Part shown: positions 1 through 64,000 of the stretch, piece by piece
How positions within the stretch are numbered: position 1 is the first letter of the stretch
Layout of the letters: each line of letters opens with the position of its first letter
Assembly (NCBI RefSeq): GCF_012974865.1
Contig: NZ_CP043633.1
Location: 496,001 to 560,000, forward strand
Source of the DNA: Nonlabens sp. Ci31
Lineage (GTDB): Bacteria; Bacteroidota; Bacteroidia; Flavobacteriales; Flavobacteriaceae
Direction of reading: 5' to 3'
DNA length: 64,000 nucleotides
The notes under the pieces: generated by a model
What the model saw: the letters and a program-made list of their open reading frames with translations, nothing else
What the model was told of the DNA's origin: nothing
Database searches by the model: none
Program-made: the position numbers and the translations under genes

Positions 1-152
1 TCAAAATCATATTCATTTTCACTCGTAATGGTGTAATATGAATAATTAAATTCATAACTCCAATTCGGAAGATAAACAATTGTAGGAGACTTTCTATGGG
101 TCATACAGGAACACGCAATAATTAATAAAAAAGCTTTGAAAAGAAGTTTCAT
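1..152 (-). CDS. Putative lipoprotein, C-terminus cut by window edge
   Basis: An open frame starts with ATG at 152 and runs off the left edge, so only the first 50 residues are seen. It begins MKLLFKAFLLIIACSC, a short basic start, a hydrophobic stretch and a Cys, which is a type II signal peptide. The mature part is rich in Tyr, Asn and Ser. No family is recognisable from this length. It shares the minus strand with the defence operon but lies about 660 bp beyond the operon's last gene, so it is probably transcribed separately. Confidence 0.5.
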   Translation of the reverse strand, partial: MKLLFKAFLLIIACSCMTHRKSPTIVYLPNWSYEFNYSYYTITSENEYDF

Positions 153-816
153 ATTAAGTTATATTTATTTCTGTTTTAATTCCAAGATGCTGTATAAGGG
201 TCATAATTACATTATAATGGTTTAAAATTAAGATAATTATTCTACTTTTAAACAGTTCGGTTTAAGGGGAAGCTTACAAAAGGAGCTCGGTAAAGGTGTA
301 GCGCTATCGGTAAAACCGGTATTGGTTTTACGCACTTGATTGTGCTGAGCTCTCGTTGCACGGAGAACGAACGGAAGTATCGAAATAATTCAACATCTGC
401 CGATAGCTATCGGTAGTGTTTTCTCAATTTGTACCCTGTGGTTTTTCATCTGTGTGAACAAATCCGTATTTTAATGGATTCTGGTACCGCCTTTAGTATG
501 GAAGATCTTGAAAAAACCACTCCTCTTAACCAGAATTCTAAATCTCATAACGTATGGAATTCATACTTTTTTAACTGGCATGCTATATTATGGTCTACAA
601 GAACGAAAAAAATACTCTTTCTTTGAAAAGGTATTTTACCTCTAGGAAGAAGTTGCCGCCATATAGATCGTGAACCAAGTTGAACTAGTTGAGATGTATA
701 CAGCTTCTGTGTCTAACACTCCTGAATGTATCCCAGGTTACTCTGCAAAAAATTCTGTCCATGCCTATTCAGGCGAGGAAACGTTTACTTTTGTGTTCTT
801 ATGAGCGTTGGAATTT
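153..816. other. Gene-poor spacer with one palindrome
   Basis: No convincing gene is seen on either strand. A near-perfect 20-bp palindrome with core CCGATAGCTATCGG lies at 398-417. A GTG-started open frame of 65 codons at 429-626 has no recognisable content. On the minus strand, 660-800 reads open for about 35 codons between stops, which may be the rest of a decayed gene. The area looks like the eroded edge of the defence island. Confidence 0.4.
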
Positions 817-1338
817 CTATACTTTTTTAGTTTCTAAAATCATATTTAAAAATGACGTCGGTTGAAGGAAGTAGTTAGGATTTTCTTCTAGTTTTTCTTT
901 AATCAGAATAAGACCTCCATTAGTGTAGGACTCCATAGTTTTAAGAATCAATTTAACAGCTTCATCTTCTTCAACTTCTCCTTTCTCAAGATCAATCAAG
1001 TTGATATCTGTTTTTGCTACAAGTGCAATAAATATATTCTCCTGTAAGTTGGTAAAGTCCTTACGTGTCGATATTGTTGTCTTGCTACCCCAATGTTGAA
1101 TATGGTGACTAAAATCCGTTTTCTTTGCTCCATCAGGGATTGGAGTAAATTCATTATTGTATAGCCCTAAGAAAAAAGCATACGTATATAGTTCGTAGTT
1201 GGTACTGAAATGTTTACCAAGGTTGATCTTCTTTTCGCCTTCTGCACCAAACTTTTGTGAAAGTGAAGTAAACAAGTCTTTGTGTGTCTCACTATATTTT
1301 GGAATTCTAGTCTTCCATTTTTCAAATAAATTCTTCAT
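817..1338 (-). CDS. Unknown 173-aa protein, last gene of phosphorothioation-type defence operon
   Basis: This soluble protein has no signal peptide or membrane segment. It is rich in Lys, Glu and Phe and contains a conserved-looking centre (NNEFTPIPDGAKKTDF, followed by an HHIQHWGSK stretch). I do not recognise the family. It starts 1 bp after the stop of the SMC-like ATPase gene, so the two are probably translationally coupled and may act together. The position is reminiscent of DndE at the end of dnd operons, but DndE is shorter (about 110-130 aa) and I see no match. A role in the effector half of the system is inferred from position only. Confidence 0.8.
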   Translation of the reverse strand: MKNLFEKWKTRIPKYSETHKDLFTSLSQKFGAEGEKKINLGKHFSTNYELYTYAFFLGLYNNEFTPIPDGAKKTDFSHHIQHWGSKTTISTRKDFTNLQENIFIALVAKTDINLIDLEKGEVEEDEAVKLILKTMESYTNGGLILIKEKLEENPNYFLQPTSFLNMILETKKV

Positions 1339-1339
1339 C

Positions 1340-3490
1340 TTATAATGTGATTACTTGTGAGTTAATGGTTTTCAAGTTGTTTGGATCAAAAGGTCTTTTT
1401 AACTTAACCCAAAAAGCTTTATTCCTTCTGACACTCTCAAATTCTTTTTTGATTGAAAGTGTTTTTGTTGCTTTATCTGTGTGAAGAAAATCTTTGATGA
1501 GCAGAATTTTTTGATTCTCTGTTTCGAAAATTAGATTTAAGAATTGGGCTGTTTTATTTTCTCCAAATGAAGATGTTGGAGCATCAAAAATCATAGGAAA
1601 GTTTTCCTCTTTTATCTCTGATGCCAATTCAGAAATTGCAAATAGAATTGATATATGCATTGAGGTTAACAATGATTGATTTGGTTTGTAGAAAGTCCTA
1701 CCATCCTCTTGTAACATAACTTCAACTATTGTACGATTAACTTTATTTTTTTGTGTAAAAACGATTGTCCCAGTGAAAGCGTCAATGTTGATTGTTTTGA
1801 AAAAGCTGTTTGACTTTTTTTGTAATTTATCAATGAATTCATCAAACTTTTTCTTTTTGGTGTCTATAAAGATGGTTTCAATATCACGAAAAATATTTCT
1901 TGTCTTAATCTCGAATGAATTAGCAGAATTTGTGTCAATTTTATCCTTATCCTCTTTCCTTTCTCGTAAATCATTTTCAATAAGTTTTAATTTCATCGCA
2001 TAATCAACTTGGTCTTGATTTCGATTTTTTAGATCTCTTTGCCAAGCATTGTAATTTTTTAGTACATCAATCAATTTTTCTTCTGCAATGCTTGATTTGC
2101 CCACAATTTGTTCTCTTTCTATTTTTTCATTTGTTAGTTGTTCGTTAAGTTCTGCAAGATCACTTTTACGTGCTTCATTATATTCAAAAAGATTCTTGAT
2201 TTTAGTTCTTATTAGTCTTAGATTTTTCAAGTTATCTTCATGGCTTATACTCAAATTATCAAGTCTATTTGTATAATTAAACTTGAAAAGTGGTTCAGCA
2301 TTATCAGGTTCATTATCTACTATTACTTGACTTTCTAAATACGATTTAAGTCTTTTCATCATAAACTCATATTCTTCAGAGCCTTTTTTTGCTTCACGAT
2401 TACAAACTTTGCAGATTTCATCATTGAGCATTTCTTCCATATGAGATTTTGAAGGCACACCTATAGGAAGCGGAACTGCATTGTTTAACAATTCAGCTTT
2501 TGCCTTTTTTTCACCTTCCTTTACTCCTTTTTGTTTGTCAAAGTTAGATTGAAGTTCTCTTCGGGTTTTGCTGTGAGCAGATACTTTATCTGCAAACTCT
2601 TTTTGGAATAATTCAAAATTTACTAAAATCCAATTTTCATCAAATAGGAAAGTAGTGTAGTTCTCATCAATGTTAACATTTAGGTCTGAAATCTTTTCTT
2701 CGATTCCTCTAATCCGTTTGTTGAGGATATCTAAAGCATCTGCGTTACTAACATTCTTTTCGGCATCCTGTAAATGTTCTTCAATTTTTCTGATTTCGTC
2801 AATTGTAGAATTATGATGGACTTCATATTTATCTTTTTCTCTTTGTAAACGACTTATTTCACTTTCTATCCTATTGTAATCTGCTAAATTCTTTTTATTT
2901 CGCTTAGAAGAATCCTCTACCGCCTTTTCAGATTTTTCTCTAAGAAAGCTACCTTTTTCTGAGTATTTATCGTAACGTATAACAACTGGAAAATTACTTA
3001 CTAAAGTTGCTAATGCATCCTCATTTTCAAAAATACTGAGTTCGGCTTCACCCTTGAACATTGAATATCTGAGAATTTCTGATGGGAATATTCGTTTTAA
3101 AAGATCCGTACCATCAACTTGCGTTCTTTCACCTGAACTATTTTCAGATATGCCTTCAATCATAAAACTTGAAGTCGAACACTCATTAGCTTTTTCTTTC
3201 TTCGCAAGAAAAGATTTTGTGATAATACTTTTCTCACCATACTGTTCAACGGTCATTGAAACCCTTACACGAAAACTATCTCCTATTTCTGTTTCATTTA
3301 ATTTTTTAGCTGAAACTAGCATCTCTAATTCTCGATTCTCTCCATTGAAAAGCCAATCAACTGCTTCAAAGAACTTAGTTTTGCCTTCACCGTTTTCACC
3401 AAGGATAATGTTTAAACCTTCCGATAATTCAAAAGTGTTGGTATCGAAATAACAGAGGTAGTTATCTATTTGTATTTTTTTGATTATCAT
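1340..3490 (-). CDS. DndD/Rad50-like SMC-type ATPase with zinc hook
   Basis: The 716-aa protein has the split ABC/SMC ATPase layout. Walker A (GENGEGKT, residues 31-38) lies near the N-terminus. A long Lys/Glu-rich coiled-coil region carries a CKVC zinc-hook motif near residue 360. The C-terminal half holds a signature-like LLTSMHISILFA and a Walker B IFDAP near residue 640. DndD and Rad50-type proteins share this plan and act on DNA ends or nicks. Its start overlaps the stop of the 76-aa gene by 4 bp (ATGA). In this operon it is most likely part of the SspFGH-like restriction/effector module; a DndD-like modification role is the alternative. Which Ssp letter applies is not certain. Confidence 0.9.
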   Translation of the reverse strand: MIIKKIQIDNYLCYFDTNTFELSEGLNIILGENGEGKTKFFEAVDWLFNGENRELEMLVSAKKLNETEIGDSFRVRVSMTVEQYGEKSIITKSFLAKKEKANECSTSSFMIEGISENSSGERTQVDGTDLLKRIFPSEILRYSMFKGEAELSIFENEDALATLVSNFPVVIRYDKYSEKGSFLREKSEKAVEDSSKRNKKNLADYNRIESEISRLQREKDKYEVHHNSTIDEIRKIEEHLQDAEKNVSNADALDILNKRIRGIEEKISDLNVNIDENYTTFLFDENWILVNFELFQKEFADKVSAHSKTRRELQSNFDKQKGVKEGEKKAKAELLNNAVPLPIGVPSKSHMEEMLNDEICKVCNREAKKGSEEYEFMMKRLKSYLESQVIVDNEPDNAEPLFKFNYTNRLDNLSISHEDNLKNLRLIRTKIKNLFEYNEARKSDLAELNEQLTNEKIEREQIVGKSSIAEEKLIDVLKNYNAWQRDLKNRNQDQVDYAMKLKLIENDLRERKEDKDKIDTNSANSFEIKTRNIFRDIETIFIDTKKKKFDEFIDKLQKKSNSFFKTINIDAFTGTIVFTQKNKVNRTIVEVMLQEDGRTFYKPNQSLLTSMHISILFAISELASEIKEENFPMIFDAPTSSFGENKTAQFLNLIFETENQKILLIKDFLHTDKATKTLSIKKEFESVRRNKAFWVKLKRPFDPNNLKTINSQVITL

Positions 3491-3717
3491 AATGCCTCAT
3501 TTAAAAATTGGGTAACTTGGTTTCGCAATACTGAGTCAGTAACAGGTGAAGTGCCGTCCAATCCTTCTATTATCAAAGCAATTGCCTTAACTATTGGTTT
3601 GTCAGAATTAAGAGCTTCTCTAACTGTGGAAGGCAGTTCTTCTCTTTTCAACTCATACTTGCTTTCAAGTAGCCTGTGGGTTAAAAAACTTTTGAGTATA
3701 TCGTCTTTTCTTGCCAT
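3487..3717 (-). CDS. Small 76-aa operon protein of unknown function
   Basis: This small helical protein lacks cysteine and tryptophan. It begins MARKDDILKSFLTHRLL and contains a repeated-looking IVKAIALIIEGLDG segment. It starts 9 bp after the helicase stop and overlaps the ATPase start by 4 bp, so it is clearly part of the operon. No family is recognised. Between a helicase and an SMC-like ATPase it could be an adaptor or the middle member of an SspFGH-type trio, but that is inferred from position only. Confidence 0.8.
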   Translation of the reverse strand: MARKDDILKSFLTHRLLESKYELKREELPSTVREALNSDKPIVKAIALIIEGLDGTSPVTDSVLRNQVTQFLNEAL

Positions 3718-3726
3718 AAGAATGAT

Positions 3727-5931
3727 TTATATGTCGTTAAGGTTTAGACCGTAGTAGTCCAAAATATTTTTAAGCGTTTCGTAAGTATCTGTTTTGTTCA
3801 TTGCCAAATTTGCAAAGTCAACCACTCGTTCAAGCTCTTTCTTTACTAAACCCTTTTCCATTTCAAAGGTGCTTTCGTCTGCTATTTCTGGAACTACTAC
3901 TAAATCGTGAATGGTTGCGTGGATTTTATCTTTATGCAAACGCAAAACTCTTCCTCTTCTTTGGATAAATTGTCTTGGATTTCCGGTACTGGCACAAAAA
4001 ATTGCAAGTTCGGAGCGTGGCACATCTACGCCCTCATCCAAACATTTCATAGAGGTCAATACGTGAATTTTACTTTCTTCAAAGTTTTTCAAGATTTCTT
4101 CACGGTTGGTAGAATTTGAAGTGAACTGTTTCACCATCACAGTATCATCTGTATGGCTCACCGCTTTTGTATATTCGTTAATCAATCTGTTTTCATCATC
4201 TGTTTCAATACTAAAATCTATTTCATCATAATTTGATTCCATTCCCTCAGGAACATATATCAAAGTGTATTTCAGGTTCTTTCTTTTATCAAATTCAATT
4301 TTTAGAATATCCTTAAAAGCATCTAATTTATTAGCTGCTTTGTGAATGATTCTTTTTCTTTCAAGCAGTTTCATTTCGATTTGTGGTGAACTTTTGAAAT
4401 CCCCACTTACACTATCAAACATTCCCATTTTTAACAGCTGGAGAGATATGTTTCTATATTGCTCCATCTCTTGATCTGTAAGCCTTACTATATGTGGATG
4501 ATAGGTGTATTTACACAACCATCCAATATTCAATGCTTCTTCCATTGAATAAGAAACGATGTAAGGTGGTTCATCATTAAAAAACTCTTGAATTGCTTGA
4601 TTGCCTAATTCATCAAATTTTCTATGCGGTGTTGCGGATAACCCTATTCGCTTTTCCAGATGTATGTTTGGTAGCAATTTTAAAAGTCCTTGTGAACCCA
4701 AATTGTGTGTTTCATCTGCAATTAAAATGGTGTCTTTTGGAAGTTGAGTGAAGTAACTTTGAAACTTTGGCCTTGGTAATGAAGCATAAGTAACGATGAC
4801 AATATACGAATTGTCAATCAGTTTTGAAGCAGTATTAAAAAACGCAAGATTCTTATCCCAGATCTCTTTTGAACTGACAGTAATGACGTTCTTAAAATTA
4901 AACTTGGCACATTCTTTTTTCCATTGTTCCACCAACGCAGTCGTTGGAACCGTTATAATTGCTCTGTAAATTCCCGTTTTTTTGTATTCATTCAGCAAGC
5001 AATTGAGCGAAGTAATCGTTTTGCCAGTTCCAGTTGCCATTGCAAACATTCCTTTATAATCATTTGCAACCCAACTGTTGTAAGCATTAACCTGATATTC
5101 TCTGGGGCCTTCTGAGTAAGGAAATTTTGGTGTTGTTCTTATTGTCTCAATTTCACTGAAAAGCTTTGTGATTGTTCGTTTAAGCTTGGGATTTGAAATC
5201 AAACTCTGTTTCTTCCTTAGGAGCTGTTCTTCCTGAACAAGCAATTCATTAATGTCCTTCTTGCCAAATCTATCTTTCAAAACAACTTCGATATCACTTA
5301 CTGGAATATACTCAACATCTTCATCTTTTTCAGTGAAATAGTCGTCTATGAGTTTTAATTGCCTTTTGATTAGCTTATTAGACCGTCCATTTTCCCAACT
5401 AAGAAAAGCTTCTAATTCTTCGATGTTTTCAGATAGACCATAATAAGTAAAATTGCAAGAAGCCTTGTAGCCAACAAAATTTTCTCCATCACCAAAAACA
5501 CCTGATTTATAATGTGCAATTCCCTTTCCGTTCTTTGGTTTAATTACTTTAATCTCAATTCGTTTTTGTGAAATTAAATACGCTAAACACTCAAAAAAAT
5601 GAGTGTTATACTCATCAAGATTTCTTTGCAGATCGGAAGCATCAGTAAGATCAAAAACACGTATTTCATTCGGGTTCTCTTCAACACGCCATAACGTTTC
5701 TTTATCTTTTGATGAAAGTAAATGGTTGATTACCATTTTCATTTTACCGCCCTTGCTTATAAAAGTGGCAAAGCCAACAGAAAGCAAATTGATAGCCGAA
5801 GAACTGAAATAACCCAACAACAAACTAAACTCAGTACTATTGGCTAATCCATCCAAATAGAATTGCATAGGTTCGTTTTCTGAACCTGTTTTGTAATCTC
5901 TATCCAATGACCAATCGCAATCTTTAAGCAT
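3727..5931 (-). CDS. PLD-like nuclease domain fused to SF2 DEAD/DEAH helicase
   Basis: The 734-aa protein has an N-terminal phospholipase-D-like region (residues about 1-200) with an HYKSGVFGD motif, the HxK...D of the PLD nuclease superfamily. A superfamily 2 helicase follows: Walker A ATGTGKT near residue 298, DETH box, SAT motif (GLSATPHRK) and motif VI QRRGR. This fits a DNA translocase coupled to a nuclease, common in restriction and defence systems. Only one PLD motif is evident, so the nuclease may dimerise or be inactive. The start overlaps the upstream cysteine desulfurase stop by 8 bp. It is probably part of the effector half of the operon and may distinguish phosphorothioated from unmodified DNA, an inference from context. 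Confidence 0.92.
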   Translation of the reverse strand: MLKDCDWSLDRDYKTGSENEPMQFYLDGLANSTEFSLLLGYFSSSAINLLSVGFATFISKGGKMKMVINHLLSSKDKETLWRVEENPNEIRVFDLTDASDLQRNLDEYNTHFFECLAYLISQKRIEIKVIKPKNGKGIAHYKSGVFGDGENFVGYKASCNFTYYGLSENIEELEAFLSWENGRSNKLIKRQLKLIDDYFTEKDEDVEYIPVSDIEVVLKDRFGKKDINELLVQEEQLLRKKQSLISNPKLKRTITKLFSEIETIRTTPKFPYSEGPREYQVNAYNSWVANDYKGMFAMATGTGKTITSLNCLLNEYKKTGIYRAIITVPTTALVEQWKKECAKFNFKNVITVSSKEIWDKNLAFFNTASKLIDNSYIVIVTYASLPRPKFQSYFTQLPKDTILIADETHNLGSQGLLKLLPNIHLEKRIGLSATPHRKFDELGNQAIQEFFNDEPPYIVSYSMEEALNIGWLCKYTYHPHIVRLTDQEMEQYRNISLQLLKMGMFDSVSGDFKSSPQIEMKLLERKRIIHKAANKLDAFKDILKIEFDKRKNLKYTLIYVPEGMESNYDEIDFSIETDDENRLINEYTKAVSHTDDTVMVKQFTSNSTNREEILKNFEESKIHVLTSMKCLDEGVDVPRSELAIFCASTGNPRQFIQRRGRVLRLHKDKIHATIHDLVVVPEIADESTFEMEKGLVKKELERVVDFANLAMNKTDTYETLKNILDYYGLNLNDI

Positions 5932-7069
5932 ATTTAAAATTTGGTTGAGTGAGTTCTTTTATTTTGTTGACCACGATTTCAATGTCTTCAAGTGTATTAT
6001 ACTTCCCTAATGAAAAACGCAATGAAGAAAACGCATCATCATCACTGAAACCCATAGCCTTTAAAACGTGAGAAGGTTCAACAACTGCCGATGAACAAGC
6101 TGAACCATTGGAAGCTGCAATATTTTTCATTCTCCCAATTAAAACATTGGCATCCTGACCTTTAAAACAAATGTTTGCGGTGTTATAAATTCTTTTTGCT
6201 GAATCGCAATTTAGTGAAGTATTCGGCAACTTTAATAATTCGTTCTCTAATTCATTTCTTAAATCAGAAATGGTTTTTTGATTTTGTTCCATTTCTTGAC
6301 TGGCAATTTCACAAGCTTTGGCAAGAGCGATTATTCCAGGCACATTAAGCGTTCCACTTCTCACTCCTTGTTCATGTCCACCACCGTGCGTTTGTGGTGT
6401 TAGCTTTATTTTATTCCTAACATACAAAGCGCCAATTCCTTTCGGAGCATACATTTTATGACCGGTAAAACAGAGCAAGTCAATTCCAAGTTCACTGACA
6501 TTAATTCCAATTTTGCCAACCGCTTGTGTTGCATCTGTCATGAACAAAGCACCTTTTTCATGCGCAATCGATGAAATTTCTTTGATAGGTTGAATGACTC
6601 CCGTTTCGTTATTGACATACATCGCGGAAACAAGAATTGTATCTAGTCTAATGGCTTGTTCTAATTCCGTCAAATCAATTAATCCGTTTTTTTGAACAGG
6701 CAAATAAGTAACTTCAAAACCTTTTCTTTCTAAATCTTTGCAAGTGTCTAAAACCGCTTTGTGTTCGGTTGAAACGGTGATGATGTGTTTTCCTTTGCTA
6801 AAATAGCTTTCAGCAACACCTTTTATAGCAATATTGATGGCTTCTGTTGCTCCACTTGTAAAAATCAGTTCTTTACTTTCTGCATTGATAAAATCTGCTA
6901 TTTGTTTGCGCGCTTGGTTTACGCTTTCGTTTATTGTTTGACCAAAATAGTGGGTACTACTTGAATTGGCAAAGTTGTCCTTTAAAAAAGGCAACATTGC
7001 TTCAAGCACCCTTGGTTCGATTGGAGTGGTGGAGTTGTTGTCGAGATATGTAAATTCTTTAAAAATCAT
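5924..7069 (-). CDS. Cysteine desulfurase (IscS/NifS-like; SspA/DndA role)
   Basis: This 381-aa PLP enzyme takes sulfur from L-cysteine as an enzyme-bound persulfide. The PLP lysine lies in TGHKMYAPKG near residue 205, the conserved His in STEHKAVLDTC and the catalytic Cys in SNGSACSSAV near residue 323, so it looks active. In the operon it would feed the DndC/SspD-like sulfurtransferase that places sulfur in the DNA backbone. It sits downstream of the two-gene insert rather than next to the other modification genes. The chromosome may have other desulfurases, so a role outside the system is possible. It ends 8 bp inside the helicase gene. Confidence 0.93.
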   Translation of the reverse strand: MIFKEFTYLDNNSTTPIEPRVLEAMLPFLKDNFANSSSTHYFGQTINESVNQARKQIADFINAESKELIFTSGATEAINIAIKGVAESYFSKGKHIITVSTEHKAVLDTCKDLERKGFEVTYLPVQKNGLIDLTELEQAIRLDTILVSAMYVNNETGVIQPIKEISSIAHEKGALFMTDATQAVGKIGINVSELGIDLLCFTGHKMYAPKGIGALYVRNKIKLTPQTHGGGHEQGVRSGTLNVPGIIALAKACEIASQEMEQNQKTISDLRNELENELLKLPNTSLNCDSAKRIYNTANICFKGQDANVLIGRMKNIAASNGSACSSAVVEPSHVLKAMGFSDDDAFSSLRFSLGKYNTLEDIEIVVNKIKELTQPNFKYA

Positions 7070-7076
7070 AATGTCG

Positions 7077-7715
7077 TTATCCTTCCCTTTTGTTTAGGTT
7101 TTCTAATTCCCTTTCAAGCTGACTTTTTCTCTCTTCTAGTTTACTAATTAGTTCTTTTGGGTATGTTAAATCTTTGAACTCACCTGTATTGTCTTTCAAA
7201 TCACCTTTATAAGCCAATCTGATTAGTAAGAAATGCGTAGTAGCTCTTGGTATAATTTCTTGCCTGAGTTCGACATCATCAATTAAGCCCGATTTTTCTT
7301 GAATTAATCTCTCAGAATCTGCGCCCAATTTGATTATTTGCTCTAATAATATTTTATCATTGCCTGCAAATTGATTATTGGTTAAGAGATGTAATAGAGT
7401 AGAAAAATTTTCATCCTTAGCTCGATATTTTGCACTAAACTTTTTGTAAAGTTTTGAGCTTTTTATTCTTTGTTGAATAAGTGGGCCGTAAAACTCATTT
7501 AACTTTCGCTGAATAATTTGTCGTGCTTCAAAATCTTTTTGAGCATTTAATGCTATTAAATTTTGAGATGTTTGCGATTTAAGAGTTTTATTTGTCACCC
7601 ATAAAGTTGCCAAAACAGCAATTATTGAGACCAATGTTGGGCCTAAATCTTGTATAAACTTCCATATATCTAACGAAGATTCAATATCATTAATATTATA
7701 GTGTAGAAATACCAT
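7077..7715 (-). CDS. One-TM membrane protein with coiled-coil tail, part of two-gene insert
   Basis: The 212-aa protein has one N-terminal membrane segment (about residues 24-44, LGPTLVSIIAVLATLWVT), then a cytoplasmic region rich in charged residues. Its end, SKLEERKSQLERELENLNK, is a likely coiled coil. Its start lies 20 bp inside the preceding deoxyribosyltransferase-like gene, which implies coupled translation. Pairs of a nucleotide-acting sensor or enzyme with a membrane protein are common in abortive-infection systems, so it may be a membrane-acting partner. That is inference, and no known family is recognised. It separates sspD from the cysteine desulfurase, which suggests an insertion into a standard phosphorothioation operon. 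Confidence 0.85.
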   Translation of the reverse strand: MVFLHYNINDIESSLDIWKFIQDLGPTLVSIIAVLATLWVTNKTLKSQTSQNLIALNAQKDFEARQIIQRKLNEFYGPLIQQRIKSSKLYKKFSAKYRAKDENFSTLLHLLTNNQFAGNDKILLEQIIKLGADSERLIQEKSGLIDDVELRQEIIPRATTHFLLIRLAYKGDLKDNTGEFKDLTYPKELISKLEERKSQLERELENLNKREG

Positions 7716-8103
7716 TTCTAAGATTTTTTAAGAAGTTTATACCAGCTGAAAAATTATCAAAAACAATTGAAGATGATTCTCGAACTATTTTAAATTTTTG
7801 CTCAAACTTATTATCAAAGGAAGATTTTTCATCAACTAAAATTATTCGTTTGCCCATTGCTGCTGCATAACCAATTTCTAATGTTAGACCAAATCCTGAT
7901 GGGTTATCCTTTTCCATATAGGCAAAAACGACATCGCAATTTTTGACATAGAATAAATCCCACATAGTATATTCATTTGACTTTGATAACAAATGCTCGC
8001 GCGGGTTGAAATAAACATAACCATCTTTGCCAACTAGGTTTATAACTTCTTGTTGCCAGTTTGATTCATTCATTCCACCTGATAAAAATACTTTAATGTT
8101 CAT
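7696..8103 (-). CDS. Nucleoside 2-deoxyribosyltransferase-like protein
   Basis: The 135-aa protein opens with MNIKVFLSGGM and contains the family centre NPSGFGLTLEIGYAAAMG followed by KRIILVDE. In nucleoside 2-deoxyribosyltransferases and their relatives this segment bears the catalytic Glu and the nucleoside-binding loop (a Rossmann-like fold also used by ADP-ribose and nucleotide-sensing proteins). The size is typical for a single domain. It starts 6 bp after the sspD-like gene and overlaps the membrane-protein gene by 20 bp. A role in nucleotide depletion, signalling or base exchange during phage attack is an inference; housekeeping nucleoside salvage is less likely inside this operon. Confidence 0.82.
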   Translation of the reverse strand: MNIKVFLSGGMNESNWQQEVINLVGKDGYVYFNPREHLLSKSNEYTMWDLFYVKNCDVVFAYMEKDNPSGFGLTLEIGYAAAMGKRIILVDEKSSFDNKFEQKFKIVRESSSIVFDNFSAGINFLKNLRNGISTL

Positions 8104-8109
8104 ATTCTA

Positions 8110-9213
8110 CTATATAAAACAAGCTGCACAACCTTCACCCTCGGCATCATCTAAGATGTCCACTAGGTAAGGTGATTTTGCTTTTGATTTCCGTTCCATT
8201 CTTTTAATATACTCTTCTTTTATTTTTTCGATTCTTTCAGGTTTAATTATATCCGCTAAGCTCTCTCCTTGTGCCCAAGTATATCCATCTTTCTCATATT
8301 CCATTGCTTTTAGATACAAATCTTTATGTTGCTCATAAAGCCAAACCCATTCAATTTTTTGCTGGAAAAAGCAGAAGAAACAGCCTGAACGACTTCTTGC
8401 GTATTCTCCTTTTTTACCATTGATTTCAAATTCAATTTTTTTGTAGTAGGCAGGAACGCCTACACCGCTTTCTTCTAAAATTTTGAAAATGTCGTCTCTC
8501 ACTAATACTTCATCATTTTCCAAAAGCGGAAAAGTAGCTTCTGTTGCTAAAGGGTAATCAGTCGTTTTCAAGAAATCAAAAACTAAATGATTAAATGCTT
8601 TCACATTAGTATCAAGCAAAATATTCAGTTTTTGGTCAAGCGTAAAACTCGTATCCACTTTTCGAATAATGGTTTGGAATGCTTTATCTTGGTTTTTGCC
8701 AAAGTCTATATTTTTCGCTATTCCCAAAAGTTGCTCCATATTTTGGTTGGACAGCAATTTTGTTACAACATCTAGACTCCAAATATTCTTGCGAAAGGGA
8801 AATATAGATTGAATATTCTTCTTGGTAGAAATATATCCTTCTCTTTCTTCGTCACCTCTAATTCCCACATAAGAAATTACTGGGTCAGTACCAACATAGT
8901 TTTCAAATGGGTCTAATTTTAGTTTTTTCGTACACCAACGAGCATTAGAGGAAGGTAAAAAACCACCATACATTTTTAAAAAATGGTCAAAAGGGTCTTC
9001 TGAGCTTTTTTCAGCACCTTGCAAAAGCTCAATCTTGATTCCAAGATAAACCTCAAGATTTTTTATCAATTGATAGGTTTCTTCTAATTCCTTACCTGTG
9101 TCGCAGGTATAGAATTCTAAATCAATGGAAGGATATTTAGTTTTGACATAAATTGCCAGGGCTGCACTGTCTTTCCCTCCCGATATACCTAATACGTGTC
9201 TTACTTTGCTCAT
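8110..9213 (-). CDS. sspD: DNA phosphorothioation sulfurtransferase (SspD/DndC-like, PAPS reductase family)
   Basis: The 367-aa protein carries the PP-loop SGGKDS (residues 11-16), which activates a substrate with ATP in the PAPS reductase/ATP pyrophosphatase family. Several cysteines fit an iron-sulfur site: RWCTKK, the SGCFFCFF pair and the C-terminal GCAACFI. In Dnd and Ssp systems this protein carries sulfur from the cysteine desulfurase to the DNA backbone. The PP-loop and Cys clusters, with a DUF4007 protein and a large P-loop ATPase beside it, favour the SspBCD arrangement over DndBCDE, since no DGQHR-type DndB is seen. It overlaps the preceding ATPase gene by 4 bp. Confidence 0.9.
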   Translation of the reverse strand: MSKVRHVLGISGGKDSAALAIYVKTKYPSIDLEFYTCDTGKELEETYQLIKNLEVYLGIKIELLQGAEKSSEDPFDHFLKMYGGFLPSSNARWCTKKLKLDPFENYVGTDPVISYVGIRGDEEREGYISTKKNIQSIFPFRKNIWSLDVVTKLLSNQNMEQLLGIAKNIDFGKNQDKAFQTIIRKVDTSFTLDQKLNILLDTNVKAFNHLVFDFLKTTDYPLATEATFPLLENDEVLVRDDIFKILEESGVGVPAYYKKIEFEINGKKGEYARSRSGCFFCFFQQKIEWVWLYEQHKDLYLKAMEYEKDGYTWAQGESLADIIKPERIEKIKEEYIKRMERKSKAKSPYLVDILDDAEGEGCAACFI

Positions 9214-12200
9214 TGTAACAATTCTTTAAGTAGGTTCAATACTGCGGCAATATTTGAAGTATTGTCTTTGCCCAATTTATTTTTCAATTCGTTTTTTAGC
9301 TGTTCAATTTCTTTGCTCTTATTCTTTGGTATTCTCACCACTTTCGGGTCAATTTTACTGAAGAAAGAATCAATTTTAACTCCAATCACTTCTTCTTTGC
9401 TTTCGTCAATATCAGTTTTAGAGATTTTTGTCAAGCTATCTAACTCCAAAATCATTGACTTGAACCTCTCATAAAGCAAAATTTCATCGCCATCAGAAAA
9501 AGTTTCGAGAGTTTTTCCAGTTACTGCTTGTACTATAGAGTTCAACCAAGCTTTTCGATCATCTAAAGGCGAATCTAATCTTTGCACAAAAGTCTTTTGG
9601 TTACTCAAAAGCATATGCTTTTTCAATTTTGAGAAACGCTTTTGAAGATACTCTTTGTATTCTTCAAAGTCAGAAGACTGACCAACGAATTCATTACAGA
9701 TAAAATCTTCAAAACGCTTCACCAATTCATCATAAGCGGTTCGTAGTTCTCTTACTGAATCCTGTAGGCTAGTTGTAAAGTTTTGAAGTTTAGATTTATC
9801 TTGTTGCAAAACTGAAAGCGTTAAACCTAGGGCACTTGGGAAAGCTTCAAAAAAAGTTTCCTCTGGGTCTTTACTTGTAGCTATGGCTTTTCGAATTCTA
9901 ATTGCAGATGGAGATAATCTTTCCGTGTTTTTGCTATACTCTGGCAATTGTTTGTAGAAAACTATAAACGGCTTAATGGTCTCAATAAATGAGTTGTTAT
10001 CAAACTTTTCCTCAGTTGCTATATTTAGAAAAATTCTATAGCTATTGAAAATATCTAACTTTACACCTTCTATATTAAAGGTTTTAATAGAATACTTATC
10101 AGGATATTTAGCAATCAACTCCAAATTCTCTTCTGATTGGTTTGGGATATAAACTTCATCATTAAAAATTGCAAAGTCGTCACGTTTCAAAAACAAGAAA
10201 GTGGGAATCCAAAAATCAATTAATCCCTGTTTTAGTTTGAAAGGTCTCTTGTTCAATAATTCGCTCAACTCAGAAATTTTAAGTTGATCAGATTTGGCAC
10301 TGTCTAAAAAGTCTTCTGAGGCTTTCCATAGTTTATAGAATGTAGAAGTCCTATCGATAGAAATTACATCCGTAGTATTTTCTCTAATGGGTGAAATACC
10401 GTTTTCTTTTAAAAGAGATAGATAAATTGTTTTTTCAGGTGGAAATTTGGCATCTTCAAAACCTAAATTTTCTTTGTCCCAATCATTCGCTAATGCTGAA
10501 AAATATCTTTTTTTAGCTGTATGAATGGAAGATGAAATCTTATGTTTGTTAACTAATTCGTTCTTAAAAACAGGTGTTGCATCATAAACAAGACTACAAA
10601 CTTGAGAAAGTAGTTTGTTGAAATCCTTTTTATCAGCTATCTCCTTTTCTTCTCCGTTAAAAAACCACTTCACGTCTTTGCTGCCTGAGTATATGCTGTC
10701 TGTTATATAATGGTTTAATAAACGAATTTGTGATTCAATAATATTTTCGAGTTCTCTTTTTGCAACTTTATCGTCTTTATTTTCTTCAAGTACTTTTTGA
10801 ATTTTTTCAATCTCAAACAACAAGTTTTTTATCTCCGCTGAATTTTTAAAGAAACAATATAAGATCGCTTCTTCTTGTTGCTTGGATTTGTTTTGAATAT
10901 CACTTTCTTTCAACTTGCTATTAAAAACAAGATTTACATAGCCGTCAATTTCTCCCTTAGGAGTTTTATTAAATTCTGGATAATCTGAAATTACGAACTC
11001 AAAATATCTTGGTGTTCCTGTGTTAAAAGAATATTGCTTAGCAAAAACAGGGTTGAATTGGATGTGCTTATTCAGAAGCGTAGTTATATCAACAACTTCC
11101 GAAATTTTATTTCCCGCCTCAATCAATGCGGTTTGTATATCCAGATCTGTTCCTTCAAATAGAATGAATCGTTTAGAGTGCGATCGATAACGAATGATAT
11201 TCTTTGCTTCTAGATTTTTAATTAAATCTTTGGAATCCGATACACCACAAGCAGTTTTTAAATAATCAATTAAGAAATTCAAATCTAAGATTGCACCACT
11301 CGCAGAGAAGATATTTAAAAGTCCAATTGTTTTTACTACTTTGATATAATCGTTGATGTTTGAATCAAATGCTCTTTCGACCTCTTCAATAGAAGAACGA
11401 ATAGAACTCCAAGGCGAAAAGTCAGGATTGTACCTTGAGGTTAAAAACGAGTAGAAATTGAAGTTCAGGTAATCATAAACATTTGATAAATTGTAAAATG
11501 GGTTTTCCTGCTTACTGAACTTCGTCAAACCTGTATGGTCAGATGATTCAAGAAAGGAAAACAATGAACGTTCATTTTGCCCATATCTCTGTAACGAAAG
11601 AGTAAGGATATTAGCAGAAAGAATATCTAATGGATATAATTTCGATGCAATTTCTTTTAGGAAATCTTTATTAAAGCTGAAGGCTTTTGTTTCTGTAGTG
11701 AGCTTCAAGCATTTTTCAATTTCTGATTTTGAAATTTTGGTTTCGAAATTAACATCAACGTATTCCGACGCCAAAAACAAAAGCTGTTCTACAGGCTCAT
11801 TGAAAGTAATCTCTCTGAAACGCCCTTTTACTTTTGTCCATTCTTGTTGTTGAGTTTTACTTAGAGAATAAGCATAAGACTCTAAACTTTGGTGGACTGT
11901 GGTAATTAGGACAATATTGTGCTTTGGGTTATTACAGAATTCTGCAAGTTGTTGTACAAAGTATAATTCTTTCTCAGGGTTGTGTTTACTCGCATACTCT
12001 AAAAACTTACCAAACTCATCAATTAGAATAAATAAAACCTTGTTCTCTTTTCCAACGGAATGGTATCGGTTAAATATCTCTGAAAGGATATTTTCTTGTT
12101 TATTCTTGTTGGTTTGAACCTCAAAAGCATCTGCAAATTGTTCAACAATTGAAGAGTAAGAGCCAATGATTTTAACAAAATCAAACTTTGGATTGGCAAG

Positions 12201-12431
12201 GAAATTAGGATCAAAGTAACGTTTCGTTCCTTTGACACTCTGCTCAAATGCTAAAAGAAATGAAGATTTACCTGTTCCATAAGTTCCGACTACATTAAAA
12301 GAACGAATCCCTTTTTTAAAGTCATTAACTATTTGGCTAACAACTTGTTTCGCATTTGGTGTTGGGATGTAATTGAAATCCCTATCAGTATCCCTGATGA
12401 TATTAACCGATGTTGTGAAATTATTTGCCAT
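9210..12431 (-). CDS. sspC: Large P-loop ATPase of phosphorothioation system (SspC-like)
   Basis: The 1073-aa ATPase has Walker A (GTYGTGKS, residues 49-56) and a Walker B-like FILIDEFGKFLEYA near residue 135, followed by HQSLESYA, typical of STAND/BREX-C-like P-loop proteins in defence operons. The long C-terminal part is helical and charged. In Ssp systems the large ATPase works with the DUF4007 nickase and the sulfurtransferase during modification. It overlaps its neighbours by 11 bp (upstream DUF4007 gene) and 4 bp (downstream). A BREX-type role was considered, but no PglZ or methylase is present. Confidence 0.87.
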   Translation of the reverse strand: MANNFTTSVNIIRDTDRDFNYIPTPNAKQVVSQIVNDFKKGIRSFNVVGTYGTGKSSFLLAFEQSVKGTKRYFDPNFLANPKFDFVKIIGSYSSIVEQFADAFEVQTNKNKQENILSEIFNRYHSVGKENKVLFILIDEFGKFLEYASKHNPEKELYFVQQLAEFCNNPKHNIVLITTVHQSLESYAYSLSKTQQQEWTKVKGRFREITFNEPVEQLLFLASEYVDVNFETKISKSEIEKCLKLTTETKAFSFNKDFLKEIASKLYPLDILSANILTLSLQRYGQNERSLFSFLESSDHTGLTKFSKQENPFYNLSNVYDYLNFNFYSFLTSRYNPDFSPWSSIRSSIEEVERAFDSNINDYIKVVKTIGLLNIFSASGAILDLNFLIDYLKTACGVSDSKDLIKNLEAKNIIRYRSHSKRFILFEGTDLDIQTALIEAGNKISEVVDITTLLNKHIQFNPVFAKQYSFNTGTPRYFEFVISDYPEFNKTPKGEIDGYVNLVFNSKLKESDIQNKSKQQEEAILYCFFKNSAEIKNLLFEIEKIQKVLEENKDDKVAKRELENIIESQIRLLNHYITDSIYSGSKDVKWFFNGEEKEIADKKDFNKLLSQVCSLVYDATPVFKNELVNKHKISSSIHTAKKRYFSALANDWDKENLGFEDAKFPPEKTIYLSLLKENGISPIRENTTDVISIDRTSTFYKLWKASEDFLDSAKSDQLKISELSELLNKRPFKLKQGLIDFWIPTFLFLKRDDFAIFNDEVYIPNQSEENLELIAKYPDKYSIKTFNIEGVKLDIFNSYRIFLNIATEEKFDNNSFIETIKPFIVFYKQLPEYSKNTERLSPSAIRIRKAIATSKDPEETFFEAFPSALGLTLSVLQQDKSKLQNFTTSLQDSVRELRTAYDELVKRFEDFICNEFVGQSSDFEEYKEYLQKRFSKLKKHMLLSNQKTFVQRLDSPLDDRKAWLNSIVQAVTGKTLETFSDGDEILLYERFKSMILELDSLTKISKTDIDESKEEVIGVKIDSFFSKIDPKVVRIPKNKSKEIEQLKNELKNKLGKDNTSNIAAVLNLLKELLQ

Positions 12432-13305
12432 AATATCTGTCTAATACTGTGAATGCTTCTACTTTATTCTTGAATTGCAATTCCTTGATTCCTGCTTGGT
12501 CAGTAAAAGTTATTTCCCCGAACTCGTCAGTTATATCAGAAATCTTATTCATCAATCCCAAACGATTCAATGCGAAAATTGAACCTGGGCTGTTGATGTT
12601 GAACTCCAACGAATTTAAGCCAATGGAATTGCCGTAATTTGCGTTATCTAGAATAGTATATAATACGACAAATTCAGAAAGATTATCTCTTTCATTGTTT
12701 TCGATGTAGAATTGCTCGTCCTTTCCGTTTCCTGCAGTGTTTAGAAGTTCTATCTCAGAAAGTATACCTGAAAAACTATCTTCTATATTCTTGCTGTCAG
12801 ATTCATTTTTATATAAGTTGGTAAAAACATTAAAGTCTTTAGCAACTGTGTTTTCATTAAAATTGAAATTATTATCACTTTCACCAATTCTTTTTAAATA
12901 ATTCACATATGTTTCTTTATTAAAAAAAAGTTTTTCTTTTCTGAATTCATTGAAAATGATGCTGTATATTGAAGCAAATCCAGTTTTCACAAGTTGATAA
13001 TGCAAAAGCCATAAGCTAGCTTCATCTTCTAAAAAAGGGTCATAACCAGTATCATCGTCAAATAATCGTTTTCCGAATTCAGTTGGAAAATCCTTGTTAT
13101 CAACAATGTTAAAAGCTTTCAACCAAAACCGAATTGATGAAACCATATTTTTTCCAACCCCAAGCTGCACAACTGCATCTTCATCATTGAAATTTCTATT
13201 CTCTATAACATAATCGTAGCCTTTTTTTAGCCAAAGCTGTCGACACTGAAAAGAGTCGTGTCCAGAGAAAGTAAATTTTCTTATTTCAGTATTTTCTGTT
13301 ATCAT
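12421..13305 (-). CDS. sspB: DUF4007 protein, SspB-like (putative DNA nickase of phosphorothioation)
   Basis: First gene of the ten-gene operon, 294 aa. The N-terminus (FTFSGHDSFQCRQLWLKKGYD) and the later QLGVGKNMVSSIRFWLKAF are hallmarks of DUF4007 proteins, which pair with PAPS-reductase-like sulfurtransferases. In characterised SspABCD systems this family supplies the nicking step needed before sulfur insertion. I assign it by family memory and by the neighbouring ATPase and sulfurtransferase. The start ATG at 13305 is followed directly by a good DUF4007 N-terminus. The promoter of the operon should lie in the 13306-13420 spacer. Confidence 0.85.
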   Translation of the reverse strand: MITENTEIRKFTFSGHDSFQCRQLWLKKGYDYVIENRNFNDEDAVVQLGVGKNMVSSIRFWLKAFNIVDNKDFPTEFGKRLFDDDTGYDPFLEDEASLWLLHYQLVKTGFASIYSIIFNEFRKEKLFFNKETYVNYLKRIGESDNNFNFNENTVAKDFNVFTNLYKNESDSKNIEDSFSGILSEIELLNTAGNGKDEQFYIENNERDNLSEFVVLYTILDNANYGNSIGLNSLEFNINSPGSIFALNRLGLMNKISDITDEFGEITFTDQAGIKELQFKNKVEAFTVLDRYYGK

Positions 13306-13594
13306 GTTTTCTTATGAAAATCGATTATATGATCTACAAAGTAACCAATTTATTGCCTTTTATCGAATGAAAAACGTCTTTACTTATTAACCTCTTATTC
13401 AAGTGCGTTGGCAATTTGGCTCTTTGACTTTTGCCCTGTCGCTTGGGTAGTGTATTGGAAAGCAAAAAGCAGTGTGCCAAATTAGCGGTAGGAGTGATTA
13501 AAAACATAAAAAACAGGTCTTTTTACCTAGGGTGGTTTATGGCGATCTTATTTTTTCTAAGGCGCGGTGGAATATAGAAACCGAAATCTTCTAA
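13306..13594. promoter_or_regulatory. Upstream region of the defence operon
   Basis: This AT-rich spacer should contain the operon promoter. Read on the minus strand, TTGGTTACTTTG lies about 50 bp before the sspB-like ATG and is close to, but not a perfect fit with, the Bacteroidota -7 box (TAnnTTTG). Further upstream is the inverted-repeat element at 13412-13484. No operator can be assigned. Confidence 0.3.
13412..13484. repeat. attC-like nested inverted repeat upstream of the defence operon
   Basis: The outer arms AATTTGGC (13413-13420) and GCCAAATT (13476-13483) enclose inner arms CTTTTGC (about 13428) and GCAAAAAG (about 13462), with short unpaired spacers between the pairs. Two stacked arm pairs split by a small bulge is the architecture of integron attC sites. 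It lies between the operon and the decayed Crp/Fnr gene, which suggests the boundary of an acquired segment. Confidence 0.45.
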
Positions 13595-13885
13595 TGCCTA
13601 TTTAAAAGTCATGAAATACTGATAGAAATAGGAATCTGGCAAGGCTCTTTGCAGCTTCCCGATCAGGTAGAACTTATAGAAGAAGATAACAAGTTATTGA
13701 TCCATTTAAAAAACACAACCTGCGTGGCCATGCTATTAGAAACTATTAAGAATACAACGCATTTTCAGTTAGAACAGTTTCTTTTTGGGCAACAAGGAGT
13801 GGTACATGATCCAGAAGGAAATACCCATTGCAATCAGATGGTGGTATCTTTTTATAATAAAGAGAAGCTAGATGAGTTAAACTAA
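13595..13885 (+). pseudogene. 3' fragment of an unknown gene
   Basis: The frame is open from 13595 to a TAA at 13883-13885 but contains no ATG. It reads HEILIEIGIWQGSLQLP, then a soluble sequence ending SFYNKEKLDELN. The protein-like composition and absent start suggest the C-terminal part of a gene cut at its left side. Its 3' end lies antisense to the point where the Crp/Fnr pseudogene loses homology, so the two appear fused at a recombination junction near 13865-13880. Family unknown. Confidence 0.35.
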
Positions 13886-14402
13886 TTCTATTGCTGATAT
13901 CTTTGTTTTGGTGCATAAAATTAAGGTACCTTTCTTTGGCACTTTCAAATAAGAGGCTTTCGACTCTGTCTGTTTCCCTTGTTAAAACGTTTTCAGCTAC
14001 CAACCTTCCAAACATTTCATTGTCTTTATACTTTTGGTAAGCTTACTGCAATTTCTCATAGGGTATTTTCACAATGATTGTTGGTTCGAGACATTGTATA
14101 TGGTATTTGGAAGGTTTTTGTCTTAAAAAAGAAGGATAGTCGGTAGCAAAACCATTTTCACTTATGAAGCCTGTATTTATTTCACTTCCCTTTTCGTTGA
14201 CGTAATACTTTCTCAAAAGCCCTTGACATACGAAACCGACTTCTTTTTGTATTTCGCCACTGTTATATAAAAATTCCTTCTTGTTGTACTCTTTTAGAGT
14301 CAAAAAAGAACGGCTAAATTTTTTTAATTCTATATTTGAAGTAGGAATCTTATTTAGAAATAAATTAAAATAGAATTCTTTTTTGTTGTCTTTTTCCGTC
14401 AT
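13870..14402 (-). pseudogene. Crp/Fnr-family regulator, broken by in-frame stop and 3' truncation
   Basis: The first part (119 aa from ATG at 14402) is a cyclic-nucleotide-binding-like domain with IQKEVGFVCQGLLRKYYVNE and ending IPYEKLQ. A TAA at 14043-14045 interrupts it. The same frame then continues AYQKYKDNEMFGRLVAENVL, ESAKERYLNFM and NRISLTHLAS, the normal lead into the Crp/Fnr helix-turn-helix. Homology stops there; the remaining codons run antisense to the unknown fragment at 13595-13885. So one nonsense codon plus loss of the HTH make it a pseudogene. The family usually has about 190 residues. Confidence 0.75.
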
Positions 14403-14435
14403 TTTAATTTTAGTCTGATTTTTTTAGCATGTTGC

Positions 14436-14552
14436 CAACGTTTTGCAGCTAAAAGAAGTTGGCGATTACGAAGCACTAAACTGTCTGCCACCACAAAACT
14501 TGATACGAAGTACAAAGTTTCATTTAACCACTGAACCGCCAATTTCTTTTAG
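14436..14552. repeat. attC-like inverted repeat between Crp/Fnr pseudogene and hybrid kinase
   Basis: It starts with CCAACGTTTTGCAG. The arms CTAAAAGAAGTTGGCG (14449-14464) and CGCCAATTTCTTTTAG (14537-14552) match except for one base and enclose about 70 bp with smaller inner arms (AAACTT/AAGTTT). The opening AACGTTTTGC is shared with the element at 27391 after pncB, so they belong to one class. Confidence 0.45.
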
Positions 14553-14590
14553 GTACTAGCCTTCTGTCCTCACAAATAGTTGTCCTATGT

Positions 14591-17500
14591 CTACAGTTTC
14601 ACCAATTCCAAAATTTTGCTGTACAATATATTTTCATCAAGAGGCTTAGAAGTATAATCGTTCATCCCTACTGCCTTGCATTTTTCTAAATCAACGGTTG
14701 TTACATCGGCTGTTAATGCAATAATTGGAATTTGTAAATTCATTTTATGGCGGATGTGTTCAGTGGCTTCAAATCCGTTCATTACCGGCATTTGTAGGTC
14801 CATTAAAATAATGTCGTAGGAATTGGTTTGAAGTTTTTCAATAGCTATTTGTCCGTTGTCGGCAATGTCGTAATCAAATTTAAAGTCATCCAATACAATT
14901 TTCATTAATAATTGATTGAGCTTAACGTCTTCTACCACCAATACCTTTAATGGTTTAATTTCAGTTTCATATTGTCCTGTTTCATTTTCTAAAACTATGG
15001 AAGCAGTTGTTTTTTCAAAACTTAAAATAAAACTAAAAGTTGACCCTTCATCAACTTTGCTTTTTACAGAAATAGTTCCGCCCTGTTTTTCTACCAATTG
15101 TTTTACAATGGCAAGTCCCAAGCCAGTGCCTCCATATAAACTTGATGTGTTGTTTTGAGCTTGTTCAAAATTTTCAAAAATGGTTGCCATTTCATTTTGT
15201 GCAATCCCAATTCCAGTATCGGTTACTTTAATTTCGATGCTTACTTTTTCTGCATCTTCGCTAAGGAGATTAACAACACTAACCGTAATTTTACCTTTTA
15301 CTGTAAACTTTATAGCGTTGCTTAAAAGGTTAATAAGAATTTGATGCAAACGTATTGCATCGCCCAGCACTATTTCGGGAATGCTGTGATCATATTCTTT
15401 TACTAATTCTAAATTGCTTTCCTGAATTTTTATTTCGAACAAATTAAGAATGGTGGCTATTGAGTCTGCTATTTTAAAAGGGGCATTTGCAAAAATCATT
15501 TTACCTTCATATACTTTGGCCAAATCAAGTATGTCGTTAATAAGCACTATTAAAGTATCCCCGCTTGATTTTACGGCTCCTACATATTCCTTTTGTTTTT
15601 CTGTCAAATCTGTTTTAGCCAACACTTTTGTAAAACCAATAATTGCATTCATTGGAGTACGAATTTCATGGCTCATGTTTGATAAAAATTGCTGTTTCGC
15701 TATTACCGCATTTTCTGCTATCTCTTGTGCATTTTCAGCTTTGCTTTTTGCTTCTTCCAATAATTTTTCAATCAATTTTTGCCCCGTAATATCCATCATG
15801 ATGCTTAGGTGGAAATCTGCCTTAATACGAATTGCTTGGTATTGAACAAATTTACGTTCACCGTTTTTTGCTGTAAAGTCAAATTCACCTCTTTCTTCAC
15901 CTTTGATCATATATTGCTCAAAACGCTCAGTTGCTCCATGTTTTTCAGTCGTATTTAAATCGCCTACATTCATTTTCAATAATTCTTTAACCGAATAGCC
16001 CAAAAGTTCACTTGCTGCTTTGTTAGCAGATAAATAATTTCCTTGGTCATTGGCCACCAATATTGCCGCAAGGCTATTGTCAAAAATAGATTTAAACAAT
16101 TCTTCGCTTTCGCGAATTTTTTCTTCTGCTTCTTTATGTTGGGTAATTTCAAGGTTAATTCCTGTAAGGGTAATAGCTTCACCAAATTCATCATATTGAT
16201 ACTGCCCAGTCGATTTCATCCACACAATAGCGCCATCATTGGCACGTCTTATACGATATTCTGCATCATAAATACTGTGATTAATTCTTGATTCTTCTAT
16301 TTTTTGAAAGACCAATTCTTTATCTTCATTTAAAACTAATTTTGCCCAATCTTTAAAAATTAGGTTATCTAGATTTTCATCATAACCCCACATTTTTTTT
16401 AACAGCCCATTCCATTCTAATTTTTCTGTTTTAACGTCTAATGACCAAATACCTACTTTAGCAGAATCAGTGGCTAATTTTAATTGACTTGCCAATTTTA
16501 TTTGTTCCTTCTCGCTTTCTTCAATTCGGCTGTGGGCTTCCAACTGCAATGCGTGCGCTACATTGATTTGTTCCTGCTTATCAAGCAACTCTTGATTTAC
16601 AATAATGAGTTCCTCGTTGGTTGATTGCAGTTCTTCTTTTGAGGTTTCTAATTCTTCATTCAAACTTTGCATTTCCTCATTGCTGCTTTGCAATTCTTCA
16701 TTGGCGCTTTGCAGTTCCTCGTTCGTGGCTTCCATGTCTTCGGTTAAGTAGCGCATGTCATCGCGGTTTTGCGAAAGCTCTTTTTCCAATTGTTGGTTTT
16801 TTCCCGAAAGTTTTCGAGATGTTTCAGCCATTTTTCCTGAAAAAGATTGTTTTTGTTCTTCCGCAATAGGAGTTGCTTTTTGCTCAAAGCGAATTAAGCA
16901 ATGCGGTTCAACGGTATCGGTAATAGGAATAATTTCTATTGTAACTAAAAATTGTTTTTCGTTGACCTTGGCAGGAATATTTTCTTTAATGACGGCTATT
17001 TGTTCCTTTTTTGCTCTATGAATGGCGTTGCGTAATTCAAATGCTAATCCTTCACGTGCCATTTTTATAAGGTTATGCGTGGGCTTGCCTTGCGGGGCTT
17101 GTAGAAAAGGTGTAATGTCTCCATGAATATGAACGATGTCCATATCTTCATTCACAACTACACTTGCAGGAGATTTTAAAATCATTATCTCCTCTGCGCT
17201 TTTTCTAAAATCAGACTCTACTACCACCGAATTATGGGTAACATTTGCCTTAAACGAGTAAGCTTTTAAATCCCCTTTTTCCGAGGCTACGTGCATAAAC
17301 CGACCTGGAACGGGCTTTCTCGAATATATTTTTTCGGGCTTATTAACTTGTGTAAACAAATCGGACGTTGCGCCTGTAGTTTCGGATTTTCCAAGAAGCA
17401 GAAAACCGTTTTCTTTAAGCGCGTAATGAAATGTAGTGAATGCCTTCTTTTGCAAAAAAGAATCCATGTAAATAAGCACATTACGGCAACTAATCAAATC

Positions 17501-18718
17501 CATTTTTGCAAATGGCGGGTCTTTCAAAAAATTGTGTGGAGCAAACACGCACATGTCGCGTATAAGTTTATTCACTTCGTAGCCATTGTTATTCTTTATA
17601 AAATAATTCTTGATTTGAGTTTCAGAAAGTTTTTCTACATCGGCTTTGGTGTAAAAGGCTGTACGCGCTTTTTTAATTACTTTATCAGAAATATCGGAAG
17701 CAAAGATTTGAATTTTAGGATAAGCCGATTTCTCTCCCAAAAATTCGTGCAAACAAATGGCAATAGAATAGGCCTCTTCTCCTGTAGAACAGCCCGCAAT
17801 CCAAATGCGAATGGGTTTGTCTGCCGCTTTATTTTTTAGAATAGCAGGAAAAACTGTTTCGGTTAATGCGAGAAATGTTTTCGGGTCGCGGAAAAAAGAA
17901 GTAACCGGAATGAGCACATCCTGAAAAAGTGCATCTTGTTCGGCCTTGTTGGTTCGTAAAAATTTCAGGTAGTCGGCCAGGTCTTTCTTTTTTACAATGG
18001 CAATTCTCCGTGCTATACGCCTGTGAAAAGTGGGCTGCTTGTAATAAGTAAAATCAACTCCGCTTCGCTGACGAAGCAGCAAAAGAATTTGTTTAAAAAT
18101 ACCTTCATCGTCTTTTGGCATTTCTTCATGTTCTTTGAAAAAATGACTCGTTTTGTAAGTACTTCTGATTTCCAAAAGCTGTAACGGAATTTTTTCAGGT
18201 GCTAAAATAAAATCTACTACGCCTGCATTTACTGCACTTTGCGGCATACTGTCGTAAGTTGCCGACTCTGAATCCTGCACCATGCTAATGCCTCCGTGTC
18301 CTTTAATGGCTTTCAGTCCTAATGTGCCATCGCTGCCTGTGCCAGATAGCACGACACCTACTGCAAACTCTTTATGCACTTCGGCAAGAGAAGTAAAAAA
18401 AATATCAATGGACAGGTTGAGCGCATTCTTCTCTCGTTCGATAAGTTTGAGCACACCATCGGTTGAGAAAAGCATTTTACTGGAGGGAATTACATAAATA
18501 TGGTCAGGAGCAAGGTGTATATCATCCGTAATTTCGAGTACAGGAATTGTTGTTACCCGTTGTAAAATTTCTGGCAAAACACTTTCGTGAGTAGGGTCGA
18601 GATGCTGAACCAGCACATACGCCATCCCTGAAACTTCGGGTATTGCTGCGAGCAACCGCTTAAAAGCATCCAATCCTCCAGCAGATGCGCCAATACCTAC
18701 AATAGGGAAGTTCTGCAC
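14591..18718 (-). CDS. CheB-CheR-PAS-histidine kinase-receiver hybrid signalling protein
   Basis: The uninterrupted frame encodes 1375 aa. Domains in order: CheB methylesterase (GIGASAGG at 5-12, VQHLDPTHES, GTGSDGTLG), CheR methyltransferase (AGCSTGEEAYS near 309), a Glu/Asn/Leu coiled coil (about 640-740), two PAS domains (about 750-985), HisKA (SHEIRTPMNA, His near 1016), HATPase (LSNAIKFT, TDTGIGIA) and a receiver domain (LMDLQMPVMNG, Asp near 1305). It is a cytoplasmic sensor with no membrane segment. This frame begins with GTG, but a better ATG (MATSKKK) at 18765-18767 is separated from it by a T10 tract (18747-18756) that puts the two out of frame. Nine or twelve bases would restore a full-length protein. 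No separate response regulator lies beside it. Confidence 0.93.
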   Translation of the reverse strand: MQNFPIVGIGASAGGLDAFKRLLAAIPEVSGMAYVLVQHLDPTHESVLPEILQRVTTIPVLEITDDIHLAPDHIYVIPSSKMLFSTDGVLKLIEREKNALNLSIDIFFTSLAEVHKEFAVGVVLSGTGSDGTLGLKAIKGHGGISMVQDSESATYDSMPQSAVNAGVVDFILAPEKIPLQLLEIRSTYKTSHFFKEHEEMPKDDEGIFKQILLLLRQRSGVDFTYYKQPTFHRRIARRIAIVKKKDLADYLKFLRTNKAEQDALFQDVLIPVTSFFRDPKTFLALTETVFPAILKNKAADKPIRIWIAGCSTGEEAYSIAICLHEFLGEKSAYPKIQIFASDISDKVIKKARTAFYTKADVEKLSETQIKNYFIKNNNGYEVNKLIRDMCVFAPHNFLKDPPFAKMDLISCRNVLIYMDSFLQKKAFTTFHYALKENGFLLLGKSETTGATSDLFTQVNKPEKIYSRKPVPGRFMHVASEKGDLKAYSFKANVTHNSVVVESDFRKSAEEIMILKSPASVVVNEDMDIVHIHGDITPFLQAPQGKPTHNLIKMAREGLAFELRNAIHRAKKEQIAVIKENIPAKVNEKQFLVTIEIIPITDTVEPHCLIRFEQKATPIAEEQKQSFSGKMAETSRKLSGKNQQLEKELSQNRDDMRYLTEDMEATNEELQSANEELQSSNEEMQSLNEELETSKEELQSTNEELIIVNQELLDKQEQINVAHALQLEAHSRIEESEKEQIKLASQLKLATDSAKVGIWSLDVKTEKLEWNGLLKKMWGYDENLDNLIFKDWAKLVLNEDKELVFQKIEESRINHSIYDAEYRIRRANDGAIVWMKSTGQYQYDEFGEAITLTGINLEITQHKEAEEKIRESEELFKSIFDNSLAAILVANDQGNYLSANKAASELLGYSVKELLKMNVGDLNTTEKHGATERFEQYMIKGEERGEFDFTAKNGERKFVQYQAIRIKADFHLSIMMDITGQKLIEKLLEEAKSKAENAQEIAENAVIAKQQFLSNMSHEIRTPMNAIIGFTKVLAKTDLTEKQKEYVGAVKSSGDTLIVLINDILDLAKVYEGKMIFANAPFKIADSIATILNLFEIKIQESNLELVKEYDHSIPEIVLGDAIRLHQILINLLSNAIKFTVKGKITVSVVNLLSEDAEKVSIEIKVTDTGIGIAQNEMATIFENFEQAQNNTSSLYGGTGLGLAIVKQLVEKQGGTISVKSKVDEGSTFSFILSFEKTTASIVLENETGQYETEIKPLKVLVVEDVKLNQLLMKIVLDDFKFDYDIADNGQIAIEKLQTNSYDIILMDLQMPVMNGFEATEHIRHKMNLQIPIIALTADVTTVDLEKCKAVGMNDYTSKPLDENILYSKILELVKL

Positions 18719-18904
18719 GGTGGCAGGAGGTTCTGGTTTATTTTTATTTTTTTTTTGAAGTAGCCATTTTGATTTTTTTATATACTGTCTGTCATCTGTT
18801 ATATTTGTATCTTCCCTATTGGGTCAATATTACGAATTTTGATGTTAGCAATGTGAGTCATTTTAGGGTTGCACATTTTCCTTGTATAAGAATCCTAGGG
18901 CGGA

Positions 18905-19060
18905 AAATAGGCCACTACTTTTCGGATAAGCACAAGCCGTAAGCCCCACGCGGATTTCTTATTATCTTTTTTCTCAATAAGCCATACTTCGACCAAAGCT
19001 CAGCACAAGCTTTAAAAATTTGGTGCCCTTGCAAAAGTTCCTTTACCAGTGGGTTAAGCC
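18905..19060. repeat. Intergenic repeat of the TTTTCGG...AAGCACAAGCC type
   Basis: This stretch contains ACTTTTCGGATAAGCACAAG, TCTCAATAAGCCATACTTCG and CAGCACAAGCTTTAAAAATT. The same three blocks recur in the same order around 29750-29870, and the first two at 38195-38270. It lies just upstream of the decayed IS110 gene and is an outlying copy of the elements that separate genes between 29 and 41 kb. Confidence 0.6.
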
Positions 19061-19138
19061 ACAATTGCCCTATTATTTTTAGTATCCATGTAAAAGCAGC
19101 CTGTCGAGTATCTTTAAGATTCACAAAAACTAAAAGAT

Positions 19139-19735
19139 ATGAACACTCCACAAACTGCGACACCTAAGTTATTCATTGGTATTGATATACACAAGCGAAG
19201 CTGGAAAATACACCGTGCCACAGATCTCTCAGGTGGAAAGACATTCTCCGTGCCACCATTGCCCAAACAGCTGCAAGGGTACGTTGACAAGTATTATTCT
19301 GACTACGAAGTAACAACAGCTTACGAAGCTGGTTGTTGTGGTTATGTCACTCACCGTTGTTTTAAATCTTAAGGTTGGAGCTCTTTAGTGGTCAATCCAA
19401 CCGATATCTTCAGAAAAGGTAAAGAACGCCATACAAAGACCGATCGCATCGATGCACAGCTCATCGCAAAGGAGCTGAAAGATGGTTGTTTAGACAGTAT
19501 TCACGTTACAGATAAGAGGAGAGAAGAGCTGCGCAGTCTTTTTAGAAGAAGAAATGATCTGGTAAAGAACTACCGCAATTGGTTAGACGATCTGGATTTT
19601 GAATTTCAAGACGCTCGCCTGACAATGGAAAGTAAACTACGGCAGTTTAGATTTATAGATCAGGAAATACGAGAAGTATACAGTACCATTACAATAATCC
19701 GCCAAATGCTTCAACGCAAAAGCAATATTTGAAAT
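19139..19735 (+). pseudogene. Decayed IS110-family transposase
   Basis: The N-terminal part (FIGIDIHKRSWKIH) carries the first catalytic Asp of the DEDD transposases, and TAYEAGCCGY carries the Glu. A TAA at 19370-19372 interrupts the frame, which then continues with VNPTDIFRKGK and KTDRIDAQLIAKEL (third acidic residue). At KNYR/NWLDDLDFEF about 30 residues of the family are missing, and the frame stops after about 114 codons, without the C-terminal domain. Three separate lesions mean the element is inactive. No terminal repeats can be defined. Confidence 0.85.
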
Positions 19736-19805
19736 TAAAATGATTAGTTTTATTTTCATATTCTTAATTTTGATGGGCTTTTATCAGCATTAAAATACTC
19801 CATTT

Positions 19806-20345
19806 TTAATCCTCTAGATTTTCTTCCCAAGTTTCAAGAACTGCTAAAACCTCCTCTTTATCTTCTGGCAAAAAATTACATTTAAAGGAATCGACCACTT
19901 CATTTGTAATACCTAATTCTTCATCATCCAATTGGTACGCTATACTATTAAAAAAACAGAATTCGACAACGAAATAATCTTTATATTCCTTGTAACTATA
20001 TCTATAAAATTCACTCCAGTCCATCCCTGAATAGGTTTCTTGCAAATTCATACTGCTAGAATTTAAGGTAACAATGAAGGTGTTGCCGGTGAGTTTTTGA
20101 GAAACTCTTGTGGGTTTTGTATAACTATCATCCCTTTTAATTTTATCTAAAAATTTTTGAATAGGAGGAATACTGTTTGCTTCATTTACTGCAAAACTAG
20201 TGCTTGCTATCGATGCTAAGATTAATAGGCAAATTGTGACTGTTTTTCTTATAGGTTTAGTGTTTATGTATTCTATATTAATATCAGGTCCTACTGTTGG
20301 CTCCATCTTTGACTGCTTTTTTGAGTAACATATGTGGTACCACAA
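19806..20345 (-). CDS. Exported protein, paralogue of the 21-kb protein; original start codon apparently lost
   Basis: The protein core is homologous to the last 130 residues of the protein at 20863-21759: both have P(S/P)(V/I)QKYLDKI, a DW..F motif and a matching C-terminal half. The signal peptide begins IRKTVTICLLILASIASTSFA, preceded on DNA by the same 20-odd bases found just before the ATG of the 20369-20836 gene. At the place of that ATG, positions 20250-20252 read ATA. The longest open start is ATG 20345, with another ATG at 20306, but these would put about 20-30 extra residues before the signal peptide. It may be translated poorly or not at all. Confidence 0.6.
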   Translation of the reverse strand: MWYHICYSKKQSKMEPTVGPDINIEYINTKPIRKTVTICLLILASIASTSFAVNEANSIPPIQKFLDKIKRDDSYTKPTRVSQKLTGNTFIVTLNSSSMNLQETYSGMDWSEFYRYSYKEYKDYFVVEFCFFNSIAYQLDDEELGITNEVVDSFKCNFLPEDKEEVLAVLETWEENLED

Positions 20346-20368
20346 TGGCGTTAAAGCTTTTTACCTGT

Positions 20369-20836
20369 CTATTTAGTTTTATAAAGCATAATTTTAAGAG
20401 GTTCCAGCTCTGGGTATACGTTATAAGTTATTATTAAACGCCAATTTTGATTTGTGCTTTCCCACAAATCCTGCCTTTTAATTCCTGAATCACCTTTAGT
20501 CTTTAAATAAAAGTCATTTTCTTTCAGCCAACGTATTAATTGGTTGTATTCAGTTTCAGATATTCCTTCAAACCCAGCACCTCGTGAAATATTATTAAAA
20601 TATAAAATATCTATTTCGGCATCGTAATTTTTATCTGTAAAATATTGATGGTAATACCCTTCGTCATCAGTATCGTCTTCGTCATACTTATATTTCTTAC
20701 TTTTTAAATTATTCTTTACTTCTTTCGCCTTATATCCTATAAGCTCTTTGAGCTTATTTATTGTTGCAGGTCTATCCTGTGCAACGGCTATATTGGATGA
20801 AATAATGAAAATACAGATTGCGATTATTTTTTTCAT
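20369..20836 (-). CDS. Small exported protein of unknown function
   Basis: A 155-aa protein with a clear signal peptide (MKKIIAICIFIISSNIAVAQ). The mature part has an acidic DEDDTDDEGYYHQYF segment and two Trp residues near the end. No family is recognised. It lies 26 bp downstream of the 20863 gene and is the middle member of three minus-strand genes in a row. The 22-bp sequence just before its ATG is repeated before the signal peptide of the downstream gene, which points to local duplication. Confidence 0.7.
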   Translation of the reverse strand: MKKIIAICIFIISSNIAVAQDRPATINKLKELIGYKAKEVKNNLKSKKYKYDEDDTDDEGYYHQYFTDKNYDAEIDILYFNNISRGAGFEGISETEYNQLIRWLKENDFYLKTKGDSGIKRQDLWESTNQNWRLIITYNVYPELEPLKIMLYKTK

Positions 20837-20862
20837 AGGTTTAGTGTTTATGTATTAAATAT

Positions 20863-21759
20863 TTATTTTAGGCTTCTGCTTTTTCCCCAATATTTGACCG
20901 CTTTTAAGAAGGCTTCTTCATCCTTTTTATAAATAAAGCATGAAAATGTTTCTAGGTTGCCTGTCGCAAATTGTTCTCCGTTTTTAAATGAAGTATAGGT
21001 TATATCACTAGAAAAATGAAAAACACATTCCGTATATTTTTTCTCATTTTTTACAGAATGCATTGTAACACGAGAAAATTTATTCCAGTCGATATTTGAA
21101 TAAACAGATTTATATATGTTTTTAGAAGAAATAGTTATTGAATTTTTTGTGTGTGTATTGACTGAAAGACGCTGACTTATCATCTTATCAACAGAAGAGT
21201 TCTCCTCAAATATTTTACCTTCAATTTTATCCAAGTATTTTTGAACAGACGGAAAAGGTTCAGCACTTACGTGTGTTATTTTAGAATCATCCAAAATATC
21301 TATTTGAAGTAATGTAAAGAAAACGCCACCGCTTATCGTCGTGAACTTATATCGGGAATTGGCCTTTCCCCAAGTACGAGCTTCTTCCTTTTTACCATTC
21401 ATTTTTACCTTTTCTTTGGCGATGATGGTATAAGCATTTTCCTCTAATTCAGTATAAAATAACGGTAAACTCATAATAAAAATAAGACTCCCCACTTTAG
21501 AGAGCTTTTTGTTTATATAAATCATTTTGATCTTATGATCACTTTTATTGGAAAATGTAAGTACTTCCTTTGCACCCTCAGCAGTTTCTTCCTGTAGAGC
21601 ATATTCTAGAGATGTCATGAATTCTTTTATATCATCATACGTGGTATTCTCTATTAAGTATTTCCAGTGATCGGGATCAGCGCTATCAAAATCCTGTGAA
21701 TTTGATAGCAGTGATGATAAGAAGATGGTAACAACCCATACTATTTTTATTGTTTTCAT
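20863..21759 (-). CDS. Exported protein with C-terminal domain shared with downstream neighbour
   Basis: A 298-aa protein with a signal peptide ending near SNSQ (MKTIKIVWVVTIFLSSLLSNSQ). Residues about 165-298 match the whole mature part of the 19806-20345 protein (PSVQKYLDKI, RLSVNT, IDWNKFSRV, TFSCFIYKKDEEAFLKAV). The N-terminal 150 residues have no such partner. Function unknown. Presence of the same domain in a stand-alone and a fused form within 1.5 kb suggests tandem duplication of a secreted domain. Confidence 0.75.
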   Translation of the reverse strand: MKTIKIVWVVTIFLSSLLSNSQDFDSADPDHWKYLIENTTYDDIKEFMTSLEYALQEETAEGAKEVLTFSNKSDHKIKMIYINKKLSKVGSLIFIMSLPLFYTELEENAYTIIAKEKVKMNGKKEEARTWGKANSRYKFTTISGGVFFTLLQIDILDDSKITHVSAEPFPSVQKYLDKIEGKIFEENSSVDKMISQRLSVNTHTKNSITISSKNIYKSVYSNIDWNKFSRVTMHSVKNEKKYTECVFHFSSDITYTSFKNGEQFATGNLETFSCFIYKKDEEAFLKAVKYWGKSRSLK

Positions 21760-21840
21760 AAGCCAGTTTTATTATTAGTGTAGACATTTAAAATTATAAT
21801 TCACGGCGCATCCGTTATGAGAAAATAACGGCCGATCATG

Positions 21841-22215
21841 CTATCTTTTCAAAATATTTTTTAATTCTATCAACGATCTATAGACTTTATCGCCATTTTC
21901 TGTAAAAAAGGTTATGTTTATTCTTGGTTCTGCCTGATAAATTTTAACTCTCAAATTATTGATGGTTGTTTGGGAATCCTTTATTAAAATTGTTTTTGTG
22001 CATCCCTTATCGCTTCCTATAATGGAAATTTCACCGTTTTCTAAAACACTTATTTTTTCTATGTTATAGCATGGTGGGTCATACATTCCTCCAAGGAACT
22101 GTTTGCCGATCAATTCTTCTTGTAAGGCGTTTGTTATTTTTAAAAATTCTTTATTTTGTGCATGAAGTGCACCTGTTGTTGCCATAATAAAGCAAAGGGC
22201 GAGTAGATTTTTCAT
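21841..22215 (-). CDS. Small exported protein of unknown function
   Basis: A 124-aa protein with signal peptide MKNLLALCFIMATTGALHAQ. The mature part has two cysteines (PPCYN and KGCTK), which could form a disulfide in the periplasm. Beta-rich appearance; no family recognised. It lies on the same strand as five other small exported proteins between 19.8 and 23.4 kb, with an 81-bp gap to the next gene, so it may have its own promoter. Confidence 0.65.
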   Translation of the reverse strand: MKNLLALCFIMATTGALHAQNKEFLKITNALQEELIGKQFLGGMYDPPCYNIEKISVLENGEISIIGSDKGCTKTILIKDSQTTINNLRVKIYQAEPRINITFFTENGDKVYRSLIELKNILKR

Positions 22216-22390
22216 GATTAGATCGGATTTATTTTTTTATTTGGACATGTTAGCTCCTTTTCTAGAGGCTTTTTTTCATCCTTATGGATTGGTATTGAAA
22301 TTTCACTTTATAATATTCATTGGGAATTTTATGACAGTTTTCATTATTGATGCTACGGCATTCCCGCACTTTTGCCTGACCAGGTAAATA

Positions 22391-22789
22391 CTATTTTGGG
22401 TTGGGGGGCATATTCACTAGCATTTTTTCTATACGATTCTTTAATTGTTCCTTATAACTTTCGATTGTCATCCCTTTTACAATGCCATGCACTGTTGGTT
22501 GACAATCAAAACCTGATTGTTTTTTCTTATATTCATAAACGGTCACACATTCTTTTGCTGAGATAAATTCAGTGCTTGGGTTGCTTGTTTTATGTTCTTG
22601 GACAAATTCATTCCTTTTTAAGGCATATTCTTGACGGTCGTTTACTTCTTCACTTATCCATGCACGAGGACTGCACATAAAACTTTTTTCCATATTGTAC
22701 CGACTAATAAGTAGAAAAGGTTTTTCTTGCTGAGCAGGAATATTCAGGAAAAATAGAAGTGCAGCAGCGGTGAGTAATAGTTGTGTCAT
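22391..22789 (-). CDS. Small exported protein of unknown function
   Basis: A 132-aa protein with signal peptide MTQLLLTAAALLFFLNIPAQ. The mature chain has three cysteines (MCSP, KECV, DCQP) and ends with a Pro/Asn-rich tail. No family is recognised. It is isolated by gaps of 86 and 175 bp from its neighbours. Confidence 0.6.
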   Translation of the reverse strand: MTQLLLTAAALLFFLNIPAQQEKPFLLISRYNMEKSFMCSPRAWISEEVNDRQEYALKRNEFVQEHKTSNPSTEFISAKECVTVYEYKKKQSGFDCQPTVHGIVKGMTIESYKEQLKNRIEKMLVNMPPNPK

Positions 22790-22875
22790 TTAGTCTCTAT
22801 TAAAATGTTTCATGTTACTTGTGAAAATGATGTTAATTGATTGATCTATCTTTATAATAAATTTGTTTGTATGAA

Positions 22876-23433
22876 CTAATCAGCCTTGGTTTTATAATAA
22901 TAAATAACCTTCAAATCCACATCTTTCAATACGAGTTCTGAAGCATTTATTTTTAATATTTTATAAGTGTATTTGTCTGCCGTTTCCCATTCCATAAACA
23001 GTTTTTTTCCATCCAACAAATATTCCCCAGAAGTAGGTCGTTCCAATAATTTTGAACGGTTATAAAAAGCACGATTGACCTGAAAATCAATGGTGCTTTG
23101 GTACAATAGGTGAGCTAATTCTCCGGCTTTTGCATTGATAAGATCCAATTCCTCCACAACCAGTTGTTGCTTGTTATTTAAAGTGTTGTACAACGCCGCT
23201 TTAAAGAGGTCGACTAGGTTTTCTTGAGTAGAAGTAGGGTTGATTTTTAATTTTTTGTATGCAACTTTTTCCAGCGTCCATAACCCAACAAGCGATTCGT
23301 TTTGTTGGGCAACCGCAAAGGAGGTGCTCAAGAAGCACAACACACCCAGAACAAGTGGCAGCTGGAGCTGTAATGATCTGAGGATGATCCATATGGTCAT
23401 TTGGCGGTAGGTTTTGTTAGCACCAAATAACAT
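22876..23433 (-). CDS. Exported lipocalin-like protein (tentative)
   Basis: A 185-aa open frame; the likely start is the second ATG at 23400 (MTIWIIL), which puts a hydrophobic signal ending AVAQ in a normal place. The mature part starts with SLVGLWTLEKV and ends with beta-type repeats (SGEYLLDGKKLFMEW, IYYYKT), reminiscent of small exported lipocalin-like proteins of Bacteroidota, which begin with L.G.W. This is a resemblance only. The PAS-LuxR regulator lies 45 bp upstream on the same strand and may control it. Confidence 0.65.
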   Translation of the reverse strand: MLFGANKTYRQMTIWIILRSLQLQLPLVLGVLCFLSTSFAVAQQNESLVGLWTLEKVAYKKLKINPTSTQENLVDLFKAALYNTLNNKQQLVVEELDLINAKAGELAHLLYQSTIDFQVNRAFYNRSKLLERPTSGEYLLDGKKLFMEWETADKYTYKILKINASELVLKDVDLKVIYYYKTKAD

Positions 23434-23478
23434 ATTTATTTCAACTCATACAATACCTACAATTGCGTATATTTTCAT

Positions 23479-24240
23479 TTAAATGAGCCCCTGTAGCATG
23501 CTCTTATTTACCAGCTCAATGGAGTTTTTACAACCAGATTTTGAATAGATATTATTGCGGTGCTTTTTAACCGTACCAGCGCTAATATTTAGTCGAATCG
23601 CAATTTCTTTATTGGAATTACCTTCTGATATACCACGTATAATTTCTACTTCACGTTTGGTAAACAACGTGAACTGATCATTCTCCGCAGTGATCTCTAT
23701 ATTGATGTAGGAGGTCTCATTTTTGAGGCTCAATAGCGAAAAGGTGTTGTTATGCCTTGTGGCGATGTGATTGATATTCGTATGAATATTGAGAGATTTG
23801 CCAAACCTGCCCTGCCCATCAACCGTTAGCACGATCGCTTGATGATTAAGCAGCTCATAGGCTCCGTTTTTCATTTTACTCCTAAATGAATAATTTGATT
23901 TATAATTGAGCACATCATTTCCACCTAATTTGTTGTATACCAGATCGATGTTTGCCGCTTCTGCCTTAGATACAAAATCCATATCATCTGGATGAATGGA
24001 ACCTAAAATATCATCAAAAGTCACTGTTTCAGGATCAAATCCATGGATGTCATAAATGGAGGGACTGACATTTGTTAAAGACATATCAAAAAAGTCGATA
24101 ATGTAATAGTAGAAAGGCCCCACACTGATAATCGAACTAACCAGAGCTTCAAAATCCAATAGAGGTAGTTGCGTATTTTGATGGGCTTTTTTTTGCCCTT
24201 CTTCCCAAATTACTTTTAACTTATTAATTTCTGTGCTCAT
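23479..24240 (-). CDS. PAS-like sensor with LuxR-type DNA-binding domain
   Basis: The 253-aa protein has an N-terminal PAS-like part (residues about 30-150: VGPFYYYIIDFFDM, ILGSIHPDDMDFV) and a C-terminal LuxR/GerE helix-turn-helix (about 185-250: LFTKREVEIIRGISEGNSNK, EIAIRLNISAGTVKKHR). There is no receiver domain, so it probably senses a ligand or partner directly. It is the first gene of a run of minus-strand genes for small exported proteins, and is the natural candidate for their regulator, though no binding site was found. Confidence 0.88.
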   Translation of the reverse strand: MSTEINKLKVIWEEGQKKAHQNTQLPLLDFEALVSSIISVGPFYYYIIDFFDMSLTNVSPSIYDIHGFDPETVTFDDILGSIHPDDMDFVSKAEAANIDLVYNKLGGNDVLNYKSNYSFRSKMKNGAYELLNHQAIVLTVDGQGRFGKSLNIHTNINHIATRHNNTFSLLSLKNETSYINIEITAENDQFTLFTKREVEIIRGISEGNSNKEIAIRLNISAGTVKKHRNNIYSKSGCKNSIELVNKSMLQGLI

Positions 24241-24932
24241 AAATCAAATTTATAACCCGCCTACTGGCACTTCTAAAGTTACTACAAATTAAGCTTCATT
24301 TAACATTTTATTTTGAATGTTATGGTTCCTTGAATTAGCTCGTCATCCGTCCTGCTCGCCATGAGTTTATGAAATGTGTTGAGCCATAGATTTTAACTTG
24401 ATTTGTTTACCAGGAGTTTAGGTGGGCCTTCTATTTGAATTTTGTATTACTAGTACCAGCGGATACTTTAACGCGCCCATTTTTTCGATTGTCCTATGAA
24501 CAAACCTAGAGAGTTGCTCTACCTGAACATGTGTTTGAGAATCTTAGAAGACTTTCTAATGAGATGTTAATGGTTGATGATGAGGTAATACCCGCTTTCG
24601 CGAAAGCGGAAAAAACACCATACCAGTAAGTCATAGAAGCTAGGTGCTTATACCAGTACCGCGCATCATTTATCAACTGCAATGAAGGGGTGGTCACTCT
24701 AGCAAATCACGTATCGATCCATCGATGGATCCAGCGGAGAACCGCCATGGTAACGCTGAAATTTAGGAAAACATGAAGCGAGAGCCGCAGACGATGGCTC
24801 TGGGAAATGTGGTATAAGAAATCGAGCAAAAAAGGAGCTTATTGCAAGTGAGCTCCATGGAATGGGAACCATAAAACATTTTCTATAGCCTTCAATGCGC
24901 CATCATGAATACGATAGAAATAGGATACCATC
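24241..24932. other. Gene-free stretch with one copy of the dispersed palindrome
   Basis: No supported gene. CCGCTTTCGCGAAAGCGG lies at 24592-24609. The plus strand reads open around 24500-24660 (RVALPEHVFENLRRLSNEM), interrupted by a stop, and could be the relic of a gene. Palindromic restriction-like motifs (ATCGATGGATCC) at about 24721 have no clear role. Confidence 0.35.
24592..24609. repeat. Dispersed palindrome CCGCTTTCGCGAAAGCGG
   Basis: Perfect 18-bp palindrome; one of six copies in the window (others at 43649, 50354, 53347, 57381 and, degenerate, 62741). This copy is intergenic or in relic sequence. Confidence 0.8.
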
Positions 24933-25614
24933 ATGAATAAAATACCAACTCTCTTTGCTGCTTTATTATTGACCTGCTTCTCTTGTAGCAAAAGAAGCCA
25001 TTTTGAAATCATAAAAACTCCAAATTCAATTAGTCAACGATCTGCTCAAATCGACTCAAAAAACTGGCACCTACAAGATATTGAACTGGATACTGTTCCT
25101 GGTATTAGCTTACAAAGAGCTTATGACAGTCTTTTAGTCAATAAGAAAAGTAAAGAAGTTATCGTTGCCGTTATTGATAGTGAAATAGATATAAATCATG
25201 TTGGTTTAAAAAATCATATTTGGAATAATTCAAAGGAAGTATCAGATAATCCAATTGATAATGATAAAAATGGTTATATAAATGGTGTAAACGGTTGGAA
25301 TTTCATCGGTAATATTAAGAAAATAGCTCAGAAAAAATATGATGATGATATTAGTTACTTCCAAGCAATAAAAGATAACCATATAAGAGTATACGACTCC
25401 TATTTTAATGCAAAAAAAAGGGTTCAAAAACTCCTTGAAAAAGGAAGACTACACTGCTAAAGAACTAAAAAGACTAAAAACTCGTATTAAAGAAGAAAAA
25501 ATACAGAAAGCTTGCGATTTAATCATTGAAATTATGGGATACGGTATAACAGATAAATATATTATCGATAATAAATACCAAAGTTTGCAAAGGAATGATC
25601 CACTAATGGGATAG
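24933..25614 (+). pseudogene. Subtilisin-family (S8) protease, frameshifted and truncated
   Basis: A Cys-lipoprotein signal (MNKIPTLFAALLLTCFSCSK) leads into a subtilase N-terminus: VIVAVIDSEIDINHVGL carries the catalytic Asp region, followed by NHIWNNSKEVSDNPIDNDKNG and GWNFIG. At about 25433-25437 a run of five A puts the frame out; with four it would read LLEKEDYTAKELKRLK, which is found in the next frame up to 25614. The His and Ser parts of the catalytic triad are missing, so the gene is cut at least in half. The family normally exceeds 500 residues here. Confidence 0.8.
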
Positions 25615-25725
25615 ACTACAGCTCAAATAATCTTTAATCAATAATAAATCTAAGAGTTTGTAGAGGAGTACTCCTAATCCTGGCGCTATTATGAATAAGC
25701 TAAATGAAAAAATATATTTCTTCAT
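25603..25725 (-). CDS. Tiny hydrophobic ORF (40 aa), doubtful
   Basis: MKKYIFSFSLFIIAPGLG followed by LYKLLDLLL gives one membrane-like segment, and it starts with a typical flavobacterial MKK. It overlaps the end of the protease fragment in antisense and has no recognised family. It could be the leftover signal segment of a lost cassette gene. Confidence 0.25.
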   Translation of the reverse strand: MKKYIFSFSLFIIAPGLGVLLYKLLDLLLIKDYLSCSLSH

Positions 25726-25740
25726 TTTTTTGATGCACGC

Positions 25741-25890
25741 TAACGTTTGGCTAAGGCACTTGTGCTAGTGTTTTTTAATTCTACTAATTTAGTGAAAGCT
25801 GCTAAAACTGCATAATGCAATCGAAGCTCGGCAACTAGTTAAGGGAAAGATACCACCCACTGAAATCACAGCAAGCAATACGCCAAATTC
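25741..25890. repeat. attC-like element before pncB
   Basis: It begins CTAACGTTTGGCTAAGG; the short arms TTTGGC (25746-25751) and GCCAAA (25882-25887) enclose about 130 bp. The opening TAACGTTT is shared with the element after pncB at 27391. The rest of 25615-26213 has no convincing gene and should contain the pncB promoter near 26160-26200. Confidence 0.35.
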
Positions 25891-26213
25891 GGGAGCAGTT
25901 GAACGGCTGCATAAAATATGAGTTGTTGATTTAAAGTGATTTGTTGATGCGTGCAAGTGATATACTGATACGTTAAAGTTAAGGGAGTCGTCATTAGATT
26001 TTGTAAATTCATTTTTGACAAACGGAGAATAGTCAAAAATCATAATCCATATGTCTGTTACATTTTTTCATAAGAAAAATTTAATCACCTTTAGAAAGTT
26101 ATGTAAGTTGGCGCCTTTTTAAAAGTAAGCTTACTCCACTAGCATCAAAATCTCAATGTCAACCATTTTGTAACATATTTAATACATTTGAGTATAATCA
26201 AAAATATAAATGC

Positions 26214-27392
26214 ATGAACCAAGAAGTAGGAATTATAAAGTCTATACTGGATAATGACTTATATAAGTTCACTCAACAACAGGCCGTTGTTGAACTATTC
26301 CAAAGAGAATGTGTTACGTACGATTTCATCAATAGGGGAAAAACAGCATTCCCATATGAATTTGACCTTAGACTTCGACAGGAACTTAAAAAGATGGAGC
26401 TATTATCTTTGCAAGAATCAGAAACTAACTTCCTTATAAAAAAGTGTGGAGGATATTTAAAACCAACATACATCGACTTGCTAAAATCATATCGTTATGA
26501 TTCGTCTGAAATAGAAATTACCCAGAACGGAGGAAAACTTACTTTAACTATTACTGGCTACTGGTATAAAACAATTCTGTGGGAAGTACCTCTTTTGGCT
26601 CTAATTTCTGAGCTTTATTTTCAAATGACGGGCGAGCCAATACATAGTCGTGAGGAAAGATTAAAAAACAATATTGAGAAGGGTACTAAGTTTTATAAAA
26701 ATGATGTTAAGGTTGCTGATTTTGGAACCCGAAGAAGATACTCTTACGCCAATCATTTGGAGGTAGTGCAGGATTTACTTTCAGTTTTTGATAATGGAAC
26801 TCAATTTATGGCAGGAACTTCCAATGTTCATATTGCAATGGTAACAGGTATTAAACCAATAGGAACTCATGCCCATGAGTGGATTAGCGGAATAGCTGCT
26901 CTAAAAGGATATAGCTATGCTAATAAAAATATGATGGATGATTGGGTTAAGGTTTATCAAGGCGAACTTGGCATAGCCCTGACAGACACTTTTGGCCTTG
27001 ATGCTTTTCTTAAAGACTTTAATACTTTTTACGCAAAATTATTTGATGGTGTTCGGCATGATTCTGGAAACCCATTTCAGTTTACAGAAAAGATTGTAGG
27101 TCATTATAAACATCTCGGTATTGACCCCATTTCTAAAACAATAGTATTTTCTGACGGTCTTAATGTAGACTTAACAATAGAATTAAAAAAACACTGCAAG
27201 GATATTGGGATTAAGTGTTCCTTTGGAATTGGCACACATTTCACAAATGACGTAGGCATAAAGGCTTTGAATATAGTAATTAAGATGGTTTCTATAAATA
27301 ATAGACACGTAGTAAAATTAAGTGATGTAAAAGAGAAGCACACCGGAGATTTGGAGACAATACAGTTAGCGAAGAGAATGGTTGGCTATTAA
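26214..27392 (+). CDS. pncB: Nicotinate phosphoribosyltransferase
   Basis: The 392-aa enzyme joins nicotinate and PRPP to nicotinate mononucleotide, the first step of NAD salvage. Visible family motifs are the N-terminal LDNDLYKFTQQQAV, FGTRRRYS, the His-bearing GTHAHEWISG near residue 218, and DGVRHDSGNPF. Length matches the family. The start is the ATG at 26214. It is one of the few plus-strand genes in the window and sits between two attC-like elements (25741 and 27391), so it may have been acquired as a cassette. With a defence island nearby, a role in restoring NAD after phage attack is conceivable, but simple NAD salvage explains it. Confidence 0.95.
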   Translation: MNQEVGIIKSILDNDLYKFTQQQAVVELFQRECVTYDFINRGKTAFPYEFDLRLRQELKKMELLSLQESETNFLIKKCGGYLKPTYIDLLKSYRYDSSEIEITQNGGKLTLTITGYWYKTILWEVPLLALISELYFQMTGEPIHSREERLKNNIEKGTKFYKNDVKVADFGTRRRYSYANHLEVVQDLLSVFDNGTQFMAGTSNVHIAMVTGIKPIGTHAHEWISGIAALKGYSYANKNMMDDWVKVYQGELGIALTDTFGLDAFLKDFNTFYAKLFDGVRHDSGNPFQFTEKIVGHYKHLGIDPISKTIVFSDGLNVDLTIELKKHCKDIGIKCSFGIGTHFTNDVGIKALNIVIKMVSINNRHVVKLSDVKEKHTGDLETIQLAKRMVGY

Positions 27393-27530
27393 CGTTTTGC
27401 GGCTGCCCGAAGAGTGTTACTATTGCCGCAAAACTGCATTTGAAAAACTAAACTTCCATTAACCACAAAACTGTCTTTGAAACACGAAACCCTGCCTTCT
27501 GGGTAAGTGCTGTTAGCGGTTCGTTGTTTT
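27391..27530. repeat. attC-like element after pncB
   Basis: It starts at the pncB stop (TTAACGTTTTGCGGCTGCC) with arms TTTTGCGGC (27395-27403) and GCCGCAAAA (27425-27433), and ends TGCTGTTAGCGGTTCG. An opening TTAAC and a closing GTTAGC frame about 130 bp with internal hairpins, as in integron attC sites directly after a cassette gene. Confidence 0.5.
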
Positions 27531-27564
27531 TTTGGTCATGGCGTTTCTATCGATTACTCGGTGT

Positions 27565-27668
27565 CTTGGTGCGTTAGCTTTCAGTTGTTCCTGCCCTTAA
27601 GCTGACTACAGATGAAAAACTTTTCTAGGTTTTAAACTTTCGGGAGCAGGGAACAAGGATACGCTGAT
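27565..27668. repeat. Second attC-like inverted repeat
   Basis: Outer arms GCGT (about 27571) and ACGC (27661-27664) and inner arms TTGTTCCTGC (about 27585) and GCAGGGAACAA (about 27648) pair with one bulged base and a loop of about 55 bp. It follows directly after the element at 27391. Confidence 0.4.
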
Positions 27669-27689
27669 TGTCAAAGTTCAAGGATTATG

Positions 27690-27848
27690 GCGTTTAACTG
27701 CGGGCTATGGTGAGATACAGTCTCACTGTGAGGCTATAAGAATAACTATAGCTTGTCAATTGTTCACGTCAAACATATGACGTATCGACAATTTGAGATG
27801 TACCCTAAGGGAACGGGCCTATGTGTCCAAAGTCTCATGTGGGTAAAA
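27690..27848. ncRNA. Possible structured RNA or further repeat
   Basis: Several hairpins are stacked in 150 bp: GTGAGA/TCTCAC (27710-27726), GCTAT/ATAGC around it, and CGTCA/TGACG (27767-27782) within AATTGT/ACAATT (27758-27763 and 27788-27793). There is no reading frame. Dense pairing suggests a folded RNA or another recombination element; I recognise no known RNA family, and strand is unknown. Confidence 0.25.
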
Positions 27849-28022
27849 TCAGGAGTCTTCTAGCTCTTTCTTTTTCTTGAACCCACTTATTCCAGCAACA
27901 ATCGAAAGGATCAACATGACTGGCATTACCACCTTCCAGTGCGGACAAGAAAAAAAGGCACAAACCATCAGACCTAGAGCAACTCCGCTTACCCAAAAGA
28001 GAATATTATGAGACTTCAGCAT
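27849..28022 (-). CDS. Small two-TM membrane protein (57 aa)
   Basis: ATG at 28022 opens a 57-codon frame: MLKSHNILFWVSGVALGLMV, a short loop with CPHWK, a second hydrophobic stretch VVMPVMLILSIVAGIS, and a Lys/Glu tail ending ELEDS. Two membrane helices with a charged tail, normal codon use and a clean start argue for a real gene. Function unknown. It lies in the accessory stretch between pncB and the IS1182 remnant. Confidence 0.55.
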   Translation of the reverse strand: MLKSHNILFWVSGVALGLMVCAFFSCPHWKVVMPVMLILSIVAGISGFKKKKELEDS

Positions 28023-28332
28023 AGAATAAGAAATTAATTTAGCAAATGGTATTATATGTAAAACAACGTATCAATTACGTTCCACACACCTGTTTTGTAG
28101 CGATGATTTTTAAATAAGCTTTTCAGGTGAAAGAATTGAAACTTAAATATACAATAAAATTTGATTTTACAAAAAAAAGCTAATTTTAACTGTGTAATGT
28201 TTAAAAAGAAAAAGGGTATACTCACTAGTTTTTCTCTTTTGTGTAGTGTCTCTTTACCATGACCGCTAACGGCAATTCGTTAGAAAACTTCCGTGTTATG
28301 TTTAGTTTACATACAAATTTGCATATTTCGTT
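28023..28332. other. AT-rich gap without a gene
   Basis: No supported gene. The stretch is strongly AT-rich and contains the region just upstream of the 57-aa gene and the 3' edge of the transposase remnant. Confidence 0.4.
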
Positions 28333-28608
28333 TTATAACTTTAATAAGATTGTTCTTTTTGTCTTTACCGTATTAAATAGTGCTAAAACAGTTATTATTG
28401 AGAATAGCGTGTTTATGAGTAACAAATACACTTTAAAAAAAGTGTATTTACATTGTTTTAATAGATTCCAAATTCTGGTAAGGTTGTATACAATGAATAT
28501 AAATCCAACATCTGCACTAGCTCTTAGCTTTTTTTTGGCTGTAATGTGATTAAACCCCTATTGTCTTTTCATCGTGCCATAAGGATGCTCAACAATCGCC
28601 TGCCTTTC
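28333..28608 (-). pseudogene. IS1182-type transposase C-terminal remnant
   Basis: On the minus strand the frame reads ERQAIVEHPYGTMKRQ, a TAG at 28558-28560 where the family has Trp, then GFNHITAKKKLRASADVGFI and VYNLTRIWNLL, ending at TAA 28333. This is the C-terminal end of IS1182-like DDE transposases (IVEHPFGTIKRQWGF, RASADVGFMFIAYNLRRI). The rest of the element is missing. A plus-strand open frame over the same place is only its shadow. Confidence 0.8.
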
Positions 28609-28813
28609 TTATTGTGTTGCAGCAGGTTTTTATTCGCATTTATTTAATACCGAATAGTATTTAATCGGATTGCGATTTAAGTATTCCTTGCCATTTATAG
28701 ATTTACAAAATTTCTCTTTATCCATTTTTATAATTATTTCTAAATACGCAATAAAGTCCTCTGCGTATTCTCCGTCTGCGAAACTTACTAGCTTTAGACT
28801 CGGTAAATAAAAA

Positions 28814-29119
28814 TCAGAGTTTTTTTTTAGAAATCACTTGTTCAAAAATCAGTCCTGTCGTTTCATAGAAAAAATCCGTTTTGCCAAGATTATGTTCAGG
28901 TCCAGTTGTTCGATAATATAATTCAAATTCAATATGGTTTTTAGGAACAAGTTTTATTAAAATAGAGTCAGGAATTTTATATTCCTTTAAATATAATTCA
29001 GCTGCAGTATTTAAGTTTTTCTCGTATTCAGATTCATTCTGAGTATTTAATTCGGTTAAATTTCCAAAAGTCAGAAACGAAAAAATCATTAAAAGTGGTA
29101 ATGTAAAAAACTTAATCAT
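28814..29119 (-). CDS. Exported protein, probably frameshifted at a nine-A tract
   Basis: The frame starts MIKFFTLPLLMIFSFLTFG, a signal peptide, and ends after 101 aa at QVISKKKL. The stop follows a run of nine T on the plus strand (28820-28828). With eight, the frame would go on as SDFYLPSLKLVSFADGEYAE to a stop at 28630, giving about 162 aa. The continuation looks protein-like and ends just before the IS1182 remnant, so the longer form was probably the original gene. No family recognised. Confidence 0.55.
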   Translation of the reverse strand: MIKFFTLPLLMIFSFLTFGNLTELNTQNESEYEKNLNTAAELYLKEYKIPDSILIKLVPKNHIEFELYYRTTGPEHNLGKTDFFYETTGLIFEQVISKKKL

Positions 29120-29276
29120 CGGTTTTTCTCAAATGTGCTACAAGGTTGTTGTGTCTCGCTTGTTAGGTGTTTCAAGCACTAAAGTTAATAAATAAATCCC
29201 CGATAGAAAGCCCACGAGGAATTTCATAAGTAGGCTAGATCTAGCAATTATTTTTATATGTTATTATAATGCGTCT

Positions 29277-29675
29277 TTATTTCAGTTCACATTTTTCTTT
29301 TAGAAATCCGAATATTTTTTTGTCAACTTCGGATACAATATCCAAATCTTTATAATTTAGCCATTTTATTTCTTCAATCTCATTTGCAGGTTTCAAAATT
29401 CCTTCATATTCGGCTTTGTAACAAGTCATTTTGACTAATACCCCCTCTTTTTCCCCATCCGATTGCGCTTTAAAAGTTCCAACATATTCAATTGTTTTAT
29501 TATTAATTTGCACGCTTAATTCCTCCGATATTTCTCTTACAAGAGTTTGTTCATCAGTTTCACCAGAATTTCTTTTTCCTCCTGGAATATAGTATTTAGA
29601 TTTTCCTTTGGATTTTGTGCTTAATATTTGTCCGTTTTTCGTTTGAATAAACGCTATTTTGTCAACTTCTTTCAT
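29277..29675 (-). CDS. Nudix hydrolase
   Basis: The Nudix box is visible as GGKRNSGETDEQTLVREISEE (G-x5-E-x7-REvxEE), which hydrolyses nucleoside-diphosphate-linked compounds. The frame stays open up to 29762, but residues 1-29 of that longer form are encoded by the intergenic repeat element (the GCTCGTAACTTGCAAAATA block, also found at 38166). The start at ATG 29675 (MKEVDKIAFIQTKNG) matches normal Nudix N-termini and gives 132 aa. Substrate cannot be told. Confidence 0.88.
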   Translation of the reverse strand: MKEVDKIAFIQTKNGQILSTKSKGKSKYYIPGGKRNSGETDEQTLVREISEELSVQINNKTIEYVGTFKAQSDGEKEGVLVKMTCYKAEYEGILKPANEIEEIKWLNYKDLDIVSEVDKKIFGFLKEKCELK

Positions 29676-29719
29676 TTTTCGATTGGTTTTGTCAAATGCA
29701 TAAAAGGTTTTTGTGTGTG

Positions 29720-29941
29720 GCTCGTAACTTGCAAAATATAAAATTACTTTCGGATGAAGCACGAGCCGGCAGCCGCAGCTGATTTCTTGTTACCTGCCGG
29801 CAGGCAGGTCTTTTTTTCTCTATAAGCCATACTTCGACAAAAACTCAGCACAAGCTTTAAAAATTTAGCGGACTCGCATATATACCTTAATTTCTATTAA
29901 TCAACTATCTATTATCATATATAAGTTGTTGTATACCGTAT
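29720..29941. repeat. Cassette-spacer repeat, type A
   Basis: Blocks GGCTCGTAACTTGCAAAATA, CTTTCGGATGAAGCACGAGCC, TCTCTATAAGCCATACTTCG and CAGCACAAGCTTTAAAAATT follow in this order, ending GTTGTTGTATACCG before the next gene stop. The GGCTCGT and ACGAGCC blocks can pair to form a hairpin. Other copies lie at 18905, 36838 and 38158. It carries an inserted CCTGCCGGCAGGCAGG palindrome at about 29807. Confidence 0.65.
29806..29823. repeat. REP-like palindrome CCTGCCGGCAGGCAGG
   Basis: A GC-rich palindrome in AT-rich DNA; a sister copy CCTGCCTGCTGGCAGGCAGG lies at about 34944. Both sit inside intergenic elements. Confidence 0.6.
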
Positions 29942-30724
29942 TTATTTCATCAGTTCTATTTGAAAGCAGGTGGCATCAAATGCCATTTTTATTCCTCTGA
30001 GATTTGGTTCCGATTTGTTGTTTTCAAATAGTTCATTCAAGTACTCTTCTTGCTTAATCACATTGTCATTATCTCTTTGCAAAATTTGATATTTCAAGAG
30101 AATTAAATTCGCCATAATTTTATCTGTCACACTTAAATCTTTTTGATTGAGCACCTCATCTAATGTGCTTTTTATCTCTGAGTCGTTATCAGATAGTTCA
30201 TCCATTAAATAAGCATTAGCCAAGTCAGCTTTACTCATATTGGAGTAATCATTCTGATTGGACATATCTTTTCTATAGGTCATTTTATTTCCATTTAGAA
30301 AATACCATCTCGTATAGGAATCATTTTCTATTTTAATTTCTCTTTCAAATTTCTTTTCCTTTACACTCCAGTTGGTAAAAGCAATTAAAAGTTCGGTTCC
30401 ATCATCTTTCTTTAAAATTGCAAATCGGATGAAGTAATTTCTTTTTCCAGGCTTTTCAATTTCGATGTCTAAATTATTATCAACTGAAACATATTTTTTA
30501 AGCGCTTTAATAATTGAGAAAACTTCTTCTGAACTTGCTTCTGGAAACAGATTTTCTCTTAAAAATAGGTCGATGTATAAATAATGAGTTAAATAAAAAT
30601 CATCCATTTTCAGATAATTAGACTCACTTAAATTGTCTGATTTAATAGTAATTTTTTCAGATTGAGCATATCCCGAATTTGTAAATAGTGCTAAAAGTAA
30701 AAGTGTGATTATTGTTCTATGCAT
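29942..30724 (-). CDS. Exported protein of unknown function (260 aa)
   Basis: Signal peptide MHRTIITLLLLALFTNSGYAQ, then a mature chain with many Asp, Asn and Lys residues and a helical C-terminal half (SKADLANAYLMDELS, LSVTDKIMANLILLKYQIL). No family is recognised. It is a single-gene unit bounded on both sides by repeat elements (29720 and 30738), as expected for a cassette. Confidence 0.7.
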   Translation of the reverse strand: MHRTIITLLLLALFTNSGYAQSEKITIKSDNLSESNYLKMDDFYLTHYLYIDLFLRENLFPEASSEEVFSIIKALKKYVSVDNNLDIEIEKPGKRNYFIRFAILKKDDGTELLIAFTNWSVKEKKFEREIKIENDSYTRWYFLNGNKMTYRKDMSNQNDYSNMSKADLANAYLMDELSDNDSEIKSTLDEVLNQKDLSVTDKIMANLILLKYQILQRDNDNVIKQEEYLNELFENNKSEPNLRGIKMAFDATCFQIELMK

Positions 30725-30737
30725 TCTGTTGGTTTAT

Positions 30738-30872
30738 ATGGTGGCAACCTTGTTATATAAAAATAGTTGCGGGTTTATGTGCGGGAATTTTCAGAAGAAA
30801 AATCAGATGCAGCAAACACACCACTACCTTGTAATAGTACTAAACCGCAAATAGTGTATACGGTGTTAAGCA
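30738..30872. repeat. Cassette-spacer repeat, type B
   Basis: Blocks ATAGTTGCGGGTTT, GAATTTTCAGAAGAAAAATC, AGATGCAGCAAACACACCAC, then CTAAACCGCAAATAG and ATACGGTGTTAAGC. It aligns along its whole length with the element at 31420. The centre (GATTTTTCTTCTGAAAATT on the minus strand) and flanking ACTACC/AGTTG arms can fold into a bulged hairpin. Confidence 0.65.
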
Positions 30873-30880
30873 AAAGTTAT

Positions 30881-31402
30881 TTATAATACTTTATCTGATT
30901 TCAATTTTTCAAGAATTTTTTGTGCTGACTTTTCTGCAAATAAAGCAGGTCCAAATGAGCTGTTTGAATTAAATGTAGCTTTCCAGACTTCTTTTTTCGT
31001 AAAAAATTCAATTCCAGTCAGTTGGTAGGTGGCTGATTGAAGTGCGCCATTATAGTATGCTAAATTTGTCGGTTTGAAAATCAAAACAATATCTTTTGGA
31101 TCATTTCTTATAGCGTTATCAATTTTTGAGTTTATATCGTCATTTTGATTAAGAGCTAGTTCTTCACTCCCTTGTTCGACAAGTAAAAATTCAACTTTCT
31201 TATTTTCATTATAGAACTCAATTTCCAACTTTTCCATTAATTTTTCAGAAAAATTCTCTTTACTATATTTTTCGTATGGAATAACAATTAGTGGGTTTTT
31301 ATAAGGTTCTTTTATTGCAGAACTATCTACTAAAGACTTAATTGATACTCCACAACTTGTCAATAAAATAACAGTTAAAATTAAGGTAATCAGTTTTTTC
31401 AT
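30881..31402 (-). CDS. Lipoprotein of unknown function (173 aa)
   Basis: A lipoprotein signal MKKLITLILTVILLTSCG (lipobox LTSC) is followed by a mature part in which a central DPKDIVLIFKPTN strand and a C-terminal FAEKSAQKILEKLKSDKVL helix stand out. The pattern (a predicted oxygen-like or GNA1162-type periplasmic fold) is not specific enough for a family. It is a single gene between two type B elements. Confidence 0.7.
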   Translation of the reverse strand: MKKLITLILTVILLTSCGVSIKSLVDSSAIKEPYKNPLIVIPYEKYSKENFSEKLMEKLEIEFYNENKKVEFLLVEQGSEELALNQNDDINSKIDNAIRNDPKDIVLIFKPTNLAYYNGALQSATYQLTGIEFFTKKEVWKATFNSNSSFGPALFAEKSAQKILEKLKSDKVL

Positions 31403-31419
31403 TTAGTTTGTTTTTAATT

Positions 31420-31557
31420 TTTAATGAGGTTTATGTGTAAGGATAGTTACGGGTTTGCACGCGAGGATTTTCCGTAGGAAAATCAGATGTAGCAAAGACA
31501 CAACTACCTTTGATTTAGCACAAAACCTCAATTATTTTTCTACGGTGTTGTGGTTTG
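31420..31557. repeat. Cassette-spacer repeat, type B
   Basis: GGATAGTTACGGGTTTGC and GCAAAGACACAACTACC form long arms with bulged bases, and the centre GATTTTCCGTAGGAAAATC is a near-perfect hairpin. It ends TACGGTGTTGTGG at the next gene. Bulged long arms around a hairpin are what single-stranded attC recombination needs. Confidence 0.65.
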
Positions 31558-31881
31558 TTATTTTTTTCTTTCCTCAAATTCTTTTATTGAACTATTTATC
31601 TCTTCTTGGCTCATTTGGTTTCCGCAATAACGACAAATTTGAGCTTCAATTTTAATCGATTCTTTGCATTTATCACATTGTTTTCTTGGGTCAATTCCGT
31701 ATCTCAAAATTAAATACGCAATCCATCCAGTCATTGGGTGAAATCCAAAAAGCATCCAAAGTTTAGAAACTCCTTTGATTTTCGCCCATTTTAGTCCGAA
31801 CCAAATAGGAATAAACCATAAGAAAAATATAATTAGTATTACAACTATAAATCTAATTACACCTTCAAATATGTTTTCCAT
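31558..31881 (-). CDS. Small membrane protein with C-terminal zinc ribbon
   Basis: The 107-aa protein has an N-terminal membrane helix (FIVVILIIFFLWFIPIWFGL) and a second hydrophobic stretch (LWMLFGFHPMTGWIAYLIL), followed by a zinc ribbon CDKCKESIKIEAQICRYCG (two CxxC pairs). The membrane region resembles the PLDc_N-type helical pair seen in small bacterial membrane proteins. Function unknown. A single gene between a type B and a type C element. Confidence 0.75.
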   Translation of the reverse strand: MENIFEGVIRFIVVILIIFFLWFIPIWFGLKWAKIKGVSKLWMLFGFHPMTGWIAYLILRYGIDPRKQCDKCKESIKIEAQICRYCGNQMSQEEINSSIKEFEERKK

Positions 31882-31959
31882 AATATTTTTTTATATTTTT
31901 AAATAATTCATTTTAGTGGTCTTTATTTTCTTTTTTTAAGTGTGTTTTAATAAACCACA

Positions 31960-32157
31960 ACGGTGTTGTATATGGCTCGTAGCATGCTGAATAGCGTTTA
32001 CTTTTCTGATGATATACAAGCCGACTTTTTAAATTTACTATTTATTTTAGTTGCTGGGAAATCGTCAAATTTAAAAATTTGGCGACTTTCCAAAAATGCC
32101 CAAACCTTAGTGCTATCAACAACTTGCGCTATTTTTAATATACATAATTAGCAAAAT
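31960..32157. repeat. Cassette-spacer repeat, type A/C
   Basis: It begins ACGGTGTTGTATATGGCTCG, then AGCATGCTGAATAGCG and TTACTTTTCTGATGATATAC (type A-like), and continues with AAATTTAAAAATTTGGCGAC and AACTTGCGCTATTTTTAATA, which also occur at 34720-34800 and 40920-40990. So this copy joins the two halves seen separately elsewhere. Confidence 0.65.
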
Positions 32158-32889
32158 TTAATTCAGGTTTTCCTTTATTAGTTTTATTAGTTTCTTGTCT
32201 TTACTCTTCCTTGCTAATCTCAGGCTTGAATATCCATCTTTGTCCTCTAAAGTTAATTTGGCACCATTGTCAATTAGTAATTTTGAAATGTCATAATTAC
32301 CATTTTTAATGGCTTGATTCAATGCACATTCTTTATCGCGAGCATGTGCATTTACATTAGCGCGTTTATCGATCAGTAACTTTACTAAATTATAGTGGTT
32401 ACTCCTTGAAGCTTGGATTAGTGGTGTAATTCCGTCATCAGGATTATCTTCTATTTTTGCTCCGTTATTAATTAAGTATTCGACTAATTCAATATTTCCG
32501 GTCTTGCAAGCAAAGCGAATTGGGGTTTGATTTCCTGCTACCTTATATTTTTGATTTACATTGGCCCCATTTTCCACAAGGAATTTTACTATTTCAAAAG
32601 AGTTTTCTTGGCAAGCCGGTAACAGAGGAGTTACATCATTCTTTGAGCTTTTCATGTCAACCTTACCTCCATGTAGGAAGAGAAGTTGTGCAATTTCAAG
32701 ATTATTGTCCCAAGCTGTATCGAACATTAGAGTCATACCATTAGATTCATTAATTTGATTTGGATCAGCACCATTTTCTAACAATTCTTTCAACTTTTTG
32801 TAGTCTTCGTTTTCATAAGCCACAAATAGTTCTTGAGCACTTAGAGTCATTGTGAATAATAATACTATTGAAGAAATCAGGTTTTTCAT
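32158..32889 (-). CDS. Exported ankyrin-repeat protein
   Basis: The 243-aa protein has a signal peptide (MKNLISSIVLLFTMTLSAQ) and about six ankyrin repeats filling the rest (LKELLENGADPNQIN, IVKFLVENGANVNQ, LVEYLINNGAKIED, LVKLLIDKRANVNAH, ISKLLIDNGAKLT). Such periplasmic ankyrin proteins bind partners, sometimes as immunity or anti-toxin factors, but no partner gene is next to it. It is a single gene between spacer elements. Confidence 0.88.
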   Translation of the reverse strand: MKNLISSIVLLFTMTLSAQELFVAYENEDYKKLKELLENGADPNQINESNGMTLMFDTAWDNNLEIAQLLFLHGGKVDMKSSKNDVTPLLPACQENSFEIVKFLVENGANVNQKYKVAGNQTPIRFACKTGNIELVEYLINNGAKIEDNPDDGITPLIQASRSNHYNLVKLLIDKRANVNAHARDKECALNQAIKNGNYDISKLLIDNGAKLTLEDKDGYSSLRLARKSKDKKLIKLIKENLN

Positions 32890-32919
32890 AATAAAGTTTT
32901 AAGGTAATTTTTGCTGACT

Positions 32920-33265
32920 GGCTATATGCCTCAAATATAATATATAGCCTTTTAACATATGAGATAAAAGCATCTTTCTAGTCATGAAGAGGATGTGCTT
33001 GTACTGTTGTTGCCACAGCACCTGCTCCTTGTTAACACCCCTACTTTTCCTTTTGTTGCTAGTTGTTAAGGGGTATAAATCTATTTCAAAATGTGGAAGG
33101 AATCTTACGGTTTACCATAATCTGTGTACATATGGCTGGTTATGACTTTTAGTGTTACACCACCTCATCTAACAACTACCCAATCCATCAACATCTGTGA
33201 GGATTTATAGAAGTAGCTGAGGCTAAAACCTATTTATACCGCTGCAATCCTTACTGCCTATCTAT
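32920..33265. other. Gap with a type D repeat
   Basis: The part 32920-32995 (TATATGCCTCAAATATAATA, AGCCTTTTAACATATGAGAT, AAAAGCATCTTTCTAGTCAT) recurs at 40095-40150 (AGCCCTTTAACCTAAGTGAT, AAAAGCATCTTCCAGGTGG) and in part at 41415-41450. The rest has no open frame worth calling. Confidence 0.5.
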
Positions 33266-34110
33266 TTAATGCGCATAACTATTGAAAAAATGTTTTGTAT
33301 CCTTAAGTCTTGTAATCCCAATATCCAACAAACTTCAGAAAGGTCAGAGAAGTCCAATCCGCCTGCTGCAATTGCCTCATTGTTGTACCTGCCGTCTTTC
33401 CCATTGTACTTGTTTGATAAATCAATAGCCAACTGCCATACCTGAATTAATTTTGGATTCTTGATTTTATCCTTCCATTGGTGGTATTCAGGAGATCTAA
33501 ATCCAGGTGTTCCATTTCCGACTCCGTTACCATCAGGTATTTTCTGATAATCTATATTTTTCTTGACAAAATCCAAGTAAGCGGGTGATGTTACTTCTTC
33601 GTTCCAATCACTGTGCTGTACGATATGAATACGCTGCGACATATCCATATCTGGTAAATCTGCTTGAATGGCTTTTATCAGTTCTGCTGAAAAATCAGAT
33701 TGTCCCGCATCTGCAATCCAAACATCACCTTGGTTTTTGAGGGTTGCTGTAGCGATCACTTTAACCTGTGCTATAGCATTTTGCGTGTTTTCATGTGCGT
33801 CTGTCCAGTGGTCTCCAAATGCGAGTTGAAATAAATCATTAGGTGGAACATATAATCCTTCTTGAATGCCATAAGTGCCAGCAACAGCGTGATAATTTAT
33901 TTCTGAATAGTTGGTGTGAGACATTAATGTAGCTAAAGCCGCTGCAGTCTGAAGGTCATCTACATCAGTTTTACAATCAAAGTGGGCTAATAATAAATCT
34001 TTTTCAATGTCGAAGTTTCCTGATTTTGGAGATGGCTTGTCTTGCGCCATGCTTATAGAAAAAATAAATATGCAAGCTATGGCGATACATACTAGTGTTT
34101 TAGATTTCAT
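33266..34110 (-). CDS. Exported nucleoside-hydrolase-like protein with C-terminal frameshift
   Basis: The start ATG at 34110 gives signal peptide MKSKTLVCIAIACIFIFSIS ending MAQ; an upstream ATG at 34134 is open but less likely. The mature part begins with an Asp-rich loop (LLAHFDCKTDVDDLQTAAAL) like the Ca-binding DxDxxxDD motif of the inosine-uridine nucleoside hydrolase fold, here DCKTDVDD. Near the end the frame reads GLQDLRIQN to a stop at 33262, but the other frame gives KDTKHFFNSYAH with a stop at 33266-33268 after a missing A. So a one-base deletion alters only the last dozen residues and may not abolish function. Confidence 0.7.
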
Positions 34111-34313
34111 CGTTTTAAGGTTTAATAATTTCAACCACTTTAAACTATTTTGCTGTTGGCTGCATCAATGGCTATCCAACTTTTTGTTTACGATTTTCTT
34201 GAGTGATTCAGCTACTAAATTAGCAAATTACCAACCAAATGAAAATCCTGTGAAGATGATGAGCGGTAAGTTTTTTTATCCATTCTGTTTTTACATACAC
34301 TTTAAGACGTCAT

Positions 34314-34547
34314 TTATTGTTTTTTAAGCCATAGCCTAATTTCCTTTCGTAAAGAAACTTCAGGTTTTGGTAACGGAATTGTTTTTCCAAATTGTTTACT
34401 GCTCTTAAATTTTGAAAATGCCATTTTATGTTTTTTCCAGGCGGCTGGATAGAGTTCTAAGAACTTATTAAAAAAACTTTGTTCATTAATTTTTCCTTCT
34501 ATTTTAGAAAGTACTTCTTTAAATTTTTGCTCTTGTTCTAAAATCAT
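34314..34547 (-). CDS. Small basic protein of unknown function (77 aa)
   Basis: A 77-aa soluble, Lys-rich protein with no signal, beginning MILEQEQKFKEVLSKIEGK and containing FLELYPAAWKKHKMAF. Codon use and the clean start suggest a real gene, but no family is seen. It may be a DNA- or RNA-associated small protein; that is only from its charge. Spacer element at 34600 upstream. Confidence 0.55.
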   Translation of the reverse strand: MILEQEQKFKEVLSKIEGKINEQSFFNKFLELYPAAWKKHKMAFSKFKSSKQFGKTIPLPKPEVSLRKEIRLWLKKQ

Positions 34548-34599
34548 TTTCTTTTTACGGAGTAATAAATAAAACTGCTAGTAGTTTCTAATTTTATGC

Positions 34600-34810
34600 T
34601 GCTCTTTTTGATTGTTTGCACAGGCCTTGTGTATAAAACCTAGTGTCCAAATTATAAAATATTTTCGATTAAGCAGCATCTGAATTTTTTGAGTTGTACT
34701 AATGATCTTATTTGGGGAATTTGTCCGATTAAAAATTTTAGAAACTTTCAAAATACTCAAGCTATAGTATTAGCAGTAACTTGCGCTATTTTGTATATAC
34801 ATCTTAAGTT
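34600..34810. repeat. Cassette-spacer repeat, type C
   Basis: Blocks GGGGAATTTGTCCGATTAAA, AATTTTAGAAACTTTCAAAA and GTAACTTGCGCTATTTTGTA, with copies at 31960 and 40895. The element ends at the left edge of the IS110 insertion. Confidence 0.55.
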
Positions 34811-34942
34811 TGATTCTTATTAAATTGTGATATAAATCAGAAAGAACAAAAGAGAGGATTAAGGTTACTATACACGGTGAAGCCTGGACTTCGTCAACAT
34901 TGATAATCCCCTCTCTTTTACTATCTCAACCACGTTCAGTTC

Positions 34943-34963
34943 CCTGCCTGCTGGCAGGCAGGT
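34943..34963. repeat. REP-like palindrome CCTGCCTGCTGGCAGGCAGG
   Basis: GC-rich palindrome, second copy in the window after 29806. It lies inside the left part of the IS110 element, about 70 bp before the transposase start. Confidence 0.6.
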
Positions 34964-35032
34964 GTGAGACTTTGGATCTCGTTTTTAAGTTGTTGTGAGT
35001 AAGATAGATTGCTCTTTCATAAATCAGTTCTA

Positions 35033-36000
35033 ATGAATAAATATAAAGAAACTTATGGAGTTGACATCAGTAAAGATGTTTTTGATGTCTATGGTAGCCT
35101 TAGCGTGCACCAGCAGTTTAACAATGATGAGTCAGGGTTTAAAAAGTTCCTAAAAGCACTACCAGAGAACTCATTAGTAGCCATGGAGGCTACAGGTTAC
35201 TATCATTACCGACTCGCACAGTTTCTTTACAAAAATGAAGTCGTAGTATCAGTTATCAATCCTTTGTCCATCAAACGTTTTATCCAGATGAAACTGGCTA
35301 AGGTGAAGACAGGCAAAAGTGATGCAAAGGCGATCTGTGAGTATGCTCAGACCAACGAGGTTCCCATCTACAATGCGCTTACCGAAGTGCAGAGTGAATG
35401 CCTACAGTTGTTTCGCCTGTTGGACACTTATTTAAAGCAGCGCACTGCCGTGAAGAACAAGATCCACGGAGAAGAAGCCTTGGGAGTTCCCTCAAAGTTC
35501 GTGTACCGTTCTTTAAAACGCCAAAGGAAGCATCTGGACAAGGAAGTCAAAGCGATTGAAGAAAAGATCCTATCCCTGGTAAAAGAAGATCAGCAGCAGC
35601 AGCTCACGCTTCTAACTTCAGTACCTGGAATAGGGCAGAAGACAGCCTTGTTTCTGATTGTAGTAACCGATGGCTTTTCTAAGTTCGAAAAGGCCTCACA
35701 GTTATGCAGCTATGTGGGAATCACGCCCACCACCAGAGAGTCTGGCAGCAGTGTGAGAGGTAGGGCAAGGATCAGCAAAGTAGGCAATCGAAAGCTGCGG
35801 AATCTATTGTTTCTGTGCGCCTTTAATGCTGTAAGCATAACAAGGCATGCAGAGAGCTCTACGAGCGTATTGTAAACAAAGGCAAGAGTAAGAAACTAGC
35901 GCTGATTGCAGTGGCCAACAAGCTACTAAAACAGTGTTTTGCCATAGCCAAATCAGGGCTGTCCTATGATGAAACTTATGTGTCTGTAATACCAAAGTAA
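35033..36000 (+). pseudogene. IS110-family transposase with one-base deletion near the 3' end
   Basis: It starts MNKYKETYGVDISKDVFDVY with the catalytic Asp, EATGYYH, KSDAKAICEYA, and the C-terminal transposase domain LLTSVPGIGQKTALFLI, FSKFEKASQLCSYVGITPTT and RISKVGNRKLR. At 35829-35832 GCTGTAAGC replaces what should be GCTTGTAAGC, so the frame runs into a stop at 35875. The next frame continues NKACRELYERIVNKGKSKKL to TAA 36000 (about 322 aa in total). Except for this base the gene looks intact and recent. Confidence 0.9.
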
Positions 36001-36138
36001 ACAGAACTAAGATGGCATAAAAAAAAGCTCAAAGAATCCAAACATAGGAATCTGTGAGCCTGGAATATTTTTGTCTCAAATTATGGAAGAAAAGAGTTGT
36101 TTTTTACCTCAGTTCTTTGTTATGTGCAGGCTTTTTGC

Positions 36139-36816
36139 TTACTCTTCTTTTGGTTTTGCTTTTAATTCAGACAACGCCTTTAATTTCATCTCTTTAATAT
36201 ATCCTGTAAGAGCTAAAATCTTCTTTTCTTTAGAAGCCTTAATATCTTTGTAAATTGTATATGGGTTAATTCCAGCAAGTGTAAATAATTCTTGTGCTTC
36301 AGCTAAACTTTGAATTGCTTCTGTTTGATATTTAGAATCAAAAAGTTGGTTGTAGTTATTTTCAATTTCTAAAATTAGTGGATTAAATTTTTTCAACTTT
36401 GAGCATAATTCAGACTTGTCTCCTTTTATAAATTTATCCATATTTCTATAAAGGGACATACTGTTTTTTTCAACTATATCAGCTGAAAATTGGTTTATAA
36501 GTAAATTTGTTCTCCATCTCAAAGTTGCATATTTATTTTGAATTTCCTCTCTTATTTGAATATCCGAGCTTTGTTCAGATTTAATTTTAGATTTTTCAGC
36601 GTCAGTAATAGATGCGTTTTTTAACAGTTCTAACCTTTTAGAATTTCGCTCGATGAACTTCGATTCAGACCATAATATTTTATTCTCTGAAATTTCCTTA
36701 ATTGTATTTAAATACGCCACTAATCCTAATGGTTTTGATTCGTCCAATCCATTTTGAGCTTTAGTTATAAAAGACATAAATACGATTGTAATAAATAAAT
36801 AGATTGATTTTTTCAT
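36139..36816 (-). CDS. Exported protein of unknown function (225 aa)
   Basis: Signal peptide MKKSIYLFITIVFMSFITKAQ, then a helix-rich, Lys/Glu-rich mature chain with a central YATLRWRTNLLINQFSADIV. No family recognised. Single gene between the IS110 element and a type A spacer. Confidence 0.7.
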   Translation of the reverse strand: MKKSIYLFITIVFMSFITKAQNGLDESKPLGLVAYLNTIKEISENKILWSESKFIERNSKRLELLKNASITDAEKSKIKSEQSSDIQIREEIQNKYATLRWRTNLLINQFSADIVEKNSMSLYRNMDKFIKGDKSELCSKLKKFNPLILEIENNYNQLFDSKYQTEAIQSLAEAQELFTLAGINPYTIYKDIKASKEKKILALTGYIKEMKLKALSELKAKPKEE

Positions 36817-36837
36817 GATAGTTGTTTTTATTTAATG

Positions 36838-36960
36838 CTAACTGCAATGTATATAGCTCGTAGCATGAAAAATAGCGATTACTTTTCGGTGGTTAAGGAC
36901 GAGCCAATTTTTTAATTTTATTATTACTTTTTTTCAATTAGCCAAATTATTCCCTCCTAT
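36838..36960. repeat. Cassette-spacer repeat, type A
   Basis: CTAACTGCAATGTATATAGC, TCGTAGCATGAAAAATAGCG, TTACTTTTCGGTGGTTAAGG and ACGAGCCAATTTTTTAATTT match the 38158 copy closely. The GCTCGTAGC and ACGAGCC blocks pair. Confidence 0.65.
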
Positions 36961-37335
36961 TCCTTTGGGACAGTATGTACTATATCGTCTGATGTAAAAA
37001 AGCTGGAGCTTGAATATTTGTTATAAACACTCCAATTAGCGTGATAAAAAATATTCTTTTCATCTTTGATCTTGGTTTTCAAACATTTGGTTATCTAAAA
37101 TTACAAATACTAATAGTACCTACAAATACCCTGTAAAGGGTATTTTTCTAGTGCTCCATAAGGTGTTTGTGAATGCTTAGTAGGGGTGAAACTAAGTAAT
37201 AAATCTTCTGGTGGTACTCGATCTGGACTTTTGGGGATTGGTCCCATTAAGAAATTTCGCGGCTTCCTTTAAAAGCTCTTAACTTTGGGATAAGCAACAA
37301 AAACCCTGTTACTTAAGGCCATTGTTGTGCTTTCG
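36961..37335. other. Gap with a signal-peptide relic
   Basis: On the minus strand, 36986-37063 reads MKRIFFITLIGVFITNIQAP and stops soon after, the start of an exported protein whose remainder is gone. Nothing else is recognisable. Confidence 0.35.
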
Positions 37336-38124
37336 TTATTTCTTTAGTTCGGAATTAATCAAATCCAAAATCTCCAGGATTCTCGCGCGTAAGGCCTCAG
37401 ATTGCAGATTTGCAGCTTTATTAAGAGAAATAGCACTTCCAAGCATACCTTCCAGCTTCCTACTGGTTAATATTTCATTCAAAGGAGCACCCAGCTTTGA
37501 TGTTCCAATTTCAATTTTATAGGACTCCTCATTATGATCTAATAACCAAAGATGTTGAGAATTGTTCATAAAACTATTAGAGACATCTCTGCCCAAACCT
37601 AATTCTGACAGAATTAAATCAAATTCACCATTTACAGAATTACTCCAGGTTACTTCAATTTCCCGGACCCCTACCACATCTGACGACCAATTTGAAAGTA
37701 AGCGTTTTAATTTGTGGTTGCGGATTAGAATTAAATTGCCTGAACTTGTTAAGTCATTCTGTATAGGGTCGTAAGTTGGGTCGTGGAAAGTATTAGCAAG
37801 TTCTTTAACAAGACTGTCACGAATAATTCCTACGGGTTGGTCAAATTTCTTTAATAAATTCATTGCTGAATAAATGACCCTGTCCCTGGTCGTCATTTTT
37901 TCTTCCAGTTGTATGAGATTGGCCTGGTAATCTTCCTGTAGTTGTTTGAGGACAACCTGTTCTTTTATTCGGTCCTTTCTTCCTTCATTCCAATTATTAA
38001 CTTGTAATGCAAGGAGAATACCTATCATTACAAGAATAATTTCACCAACAGCATATTTGAAATACTTTCCAGTTTTGTTTTCCATCAACAAGTTTTGTCT
38101 AATTGTTCTAAAGAATTTCATCAT
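37336..38124 (-). CDS. DUF6090 family membrane protein
   Basis: The 262-aa protein begins with the family signature MMKFFRTIRQNLLMENKTGK, then YFKYAVGEIILVMIGILLAL (one membrane helix) and QVNNWNEGRKDR. The rest is a soluble, helical domain outside the membrane. Function of the family is unknown; it is found widely in Flavobacteriaceae, often in several copies and in accessory regions. A truncated sister lies at 39725-40060. Single gene between type A elements. Confidence 0.9.
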   Translation of the reverse strand: MMKFFRTIRQNLLMENKTGKYFKYAVGEIILVMIGILLALQVNNWNEGRKDRIKEQVVLKQLQEDYQANLIQLEEKMTTRDRVIYSAMNLLKKFDQPVGIIRDSLVKELANTFHDPTYDPIQNDLTSSGNLILIRNHKLKRLLSNWSSDVVGVREIEVTWSNSVNGEFDLILSELGLGRDVSNSFMNNSQHLWLLDHNEESYKIEIGTSKLGAPLNEILTSRKLEGMLGSAISLNKAANLQSEALRARILEILDLINSELKK

Positions 38125-38157
38125 TGGTTAGCGGTTAGTTGTAATGAAGTATAAGGT

Positions 38158-38340
38158 TACTGTACGGCTCGTAGCTTGCAAAATACCGATTGCTTTTCGG
38201 TTAAGCACGAGCCGATTTTTTAATTTTACTATTACCTTTTTTCTCAATAAGCCTAATTAAAAAAATTGGCAGACTTGTAAATAGACCTGAACTTCTATTA
38301 AGCAACTGATAAGCTATATGCGGTGTTAGCAACTGGCTTT
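38158..38340. repeat. Cassette-spacer repeat, type A
   Basis: ACGGCTCGTAGCTTGCAAAA, TACCGATTGCTTTTCGGTTA, AGCACGAGCCGATTTTTTAA, TTTCTCAATAAGCCTAATTA, ending ATGCGGTGTTAGCAACTGG. The most complete copy of this type. CGGCTCGT and ACGAGCCG form a perfect 8-bp stem. Confidence 0.7.
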
Positions 38341-38343
38341 ATT

Positions 38344-38532
38344 TCAGTTCCTGTTTTCTATGTCAAGATATTTTGATTTGAAATAGACGTTCATCTTTAT
38401 TTTTAACTTTGTTCTTTCTTTGGTTTCTTCACGACCAAAAGTTGGTTTGTGTTGATAAAAATTCCAACGCTTTAATTCTAAAAATCCATAAATGACCTTA
38501 TCAGATTTGGTCAGGTCACCTATTGGAGATCC
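38344..38532 (-). pseudogene. C-terminal fragment of an unknown protein
   Basis: Open without a start codon: GDLTKSDKVIYGFLELKRWN, FYQHKPTFGREETKERTKLK, ending KYLDIENRN. It looks like the C-terminal end of a small gene whose 5' part is lost, in the position of a cassette after the repeat at 38158. Family unknown. Confidence 0.35.
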
Positions 38533-38551
38533 CTATTCCGATGTTTCCAAT

Positions 38552-39625
38552 TTAGAGAGCAGATTCCAGCCTGGCTATGATATCCTTAGGGAGCTTATCT
38601 CGATGCTCTTTCAGGATGGTTTTATAAATCTCTTTCCACTTAGGAGCATCTGGATCTTTTAATGAAGTCCGGTGGTATTCCAAATCCCTCAGCATCAAAT
38701 TGAGATTGTACTCGTGGAATTTATCACCATACTCTTTTAAAGCGGATATACTTTTTTCTACATCTTTATTTAAAGCAGCGAGCAGTGCCTCTTGTAAAAG
38801 CCTGCTTGCTTCCCTTTCTCTTTCCTCAGATCCAAAATCCATATTCCCAAACTGTAATTGTATACTTCGATCGGCAAGGTCTTGCACAGGAGAAACAGGG
38901 CTTTGATCATTGGCATCATTTATAATTTCTTTTCCACGATATTCTTTGATTGCCATGACCTGAGGATATAAACTGGTTTCTTCATCATAAATCTTGGACT
39001 TTATGGTCGCTAGTGCCTGCATTGCATTTTGAATCGTAGTTTGGTTGATTTCAGAAGGCAAAGGGATCAAAGAGGTCACTTCTTTAGATTTAATACCTAT
39101 AACTTCAATGATGAGTGTACCGCTCAATTTTTCTTGTTTTGCCGCAAGACCTATAGAATAGAGGTCACTTATATTGATACCCTCTTCAGCAGTGTAGATC
39201 AGAGATATCAAACGCAAACCAACTCCTACCCTTCTGGATCCAATAAATTTTTGATCTGAGAACTGAGCCAAAGTGGCATATTTCATATAATCCATGGTGA
39301 TCTTATAGCTGGTATTCTTTTTTGAGAATGCAATAGGAAGGTATTCCAGTGATCCCTCCTGCTTGAATTCCCCTATAGCCACCAAGACCGTTTCGTTATT
39401 TAAGAAGCCCAAGGTTTCTTCCCTATTTAAAAGCTTTATAGGTTTGGACTCTAGCAAACCGTCCGTATTCTTTATCAAGATTTTATCTTCAAATTCTACC
39501 GGATCCACTGGTTCATAACCTCGAAAATTTCGAAAGCTTTTACCTTCCTTGAAAATATCCTCATTCAACTGAGATGTTTTGCAACCGGAGAAAATAAAGA
39601 GTAATAGTAGTGGCCAGTATTTCAT
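38552..39625 (-). CDS. Lipoprotein of unknown function (357 aa)
   Basis: Lipobox signal MKYWPLLLLFIFSGCKTSQL. The mature part has an N-terminal beta-rich region with ETVLVAIGEFKQEGSLEYLP and a middle region with GSRRVGVGLRLISLIYTAEE, followed by a helical C-terminal half (LLQEALLAALNKDVEKSISA, LKEYGDKFHEY). No family is recognised. Higher GC and more regular codon use than its small neighbours suggest a different origin. Confidence 0.75.
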   Translation of the reverse strand: MKYWPLLLLFIFSGCKTSQLNEDIFKEGKSFRNFRGYEPVDPVEFEDKILIKNTDGLLESKPIKLLNREETLGFLNNETVLVAIGEFKQEGSLEYLPIAFSKKNTSYKITMDYMKYATLAQFSDQKFIGSRRVGVGLRLISLIYTAEEGINISDLYSIGLAAKQEKLSGTLIIEVIGIKSKEVTSLIPLPSEINQTTIQNAMQALATIKSKIYDEETSLYPQVMAIKEYRGKEIINDANDQSPVSPVQDLADRSIQLQFGNMDFGSEEREREASRLLQEALLAALNKDVEKSISALKEYGDKFHEYNLNLMLRDLEYHRTSLKDPDAPKWKEIYKTILKEHRDKLPKDIIARLESAL

Positions 39626-39724
39626 AAGTAAGGAATTTTACAAGAGTCAAAATTTTGTATTCCTCCATCATTAAACAATCTAACCCGGATGAATAGTTAT
39701 TGCAATATCGTAAAAAATTGAATA

Positions 39725-40060
39725 TCAAAGGTTTTCCATATATTTTAATTGAATGGAAGCAATTAAAAAGCATTCTTTACCAGCTGTATGGTGAATGCTT
39801 AGTGGCCTGATGTTGCTTTTTATAAGTACGCCTACTTCTTTAAATTTTGATATATCATCTTGAAGATTAGATTTTAATTTCAAAAGAAAGGTTTGTTTTA
39901 GAATATTGTCTTTTCTCTTTTCATTCCAATTATTTATGGATAAGGCAATTAGAATTCCAATAACCACAAGAACTATTTCTCCAATGGCATAAAGTATATA
40001 CTTACTGAATTTACCTTCAGTGATCATTTTTTGACGGATTGTTCTAAAGAATTTTATCAT
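39725..40060 (-). pseudogene. Truncated DUF6090 protein
   Basis: The N-terminus MIKFFRTIRQKMITEGKFSK, then YILYAIGEIVLVVIGILIAL and SINNWNEKRKDN, is the family signature, but the frame ends after 111 aa where the family has about 250. The last 30 residues after KFKEVGVLIKSN no longer resemble the sister at 37336. Probably a 5' remnant, although a short membrane protein could still be made. Confidence 0.7.
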
Positions 40061-40079
40061 TGGTTAGCAGTTCCTGATA

Positions 40080-40150
40080 ATGAAGCACAACGGTGATGTA
40101 TATGGCTCGTAGCCCTTTAACCTAAGTGATAAAAGCATCTTCCAGGTGGT
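40080..40150. repeat. Cassette-spacer repeat, type A start joined to type D
   Basis: ACAACGGTGATGTATATGGC, TCGTAGCCCTTTAACCTAAG, TGATAAAAGCATCTTCCAGG. The first part matches the opening of the type A elements, the second the element at 32920. Confidence 0.6.
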
Positions 40151-40171
40151 GGCTTGGTTGTTAACTGTAGT

Positions 40172-40207
40172 GTATTAAAAAAGGCTGCCTTATTAAAGAC
40201 AGCCTTT
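40172..40207 (-). terminator. Rho-independent terminator after the 142-aa lipoprotein gene
   Basis: Stem AAAGGCTG / CAGCCTTT with a loop of about 13 bases, followed on the minus strand by a T run, 26 bp after the stop of the gene at 40233. Confidence 0.8.
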
Positions 40208-40232
40208 GCTATAACTCAGAAGTGTGCTTTTA

Positions 40233-40661
40233 TTAGTTTCCTGCACTTAATGAATAACTTCCGTTTCCATTAAAGGATTCCAAAGTAATAGTAACTGTCC
40301 AGTTACCAGGCGCGCCAGTGTTGGTAACACCGCCAATAGTATCTGGCTCAGTCGCTCCATTAATGCTTCTGTCAAGTACCACAGCCCCATTGGCATCGGC
40401 AACTACTATTTGAAATGTCCCAGAAGAAGTACTCGTTATATCAGCATTATAATCGGCTGTAGCTAAATTGTTCGTCCAATTAATAATTCTTGAGCCATTA
40501 CCGCCATCTCCAGTAAAGTCTCCGCCTATATCGCCATCAGGCCCTTCATTGACGGTTATATTTACGGTTGGGCCATCGTCATTGGAACAAGAGGTAAATA
40601 CACCAAGAAATAGCGTGATTGCTGTTGCAATTGTAAGTAGTTTAAAATTTGAGATTTTCAT
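40233..40661 (-). CDS. Small Asp/Asn-rich lipoprotein
   Basis: A 142-aa protein with lipobox signal ITLFLGVFTSCSND, then an acidic, Gly/Asp/Thr-rich beta-type mature chain (GPDGDIGGDFTGDGGNG, GTFQIVVADANGAVVLD, WTVTITLESFNGNGSYSLS). It resembles a single Ig- or C2-like beta domain of outer-membrane lipoproteins. Its own terminator lies downstream. Function unknown. Confidence 0.75.
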   Translation of the reverse strand: MKISNFKLLTIATAITLFLGVFTSCSNDDGPTVNITVNEGPDGDIGGDFTGDGGNGSRIINWTNNLATADYNADITSTSSGTFQIVVADANGAVVLDRSINGATEPDTIGGVTNTGAPGNWTVTITLESFNGNGSYSLSAGN

Positions 40662-40894
40662 TTGGTTAAGAGTTTTTATAGTTCATTTAATAATAGAACA
40701 ACTAGATCTCTAAATGTCCCGAACTTTTATAAAGTATTTTAGTGATTGAATGGCAACTATCAAATAATCAGCTGACTTCATTTTATATTTTTTTATCAAA
40801 TTACCACAAACTGTTTTGTTCAGGGCTATTAGGCTATAATAATATGCGAGCTCTTCGAGTGGTACTCGAACCTAATTTTTTGAGTGGTACTAAT

Positions 40895-41005
40895 TATAAT
40901 ATTATGGGAATTGTCCGATTAAAAATTTGGCGGACTAGCGAGTACGACGAGGACTTAAGTTTGTAAGTCAGTTGTGCTATTTTTTATCTACATCTGAAAT
41001 GAGCA
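40895..41005. repeat. Cassette-spacer repeat, type C
   Basis: GGGAATTGTCCGATTAAAAA, TTTGGCGGACTAGCGAGTAC, GTTGTGCTATTTTTTATCTA. It matches 34720-34800. Between 40740 and 40895 a repeated GAGTGGTACT-type block (40857 and 40881) is seen. Confidence 0.55.
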
Positions 41006-41013
41006 CAGGTTTT

Positions 41014-41370
41014 TTATTTACTTATTTTTTCATAATCCACACTAGCTTTTGTAATTCCTTTTGGATTTGGATCCAAGTATAATTCATAACCTTTTAGAAG
41101 CTTCACTTTTTTTATTTCCCCTTTCAGAATAGAAATTTCTTTTATAATTGTTCCCTCTTGTTGAACTCTGATAGAGAATTTCCTGTTTCCAATATTCTTA
41201 ACTATCGCAAAGCAATTTTCTCCCAAATAAGGATTGATTGTCGCGTCTTGACCAGCTCCTTTTCCAGTCATTATCATACTTTGAGAAGGTTCCAGCACGA
41301 ATTCCGTTTGTGCTGTCATTTCAAAATACCCTAAGAATACAAAGCAGATGACTAAAATTAGTGTTTTCAT
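41014..41370 (-). CDS. Small exported protein of unknown function (118 aa)
   Basis: Signal peptide MKTLILVICFVFLGYFEMTAQ; the mature chain is Gly- and Lys-rich with a central DATINPYLGENCFAIVKNIG and RKFSIRVQQEGTIIKEISIL, compatible with a small beta domain. No family recognised. Last unit of the cassette-like stretch. Confidence 0.65.
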   Translation of the reverse strand: MKTLILVICFVFLGYFEMTAQTEFVLEPSQSMIMTGKGAGQDATINPYLGENCFAIVKNIGNRKFSIRVQQEGTIIKEISILKGEIKKVKLLKGYELYLDPNPKGITKASVDYEKISK

Positions 41371-41730
41371 AGTTTGGATTATTTAAATAATGCTCTAATC
41401 AATTGTTTTATAACAAGTTATACCGTCTCAAATATAATCTATAGATCGTTAACTTCTGAAATAAAAGTATGGGTGCCTGTTACTGCTCTTCTTTATAAGG
41501 ATTTCCATACACCAGACACTTCTGTAGGTTGCCATAAAATGGAGGTCGTGGAAGCTCATAGGCTGGATCAAAAACCATTTGAAACTCAAGTTGCAATAAT
41601 AGAGCGCTTACTAATTTGGATCTTCTTAGGTGACCTACACCTCTTCAGCATAAAAAACAGCAAGCTGAATGAGTAAGACAACTCTCTTTCTCTGGAACCC
41701 ACCAAAAAACGGAACTAGAAAACCTATAGC
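41371..41730. other. Gap with a type D repeat fragment
   Basis: CTCAAATATAATCTATAGAT at 41430 matches CTCAAATATAATATATAGCC at 32934. A plus-strand open frame of 100 codons (41374-41676) crosses this repeat and is not considered a gene, although its last 40 codons (HKMEVVEAHRLDQKPFETQ) look protein-like and could be a relic. Confidence 0.35.
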
Positions 41731-42306
41731 TTATGTTCTTTTTCCTTTTCTCATTCGTTTAGGTCCATACCAAAGCCAAAATCCTGTAATGGTAAACATC
41801 AATAAAGAAGTACCCATTATAGAGGTATAAACCAATTTAACCTGATCGCCTGTGGTTCCCAAGTAGTAGTCGAGTATGGAACCGTCATGTACTTTTTCAA
41901 TAAAGTCAGAACGTCTTTCTTCTATATGCAAAAGTTTTCCTGTGGCACCGTCCAGTTGGACGCCCCAAAAATCTTCTACAAAGATAAACTTGATCATTCC
42001 CTTATTCTTTTTGATATCAATTCTATCGAGCTCTTGGGATAAGTCTGCTGACACCGAGTCTCTAAGCACATTACAAGCAATAGTATGTAAACTATCTACC
42101 GGAAGCCAATGTTTAAAATCTGTAGAAATACCCGAATATGATTTGGCCTGAATGATTCCACCGGTATTTTTTTTCCACCCCAGTAATATGCCGGTTACAG
42201 CAATAAAGAAGAAAAAAATAAATAAAACCGCTCCTAAAGTCCTGTGTATTTTCCTGGTGACTCGTAGCAATTTAGCTTGCTTCTTTACTTTAGTATTTTT
42301 CTTCAT
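41731..42306 (-). CDS. PepSY-associated membrane protein
   Basis: The 191-aa protein has an N-terminal KIHRTLGAVLFIFFFFIAVT helix (the His-containing helix typical of PepSY_TM proteins), a periplasmic region with DGATGKLLHIEERRSDF (PepSY-like) and a C-terminal helix TSIMGTSLLMFTITGFWLWY followed by a basic KRMRKGKR tail. Such proteins occur in iron-uptake and reductase settings in Flavobacteria. No partner is next to it. It is the first gene outside the cassette-like area. Confidence 0.85.
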   Translation of the reverse strand: MKKNTKVKKQAKLLRVTRKIHRTLGAVLFIFFFFIAVTGILLGWKKNTGGIIQAKSYSGISTDFKHWLPVDSLHTIACNVLRDSVSADLSQELDRIDIKKNKGMIKFIFVEDFWGVQLDGATGKLLHIEERRSDFIEKVHDGSILDYYLGTTGDQVKLVYTSIMGTSLLMFTITGFWLWYGPKRMRKGKRT

Positions 42307-42412
42307 ATAGTTCTTTCTCGTTTTTTATTTCCATGTTCTTAGACCTAACTATACAAAGCTAGTTGCGCGGGAATCATAAGTTTATTTTAGGCTGCGTGCT
42401 GCGACAGGTTTC

Positions 42413-42820
42413 TTATTTTATTTCTTTTACTTGCCCTGAGATGACCTCATCAAACCTGCTCATTAAATCAAAATAATCTGCTTCTATAGATTCCCAAACA
42501 GTGCCGGTATACCTAAAGTTGTAGTAAAATGAATCCTGAATATCAGTTGCGTTATTACACAATACAACTTCCAGCCTGTCTCCTTTTTCCAATAGCATTT
42601 TTTGATCAAAAGCATCAGCAGAATTTAATGCACGAACTACTACTTGCGCATTTATTTCAAACTTGGGGTGAAGATGATCAGGAAAGATGGGAAGCCCCAT
42701 GACTTTTAAGTTTTTATCCTTGTGATACCTATGCAACACCCAATAATGATCAAGCTCTTCTATTACTGTATTTTTATCCACACAGGTACAAAACTTTATT
42801 TTATCTGATACGTCGCACAT
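42413..42820 (-). CDS. Soluble protein of unknown function (135 aa)
   Basis: A 135-aa protein with no signal peptide. An N-terminal Cys-containing segment (MCDVSDKIKFCTCVDKNT) is followed by ELDHYWVLHRYHK and a Phe/Tyr-rich YYNFRYTGTVWESIEADYF. No family recognised. It lies 52 bp upstream of the large BNR protein's stop, on the same strand, and may be co-transcribed with it. Confidence 0.7.
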   Translation of the reverse strand: MCDVSDKIKFCTCVDKNTVIEELDHYWVLHRYHKDKNLKVMGLPIFPDHLHPKFEINAQVVVRALNSADAFDQKMLLEKGDRLEVVLCNNATDIQDSFYYNFRYTGTVWESIEADYFDLMSRFDEVISGQVKEIK

Positions 42821-42872
42821 CGCTATTTAATAGTATAGGAAACTTGTCTCCAACAAGTTTCCATAAGTTGTT

Positions 42873-45800
42873 CTAGTTTAATTTTAAAGCTCCAATACCA
42901 TGATCCCAAAGCAATTTATTATAGGCAGGAATGCTGCTATTTATAAGCGCTTCTGATCTGTTCTTCAATAGCTCCCATTTTGCTTCCAGCACTCTAAGTC
43001 TGTCCTTTGACGCTTGGCTTACTTTGGGTAAGTCGCTGCTGTTTTGATCGATTAGAAAGATGTATTCGGCAGTGAATTTATTTGGAAAATTCTCTACATC
43101 ATCATAAGCCTTGGATTTGCGCTGTACCATATCTTCATCCCAAAATTTTAACTTTTCAACTAGAGCTTCACCTTCAGATATCACCTTGCTATATGTCTGT
43201 TCTTCAGGTAAGTCCTTTAAAATTTGTGCTATCTGATCTTGCACTTCTTTTAATTTATTAACTCTCCTATGCATGACTGTAAGAGTTGCCTCTGTTTTAG
43301 TTTTGAAGTCATGAGTTTCTTGATAGTCCTCCTCAGTTACTTCATATAATGGGTTGGGCAATATATGGAAGGTCACGTTAGATAATTGATCTGCTTGCGT
43401 GATGCTAGCTGTATACTCATTTGGCATCGCCTTATGACCTTTATAAGATCCTTCTATATAAGCAGTGGGTATTCCGGGCAAACTGTTGTAACTCATATCC
43501 CATACAAAACGGTTCAGCCCAACTTTATTTGTTAGTAAAGGCTCTGCTGAAGGGCCTCCAGGATATTCTAAATAATTAGGATCTTCTTTAGAACTAATCG
43601 TTCTTACCAAATTTCCGTCCTTATCGTTAATGGTTAATTTTAATGGTTCCGCTTTCGCGAAAGCGGGTACATAATAGTAAAATACAACACCATTTGCAGG
43701 ATTAACCCCTTGAGAATCATCAGTGCCATCAAAGTCATCTGAATTATTATTTAATGCACTGTTCCAATTCCCTATAATTGCATCTTCGGGTTGAAATAAT
43801 GCAAAAGAGGTCTCCTCACCTTTAAACTGTCTGATCAAACTCAAGTCATCTAATATCCAAAAAGACCTACCCATCGTTGCAATAACTAAGTCGTCATGGC
43901 TAACTTTTAAATCGGTAATAGGCGTTATCGGTAAATTCAATTGAAAGGCTTGCCACTTTTTCCCTCCATTCCAAGAGATATACATCCCTAGTTCTGTTCC
44001 TGCAAAAAGCAAATCTTTTTGCTTTGTATCTTCTCTAACGACTCTAGTGTAAGCGCCTGTTGGAATACCAGAGCTGATATTGGTCCATGATTTACCGTAA
44101 TTTGTAGTTTTATAAATGCCAGGGGTATAATCATTGAATTTGAATCTAGTGGTCGCAATATAAGCTGTTGCTTTATCATGTGGAGAGACTTCAATAGAAT
44201 TGATCAAGGTCTCAGGAAGATTTTTAGGAGTGACATTAACCCAAGTCGTACCACCATCCTTGGTCAACTGTACAACTCCATCGTCAGTCGCGGTCCAGAT
44301 AACCCCTTTTTCATAGGGTGATTCCACCACATAAGCTAGGGTACCGTAATTCTCTGCTCCTACCGCCTCATTAGTGTAAGGCCCGCCTCCTTTGCCTTGT
44401 TTGTCTTTTTCATTGTTCGATAAATCGGGAGAAACTTCTTCCCAATTCACACCCTTGTCTCTGGTGCGCAATAATAGTTGTGCACCGTGATAATAGGTGT
44501 CTTTTTCATGTTGTGACCAGATAATTGGAGCATTCCAATTGTATCTGTACTTCATGTCTTTGGAATCTCTTCCTAAATATTGGATAGGAGCAGCCATGAC
44601 CTGCGTACTGGCTTTTGCTTTGGTATCTAGTATTTCAATAGTACCTAAATAACTACCCCCCATTACATACCTCGGATCATCAGGATCGAAAGCCAAAAAG
44701 GCGCTTTCTCCACCTGCAGAAGCCGACCAATTCTGTTCATCTATACCGCCGCTACCCAGAGCGAGACTGCTAATTTTTACGGAAGAATTATCTTGTTGCC
44801 CACCATAAATATTATAAGGAAACAGGTTATCTGTATTCACTCTATAAAACTGCGCTGTTGGCATTCTGTTTTGTCGAGACCATGATTGCCCTGAATTATA
44901 AGATACTGCAGCGCCGCCGTCATTAGCAATGATCATATTTTTAGTGTTGTCTGGGTTGATCCAAAGATCATGATGATCTCCATGGGTTCCTGTTATGGTT
45001 GTCCACGTGTGACCCCCATCGATGGAGTGTTGTGCGCTGGCATTGAGCACATATATTTTTTCTTCATCATTAGGATCGATAAACAATTCGATATAATACC
45101 AAGCTCTTTGAATAAGACTGTGGTCAGAAGATACTTTAGACCAATTTGCTCCTGCCGTATTAGAAACGAATAATCCACCCAACTCTTTATCAGAATCACT
45201 CTCCACTAAAGCATAGACTTTGTCTGAATTGGAGCGACTCACTGCTATCGCCATTTTACCTTTCTCTTCAGGTAAGCCTTTGTGAATTTTATTCCAAGAT
45301 GCTCCTCCATCGGTAGTTTTGTAAAGCCCACTTCCGGCACCTCCACTGATAACTTTCCAAGGCTTACGCTGATGTTCCCACATCGCCGCGTACATAACCA
45401 AAGGATTGTTATAGTCCATGGACAACTCAGCCGCTCCGGTTAAATCATTTACATAGAGCACTTTTTTCCAGCTGGTACCACCATCTACCGACTTAAAAAC
45501 ACCTCGGTCTTCATTGGGGCCATATAATGCTCCCTGAGCCGCTACGAAAAGAATATCTGGATTTTTAGGATGTATTATTATTCTGGATATGTGTTGAGTC
45601 GCTTTTAGCCCTACATAATTCCATGTCTTACCTGCATCAGTAGATTTGTACACACCATCTCCATAAGATGTCATTACGGCTCTAGGCGCATGCTCTCCCA
45701 TTCCTACATATACAATGTTGGGATCACTTTCTGAAACTGCTATTGCTCCAACAGAACTGGTTTTAAAGTACCCATCCGAAATGTTTTGCCAGAGTTGACC

Positions 45801-46010
45801 ACCATCTTCCGTTTTCCAAAGCCCTCCACCGGTATTTCCCATATAGTAAGTCATAGGATCTCCTACTACACCAGATGCAGCAACAGACCTTCCTCCTCTA
45901 AAAGGGCCTATATTTCTGTATTTTACCGATTTAAAAATAGAATCTGCAGTCTGTGCAAAGGATGCTGAAACAATAAAAAGTACGAGTAAAAAAAGCTTGG
46001 TTTTTTTCAT
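42873..46010 (-). CDS. Exported sortilin/BNR-repeat protein
   Basis: The preferred start is ATG 46010 ([20 protein letters not shown], a normal signal peptide); the frame is open to 46061 but that adds 17 unlikely residues. Many [26 protein letters not shown] and [13 protein letters not shown] repeats mark VPS10/sortilin-like beta-propeller modules, which fill most of the 1045 residues. The C-terminal part (from about 900) is helical. Such proteins are widespread outer-membrane or periplasmic proteins of Bacteroidota; function is not defined and no peptidase motif is seen. It contains a copy of the dispersed palindrome, translated as PAFAKAE. Confidence 0.9.
43649..43666. repeat. Dispersed palindrome inside the BNR gene
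   Basis: CCGCTTTCGCGAAAGCGG, perfect, in frame as PAFAKAEP within the coding sequence. Confidence 0.8.
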
Positions 46011-46073
46011 GGTATGGACTTTAGGTCTGGTGCATTTGCAGTTCATCAAAAGAAGAATCAAACTTAAGAAAAA

Positions 46074-46329
46074 CTATCTAGCCATTATTCAAGTCAAATC
46101 ATAATGTTTACTGACAGTTTTACCCCTAAAAAGCGGTGCAAAAAAGGCGTAAGGCCTTCTGCTAAGTATAGGTTTTGTAGGTCAGGGTATATGCCTTTTT
46201 AGTTCATTTGACCTTACCTAAGTAAGGTTCTAATGCCTAGTGCAGCTATGTGAATCACACTCCTTGTTTGGTGCTGTATGCTTCTATCCTATTCCAAATC
46301 AAGTTCCCATTCACTACCTAGAAGACTTC
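46074..46329. other. Upstream region of the BNR gene
   Basis: No gene is seen. This is the likely promoter area of the BNR gene on the minus strand. Confidence 0.4.
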
Positions 46330-46773
46330 CTGCAATTAACAGCTTGATTTATAAAACCAAACAGCTATGGTAAATCTTTGTTTGGTATCCTCAGTATAAA
46401 AAGGTTTCGCTCCATTTTTTGTGTTTGAACTTTCAAAAAGTTGCTTTGCCACTTTGTAATATCGTTATTATCTTTTGCTGTAAAAATCATTTCATAAACT
46501 TCTGCCTAACTTGTGCCGATATAGAATCCAGCAGATTGAAACTGCTCATCATTCAAATTTGAATGAGTAAATATCCCTAAGAGATTCATGGTTTTTTTGA
46601 TCCTCACAGTTAGAGCATTTATCTAAAATTTGCTCTTCTGTGCAACCTAGATAGACGTTCATCTTCTTTATAACTTTAGTGAGGTATTGTTTTTGCCGCT
46701 TTAGATTTTAAGTTTGAATAGATGTAACGTTTAAGACAAGAACTAAAACAAGTAGGCTTTTTAGTGTTTTCAT
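46330..46773 (-). pseudogene. Decayed small exported protein
   Basis: ATG 46773 opens MKTLKSLLVLVLVLNVTSIQ, a signal peptide, but stops after 21 codons. Downstream fragments follow in other frames: KMNVYLGCTEEQILDKCSNC, SLRDIYSFKFE, NDEQFQSAGFYIG and AEVYEMIFTAKDNNDITKWQ. Together they suggest a gene of about 150 codons broken at several places. Its KMNVY segment is also found in the fragment at 38344. Confidence 0.5.
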
Positions 46774-46903
46774 AATTAAAGAATTATAGCATTAAAAAGT
46801 ATATTTCCAAGTAAACCCGTTTAATAAATCCTTGATATTACTTCATTAATCGTATTAGCATTTATAGGATATACAGGAAGTGCAACTGCTTGGCAAGGCG
46901 GCA

Positions 46904-48433
46904 TTAATAGCGTTTGGGTTTTGTTATCATTTGTTTTTGAATTGCTTCTAAATAAGTTCTGATGGAAAAGCTATCACAATGTCCGCTGGTGGGTGAGAAT
47001 AAAATTTCTGCATCAGATTTAGGATTGGTAGTGGACATCAAGTAACTGTCAAAATCCCGCATAGCATTATTCAAATAATAATTATCCATGTCTCCCATCC
47101 AAATGTGTATTTTACCTTGAATTTTAGGCCCTAATTCCGACCAATTTTCTTCTGTATATTTTAGCAAATCATAATTCTTCCAATGTTCTGCAACTACTGG
47201 GTCTATTGCTCCAGTAATAGGATCAAATATTGGCATTGGAAAGCCTTTCTTATCCCTTGGACTATATACGGCATTCCATCCTCCCCATTGATTTCGAGAC
47301 GTGATATAAGAATTGGTATACCCTTCTACATTCTCCGTACAAACTTCTTTTTTAATGGTAAACTCAGGTTCTCCCATTGTATTTCTCTTACTAGGACGTT
47401 CTATTGAATTGTCGTTATAGAAGGCATTTTTGTCTTTATAGATATTGATGAGTTGCATTTTATAAAATGATACCGGATCAGCGCTGTAAGAAAAACAACC
47501 GCCAAAATGGTCAGGATAATACAACTGTAATGCTAAAGAAACCCAACCTCCCGTCGAACAACCAGCAGTATAACGAGACTCTGGAGTACCTTCTGTTCTG
47601 AATTTTTTTTCAATTTCAGGAATAATTTCTTCAATCAACGCGGTCCCGTAGGGTCCATTGTTTTCGGAATCCAGCTGGTAAGAATCGCCATACTGACCGT
47701 AACCATCCAGAAAGACTGTAATGATTTGCGGTGCCTCCTTTGATGTCCACCAGGTTTGCATTGTTGAATTTTGTACTATTTGATTTACTCGGGTATACCT
47801 ACTACCGTAACCTCCAATACTATAACAAACAGGATATTTCTTTGTAGGGTTATCTGCATACCCCGATGGAAGAAGTACAGCAGCATGAATACTAATGGAT
47901 TTACCCCACCATTTAGAAAGCACACTGCTTTCAAGCGAAAATTTCTTTATAAGATCATGTTCCACAAGGGTAGATTTAGATACCCCTTCAGAAAAGGCAA
48001 CGGAAACTTCTTGAGGTTTTTCGTTAGTTAGTTTTAATACTTGAGTGACCATACTGTATGGATCTTCTGCACGCTGCTCTATTTTAGACTCATCCCAGAT
48101 CACTTGAAGGTAATAATCCTGATATGGAATGTTATTCAATGTCCAGTTTGCAGTGGAGGTCCAGTTAGTATTTGCATCTATTTCTAATAGTTCATCTTTT
48201 TTCCAATTTTTCACCTGGAGCCCAAAAACCCATGTGCTATCTTGATTGGCCGATAAACGTACTGGCTGAATGTCATTTTTCAATGTGAGATAAACCATTA
48301 ATTTTCCCGTGCCCCCAAATGCTTCTTGCATTTCTGGTGTGATGGAAAACTTAAAAGACATGTCTCTTTGATGTTGTCCAAAAGACAAAAATGAGAAGAA
48401 AAAAATTAGTAGAAAAGTTAGTGCTTTAGTCAT
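46904..48433 (-). CDS. Exported esterase-like alpha/beta hydrolase
   Basis: The 509-aa protein has a signal peptide (MTKALTFLLIFFFSFLSFGQ), an N-terminal beta domain (to about 180) and an alpha/beta-hydrolase of the putative esterase (enterochelin-esterase-like, esterase D) type: HAAVLLPSGYADNPTKKYPV, VFLDGYGQYGD, and a nucleophile elbow RYTAGCSTGGW (Ser). A His near the end (SPTSGHCDSFSIR) is the candidate catalytic base. Substrate unknown; xylan or siderophore esters are known for the family. Confidence 0.85.
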   Translation of the reverse strand: MTKALTFLLIFFFSFLSFGQHQRDMSFKFSITPEMQEAFGGTGKLMVYLTLKNDIQPVRLSANQDSTWVFGLQVKNWKKDELLEIDANTNWTSTANWTLNNIPYQDYYLQVIWDESKIEQRAEDPYSMVTQVLKLTNEKPQEVSVAFSEGVSKSTLVEHDLIKKFSLESSVLSKWWGKSISIHAAVLLPSGYADNPTKKYPVCYSIGGYGSRYTRVNQIVQNSTMQTWWTSKEAPQIITVFLDGYGQYGDSYQLDSENNGPYGTALIEEIIPEIEKKFRTEGTPESRYTAGCSTGGWVSLALQLYYPDHFGGCFSYSADPVSFYKMQLINIYKDKNAFYNDNSIERPSKRNTMGEPEFTIKKEVCTENVEGYTNSYITSRNQWGGWNAVYSPRDKKGFPMPIFDPITGAIDPVVAEHWKNYDLLKYTEENWSELGPKIQGKIHIWMGDMDNYYLNNAMRDFDSYLMSTTNPKSDAEILFSPTSGHCDSFSIRTYLEAIQKQMITKPKRY

Positions 48434-48599
48434 ATCTGTATAAATTAATAATAAAGTGATTGTATAAGATTAGTACTCTTTCCTAAAAGCTAGCAGGCCA
48501 TTGACCAACAATGACATTTAACAAATACGCACCTATTACTCTAAGGATCTATTAACAAGCTAGAACTAACATTCAATTTATATGTTGATGGCAAACGTT

Positions 48600-49964
48600 T
48601 TACTGTTTTAAAATTTTATAAGTGTTTATTTGTGTTCCATTTTTAATACAAAAAACATACATTCCACTCGTTAGGAAACTTAAATCTATGGTTTTACGAT
48701 TGGTAAACTCTTCAACTTTTAGGAGTTGCCCGGTTGAGCTATAAATAGTCAAGATAGATTCCGTTTCCAACCCGTTATCTAATCTAATGTCCACTTTGTC
48801 TTTAGTAGGGTTAGGATAAATAGTAATGCTATCTCCCAACAGGTAGGGATCGGTTGAAAGCAGGCTATTATCTAAACGTGCAATTCGATTGATAGAATTG
48901 CCATTGTAGGTAGTGAAATTGCCTCCAATTAGAATTTTTCCGTCTTGCTGCACATATGTTTCATGTACAAAATCATTTGGCCCTAAACCAATATTAAAAG
49001 AGGTGTCTATTGTACCGTCGTGGTTAATTTTGGCAATATAATTACTGGTAACTTGGTCGTAGATACTGAAACTACCATTTATAATGTATTTGCCGTCATC
49101 AAGTATAGCAATATCAAAAATGGTATAAATACTTCCGTTCTGCGGTATATTGTACGAATCAAAAGTGGGATCTAATGTGCCGTCATTGTTCAACCGGGCG
49201 ACGTTATACCTAATAATATTACTATAATCATCAAAAGGGCCAGAAATCATTATTTTACCGTCTTGTTGCGTTTTGATGTCGTAAATATAATGTTCCTCAT
49301 CTCCGTTAAAACTCGTGTCGAGTGTGCCATTTTGAAGGTACCTTCTGAAGATTCGGTATTGATTACTGGTTTCATCATTCTGCCCAGCAATAAGTATTTT
49401 CCCGTCGGGCTGCACATCCATAGCCCGAATCCCAGTGACCGGAGGCAAATTTAAATTAAAGGAAGTATCTAAACTACCATTAGGATTCAATCGCGCAACA
49501 GCCTCCCTTGGAATGTTACCAATTTGATTGAATATCCCAGCGATAATAATTTTTCCATTGTTGAGGACTACTACCTTATTGATCCAACCATTTATAGTAG
49601 CTCCTGGGAAATTAAATGTGGCATCCAAGCTCCCGTTTTCATTGAGCCGTTTAATATAGGACGGAGAACGGCCTACCACCACAATTTTATTATCATTTTG
49701 CACAAAGATGTCATTGACAATAGGAAAATTTATCACAGCGCCAAAACTAGTGTCGGTAGTTCCATCTACATTCAGTCTCTTAATATTATTATTATTGCTT
49801 CCAAACGAACCTCCTATAAGAATTTTATTGTCATTCTGTTCCGCAATTGAGATGACAGAATTATTGAGATTGACGTATGGATTGAAAGAATAATCTAATT
49901 GCCCATCTTGACATAGCACAGAAGTACTAACTAATGATAAAAAGAATCCCAAAATATTTTTCAT
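48600..49964 (-). CDS. T9SS cargo: delta-60 repeat protein with C-terminal sorting domain
   Basis: The 454-aa exported protein has a signal peptide (MKNILGFFLSLVSTSVLC) and then about nine repeats of the delta-60 type (NDNKILIGGSFG, RLNENGSLDATFN, QQDGKIMISGPF, RLNNDGTLDPTFD). Residues 380-454 are a type A sorting domain (IYPNPTKDKVDIRLDNG, LTIYSSTGQLLKVEEF, LTSGMYVFCIKNG), which sends proteins through the type IX secretion system. PorU and PorV, which process and carry such cargo, are encoded in the same window. Confidence 0.92.
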   Translation of the reverse strand: MKNILGFFLSLVSTSVLCQDGQLDYSFNPYVNLNNSVISIAEQNDNKILIGGSFGSNNNNIKRLNVDGTTDTSFGAVINFPIVNDIFVQNDNKIVVVGRSPSYIKRLNENGSLDATFNFPGATINGWINKVVVLNNGKIIIAGIFNQIGNIPREAVARLNPNGSLDTSFNLNLPPVTGIRAMDVQPDGKILIAGQNDETSNQYRIFRRYLQNGTLDTSFNGDEEHYIYDIKTQQDGKIMISGPFDDYSNIIRYNVARLNNDGTLDPTFDSYNIPQNGSIYTIFDIAILDDGKYIINGSFSIYDQVTSNYIAKINHDGTIDTSFNIGLGPNDFVHETYVQQDGKILIGGNFTTYNGNSINRIARLDNSLLSTDPYLLGDSITIYPNPTKDKVDIRLDNGLETESILTIYSSTGQLLKVEEFTNRKTIDLSFLTSGMYVFCIKNGTQINTYKILKQ

Positions 49965-50103
49965 GACTTTTTTGCTTTTCTCAATTGATTACCAACGACA
50001 CTTTAATGATCTAAAAATAACCATTAATTTTACATATCTTAAGTTTGACTTCATTTAAACTTAGGACAATAGCGCAAATCAAGCTTGCTTTAAAAGACCA
50101 ATT

Positions 50104-50316
50104 CTAGACTTTGATAACAAGGAAACCCGCTCTTTCTTTTACTATTAAATATGTAGTTCTCTCTATAAGTACAGGGTCGGTGCGTCTATAGATTTTGTTT
50201 TCAAAATCGGTACGGAGCTTCTTATAGGATGCTAATGATGAAAGTAGTTGACTCTTTTCTAGATCAATCTTAGAAATAAGTTTAAAGAAACTTTTAATGT
50301 TTCTAGTAGTAACATC
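50104..50316 (-). pseudogene. C-terminal fragment of an unknown protein
   Basis: Open without ATG for 70 codons: SFFKLISKIDLEKSQLLSSL, ASYKKLRTDFENKIYRRTDP, ending ERAGFLVIKV. Protein-like, start lost. The rest of 49965-50504 has no gene; 50354-50371 carries a dispersed palindrome. Confidence 0.35.
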
Positions 50317-50353
50317 AGGTCACGATCCCCATAACATAAGGATTGTGGTGTTC

Positions 50354-50371
50354 TCGCTTTCGCGAAAGCGA
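50354..50371. repeat. Dispersed palindrome TCGCTTTCGCGAAAGCGA
   Basis: Perfect 18-bp palindrome in an intergenic stretch. Confidence 0.8.
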
Positions 50372-50504
50372 TATCTCAACAAAGTCTGCAGCATCTTAAA
50401 ATTATGTAAAATTCTGTGATCTTCCTTGGAATACCAAGGCAATTTTGAATTCAAGAAGTCCTAGGAAATGGAGGAGAAATAAAATCAGAATTATCAAATC
50501 ACAG

Positions 50505-52118
50505 CTAATTCCTTGCTGCTTTGAACTCACTTCCCTCATACCATTTTGGAAAATAATCTTCATTTCCTAATTTCAATCCAACTTGATATAACAATTGCAA
50601 GTCCAATTGAATACCACTTAGGTCTGTGGTTTCGGGAGTATACTCGTCTGATGGTTGGTGGTATTTATTTAAGTTGTAGTCCTCATTGAGTATTTTTATC
50701 TCTTCAATACTTTTGTCAAAGCCTTCATAAGTACCGCTAGCATACAAAGCAGGTATTCCAATTTTAGCAAAATTAAAATGGTCTGACCTGAAGAAATATC
50801 CTTTTTCTGCTTCTGGATCAGGAATAATGTACCTGCCTTGATCTTTAGCTGCTGCTTTGGCATATTCATCCATTTCGGACTGACCATAACCGGTAATGGT
50901 TAAATCTTTCATTTTGCCAGGGCTATAAAAAGCGTCCATATTAATATTGGCTACTGTTTTTGTCGGTTCAAAAATAGGGTATGAGGCATAATAGGAGGAG
51001 CCTAATAGACCTTGCTCTTCACCTGTAAGTGCTATAAATACGATAGAGCGTTTTGTAGGGTCACTTTTTTGGAATGCTTCTGCAATGGCTAGTAGTCCAG
51101 CAGTTCCAGAAGCGTTGTCTACCGCTCCGTTATAGATAGAATCACCATCTACAGCTTTACCAATCCCTAAATGATCCCAGTGTGCCGAGTAGATGATGAA
51201 TTCATCTTTCTGATCCGTACCCGGTATCATGGCCACTACATTTTTAGAAATATCTTTTTTAATGTTATTCTGAATACCAACCGAAACACTTAAGTCTAAC
51301 GGAATAGGTGAAAAACTTTTACTGTGCGCCATAGCTTTATAATCCTGTCCCTTCATGACTGATATATCGAACATTTTTTGGGCACTCTCTCCACTTATCC
51401 AAGATTCTACATCTAAAAGTGGTAAATCACTTTCGATAACCAATTTTGCACCACTCCAACTCGACTCAATCACGTTCCAGCCATAAGAAGCTGGCTCCGT
51501 ATCATGAATGATGATTACTCCAGCTGCTCCTTGGCGTGCTGCTTCTTCATATTTATATGTCCAACGACCGTAATAAGTCATTGCGTTTCCTTTGAACAAG
51601 GTGGAGTCTCCTGATTTAAAACCCGGATCATTGATCAATACAACAGCCGTTTTTCCTTCCCAGTCCACTCCTTCATAATCGTTCCATCCATATTCAGGAG
51701 CAACAATCCCATAACCGGCAAACACAAGTTCGGAGTTTTTAAGACTCACTTCAGGCACTGTTTTATTAGTGGTAGCAACAAAATCTTTTAAATAGGATAA
51801 ATCAAAACGTTCCTTTTGGCCGGTAATCGTCATGGTTTCAGAGGGTGTTCCTGTGATCTCTACCAAGGGCACATCTTGAAAATAGCTATCCCCATTTCCT
51901 GGTAAAAGGCCTAATTTTTCAAACTCCTCTTTTAAATAATTCACTGTTTTGACTTCGCCAGCCGTAAATGGCTTTCTTCCTGAAAACTCATCTGATGCGA
52001 GCCGTTCTATATGTTGTTTGATCGTTGTTTGATCTACTGCAACTGCATTGGTATTCTTATCTTTTTCACAGCTGCTGAAAAGCGCTGCTATTAGTAAGAT
52101 TGCTAAATAATTTTTCAT
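50505..52118 (-). CDS. M28-family peptidase lipoprotein with PA domain
   Basis: The 537-aa lipoprotein (lipobox LFSSCEKD) has a PA-type insertion (about 115-260) and an M28 zinc aminopeptidase domain with ligands in YSAHWDHLG, GAVDNASGTAG, LTGEEQGLLG, NINMDAF and RSDHFNFAKIG, plus HQPSDEYTPETTDLSG. Likely periplasmic or outer-membrane aminopeptidase that trims peptides. Complete and of family length. The second, shorter M28 gene at 53444 is related but not adjacent (SDR between). Confidence 0.93.
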   Translation of the reverse strand: MKNYLAILLIAALFSSCEKDKNTNAVAVDQTTIKQHIERLASDEFSGRKPFTAGEVKTVNYLKEEFEKLGLLPGNGDSYFQDVPLVEITGTPSETMTITGQKERFDLSYLKDFVATTNKTVPEVSLKNSELVFAGYGIVAPEYGWNDYEGVDWEGKTAVVLINDPGFKSGDSTLFKGNAMTYYGRWTYKYEEAARQGAAGVIIIHDTEPASYGWNVIESSWSGAKLVIESDLPLLDVESWISGESAQKMFDISVMKGQDYKAMAHSKSFSPIPLDLSVSVGIQNNIKKDISKNVVAMIPGTDQKDEFIIYSAHWDHLGIGKAVDGDSIYNGAVDNASGTAGLLAIAEAFQKSDPTKRSIVFIALTGEEQGLLGSSYYASYPIFEPTKTVANINMDAFYSPGKMKDLTITGYGQSEMDEYAKAAAKDQGRYIIPDPEAEKGYFFRSDHFNFAKIGIPALYASGTYEGFDKSIEEIKILNEDYNLNKYHQPSDEYTPETTDLSGIQLDLQLLYQVGLKLGNEDYFPKWYEGSEFKAARN

Positions 52119-52381
52119 CGATTGTAATTTAAATTGAACCTAAAGTGAAATAACCACATCTACCTCATTTACAAAAGATAGCGTGTAAAAAGATACTACA
52201 TTTAAATGTAACACAGGGCTGATTTTTTATTCAACTATGGAGCTCTCCAAACCAAGTTTATGCAGGTTTAGTTTACAAAAAGACTTTCTAATAGAACACA
52301 AGCCTCTAGATCTGTCATTTATTTGGCCTGTTTTACTCTTCCGTAGTTCTTAAAGGAATAGCTCCTCTAAAAGTAGGATCT

Positions 52382-52540
52382 CTATTTACTTTTAGACAGC
52401 AGGTATTTCATCCCTATAAAGAAAAATAAAAGTATAGGAATCGCAAAAACAAAGTACATACCAAAATTTTTCACCCCAAGATAAGCGAGTAAAAACACAA
52501 CGGGAACTCCAATAATGGCCAACAATTTGTTTTTGTTCAT
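52382..52540 (-). CDS. Small two-TM membrane protein (52 aa)
   Basis: ATG 52540: MNKNKLLAIIGVPVVFLLAY, LGVKNFGMYFVFAIPILLFF, FIGMKYLLSKSK. Two membrane helices with a basic C-terminus. Too small for most callers but protein-like, with a clean start and stop. Function unknown. Confidence 0.6.
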   Translation of the reverse strand: MNKNKLLAIIGVPVVFLLAYLGVKNFGMYFVFAIPILLFFFIGMKYLLSKSK

Positions 52541-52767
52541 TGATCTAAGTTTTAAAATCTTGTAGATTGCCCATCCTTTTTTATCACTTCATTCAAATTC
52601 TTTGCTTGTGGGGAAAACATGCTGAGGAGCAATGGCTTAAAATGGAACTTTTATAGCAGCTACTTAACCTATTGATGCCTTAATAAGTCTATGACCTATG
52701 ACCTCCCGTCAAAGTAAACGAATCAACAATATTTATTCAAATATAGCCAATTTACAATCATTCATCC

Positions 52768-53451
52768 CTAAGGAGTACTCGCACTCACCTGAAGCGTTTT
52801 CCCGTTATAGAATTTATGGCCCGTCAGTGCAAAATCCATTATGTAACTCGCCATTTCGGTTGCCGTTAAGGGAGCTTTATAGCCTGGAAATGCTTCTTCT
52901 AACATCTCGGTTTGTACCGCTCCTAGAGCAAGCGTGTTGAAGGATGGCCCGTTTTCTTTGTACTCTTCAGCTAGGAGTTCAAATAAGGTGATGACAGCTG
53001 CTTTGGCACTGGAATAAGCAGCAAGCCCAGGAAATTTAGCACTTCCTTGAATACCTCCCATAGAACTGATAGCTACCACATGAGTATGCTTATTCATAGC
53101 CGGCATTAAAGCTTGGGTCAAAGATGCTACTCCGAAAACATTTACCGCATAACATTGCTGAAAATCTGCTGGAGTGAGTTCTTCAAAAGGCTTGTTCACT
53201 AACATTCCTGCGTTGTGAATCAAAATATCAATGCGATCCCATTTATCTAGTATATTCTTAGCGGCTTCATCTATACTGGACTGCTCACTCAAGTCGGTGG
53301 AAATCGCGTGTATCGAATTCTTTTCTAGGGCTTGGATGGAATCTATCTTTCGCGAAAGCGCTACCACCTCATGTCCGGCATTTGCTAATAACTGAGCGAG
53401 TTCAAATCCGATCCCGCGACTGGTTCCTGTAATGACTATTCTTTTACTCAT
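52768..53451 (-). CDS. Short-chain dehydrogenase/reductase
   Basis: The 227-aa SDR has the Rossmann motif TGTSRGIGFE (residues 8-17, TGxxxGxG), NAG at about 81 (LIHNAGMLV), a catalytic Ser in AISSMGGIQG and the YxxxK in AAYSSAKAAV (Tyr replaced position: AYSSAKA, Y-S-S-A-K). It uses NAD(P)H; substrate unknown. It overlaps the end of the M28 gene by 8 bp, so the two are co-transcribed. It carries a copy of the dispersed palindrome, translated as ALSRK. Confidence 0.9.
   Translation of the reverse strand: MSKRIVITGTSRGIGFELAQLLANAGHEVVALSRKIDSIQALEKNSIHAISTDLSEQSSIDEAAKNILDKWDRIDILIHNAGMLVNKPFEELTPADFQQCYAVNVFGVASLTQALMPAMNKHTHVVAISSMGGIQGSAKFPGLAAYSSAKAAVITLFELLAEEYKENGPSFNTLALGAVQTEMLEEAFPGYKAPLTATEMASYIMDFALTGHKFYNGKTLQVSASTP
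53347..53362. repeat. Dispersed palindrome inside the SDR gene
   Basis: CTTTCGCGAAAGCGC, perfect core with one changed arm end; translated ALSRK. Confidence 0.7.
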
Positions 53452-54445
53452 TGGTACTAGGTGTTAATTTCAATTGTTCTGCGTTCACAACTTTAAAGAT
53501 TCCCGGCATCACCGCATCAACTAATTGCGCCATATGAATCGTATTTACTTGAGAAATATCATCTCCTACTTGATGGTAGTGATCAAAATTGGTAAAGTCA
53601 AAGGTGCTAAAGGTTTGTGATGGTACCTTAAATTCTTGAAAAAACGCATAGTTATCTGATCTCATAAACAAGTTTAATTGTGCTGCCTGATCTAACTTTC
53701 CAGTCACTACACGGTCTTTATTTGCCTCGTTAAAAACAGCCGCCATATCAGAAGTATCATGACCAGTAAGATATGCGATATACGGTCGGTTTACCATAGG
53801 CGTACCCGTCATTTCAAAATTGAGCATGGCCACTACATTCACTCCTTCTTTTTTCATACGCTGCGCCAAATGTTTGGAACCTAATAAGCCTTTTTCTTCT
53901 GCAGAGAAAAGTGCAAAAACAACCGTTCTTCTATTGAAATCTAACTTTCTAAAATTTGCTGCAATAGCGAGTACTGTTGCTGTTCCTGTGGCATTATCAT
54001 TAGCACCGTTTGCAATACTGTCGCCTGCAACAGCCTGTATCATCCCTATATGATCATAATGTGCTCCTATAACTATTACCTCATCCATTAAACTCTTATC
54101 AGTCCCAGGAATCATAGCGACTACATTAAAGGCTTCTTGTCCTTTAACTTCAAAATGATCCATATACGACCCTCGGTAAGGTAAAATACCTATCTGAGAA
54201 AAACGCTCCGAAAGATAAACAGCTGCTTGTTCTATTCCTTCAGATCCTGTATCACGACCTTTTAATTCATCACTGGCTAAATATTCTACATCTAACGCGA
54301 TTTGAACCGCACTGGCTTTAGGCATCTTAATTTCTGTGAGTTGGCTCATATTATCAAGGGCCTGACTCATCTTGTCGATTCCCTTGGAAGAACTACAAGC
54401 ACTTAGAATTGCTGCAATGGATAGAAGTAATAGTGTTTTTTTCAT
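53444..54445 (-). CDS. M28-family peptidase lipoprotein (short form)
   Basis: The 333-aa lipoprotein (lipobox LSACSSSKG) is a single-domain M28 zinc peptidase: IGAHYDHIGM, GANDNATGTAT, FSAEEKGLLG, NFEMTG, RSDNYAFFQ and YHQVGDDISQVN. It lacks the PA insertion of the 50505 gene. Complete. It shares an operon with the SDR downstream (8-bp overlap). Confidence 0.92.
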   Translation of the reverse strand: MKKTLLLLSIAAILSACSSSKGIDKMSQALDNMSQLTEIKMPKASAVQIALDVEYLASDELKGRDTGSEGIEQAAVYLSERFSQIGILPYRGSYMDHFEVKGQEAFNVVAMIPGTDKSLMDEVIVIGAHYDHIGMIQAVAGDSIANGANDNATGTATVLAIAANFRKLDFNRRTVVFALFSAEEKGLLGSKHLAQRMKKEGVNVVAMLNFEMTGTPMVNRPYIAYLTGHDTSDMAAVFNEANKDRVVTGKLDQAAQLNLFMRSDNYAFFQEFKVPSQTFSTFDFTNFDHYHQVGDDISQVNTIHMAQLVDAVMPGIFKVVNAEQLKLTPSTNE

Positions 54446-54667
54446 GATGGTTGTTTAAGTGAAGTAAAGATAATATATAGACTTTATTTAAAGGAAGTAA
54501 TTAGATGTGGTTTTGAATGAAACTACTTTACTTATCCCAACGGCCAAAAGCAGTCCTTTAGCACCGTGAAAGTTGAAATTTTTCGGCAAGCAATCTTAAT
54601 AGGCTAAGAATTTCCTGAACTCTTTATAGCCGGAACTGCCTTCCTAAAGTACTTCGAGAATGGAAAT

Positions 54668-54699
54668 AAAAAAAGCCAAATCTCTCGATTTGGCTTTTG
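54668..54699 (-). terminator. Rho-independent terminator after pdhC
   Basis: Perfect stem AAAAGCCAAATC / GATTTGGCTTTT with a four-base loop TCTC, followed on the minus strand by a T run, 23 bp after the pdhC stop. Confidence 0.9.
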
Positions 54700-54721
54700 T
54701 TTAAAACTATAAATTAAAATG

Positions 54722-56359
54722 TTATACGTACATCACAATAGGGTTTTCAATATAAGACTTAAAAGTTTGTAAAAAAGCAGCTCCTGTTGCTCCATCTACG
54801 GTTCTGTGATCACAAGCAAGTGTGATTCTCATCACGTTACCCACAACGATCTGTCCCTCTTTTACTACTGGCTTTTGTACAATCGCCCCTACAGACATTA
54901 TGGCGCTATTAGGCTGATTGATGATAGAAGTAAACTCTGTTATACCGAACATTCCTAAATTAGAAATGGTGAACGTGCTTCCTTCCATTTCTTTAGGTTG
55001 TAATTTCTTGTTACGTGCTTTACCAGCAAGTTCTTTTACTTTAGCGCCTATTTGTTGCATACTCATCTGGTCTGCAAACGGCAACACGGGTACTAAAAGT
55101 CCATCCTCTACCGCTACAGCAACTCCTATATGGATATGCTTTGCAATAATCGTGTTCTTTTCTGTCCACTGTGTATTTACTCTAGGATGCACTCTCAAAG
55201 CCATTGCTGCTGCTTTGATCACCATATCATTAAAGCTGATCTTAGTATCTGGCAATTCATTAATTGCTTTTCTACTTGCGATCGCATTATCCATATCCAG
55301 ATCAAGACCTAAATAATAGTGAGGTGCCGTAAATTTAGATTCTCCAAGGCGTTTTGCAATCGTCTTACGCATTTGCGAATTAGGAACTTCTTCAAAAGTT
55401 TCTGTTCCTACAGACACGAATGAACTTGCAGCAGCAGCAGCAGCAGGAGCAGCAGCTTTAGCAGTGCTAGGTGTAAAACTTTCTATATCGCTTTTTACAA
55501 CACGACCATTCTCTCCAGATCCAGTTACTTGACCTAAATCAATTCCCTTTTCTTCTGCCATTTTCTTAGCTAATGGAGATACAAATATTCTTCCTCCTGT
55601 CGCATTTGAAACAGTTGGAGATGATGCTATTGGGGTCTCTTTAGCAACTTCTTCTTTCTTCTCTGCTTTGGGAGCTTCTTTTTTATCTTCTGCCTTAGCT
55701 TCTTTATTAGGAGCAGCTGATTTTTCCATGCTTATTCCAGAAATATCAGTTCCTTTAGGACCTATGATAGCAAGAAGTGAGTCCACCTTAGCAGTTTCTC
55801 CTTCTTGAATTCCTATCTTTAACAAGATACCTGAATTGAAAGATTCAAATTCCATAGTAGCTTTATCGGTCTCGATTTCTGCAAGGATATCGCCTTCTTC
55901 TACTTGATCCCCTTCTTTCTTCAACCAGGAAGCCACGGTTCCTTCTTCCATAGTATCACTTAAGCGTGGCATATTTATAATAACCACACCTTCTGGAAGT
56001 TCTGAATCGTCACTTGCTTCTTTTTTACCTTCAGAAGATGCTTCTGCCTTTTGGTCGGACTTGGTATCTTCCTCAGAGTCTGAAGATGCAGCGCCTTCTA
56101 GTAAACTAGAAATATCTTCTCCTTCTTCTCCTATGATACACAATAGTTGATCTACAGGAGCTGTTTCTCCTTCTTGAACACCTATGTGTAATAATGTACC
56201 ATTTTGAAAGGATTCAAATTCCATGGTAGCTTTATCGGTTTCAATTTCGGCTAGGATATCTCCTTCTTCAACTGTATCTCCTACTTGTTTCAACCACGCT
56301 GCAACAACACCTTCTTCCATGGTGTCGCTCAATCGTGGCATGTTAATTACCTCTGCCAT
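54722..56359 (-). CDS. pdhC: Pyruvate dehydrogenase E2 (dihydrolipoamide acetyltransferase)
   Basis: The 545-aa protein has two lipoyl domains (EIETDKATMEFESF twice, lipoyl Lys near 43 and 171), an Ala/Glu/Lys-rich linker, an E3/E1-binding domain (ISPLAKKMAEEKGIDLGQVT, about 262-297), an Ala-rich linker and the catalytic acetyltransferase core ending DHRTVDGATGAAFLQTFK (His near 517). It is the core of the complex that makes acetyl-CoA. pdhA is 3 bp upstream on the same strand. E1-beta and E3 are not in the window. Confidence 0.97.
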   Translation of the reverse strand: MAEVINMPRLSDTMEEGVVAAWLKQVGDTVEEGDILAEIETDKATMEFESFQNGTLLHIGVQEGETAPVDQLLCIIGEEGEDISSLLEGAASSDSEEDTKSDQKAEASSEGKKEASDDSELPEGVVIINMPRLSDTMEEGTVASWLKKEGDQVEEGDILAEIETDKATMEFESFNSGILLKIGIQEGETAKVDSLLAIIGPKGTDISGISMEKSAAPNKEAKAEDKKEAPKAEKKEEVAKETPIASSPTVSNATGGRIFVSPLAKKMAEEKGIDLGQVTGSGENGRVVKSDIESFTPSTAKAAAPAAAAAASSFVSVGTETFEEVPNSQMRKTIAKRLGESKFTAPHYYLGLDLDMDNAIASRKAINELPDTKISFNDMVIKAAAMALRVHPRVNTQWTEKNTIIAKHIHIGVAVAVEDGLLVPVLPFADQMSMQQIGAKVKELAGKARNKKLQPKEMEGSTFTISNLGMFGITEFTSIINQPNSAIMSVGAIVQKPVVKEGQIVVGNVMRITLACDHRTVDGATGAAFLQTFKSYIENPIVMYV

Positions 56360-56362
56360 GAA

Positions 56363-57361
56363 TTATAGTTTTGCTGGTAAAAATGGATAATCTTCTTGCT
56401 CATATACGGCGTCGTACATCACATTCTTTTCTGGGAATGGAGAATCTTCTGCAAACTTCTCACATTCTGCTACTCGTGCTTTAACGCGCTTAGCTGTAAC
56501 TTTAAAATCTTCTTCCGTCACATTGTGGTCCTTCATCAAACGTTCTTTAATCTGAGTGATAGGATCTATTTTTTGATATTCGGCTACTTCGTCTTTTGTT
56601 CTGTATTTTTGAGCATCACTCATAGAATGACCTCTGTATCTATAGGTCTTTAATTCAAGAAATGTAGGTCCTCCACCTGAACGAGCTCTTTCAATTGCTT
56701 CATGCATCGCTTCAGCTACTTTTTCTGGATCCATAGCGTCTACTGGTCCACAAGGCATTTCATAACCTAATCCTAGCTTCCATATATCGGTATGGTTTGC
56801 CGCACGAGCTACACTAGTACCCATGGCATACCCATTGTTCTCCACACAAAACACTACTGGAAGGTTCCAAAGCATGGCCAGGTTAAAAGCTTCATGCAAC
56901 GCACCTTGACGTGCCGCTCCATCTCCAAAAAACGTAAGCGTTACTGCATCTACTCCATGGTATTTATCACCGAAAGCTATTCCAGCTCCCAGAGGAATCT
57001 GTCCCCCTACAATACCGTGACCGCCGTAAAAACGATGTTCTTTAGAGAAAATGTGCATGGATCCACCTAGACCTTTAGAAGTCCCAGTTGCTTTTCCAAA
57101 AAGCTCTGCCATTACTCGTTTAGGGTCCACGCCCATTCCTATAGGCTGTACGTGATTACGGTAAGCAGTGATCATTTTGTCTTTAGTCAGGTCCATGGCG
57201 TGCAAGGAGCCCGCAAGTATGGCCTCCTGGCCGTTGTACAGGTGCAAAAATCCGCGTACTTTTTGTTGGATATAGACTTGGGCTAATTTATCCTCAAACT
57301 TTCTCCAGAAAAGCATTTCCTCGTACCAGTTGAGTAAGACGTCTTTAGTGACTTTTTTCAT
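56363..57361 (-). CDS. pdhA: Pyruvate dehydrogenase E1 alpha subunit
   Basis: A 332-aa E1-alpha with the thiamin diphosphate site FFGDGAARQGALHEAFNLAM and ENNGYAMGTS, and the phosphorylation-loop region YRYRGHSMSD. It decarboxylates pyruvate together with E1-beta, which must lie elsewhere. Length is normal. First gene of a pair with pdhC; a dispersed palindrome sits 20 bp upstream of its start. Confidence 0.97.
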   Translation of the reverse strand: MKKVTKDVLLNWYEEMLFWRKFEDKLAQVYIQQKVRGFLHLYNGQEAILAGSLHAMDLTKDKMITAYRNHVQPIGMGVDPKRVMAELFGKATGTSKGLGGSMHIFSKEHRFYGGHGIVGGQIPLGAGIAFGDKYHGVDAVTLTFFGDGAARQGALHEAFNLAMLWNLPVVFCVENNGYAMGTSVARAANHTDIWKLGLGYEMPCGPVDAMDPEKVAEAMHEAIERARSGGGPTFLELKTYRYRGHSMSDAQKYRTKDEVAEYQKIDPITQIKERLMKDHNVTEEDFKVTAKRVKARVAECEKFAEDSPFPEKNVMYDAVYEQEDYPFLPAKL

Positions 57362-57380
57362 GTAATTGCTTGTTAAGTAG

Positions 57381-57400
57381 TCCGCTTTCGCGAAAGCGGA
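57381..57400. repeat. Dispersed palindrome TCCGCTTTCGCGAAAGCGGA
   Basis: Perfect 20-bp palindrome, the longest copy in the window, 20 bp upstream of the pdhA start in the cdd-pdhA gap. Confidence 0.85.
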
Positions 57401-57514
57401 ACGTAAAGATCAAATATAAAGATCATATCCCAACTTTAGACAAAGCGATGAGCAAAAATAGACGAAAAAACACTAAGGAAAAACCTATTTTATGGTTAAA
57501 ATAACACGCAAACG

Positions 57515-57997
57515 TTATAGATATTTCTTATCAAAAACAAGTGGCAGTAAATCGCGTAGGGAATGAGACTTCAAAACCTTACCTGCAGCGCCCATAAAAT
57601 AGAGCTCGATATCATTATCTTGATTGTTCTCATACTCGGCAATAGATTGCCTACAAGCACCACATGGCGGTACTGGTTTGTGAAAAGAATCATCTTTAGG
57701 ACTTGCAGTAATAGCCATCTTTAAAACAGCAACACCTGGGTATTGTGCTCCAGCTGCAAAGATTGCGACACGTTCTGCACAGAGTCCCGAAGGATAAGCA
57801 GCGTTCTCTTGATTGTTACCGGTAACGATCTCGCCATTGTCTAATAACAAAGCACAACCTACAGTAAAATTAGAATAAGGCGCATAAGCGCGATGTCGGG
57901 CTTTTATAGCCAGTTCCATTAAAGAGACGTCATTTGCAGCCAGCTCTTCTTTGTTGTCGTAGACCTCTAAAGTCGCATGTAATTCTAGCTTTTTAAT
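57515..57997 (-). CDS. cdd: Cytidine deaminase
   Basis: The zinc site is complete: SGLCAERVAIF and PPCGACRQSI (His/Cys plus two Cys ligands), with the catalytic Glu in CAE. It turns cytidine and deoxycytidine into uridine forms. An ATG at 57919 would give 134 aa, but conserved sequence (KKLELHATLEVYDNKEEL) continues upstream to 57997, where the only possible start is ATT (or ATC at 58000), directly after the porV TAG at 58001-58003. The resulting 160 aa matches flavobacterial enzymes, so translation probably uses a rare start or is coupled to porV. Confidence 0.9.
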   Translation of the reverse strand: MKKLELHATLEVYDNKEELAANDVSLMELAIKARHRAYAPYSNFTVGCALLLDNGEIVTGNNQENAAYPSGLCAERVAIFAAGAQYPGVAVLKMAITASPKDDSFHKPVPPCGACRQSIAEYENNQDNDIELYFMGAAGKVLKSHSLRDLLPLVFDKKYL

Positions 57998-58000
57998 GAT

Positions 58001-59176
58001 CTAGTATTCTGTAAATTCATCACCAAAATTAAAGGTGAGACCAAATCTTAAAGTTCCTTCTAGCGGACTGTTGATACGGCTCGTAGAAAACAAATAAGAA
58101 AGATCAATATTGATTTGTGAGAATTGAAATCCCGTACCTAATGCTAAGAATTTTCGAGCTCCTTTATCGTCTGATTCATTGAAATACCCCATACGCATTG
58201 CAAAAGCATCATTATAGGTGTATTCTACTCCTAATGCCCAAGTGAATTCTCTAAGCTCTTCACTAAAACCCCCTGGGGCATCACCAAATGATTGAAACAT
58301 TCCAGTGATAAAGGTAACATCATCGTCTTGACCACTAATGATTTCCCTATCAACACCATTCATGTTTTCATCATTAGATTCTCTAATAGGTGGTGTAGGA
58401 ACCAGTAATTTATTCACCTCAGCGGTCACTCCTATTTTACTAAAACCGTCGTTGAGAATAAAATCAAATCCTCCACCTAAAGCCATGTTTGTAGGAATAA
58501 AGTTTTCCTGTCCTCCAGCGTCGTAAGATACTTTAGGGCCTATATTACTAATGTTAAAACCACCTCTCCAGCGACCATTAAAATTATCGTAAGCCTCTTC
58601 TTCAGACTGATAATAACCTGAAACATCCACTCCAAAACTATTTGCGGCAGTGGCATCACTGTCCACGCCTTGTATACGCAAATCAGATCTTAAAAAACGA
58701 CCCGTTACCGCCATAGCAAACTGTTCACTTAATTTGAGAGAATAAGTACCGTCTAAGATAAATTCGTTAGGGTTTTCTTCTCTACCAGGATCTGCTGCGT
58801 CTTGACGCAATGTGATAGAACCCAAAGAGAAATACCTTAAACTACCTGCAAAAGCACTTTGCTCGTTGATTCTATTAGAATAAACTAATTGTGCAATGGC
58901 GATATCATCCACAAGGTTTCCTAAATAAGGAGTGTAGGCAATTCCAAATTTGTGTTGACTGTTGCTAAAGGCATACTTAGCAGGATTCCACTGTTGTGAC
59001 CAGGCATCTGGACTAGTAGCAACCCCCATATCTCCCATTCCGGCAGCTCTAGGATCTCCAGCAATTCTTAAAAAAGGCAGCGCTGTGGTTATTACTCTGG
59101 TATCGTTATCCTGAGCCTTGCTCAAGCTAGGAATTACAAATGTTACTACTACAAAAAGTAAAAATATCTTCTTCAT
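58001..59176 (-). CDS. porV: PorV (LptO), type IX secretion outer-membrane shuttle
   Basis: A 391-aa exported beta-barrel (signal peptide MKKIFLLFVVVTFVIPSLSK). It starts RVITTALPFLRIAGDPRAAG, the PorV family opening, and ends in a FGLTFNFGDEFTEY barrel strand. PorV takes cargo from the translocon to PorU, which removes the sorting domain. It lies 43 bp downstream of porU, on the same strand, and its stop touches cdd. Confidence 0.95.
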   Translation of the reverse strand: MKKIFLLFVVVTFVIPSLSKAQDNDTRVITTALPFLRIAGDPRAAGMGDMGVATSPDAWSQQWNPAKYAFSNSQHKFGIAYTPYLGNLVDDIAIAQLVYSNRINEQSAFAGSLRYFSLGSITLRQDAADPGREENPNEFILDGTYSLKLSEQFAMAVTGRFLRSDLRIQGVDSDATAANSFGVDVSGYYQSEEEAYDNFNGRWRGGFNISNIGPKVSYDAGGQENFIPTNMALGGGFDFILNDGFSKIGVTAEVNKLLVPTPPIRESNDENMNGVDREIISGQDDDVTFITGMFQSFGDAPGGFSEELREFTWALGVEYTYNDAFAMRMGYFNESDDKGARKFLALGTGFQFSQINIDLSYLFSTSRINSPLEGTLRFGLTFNFGDEFTEY

Positions 59177-59219
59177 TAATAAATTTTATGGGATCGCAAA
59201 TATATGTTAATCCATATTA

Positions 59220-62200
59220 TTATAAAATAACGAGCTTTTCAATCTTGCTCGCTGACTTGTTAGTTAACGTAGATTTTACGGTAATCTTATACACATAAAC
59301 TCCTTTTCCTAATCGTTGACCAAAATCATCTCTACCATCCCAAGTAATTTCTCGAGAGGTGAAACCGGTTGTCGTAAGATTCTGATTCTTACTCCATACT
59401 ACCTTTCCACTTATAGTCATTACTTGTACTTGAACATCAAGCGGCTCAAAAGGTCGGTTGTGATTGAACCAAAACTCTGTGTAGGTAGTAAACGGATTGG
59501 GATAATTCAAAACCCTAGTCAGCTCCACTCCATCAGATTCTGAAACAACAAATTGAACCTCATTCATTGCGCTGTTGTTATAAGTGTCCCAAGCAGTTAC
59601 TTTTAAGGTGTGTAATCCTGGCTCTATATCTCTTAAAGGGAAAAATACTTTTCCTTTAGTAAAATCATCCTCATCGGCTTCGTAATAATCGTTCAATATA
59701 AACGGATTGGTTTCATCTCCATCTAAAATCCCCGTGATGTCATGGCCTATACCACTTGAGGTATTGATACCGCTATCATCATTTAAAAACGCTAATAAAA
59801 AAGGATCGCTATCGGTGATACCGCCAGAAACAAAGTTGGTATCGTTCATAAACAAACCTACTTCTGGACCTATATCATCTGCAGGAGCATTGCGGTTAAT
59901 ACCTCCTATTTGCAGGTCTTGAGAAAAGCCGTTTTGATCTTCTGCAAGGTTGGTTCTTTTGGCGTAGAAGGAAACTCGTCCAGCGCCTATCGGGATTTGT
60001 GTATCTCGAGGCATGATAAAATCAAATTCAAATTGGCCATTAGTGATCGTTGCTTGGCCTCTAAACAAAGCTTCCCCCAACTGATTGAATTGCAACCTGA
60101 TAACAGCCCCTGGCGGAGAGCCCGAACCAGTTTGCTCCCTGGTATTATCATTTGCCAGTGTTTCCCGACTGATGTCTTTATCAAATACGGTTACAAACAA
60201 AGTACCCTCATAATCATTGATACGTGTACCAGATAAAGTTTGCACCTCACCCCCTAAAGTCACTCGGTCCAAAGCTCTAAGCACGTCTGTATTGGTCGCA
60301 ACCGGATTTCCATTTACGGAGTTCAATACCACACGAGGTTTAGGGAAAGCTAGTTTTAAAGCAGGATCACCTACAAACGCTATAACCCGACGAGTAGAAT
60401 TAGACTGAAAACGAGGATCTGTTTTAGAAAGTCTCAAAGCCTCGGCCATAGAGACAGGCTCTACATTATTATAACTGAATAAATATTCATCTATAATATT
60501 ATTAAATCCCGCACCTACATTTACAAAAATCAATCTGTTGGTCCCCACAGAGGCAATTGCACCACCTTGCGGATTCAAATATGTCAACTCCCCACCACTT
60601 ACTCGCAATGGATTATCATAACGGGTAAATTCACAAGTAACTGTTATAAATAAAGGAAGTGTATTTGGGTTCCGCAGATTTTCTACCAAGGATTGCGTTA
60701 TCACAAATTCTCTTGCTAATCCATCTTCATTTCCATGACCAAAATAATTGATCACCAAAGAACCTTGTTCAAAAGCATCTCTAATATCATTTACCGCATC
60801 AGGATATTTAGGACCACCCGCTGTACTGAATTGCTGGTAACTATCCAATAGGATTTTATTGATATTGTAATCTGGACGGTTTAAGAAAATCTCATCACCT
60901 AAGGCATTTACATTTTCTTGTAAAATACCATCAGAAGCGATGTCTACATCGTCTCCTATCAGCGTGATATTGTTCCTCCATTTATTAAAAGCAGGCTCTG
61001 CTGTATAACTAATTACCTTGTCTACCATTTCCCTAGCTTCTTGTAGATCACTCACGATCATACGACCTACGGCAATATCCATTAAATCATTTGCTACTAC
61101 ATTACCCTCTCCATCATCCATAAAAACAAAAAAGTCATCTGTACAAAAGGAAGTGGTTAAAGAAGTACTCTCTGCCGAAAAATAGGACGGCACAATATTA
61201 TCACGCACTCTAATTCTGTCCTTATAATCATAACTCGCATCACCGAAGAGATTCAAAAATTGAATCCTATTTGCTGGCGAAGAAGCGTTGTCATAAATGT
61301 AGCGTACAAAATTTCTAATCGCACTGATATCTTGCCTTCCTTCTGAGAACTCATTATAGATTTCTTGCAAGGTTACCACTTTAGTATTGAGATTGCTTTC
61401 AGTGATGTGATAGTTGGCCAGTCGTTGTGCCTCAGATCGCAAAAATTGTGGGGTTACAATGAGGTAATCGATATCGCTAAAGTTTCCAGAACGATCATCA
61501 AAGATAGTCCCCTTTAAATTTTGATTTGCGACACGGCTGTTACTTATAGAAACTACATTGTAGTAATCAGTAGCATCAACAGCCAGATATTCTTTGGCCT
61601 CACCGGCGGTATCCACAAAAGAAAAAGCAGCACTTTGAGCCGTATTAGAAACCTTACGTACGTTATAAGGGTCTGTAATATCCCAAATCTCATTGATCTC
61701 TGAAGCATTTGAGAATTGGTATGCTACCACCCCTGCTTGAGAAGTCGCATTAGGAACAGTAAACCTAAACTGTTTCCCCACCCCAGTGAGACTTTGCGGC
61801 ACTTCAAGACCTATATAATCAAGATACCCAGAAGCACCTGGGTTTCCGTTATTTTCGTAAGAAAGACTAACTGTTACAGCACTTGAATTGATATTAGCAC
61901 TGTTATTAAAAAAAATAGCACGACTTGCAGCACGTATGTTTTGGCCGGCTATTCCAGAGAGATTGGAGCTTCCTATGGTTTGCCCATTCACGTTAAATGA
62001 CATAGAAGTAGCATTATCTGCTACGGCACCCGTAGCGATTCTAATTCTTGCTGGTAGCGTACTGATTACATTTTCAAATTCAAATTCAAAAGACTGCTCG
62101 GGCTCAAAATCAAAACGCTCTCCATACCAGATACGACCTATGGAGGCAATATTTCTTTCATCTACCTCGTAGTGCTGTTTTGCGTAATAATAGTCATAAG

Positions 62201-63074
62201 TAATCGCAGCCACACCAGTAGGTTGAATAAGAGGCAAGATACGTTTCCCTGCCACACCATCTGCGGTGATGTAATAATAAGAATCGTCTGTATATGGATT
62301 GATAAAACTATCATTTTCTGATACATAATCAGAATCTGTAGCGGTACCGTAAAAGAAAATTTGGTCATTCCTATCAAAACGACCGTCAGTAGCACCGGTT
62401 ACCGTTATAGCAATCTCTGGCGGGTCGTAAAACTGCTCATCACTATTGACCAATGGCAAGGATTTACCACCATGACCATATATTTTAATTCGAGCAGGGT
62501 CCATCCGACTCACATCTATTCCTAAGTTAGAAAGAAAAGAGCTGTTGATGCGGTTCACTCCTGTTTTATCTACTTTGAATCGGTACCAATCTCCAGAGGC
62601 TAATATAGAGTTGCCAAAACTCGCATTCTTGGCCCGAGCAGTAAATGGGGAAAATTCATAGGTATAATTAAACGACAGTACCTTTTTGAACTGATTTCCT
62701 TCTTTATATATGGGAGAGATATTCAGTTGAGCATAGTTACGCTTACGCGAAAGCGCATTTCTCAAAGTATATTGTAACCTATTAGGAATTAGTGAACGAT
62801 CCAGCTGCCCTAATTCTGAACTGCTGATGTTTTGAGTTCTTAAATTGGTGATATTGACAGAAAATTCGTTCACTCGTTGATTGACCTGGAAACTTTTAGA
62901 CCAAAGTAACTCTTCACCGTTAAAAATATTATTTTGGTTAAAAAAAGGGACCTCCAACTGCTGATTGCCTATATCAAAAGATGTAAATCCACGCCATTCA
63001 ACTAACTCGCTACCACTCTGGGCAAGAGCCACACCGCTTAAAAAGAAGATTATATAAGATAAAAAATGCCTCAT
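59220..63074 (-). CDS. porU: PorU, type IX secretion C25-family sortase
   Basis: A 1284-aa exported protein (signal MRHFLSYIIFFLSGVALAQ) with a C25 (gingipain-like) peptidase domain: catalytic His in VINYFGHGNEDG (near 776) and Cys in ITVTCEFTRYDNP (near 814). It ends with its own CTD-like domain (YPNPFTTYTEFWFNHNRP, GKGVYVYKITVKS), as known for PorU. It cleaves sorting domains from T9SS cargo at the cell surface. Divergent from gldJ, in the usual flavobacterial arrangement. A variant of the dispersed palindrome at 62741 is translated ALSRKR. Confidence 0.96.
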   Translation of the reverse strand: MRHFLSYIIFFLSGVALAQSGSELVEWRGFTSFDIGNQQLEVPFFNQNNIFNGEELLWSKSFQVNQRVNEFSVNITNLRTQNISSSELGQLDRSLIPNRLQYTLRNALSRKRNYAQLNISPIYKEGNQFKKVLSFNYTYEFSPFTARAKNASFGNSILASGDWYRFKVDKTGVNRINSSFLSNLGIDVSRMDPARIKIYGHGGKSLPLVNSDEQFYDPPEIAITVTGATDGRFDRNDQIFFYGTATDSDYVSENDSFINPYTDDSYYYITADGVAGKRILPLIQPTGVAAITYDYYYAKQHYEVDERNIASIGRIWYGERFDFEPEQSFEFEFENVISTLPARIRIATGAVADNATSMSFNVNGQTIGSSNLSGIAGQNIRAASRAIFFNNSANINSSAVTVSLSYENNGNPGASGYLDYIGLEVPQSLTGVGKQFRFTVPNATSQAGVVAYQFSNASEINEIWDITDPYNVRKVSNTAQSAAFSFVDTAGEAKEYLAVDATDYYNVVSISNSRVANQNLKGTIFDDRSGNFSDIDYLIVTPQFLRSEAQRLANYHITESNLNTKVVTLQEIYNEFSEGRQDISAIRNFVRYIYDNASSPANRIQFLNLFGDASYDYKDRIRVRDNIVPSYFSAESTSLTTSFCTDDFFVFMDDGEGNVVANDLMDIAVGRMIVSDLQEAREMVDKVISYTAEPAFNKWRNNITLIGDDVDIASDGILQENVNALGDEIFLNRPDYNINKILLDSYQQFSTAGGPKYPDAVNDIRDAFEQGSLVINYFGHGNEDGLAREFVITQSLVENLRNPNTLPLFITVTCEFTRYDNPLRVSGGELTYLNPQGGAIASVGTNRLIFVNVGAGFNNIIDEYLFSYNNVEPVSMAEALRLSKTDPRFQSNSTRRVIAFVGDPALKLAFPKPRVVLNSVNGNPVATNTDVLRALDRVTLGGEVQTLSGTRINDYEGTLFVTVFDKDISRETLANDNTREQTGSGSPPGAVIRLQFNQLGEALFRGQATITNGQFEFDFIMPRDTQIPIGAGRVSFYAKRTNLAEDQNGFSQDLQIGGINRNAPADDIGPEVGLFMNDTNFVSGGITDSDPFLLAFLNDDSGINTSSGIGHDITGILDGDETNPFILNDYYEADEDDFTKGKVFFPLRDIEPGLHTLKVTAWDTYNNSAMNEVQFVVSESDGVELTRVLNYPNPFTTYTEFWFNHNRPFEPLDVQVQVMTISGKVVWSKNQNLTTTGFTSREITWDGRDDFGQRLGKGVYVYKITVKSTLTNKSASKIEKLVIL
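62741..62756. repeat. Dispersed palindrome, degenerate copy in porU
   Basis: GCTTACGCGAAAGCGC, one base off the GCTTTCGCGAAAGCGC form; translated ALSRKR. Confidence 0.6.
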
Positions 63075-63271
63075 CGATAGTTTAACGGTCCTTACGAGTA
63101 ATTAGTATGTAAATAATATTCACAAAGTTTTATGAAATCGAATAATAAACCCCTTTCGTCGACGTTTAATATGCTTGAACGACAAATGTAATGCGAATAA
63201 TGTTAATTAATGCTTTCGTATTTGAGGGAAATAATTATATTGCGATTCATTTTTCAAAACAAATTCCTAAA
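63075..63271. promoter_or_regulatory. Divergent porU/gldJ promoter region
   Basis: An AT-rich 197-bp gap between divergent genes must hold both promoters. A TATTTG at 63218-63223 is a fair but imperfect match to the Bacteroidota -7 box for gldJ. No operator is seen. Confidence 0.35.
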
Positions 63272-64000
63272 ATGAAGAAGTACTTTGCAGTAAAAGCAGT
63301 CTTTGCTCTCTTCGCCAGTGCGGCGATGCTGAGTTGTGGTGGTGGAAACGATTACACCAATACATCTCGTGGAACCGGTTGGGACGTAACGGGTAAAAAC
63401 GGATTTGAATTAAACACTAACTACAAAGAGCAGGACACTGGCCCTGGTCTTGTATTTATAGAAGGTGGTACGTTCACTATGGGTCGCGTAAAAGATGACC
63501 CTATGCACGATTGGAACAATACTCCTAATCAACAGCACGTACAATCATTTTATATAGATGAAACCGAGGTGACTAACGGAATGTATTTAGAAATGTTAGA
63601 ATACATCAAAGCGGTTTTTCCACCAGAAGATGAAGAATACCGTAATATTTATAACGGAGCCGTTCCTGACACACTCGTTTGGAGGAACCGTTTAGGTTAT
63701 AACGAAGAGATGACGAAGAATTACTTACGTCATCCTGCTTACCAAAACTATCCTGTTGTAGGTGTTACATGGATCCAGTCTGTTGAATTTGCCAACTGGA
63801 GAACAGAACGTGTCAATGAGCTTATCCTCAACGAACAAGGTTATACAGGTAAAGATGTTTTATCTACAAGAGACGCATCAAAAACCTTTAACACAGAAAC
63901 CTATTTAAACGCGCCTATCCTAGCTTACGGAGGAGATTCTACCCTAACTAAAGGAGGGAAAAGATCTGTTTCATTACAAAAAAAGAAAGAGGCAAGAGCC
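63272..64000 (+). CDS. gldJ: GldJ gliding-motility lipoprotein, 5' part
   Basis: The frame opens at ATG 63272 with a lipoprotein signal (LFASAAMLSCGGG) and runs off the window after 243 codons. The GPGLVFIEGGTFTMGR and VTWIQSVEFANWRTERVNEL stretches are the SUMF1/FGE-like domain of GldJ and GldK. The DPMHDWNNTPNQQHVQSFYI segment and linkage to porU-porV point to GldJ rather than GldK. GldJ is needed for gliding and for stability of the T9SS motor. The native protein is about 560 residues. Confidence 0.95.
   Translation, partial: MKKYFAVKAVFALFASAAMLSCGGGNDYTNTSRGTGWDVTGKNGFELNTNYKEQDTGPGLVFIEGGTFTMGRVKDDPMHDWNNTPNQQHVQSFYIDETEVTNGMYLEMLEYIKAVFPPEDEEYRNIYNGAVPDTLVWRNRLGYNEEMTKNYLRHPAYQNYPVVGVTWIQSVEFANWRTERVNELILNEQGYTGKDVLSTRDASKTFNTETYLNAPILAYGGDSTLTKGGKRSVSLQKKKEARA

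Follow-up and report, generated by a model that had tools for sequence, protein, structure and literature searches.

Integrons with the integrase IntI are the closest described systems, and the system analysed here resembles them in having a tyrosine recombinase, attI and one-gene cassettes with attC sites and a GTT/AAC core. In canonical integrons, the start and the end of a cassette are complementary, the boxes of the site read GTTRRRY and RYYYAAC, and group II introns occur at the sites. The likeness includes folding of the bottom strand, as described in the available parts of two accounts (PMC8618304, PMC2727003). For Bacteroidetes, the IntegronFinder authors, in the part of their text available, first reported only integrases without cassettes and later a single complete integron, that of Salinibacter ruber (PMC9024848). 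Here, we analysed a stretch of 64,000 nucleotides from Nonlabens sp. Ci31 (the window) and conclude, with a probability of about 0.88, that its cassette array is a satellite of an integron-like system comprising a recombinase, an attI-like site and co-directional cassettes. The array belongs to a gene-capture system that is widespread, flavobacterial and apparently undescribed so far.

The cassette array in the window

The array occupies positions 28814-41370 of the window on the minus strand, where 14 mostly single genes run in one direction from 41370 to 28814 with attC-like elements between them, as judged from the gene list, covariance model matches and comparison with a sister species. 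The initial annotation had described unrelated, mostly single genes pointing the same way, and this description holds. Of the gene types it named, Nudix (29277-29762, minus strand; PF00293, E 3.2e-13), ankyrin (32158-32889, minus; PF12796, E 5.3e-36) and DUF6090 were recovered by Pfam, while the zinc ribbon is a sub-threshold match and the signal-like start of the product of 29942-30724 (minus) and the lipoprotein-like character of 30881-31402 (minus) were recognized by eye, neither gene having a Pfam match. DUF6090 occurs twice on the minus strand, in the gene at 37336-38124 (PF19578, E 6e-10) and in a short gene at 39725-40060 (PF19578), the DNA of which is 71% identical to the start of the former (repeat D1). 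Nine of the 14 genes had no Pfam match at E 0.01. The array also contains a single IS110-family transposase gene (35009-35995; PF01548, PF02371), which lies on the plus strand, opposite to the array genes. Its open frame stops at 35875, and by eye the remainder seems to continue in another frame.

In the sister species (G588), the locus is the same and the gene content is mostly different. Two of the 14 genes are found at the same place, encoding proteins of 77 aa (34314-34547, minus; 88% amino acid identity) and 142 aa (40233-40661, minus; 91%), and the conserved chromosomal flank is marked by a PepSY_TM gene (41731-42306, minus; 93%). The Nudix gene had no match at E < 0.1 in the sister region. 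No IntI-like gene lies beside the window array, all IntI-model matches of the genome falling outside the window, which agrees with the earlier description of an attC-like cluster without an integrase.

Elements in the window were searched with two covariance models, R1 for type B and R2 for type A, the latter built solely from a remote array on the same contig. On the minus strand, R2 found type A elements at 38147-38333 (the best of the window; 114.3 bits, E 7.6e-22), 31953-32155 (E 1.8e-16), 29698-29936 (E 2.3e-12) and, beside the IS110 gene, 34614-34812 (E 2.3e-7). A further one at 36834-36999 (minus) is weak by the model (E 0.032) and has a conserved 3' arm with one mismatch, and 37154-37332 was also matched weakly (E about 0.03). 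Because a model derived from the remote array alone finds them, the window elements are no chance resemblance. The arm GCTACGAGCCATATACA occurs exactly at 31967 and 40097 and with one mismatch at 36848; at 40097-40113 (minus) it is joined to another element type, forming a mosaic element (repeats D2 and D6). R2 also matched 18869-19095 of the window (E 0.0033). Among the type B elements, all on the minus strand, the one at 29138-29271, whose top strand is the minus strand, scored 49.7 bits (E 5.2e-10) and has a degenerate stem with several broken pairs; that at 30725-30880 is divergent and was recognized by alignment (A2), 30758-30830 being 79% identical to 31438-31510 over 73 nt; and that at 31422-31555 was matched weakly (E 0.039), as was 34203-34278 in part (E 0.016). 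The predicted fold of 31413-31545 has a z of -4.8 on the plus strand and -4.4 on the minus strand.

The element at 31422-31555 belongs to the sole intact cassette of the window (31425-31961, minus; outer end approximate), which consists of the zinc ribbon gene (31558-31881) and its own type B element. Its start, GTTGTGGTTTATTA at 31961, and the complement of its end, GTTGTGGTTTGTTA at 31549, are identical at 13 of 14 positions, with an A/G wobble at position 11 (score 13.5); the maximum for cross pairs in the window was 12, reached in 2/182. The remaining 13 of the 14 window cassettes lack this signature, and the mean score over all 14 was 6.3 against 6.5 for cross pairs, so that there is no signal on average. 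The array described in the initial annotation is thus confirmed, although many of its element copies are degenerate, such as that at 29138, and only one cassette in 14 shows start/end complementarity. The window array is probably an old satellite, formed either in trans or through breakage and now decaying.

The recombinase, its own array and related loci

Looking for intI elsewhere in the genome, a check proposed with the initial annotation, yielded a gene for a 360-aa tyrosine recombinase at 3143983-3145065 (3.144 Mb) of the same contig (G000:C1). This gene, a XerD gene and a XerC-like gene were the only IntI-model matches in the genome, none being an IntI above the cut-off; the 360-aa protein scored 182.6 bits against the TIGR02249 cut-off of 265. 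The catalytic R-K-HxxR-H-Y set is kept, with Arg218, Lys243/245, His307, Arg310, His333 and Tyr342 invariant in 54 aligned rows. The IntI-specific insertion is absent from the recombinase (29 aa vs 72 in IntI4), and about 31 + 11 alignment columns of five IntI rows are empty in eight recombinase rows. In a small tree with few outgroups and long branches, 22 IntI rows form one clade (100/100), 33 recombinases are separate (88/95), and the two are together (96/85) against five Xer rows; this placement suggests that the recombinase is sister to IntI and outside the IntI clade. The clade of the 360-aa protein has an extra N-terminal domain, which gave no Pfam match above the cut-off, no PDB sequence match at E < 0.1 and only weak fold matches when tested against HARP (4o66) and the XPB N-terminal domain. 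The idea of kinship with HARP/XPB, prompted by a motif, is a guess.

An attI-like junction lies directly behind the stop codon of the recombinase gene, followed by a co-directional, head-to-tail array (G000:C1, 3.145-3.235 Mb) whose first cassette begins 56 bp after the stop codon and has the own-end match. A rule-based search gave 32 sites of the same types as in the window in this array (35 rows listed, with one overlapping and two isolated rows left out). In 24/32 cassettes, the bases at the start are complementary to those at the end of the same cassette over 14 positions, and pairing ends after position 14. Runs of at least 8 were found in 24/32 own pairs vs 26/992 cross pairs and 3/32 within the same array site (permutation, 0/20000). 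The result held in 17 loci from other genomes (79/97 vs 19/886). Position 11 was identical in 0/24 and 0/79 cassettes of the own array and the other loci, respectively, and was a bottom-strand G.T wobble in 23/24 and 73/79. GTT/AAC is constant and the following bases are cassette-specific, for example GTTGTGC; the boxes RYYYAAC and GTTRRRY do not fit the cassette ends. A chain search for cassettes was dropped, since long chains (10 and 9) were also obtained from reversed AT-rich sequence.

At 140 sites, selected by a Watson-Crick-only rule, 305 top-strand A.C pairs (bottom-strand G.T) stood against four of the reverse kind. Covariation was 0.204 vs 0.097 in shuffled alignments (0/500), with the structure taken from the same alignment. 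Fold prediction, covariation and strand bias together indicate that the attC-like sites fold on the bottom strand, and with covarying stems and start/end pairing the elements appear to behave like attC. Since the elements fold and covary and the sister species holds two of the 14 window genes, the comparison at the same place in a related genome having shown mostly other content, the array interpretation of the initial annotation is supported.

In two species, the content switches exactly from GTT onward at the attI-like junction: two Galbibacter orientalis loci (L016 and L017) are identical over the 148 bp up to the junction and then differ by 66-72 mismatches per 100, and two Cellulophaga baltica loci (L026 and L045) have 6 mismatches in the 100 bp leading up to the junction and 66-69 per 100 beyond it. 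More than 100 bp upstream, the latter show 54 and 73 mismatches per 100 in the ungapped comparison, which is out of register there. The attI-like junction was recognized in 33/47 loci by a rule that itself requires the motif. Three cassette copies with exact borders were obtained, namely cassettes 1 and 25 of the own array (905 bp, 100% identical), one cassette common to C. baltica and G159 (922 bp, 90%) and a tandem copy in locus L098 (670 bp, 99%), indicating that the cassette is the mobile unit. Among array alignments of at least 250 bp, each of the four ends fell no more than 40 bp from a cassette border in only 3/111; the longest of the rest were repeats about 1.9 and 1.5 kb long, only some of them identified, as introns. 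At two sites, group II introns are present at the R'' end in antisense orientation.

Sites are linked to the recombinase. Over 47 of 63 loci, the other 16 being omitted because the motif rule did not recognize a whole recombinase, 135 sites lie in sense in 328 kb downstream vs one in 302 kb upstream, with one antisense and none in the reversed-sequence control; at least one site was found in 26/47 loci. By the rule, two loci with a recombinase had zero sites (L099 in 15.3 kb, L046 in 10 kb) and L100 had one in 15.0 kb. R1 sites occur in 166/199 genomes of the window's family, namely in 73/75 with a recombinase match (overlap counted by hand; Fisher p 1.8e-5) and in 93/124 without one at E 1e-60, so that in the latter other recombinases may serve or the sites may be remnants. 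G029 and G075 showed an orientation misfit in the match lists.

Proposed mechanism and alternative explanations

The system has three parts: a XerA/IntI-like tyrosine recombinase that lacks the IntI-specific insertion, an attI-like site and a co-directional array, in which a cassette comprises one gene (sometimes more) and an attC-like site. In the proposed mechanism, the site of a circularized cassette would fold on its bottom strand into a long hairpin, the inner (L) stem of which would be common to the site type and the outer (R) arm formed by the 14 bases at either end of the cassette itself, including the G.T wobble at position 11. The recombinase would presumably act on this single-stranded substrate and join the hairpin to attI at GTT, the cassette thereby entering behind attI; the site beside the recombinase gene is taken, from the junctions, to be the attI at which cassettes are placed. 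In the array, the neighbouring cassettes would keep the halves of the R arm apart, and this separation may lock the cassette where it is. A further-reaching version is tentative and in our view rather doubtful as a whole: a second integron lineage that is patchless and sister to IntI and recognizes folded single-stranded attC in a different way, through an outer arm of 14 bp private to each cassette that is complete only in the free circle and split on insertion, locking captured cassettes. Within one large clade, the IntI insertion would be replaced by a small N-terminal domain that may be related to the fork-binding HARP/XPB domains, and the whole would be the main flavobacterial gene-capture platform.

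A reading of the arrays as ordinary CALINs, with canonical IntI mobilizing the cassettes and the linked recombinase as a passenger, is improbable. Canonical IntI above the cut-off is present in 105/395 genomes of the phylum, and in one locus (L124, G261) a canonical IntI gene has an R1 site about 1 kb upstream of it, arranged divergently as in canonical integrons. However, the 107 genomes in which IntI was matched at E 1e-60 include a single member of the same class (G233) and no member of the same order or family, the genome of the window has no IntI above the cut-off, the recombinase lacking the insertion heads the arrays, and the site rule gave two sites when applied to both strands of 12 canonical IntI loci (232,877 bases). 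The canonical attC rule gave 0 sites around the 12 canonical IntI genes; it demanded 7/7 paired L bases and is probably too strict. The L124 sequence contains the IntI insertion.

Even less probable is an integron-like system served by the host XerC/XerD or by shorter relatives of 35-48%, the 360-aa protein being one of several. It would suit the 93/124 site-bearing genomes without a recombinase match, and also the relatives in G159 and G034, which lack the N-terminal domain (frames of 306-310 aa, matching from residue 91-93), yet two of which in G159 (L089 and L090) head arrays with the same 14-base arms (13/18 own pairs, wobble in 13/13). Against it, sites lie downstream of this recombinase family and practically never upstream in 26/47 loci, and the attI-like junction immediately follows the recombinase stop codon; several acting family members would be a form of the integron-like reading, not a contradiction of it. 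Least probable are transcribed hairpins (terminators, small regulatory RNAs) or MITE-like repeats spread between genes, which hairpin-forming, intergenic and abundant elements would suit and for which zero Rfam matches in the window at gathering scores leave no better name, but it is the strand opposite the cassette genes that has the wobble pairs (305 to 4), the outer-arm partners are at the two ends of a gene unit rather than inside one element, and whole gene units are duplicated with exact borders.

Comparison with described systems

The initial annotation had offered a new mobile cassette system as its second option, and the analysis supports both options: the window array is a satellite without an adjacent IntI-like gene, and it belongs to an integron-like system with its own recombinase, below the IntI cut-off and without the IntI domain. 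Surveys requiring that domain would miss it. Should the recombinase prove active, attC recombination does not require the domain. The origin of integrons would then be open to testing, and there would be an explanation for many orphan single-gene islands of these genomes.

Like CALINs, the window holds an attC-like cluster without an adjacent IntI-like gene, but its sites are of another sequence and arm type. Cassette arrays of Bacteroidota are unmentioned in the available part of the description of the 'Integron-like' subgroup of tyrosine recombinases (Smyshlyaev et al. 2021, PMC8138268). As in archaeal integrons, attI lies immediately downstream of the integrase gene, whereas archaeal IntIs carry the IntI-specific domain, according to the part of that paper available (PMC9668308). 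In contrast to archaeal XerA/Xer, the new recombinase heads cassette arrays and groups with IntI, not with the Xer rows. Compared with IntI integrons, it lacks the IntI-specific insertion and scores under the TIGR02249 cut-off, its gene has the same orientation as the array with attI behind its 3' end, the clade of the 360-aa protein has the additional N-terminal domain, and in place of GTTRRRY/RYYYAAC the outer arm has 14 bases private to the cassette, with one fixed wobble. Judged by sequence, the system fails the tests that define IntI yet appears to work like an integron.

The recombinase-headed array and its satellite in the window

The initial annotation had proposed looking for an intI gene elsewhere in the genome, a single 3.74-Mb contig. 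The IntI model gave six partial matches there at three places, none above the cut-off, namely a XerD gene, a XerC-like gene and the gene of a 360-aa recombinase at 3143983-3145065. This recombinase is followed by a head-to-tail row of mostly single genes on its own strand, with type A and type B elements in a much better state than in the window, and a simple rule counted 32 sites across ~61 kb (35 rows minus 3 dropped). The second cassette gene after attI is class A beta-lactamase-like (PF13354, E 8.5e-37; L007:5051-5947, ~3.146 Mb). Two very large single-gene cassettes (L007:7717-10194 and 11421-14672) have translations that read as DNA methyltransferase/restriction-like.

Covariance models for type B (R1) and type A (R2) elements, trained solely on this remote array, were then run on the window, where related elements separate 14 minus-strand genes (41370 to 28814). 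R2 recovered type A elements at 38147-38333, 31953-32155, 29698-29936 and 34614-34812 (E 7.6e-22 to 2.3e-7), and R1 a type B element at 29138-29271 (E 5.2e-10), confirming the earlier observation of genes pointing the same way and parted by related elements. The further proposal of an integron-like array is supported; against it, many element copies are degenerate and only one of the 14 cassettes (~31425-31961) is intact, its start GTTGTGGTTTATTA and end complement GTTGTGGTTTGTTA being alike at 13 of 14 positions plus a wobble. In the other 13, start/end complementarity was not above that of cross pairs, which match a start with another cassette's end. A weak R2 match (E 0.0033) lies outside the reported array at 18869-19095. 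An IS110-family element (35009-35995) directly adjoins the attC-like element at 34614-34812; IS1111-attC relatives are known to target attC.

Genome-wide, R1 gave 46 matches (E up to 0.1) and R2 65 (E up to 0.01), the latter partly representing both strands of one site. Most of them fall between 3.14 and 3.235 Mb; smaller clusters occupy 1.26-1.30 and 2.05 Mb, and others lie in the window and at further places. The additional clusters and single copies (1263358-1300333, 2053778-2058688, 677382, 792253, 2810879 and 3633392-3680744) are further satellite arrays.

The comparison with a sister strain, likewise suggested initially, was made with the sister species G588, which shares the right flank of the array at ~86-90% DNA identity and carries an array of the same kind and orientation at the same place (sites up to E 4.6e-35). 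The 60 kb fetched from G588 contain two of the 14 window genes (34314-34547 and 40233-40661), the other 12 giving no hit there at E 1e-4; between the two common genes, the window has four genes and the IS110 element, and G588 three other open frames. Among 13 genus genomes, Ci31 included, a close recombinase occurs in Ci31 only, each of the others having either a 33-41% identical relative or, at E 1e-40, no match. Therefore, the window locus appears to be an old, variable satellite array. Next to the array, a gene at 26214-27389 reads as nicotinate phosphoribosyltransferase-like; searches of 11 other genus genomes gave no match to it at E 1e-40, suggesting that the left flank is variable too.

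Cassette ends and site fold

The bases from the cassette-start GTT onward were compared with the complement of the same cassette's end. In the remote array, runs of at least 8 occurred in 24 of 32 own pairs and 26 of 992 cross pairs (permutation 0/20000), and in 3 of 32 when the halves of an array site were set against each other. Among these 24 cassettes, position 9 was identical in 24, position 10 in 18 and position 11 in none, 23 having A versus G or C versus T there, i.e. G.T on the bottom strand; positions 12-14 were identical in 24, 24 and 22, with low identity beyond. The same was seen at 17 loci of other genomes, partly dependent since some species contribute two copies or strains (own pairs 79/97, cross pairs 19/886; position 11 identical in 0/79, wobble in 73/79). 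Therefore, the partners are the two ends of a gene unit, as expected of a circle opened at GTT, and the folded strand would be the bottom one. Some failures in the remote array are explained by "cassette 10" of the rule, which hides a missed site entered by a group II intron.

In the R1 training sites, 97.3% of cells were paired and 6 pairs had changed on both sides. Covariation, with the structure derived from the same alignment, was 0.204 versus 0.097 when shuffled (0/500) and at most 0.069 in slid versions. Stem mismatches in 140 sites picked by Watson-Crick pairs alone comprised 305 top-strand A.C, 4 top-strand G.T and 227 others. Moreover, the bottom strand folded better than the top in both intact sites tried (z -4.5 versus -3.3 and -2.0 versus -0.9).

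The recombinase and its distribution

The 360-aa recombinase keeps the catalytic residues, and has no IntI insertion. Its best-scoring families were XerA_Arch, at 190.3 against a cut-off of 220, and integron integrase, at 182.6 against 265. A tree of 60 rows, which has long branches and five Xer rows alone as outgroup, places IntI (22) and these recombinases (33) in separate sister clades (100/100, 88/95, 96/85). The structure model (mean pLDDT 82, pTM 0.54) matched XerA best and then IntI4, and the N-terminal ~80 residues are predicted to form a small alpha/beta domain, for which no known family was matched. Related recombinases without this domain are found at L089-L091 (genomes G159 and G034); at L089 and L090 they stand at the head of arrays showing the same 14-base arms, and at L091 the rule finds two sites. 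The arrays of G159 have own pairs in 13/18, with positions 12-14 identical in 13/13 and a wobble at position 11 in 13/13. As a relative without the domain heads arrays with the same arms, the N-terminal domain is dispensable for array layout.

In the 47 of 63 loci where a motif rule saw a recombinase, 135 sites lay downstream of it in sense, 1 upstream and 1 antisense, with 0 in reversed sequence. At least one site was present in 26 loci; in 19 of the 21 site-free loci, the sequence behind the gene is no longer than 3.0 kb, and in L099 (15.3 kb) and L046 (10 kb) the rule found no sites behind the recombinase. Among 199 family genomes, 75 have a recombinase match (E 1e-60), 14 of these, one partial, at about 49% identity or more to that of Ci31, and 166 have R1 sites (E 1e-4). 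By a hand count from the two lists, R1 sites occur in 73/75 genomes with the recombinase versus 93/124 without a match (Fisher p 1.8e-5). Across the phylum, R1 sites (E 1e-6) were found in 36/296 genomes, some beyond the class, and canonical IntI above the cut-off in 105/395; the 107 genomes with an IntI match at E 1e-60 include one of the same class (G233) and none closer. In G261, a canonical IntI gene has an R1-type site (L124:12145-12278) ~1 kb upstream of it in divergent layout, and cassettes may pass between the two systems.

Mobile units and relation to integrons

Directly behind the recombinase stop, many loci have an inverted repeat ending in TATAC, 3 or 4 bases, T and GTT; a rule that itself requires this motif recognised it in 33 of 47 loci and not in 14, including L007. 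In Galbibacter orientalis, two copies match base for base over 148 bp up to GTT and are unrelated from that point; between two strains named Cellulophaga baltica, the 100 bp ahead of GTT contain 6 mismatches and the sequence after it 66-69 per 100. Cassettes 1 and 25 of the remote array are the same over 905 bp, with their borders exact; C. baltica and G159 have a 922-bp cassette in common (90% identity), and L098 holds a tandem copy of a 670-bp cassette; all four ends fell on cassette borders in 3 of 111 alignments.

In the open-licence literature, preprints excluded, we recognised no description of the system; work printed elsewhere may hold one. As far as the consulted part of PMC2426708 goes, genes were chosen there by the IntI additional domain, so recombinases of the patchless kind would have been missed. 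The part of PMC8138268 consulted describes the insertion as incompletely conserved within its integron-like subgroup; the recombinase protein by itself may therefore be known there.

Group II introns that target attC are known to sit antisense at the R'' end. The introns of the remote array are placed likewise: two nearly identical ones (RF02001; L052:1110-2989 and 15398-17278) lie antisense at the R'' end of attC-like sites, with the RT/maturase frame intact in the first and broken in the second. Judged from sequence, the array system would work like an integron, with catalysis presumed. It is a variant of the integron kind: in contrast to canonical integrons, its recombinase has no IntI domain and scores below the IntI cut-off, and its R boxes differ.
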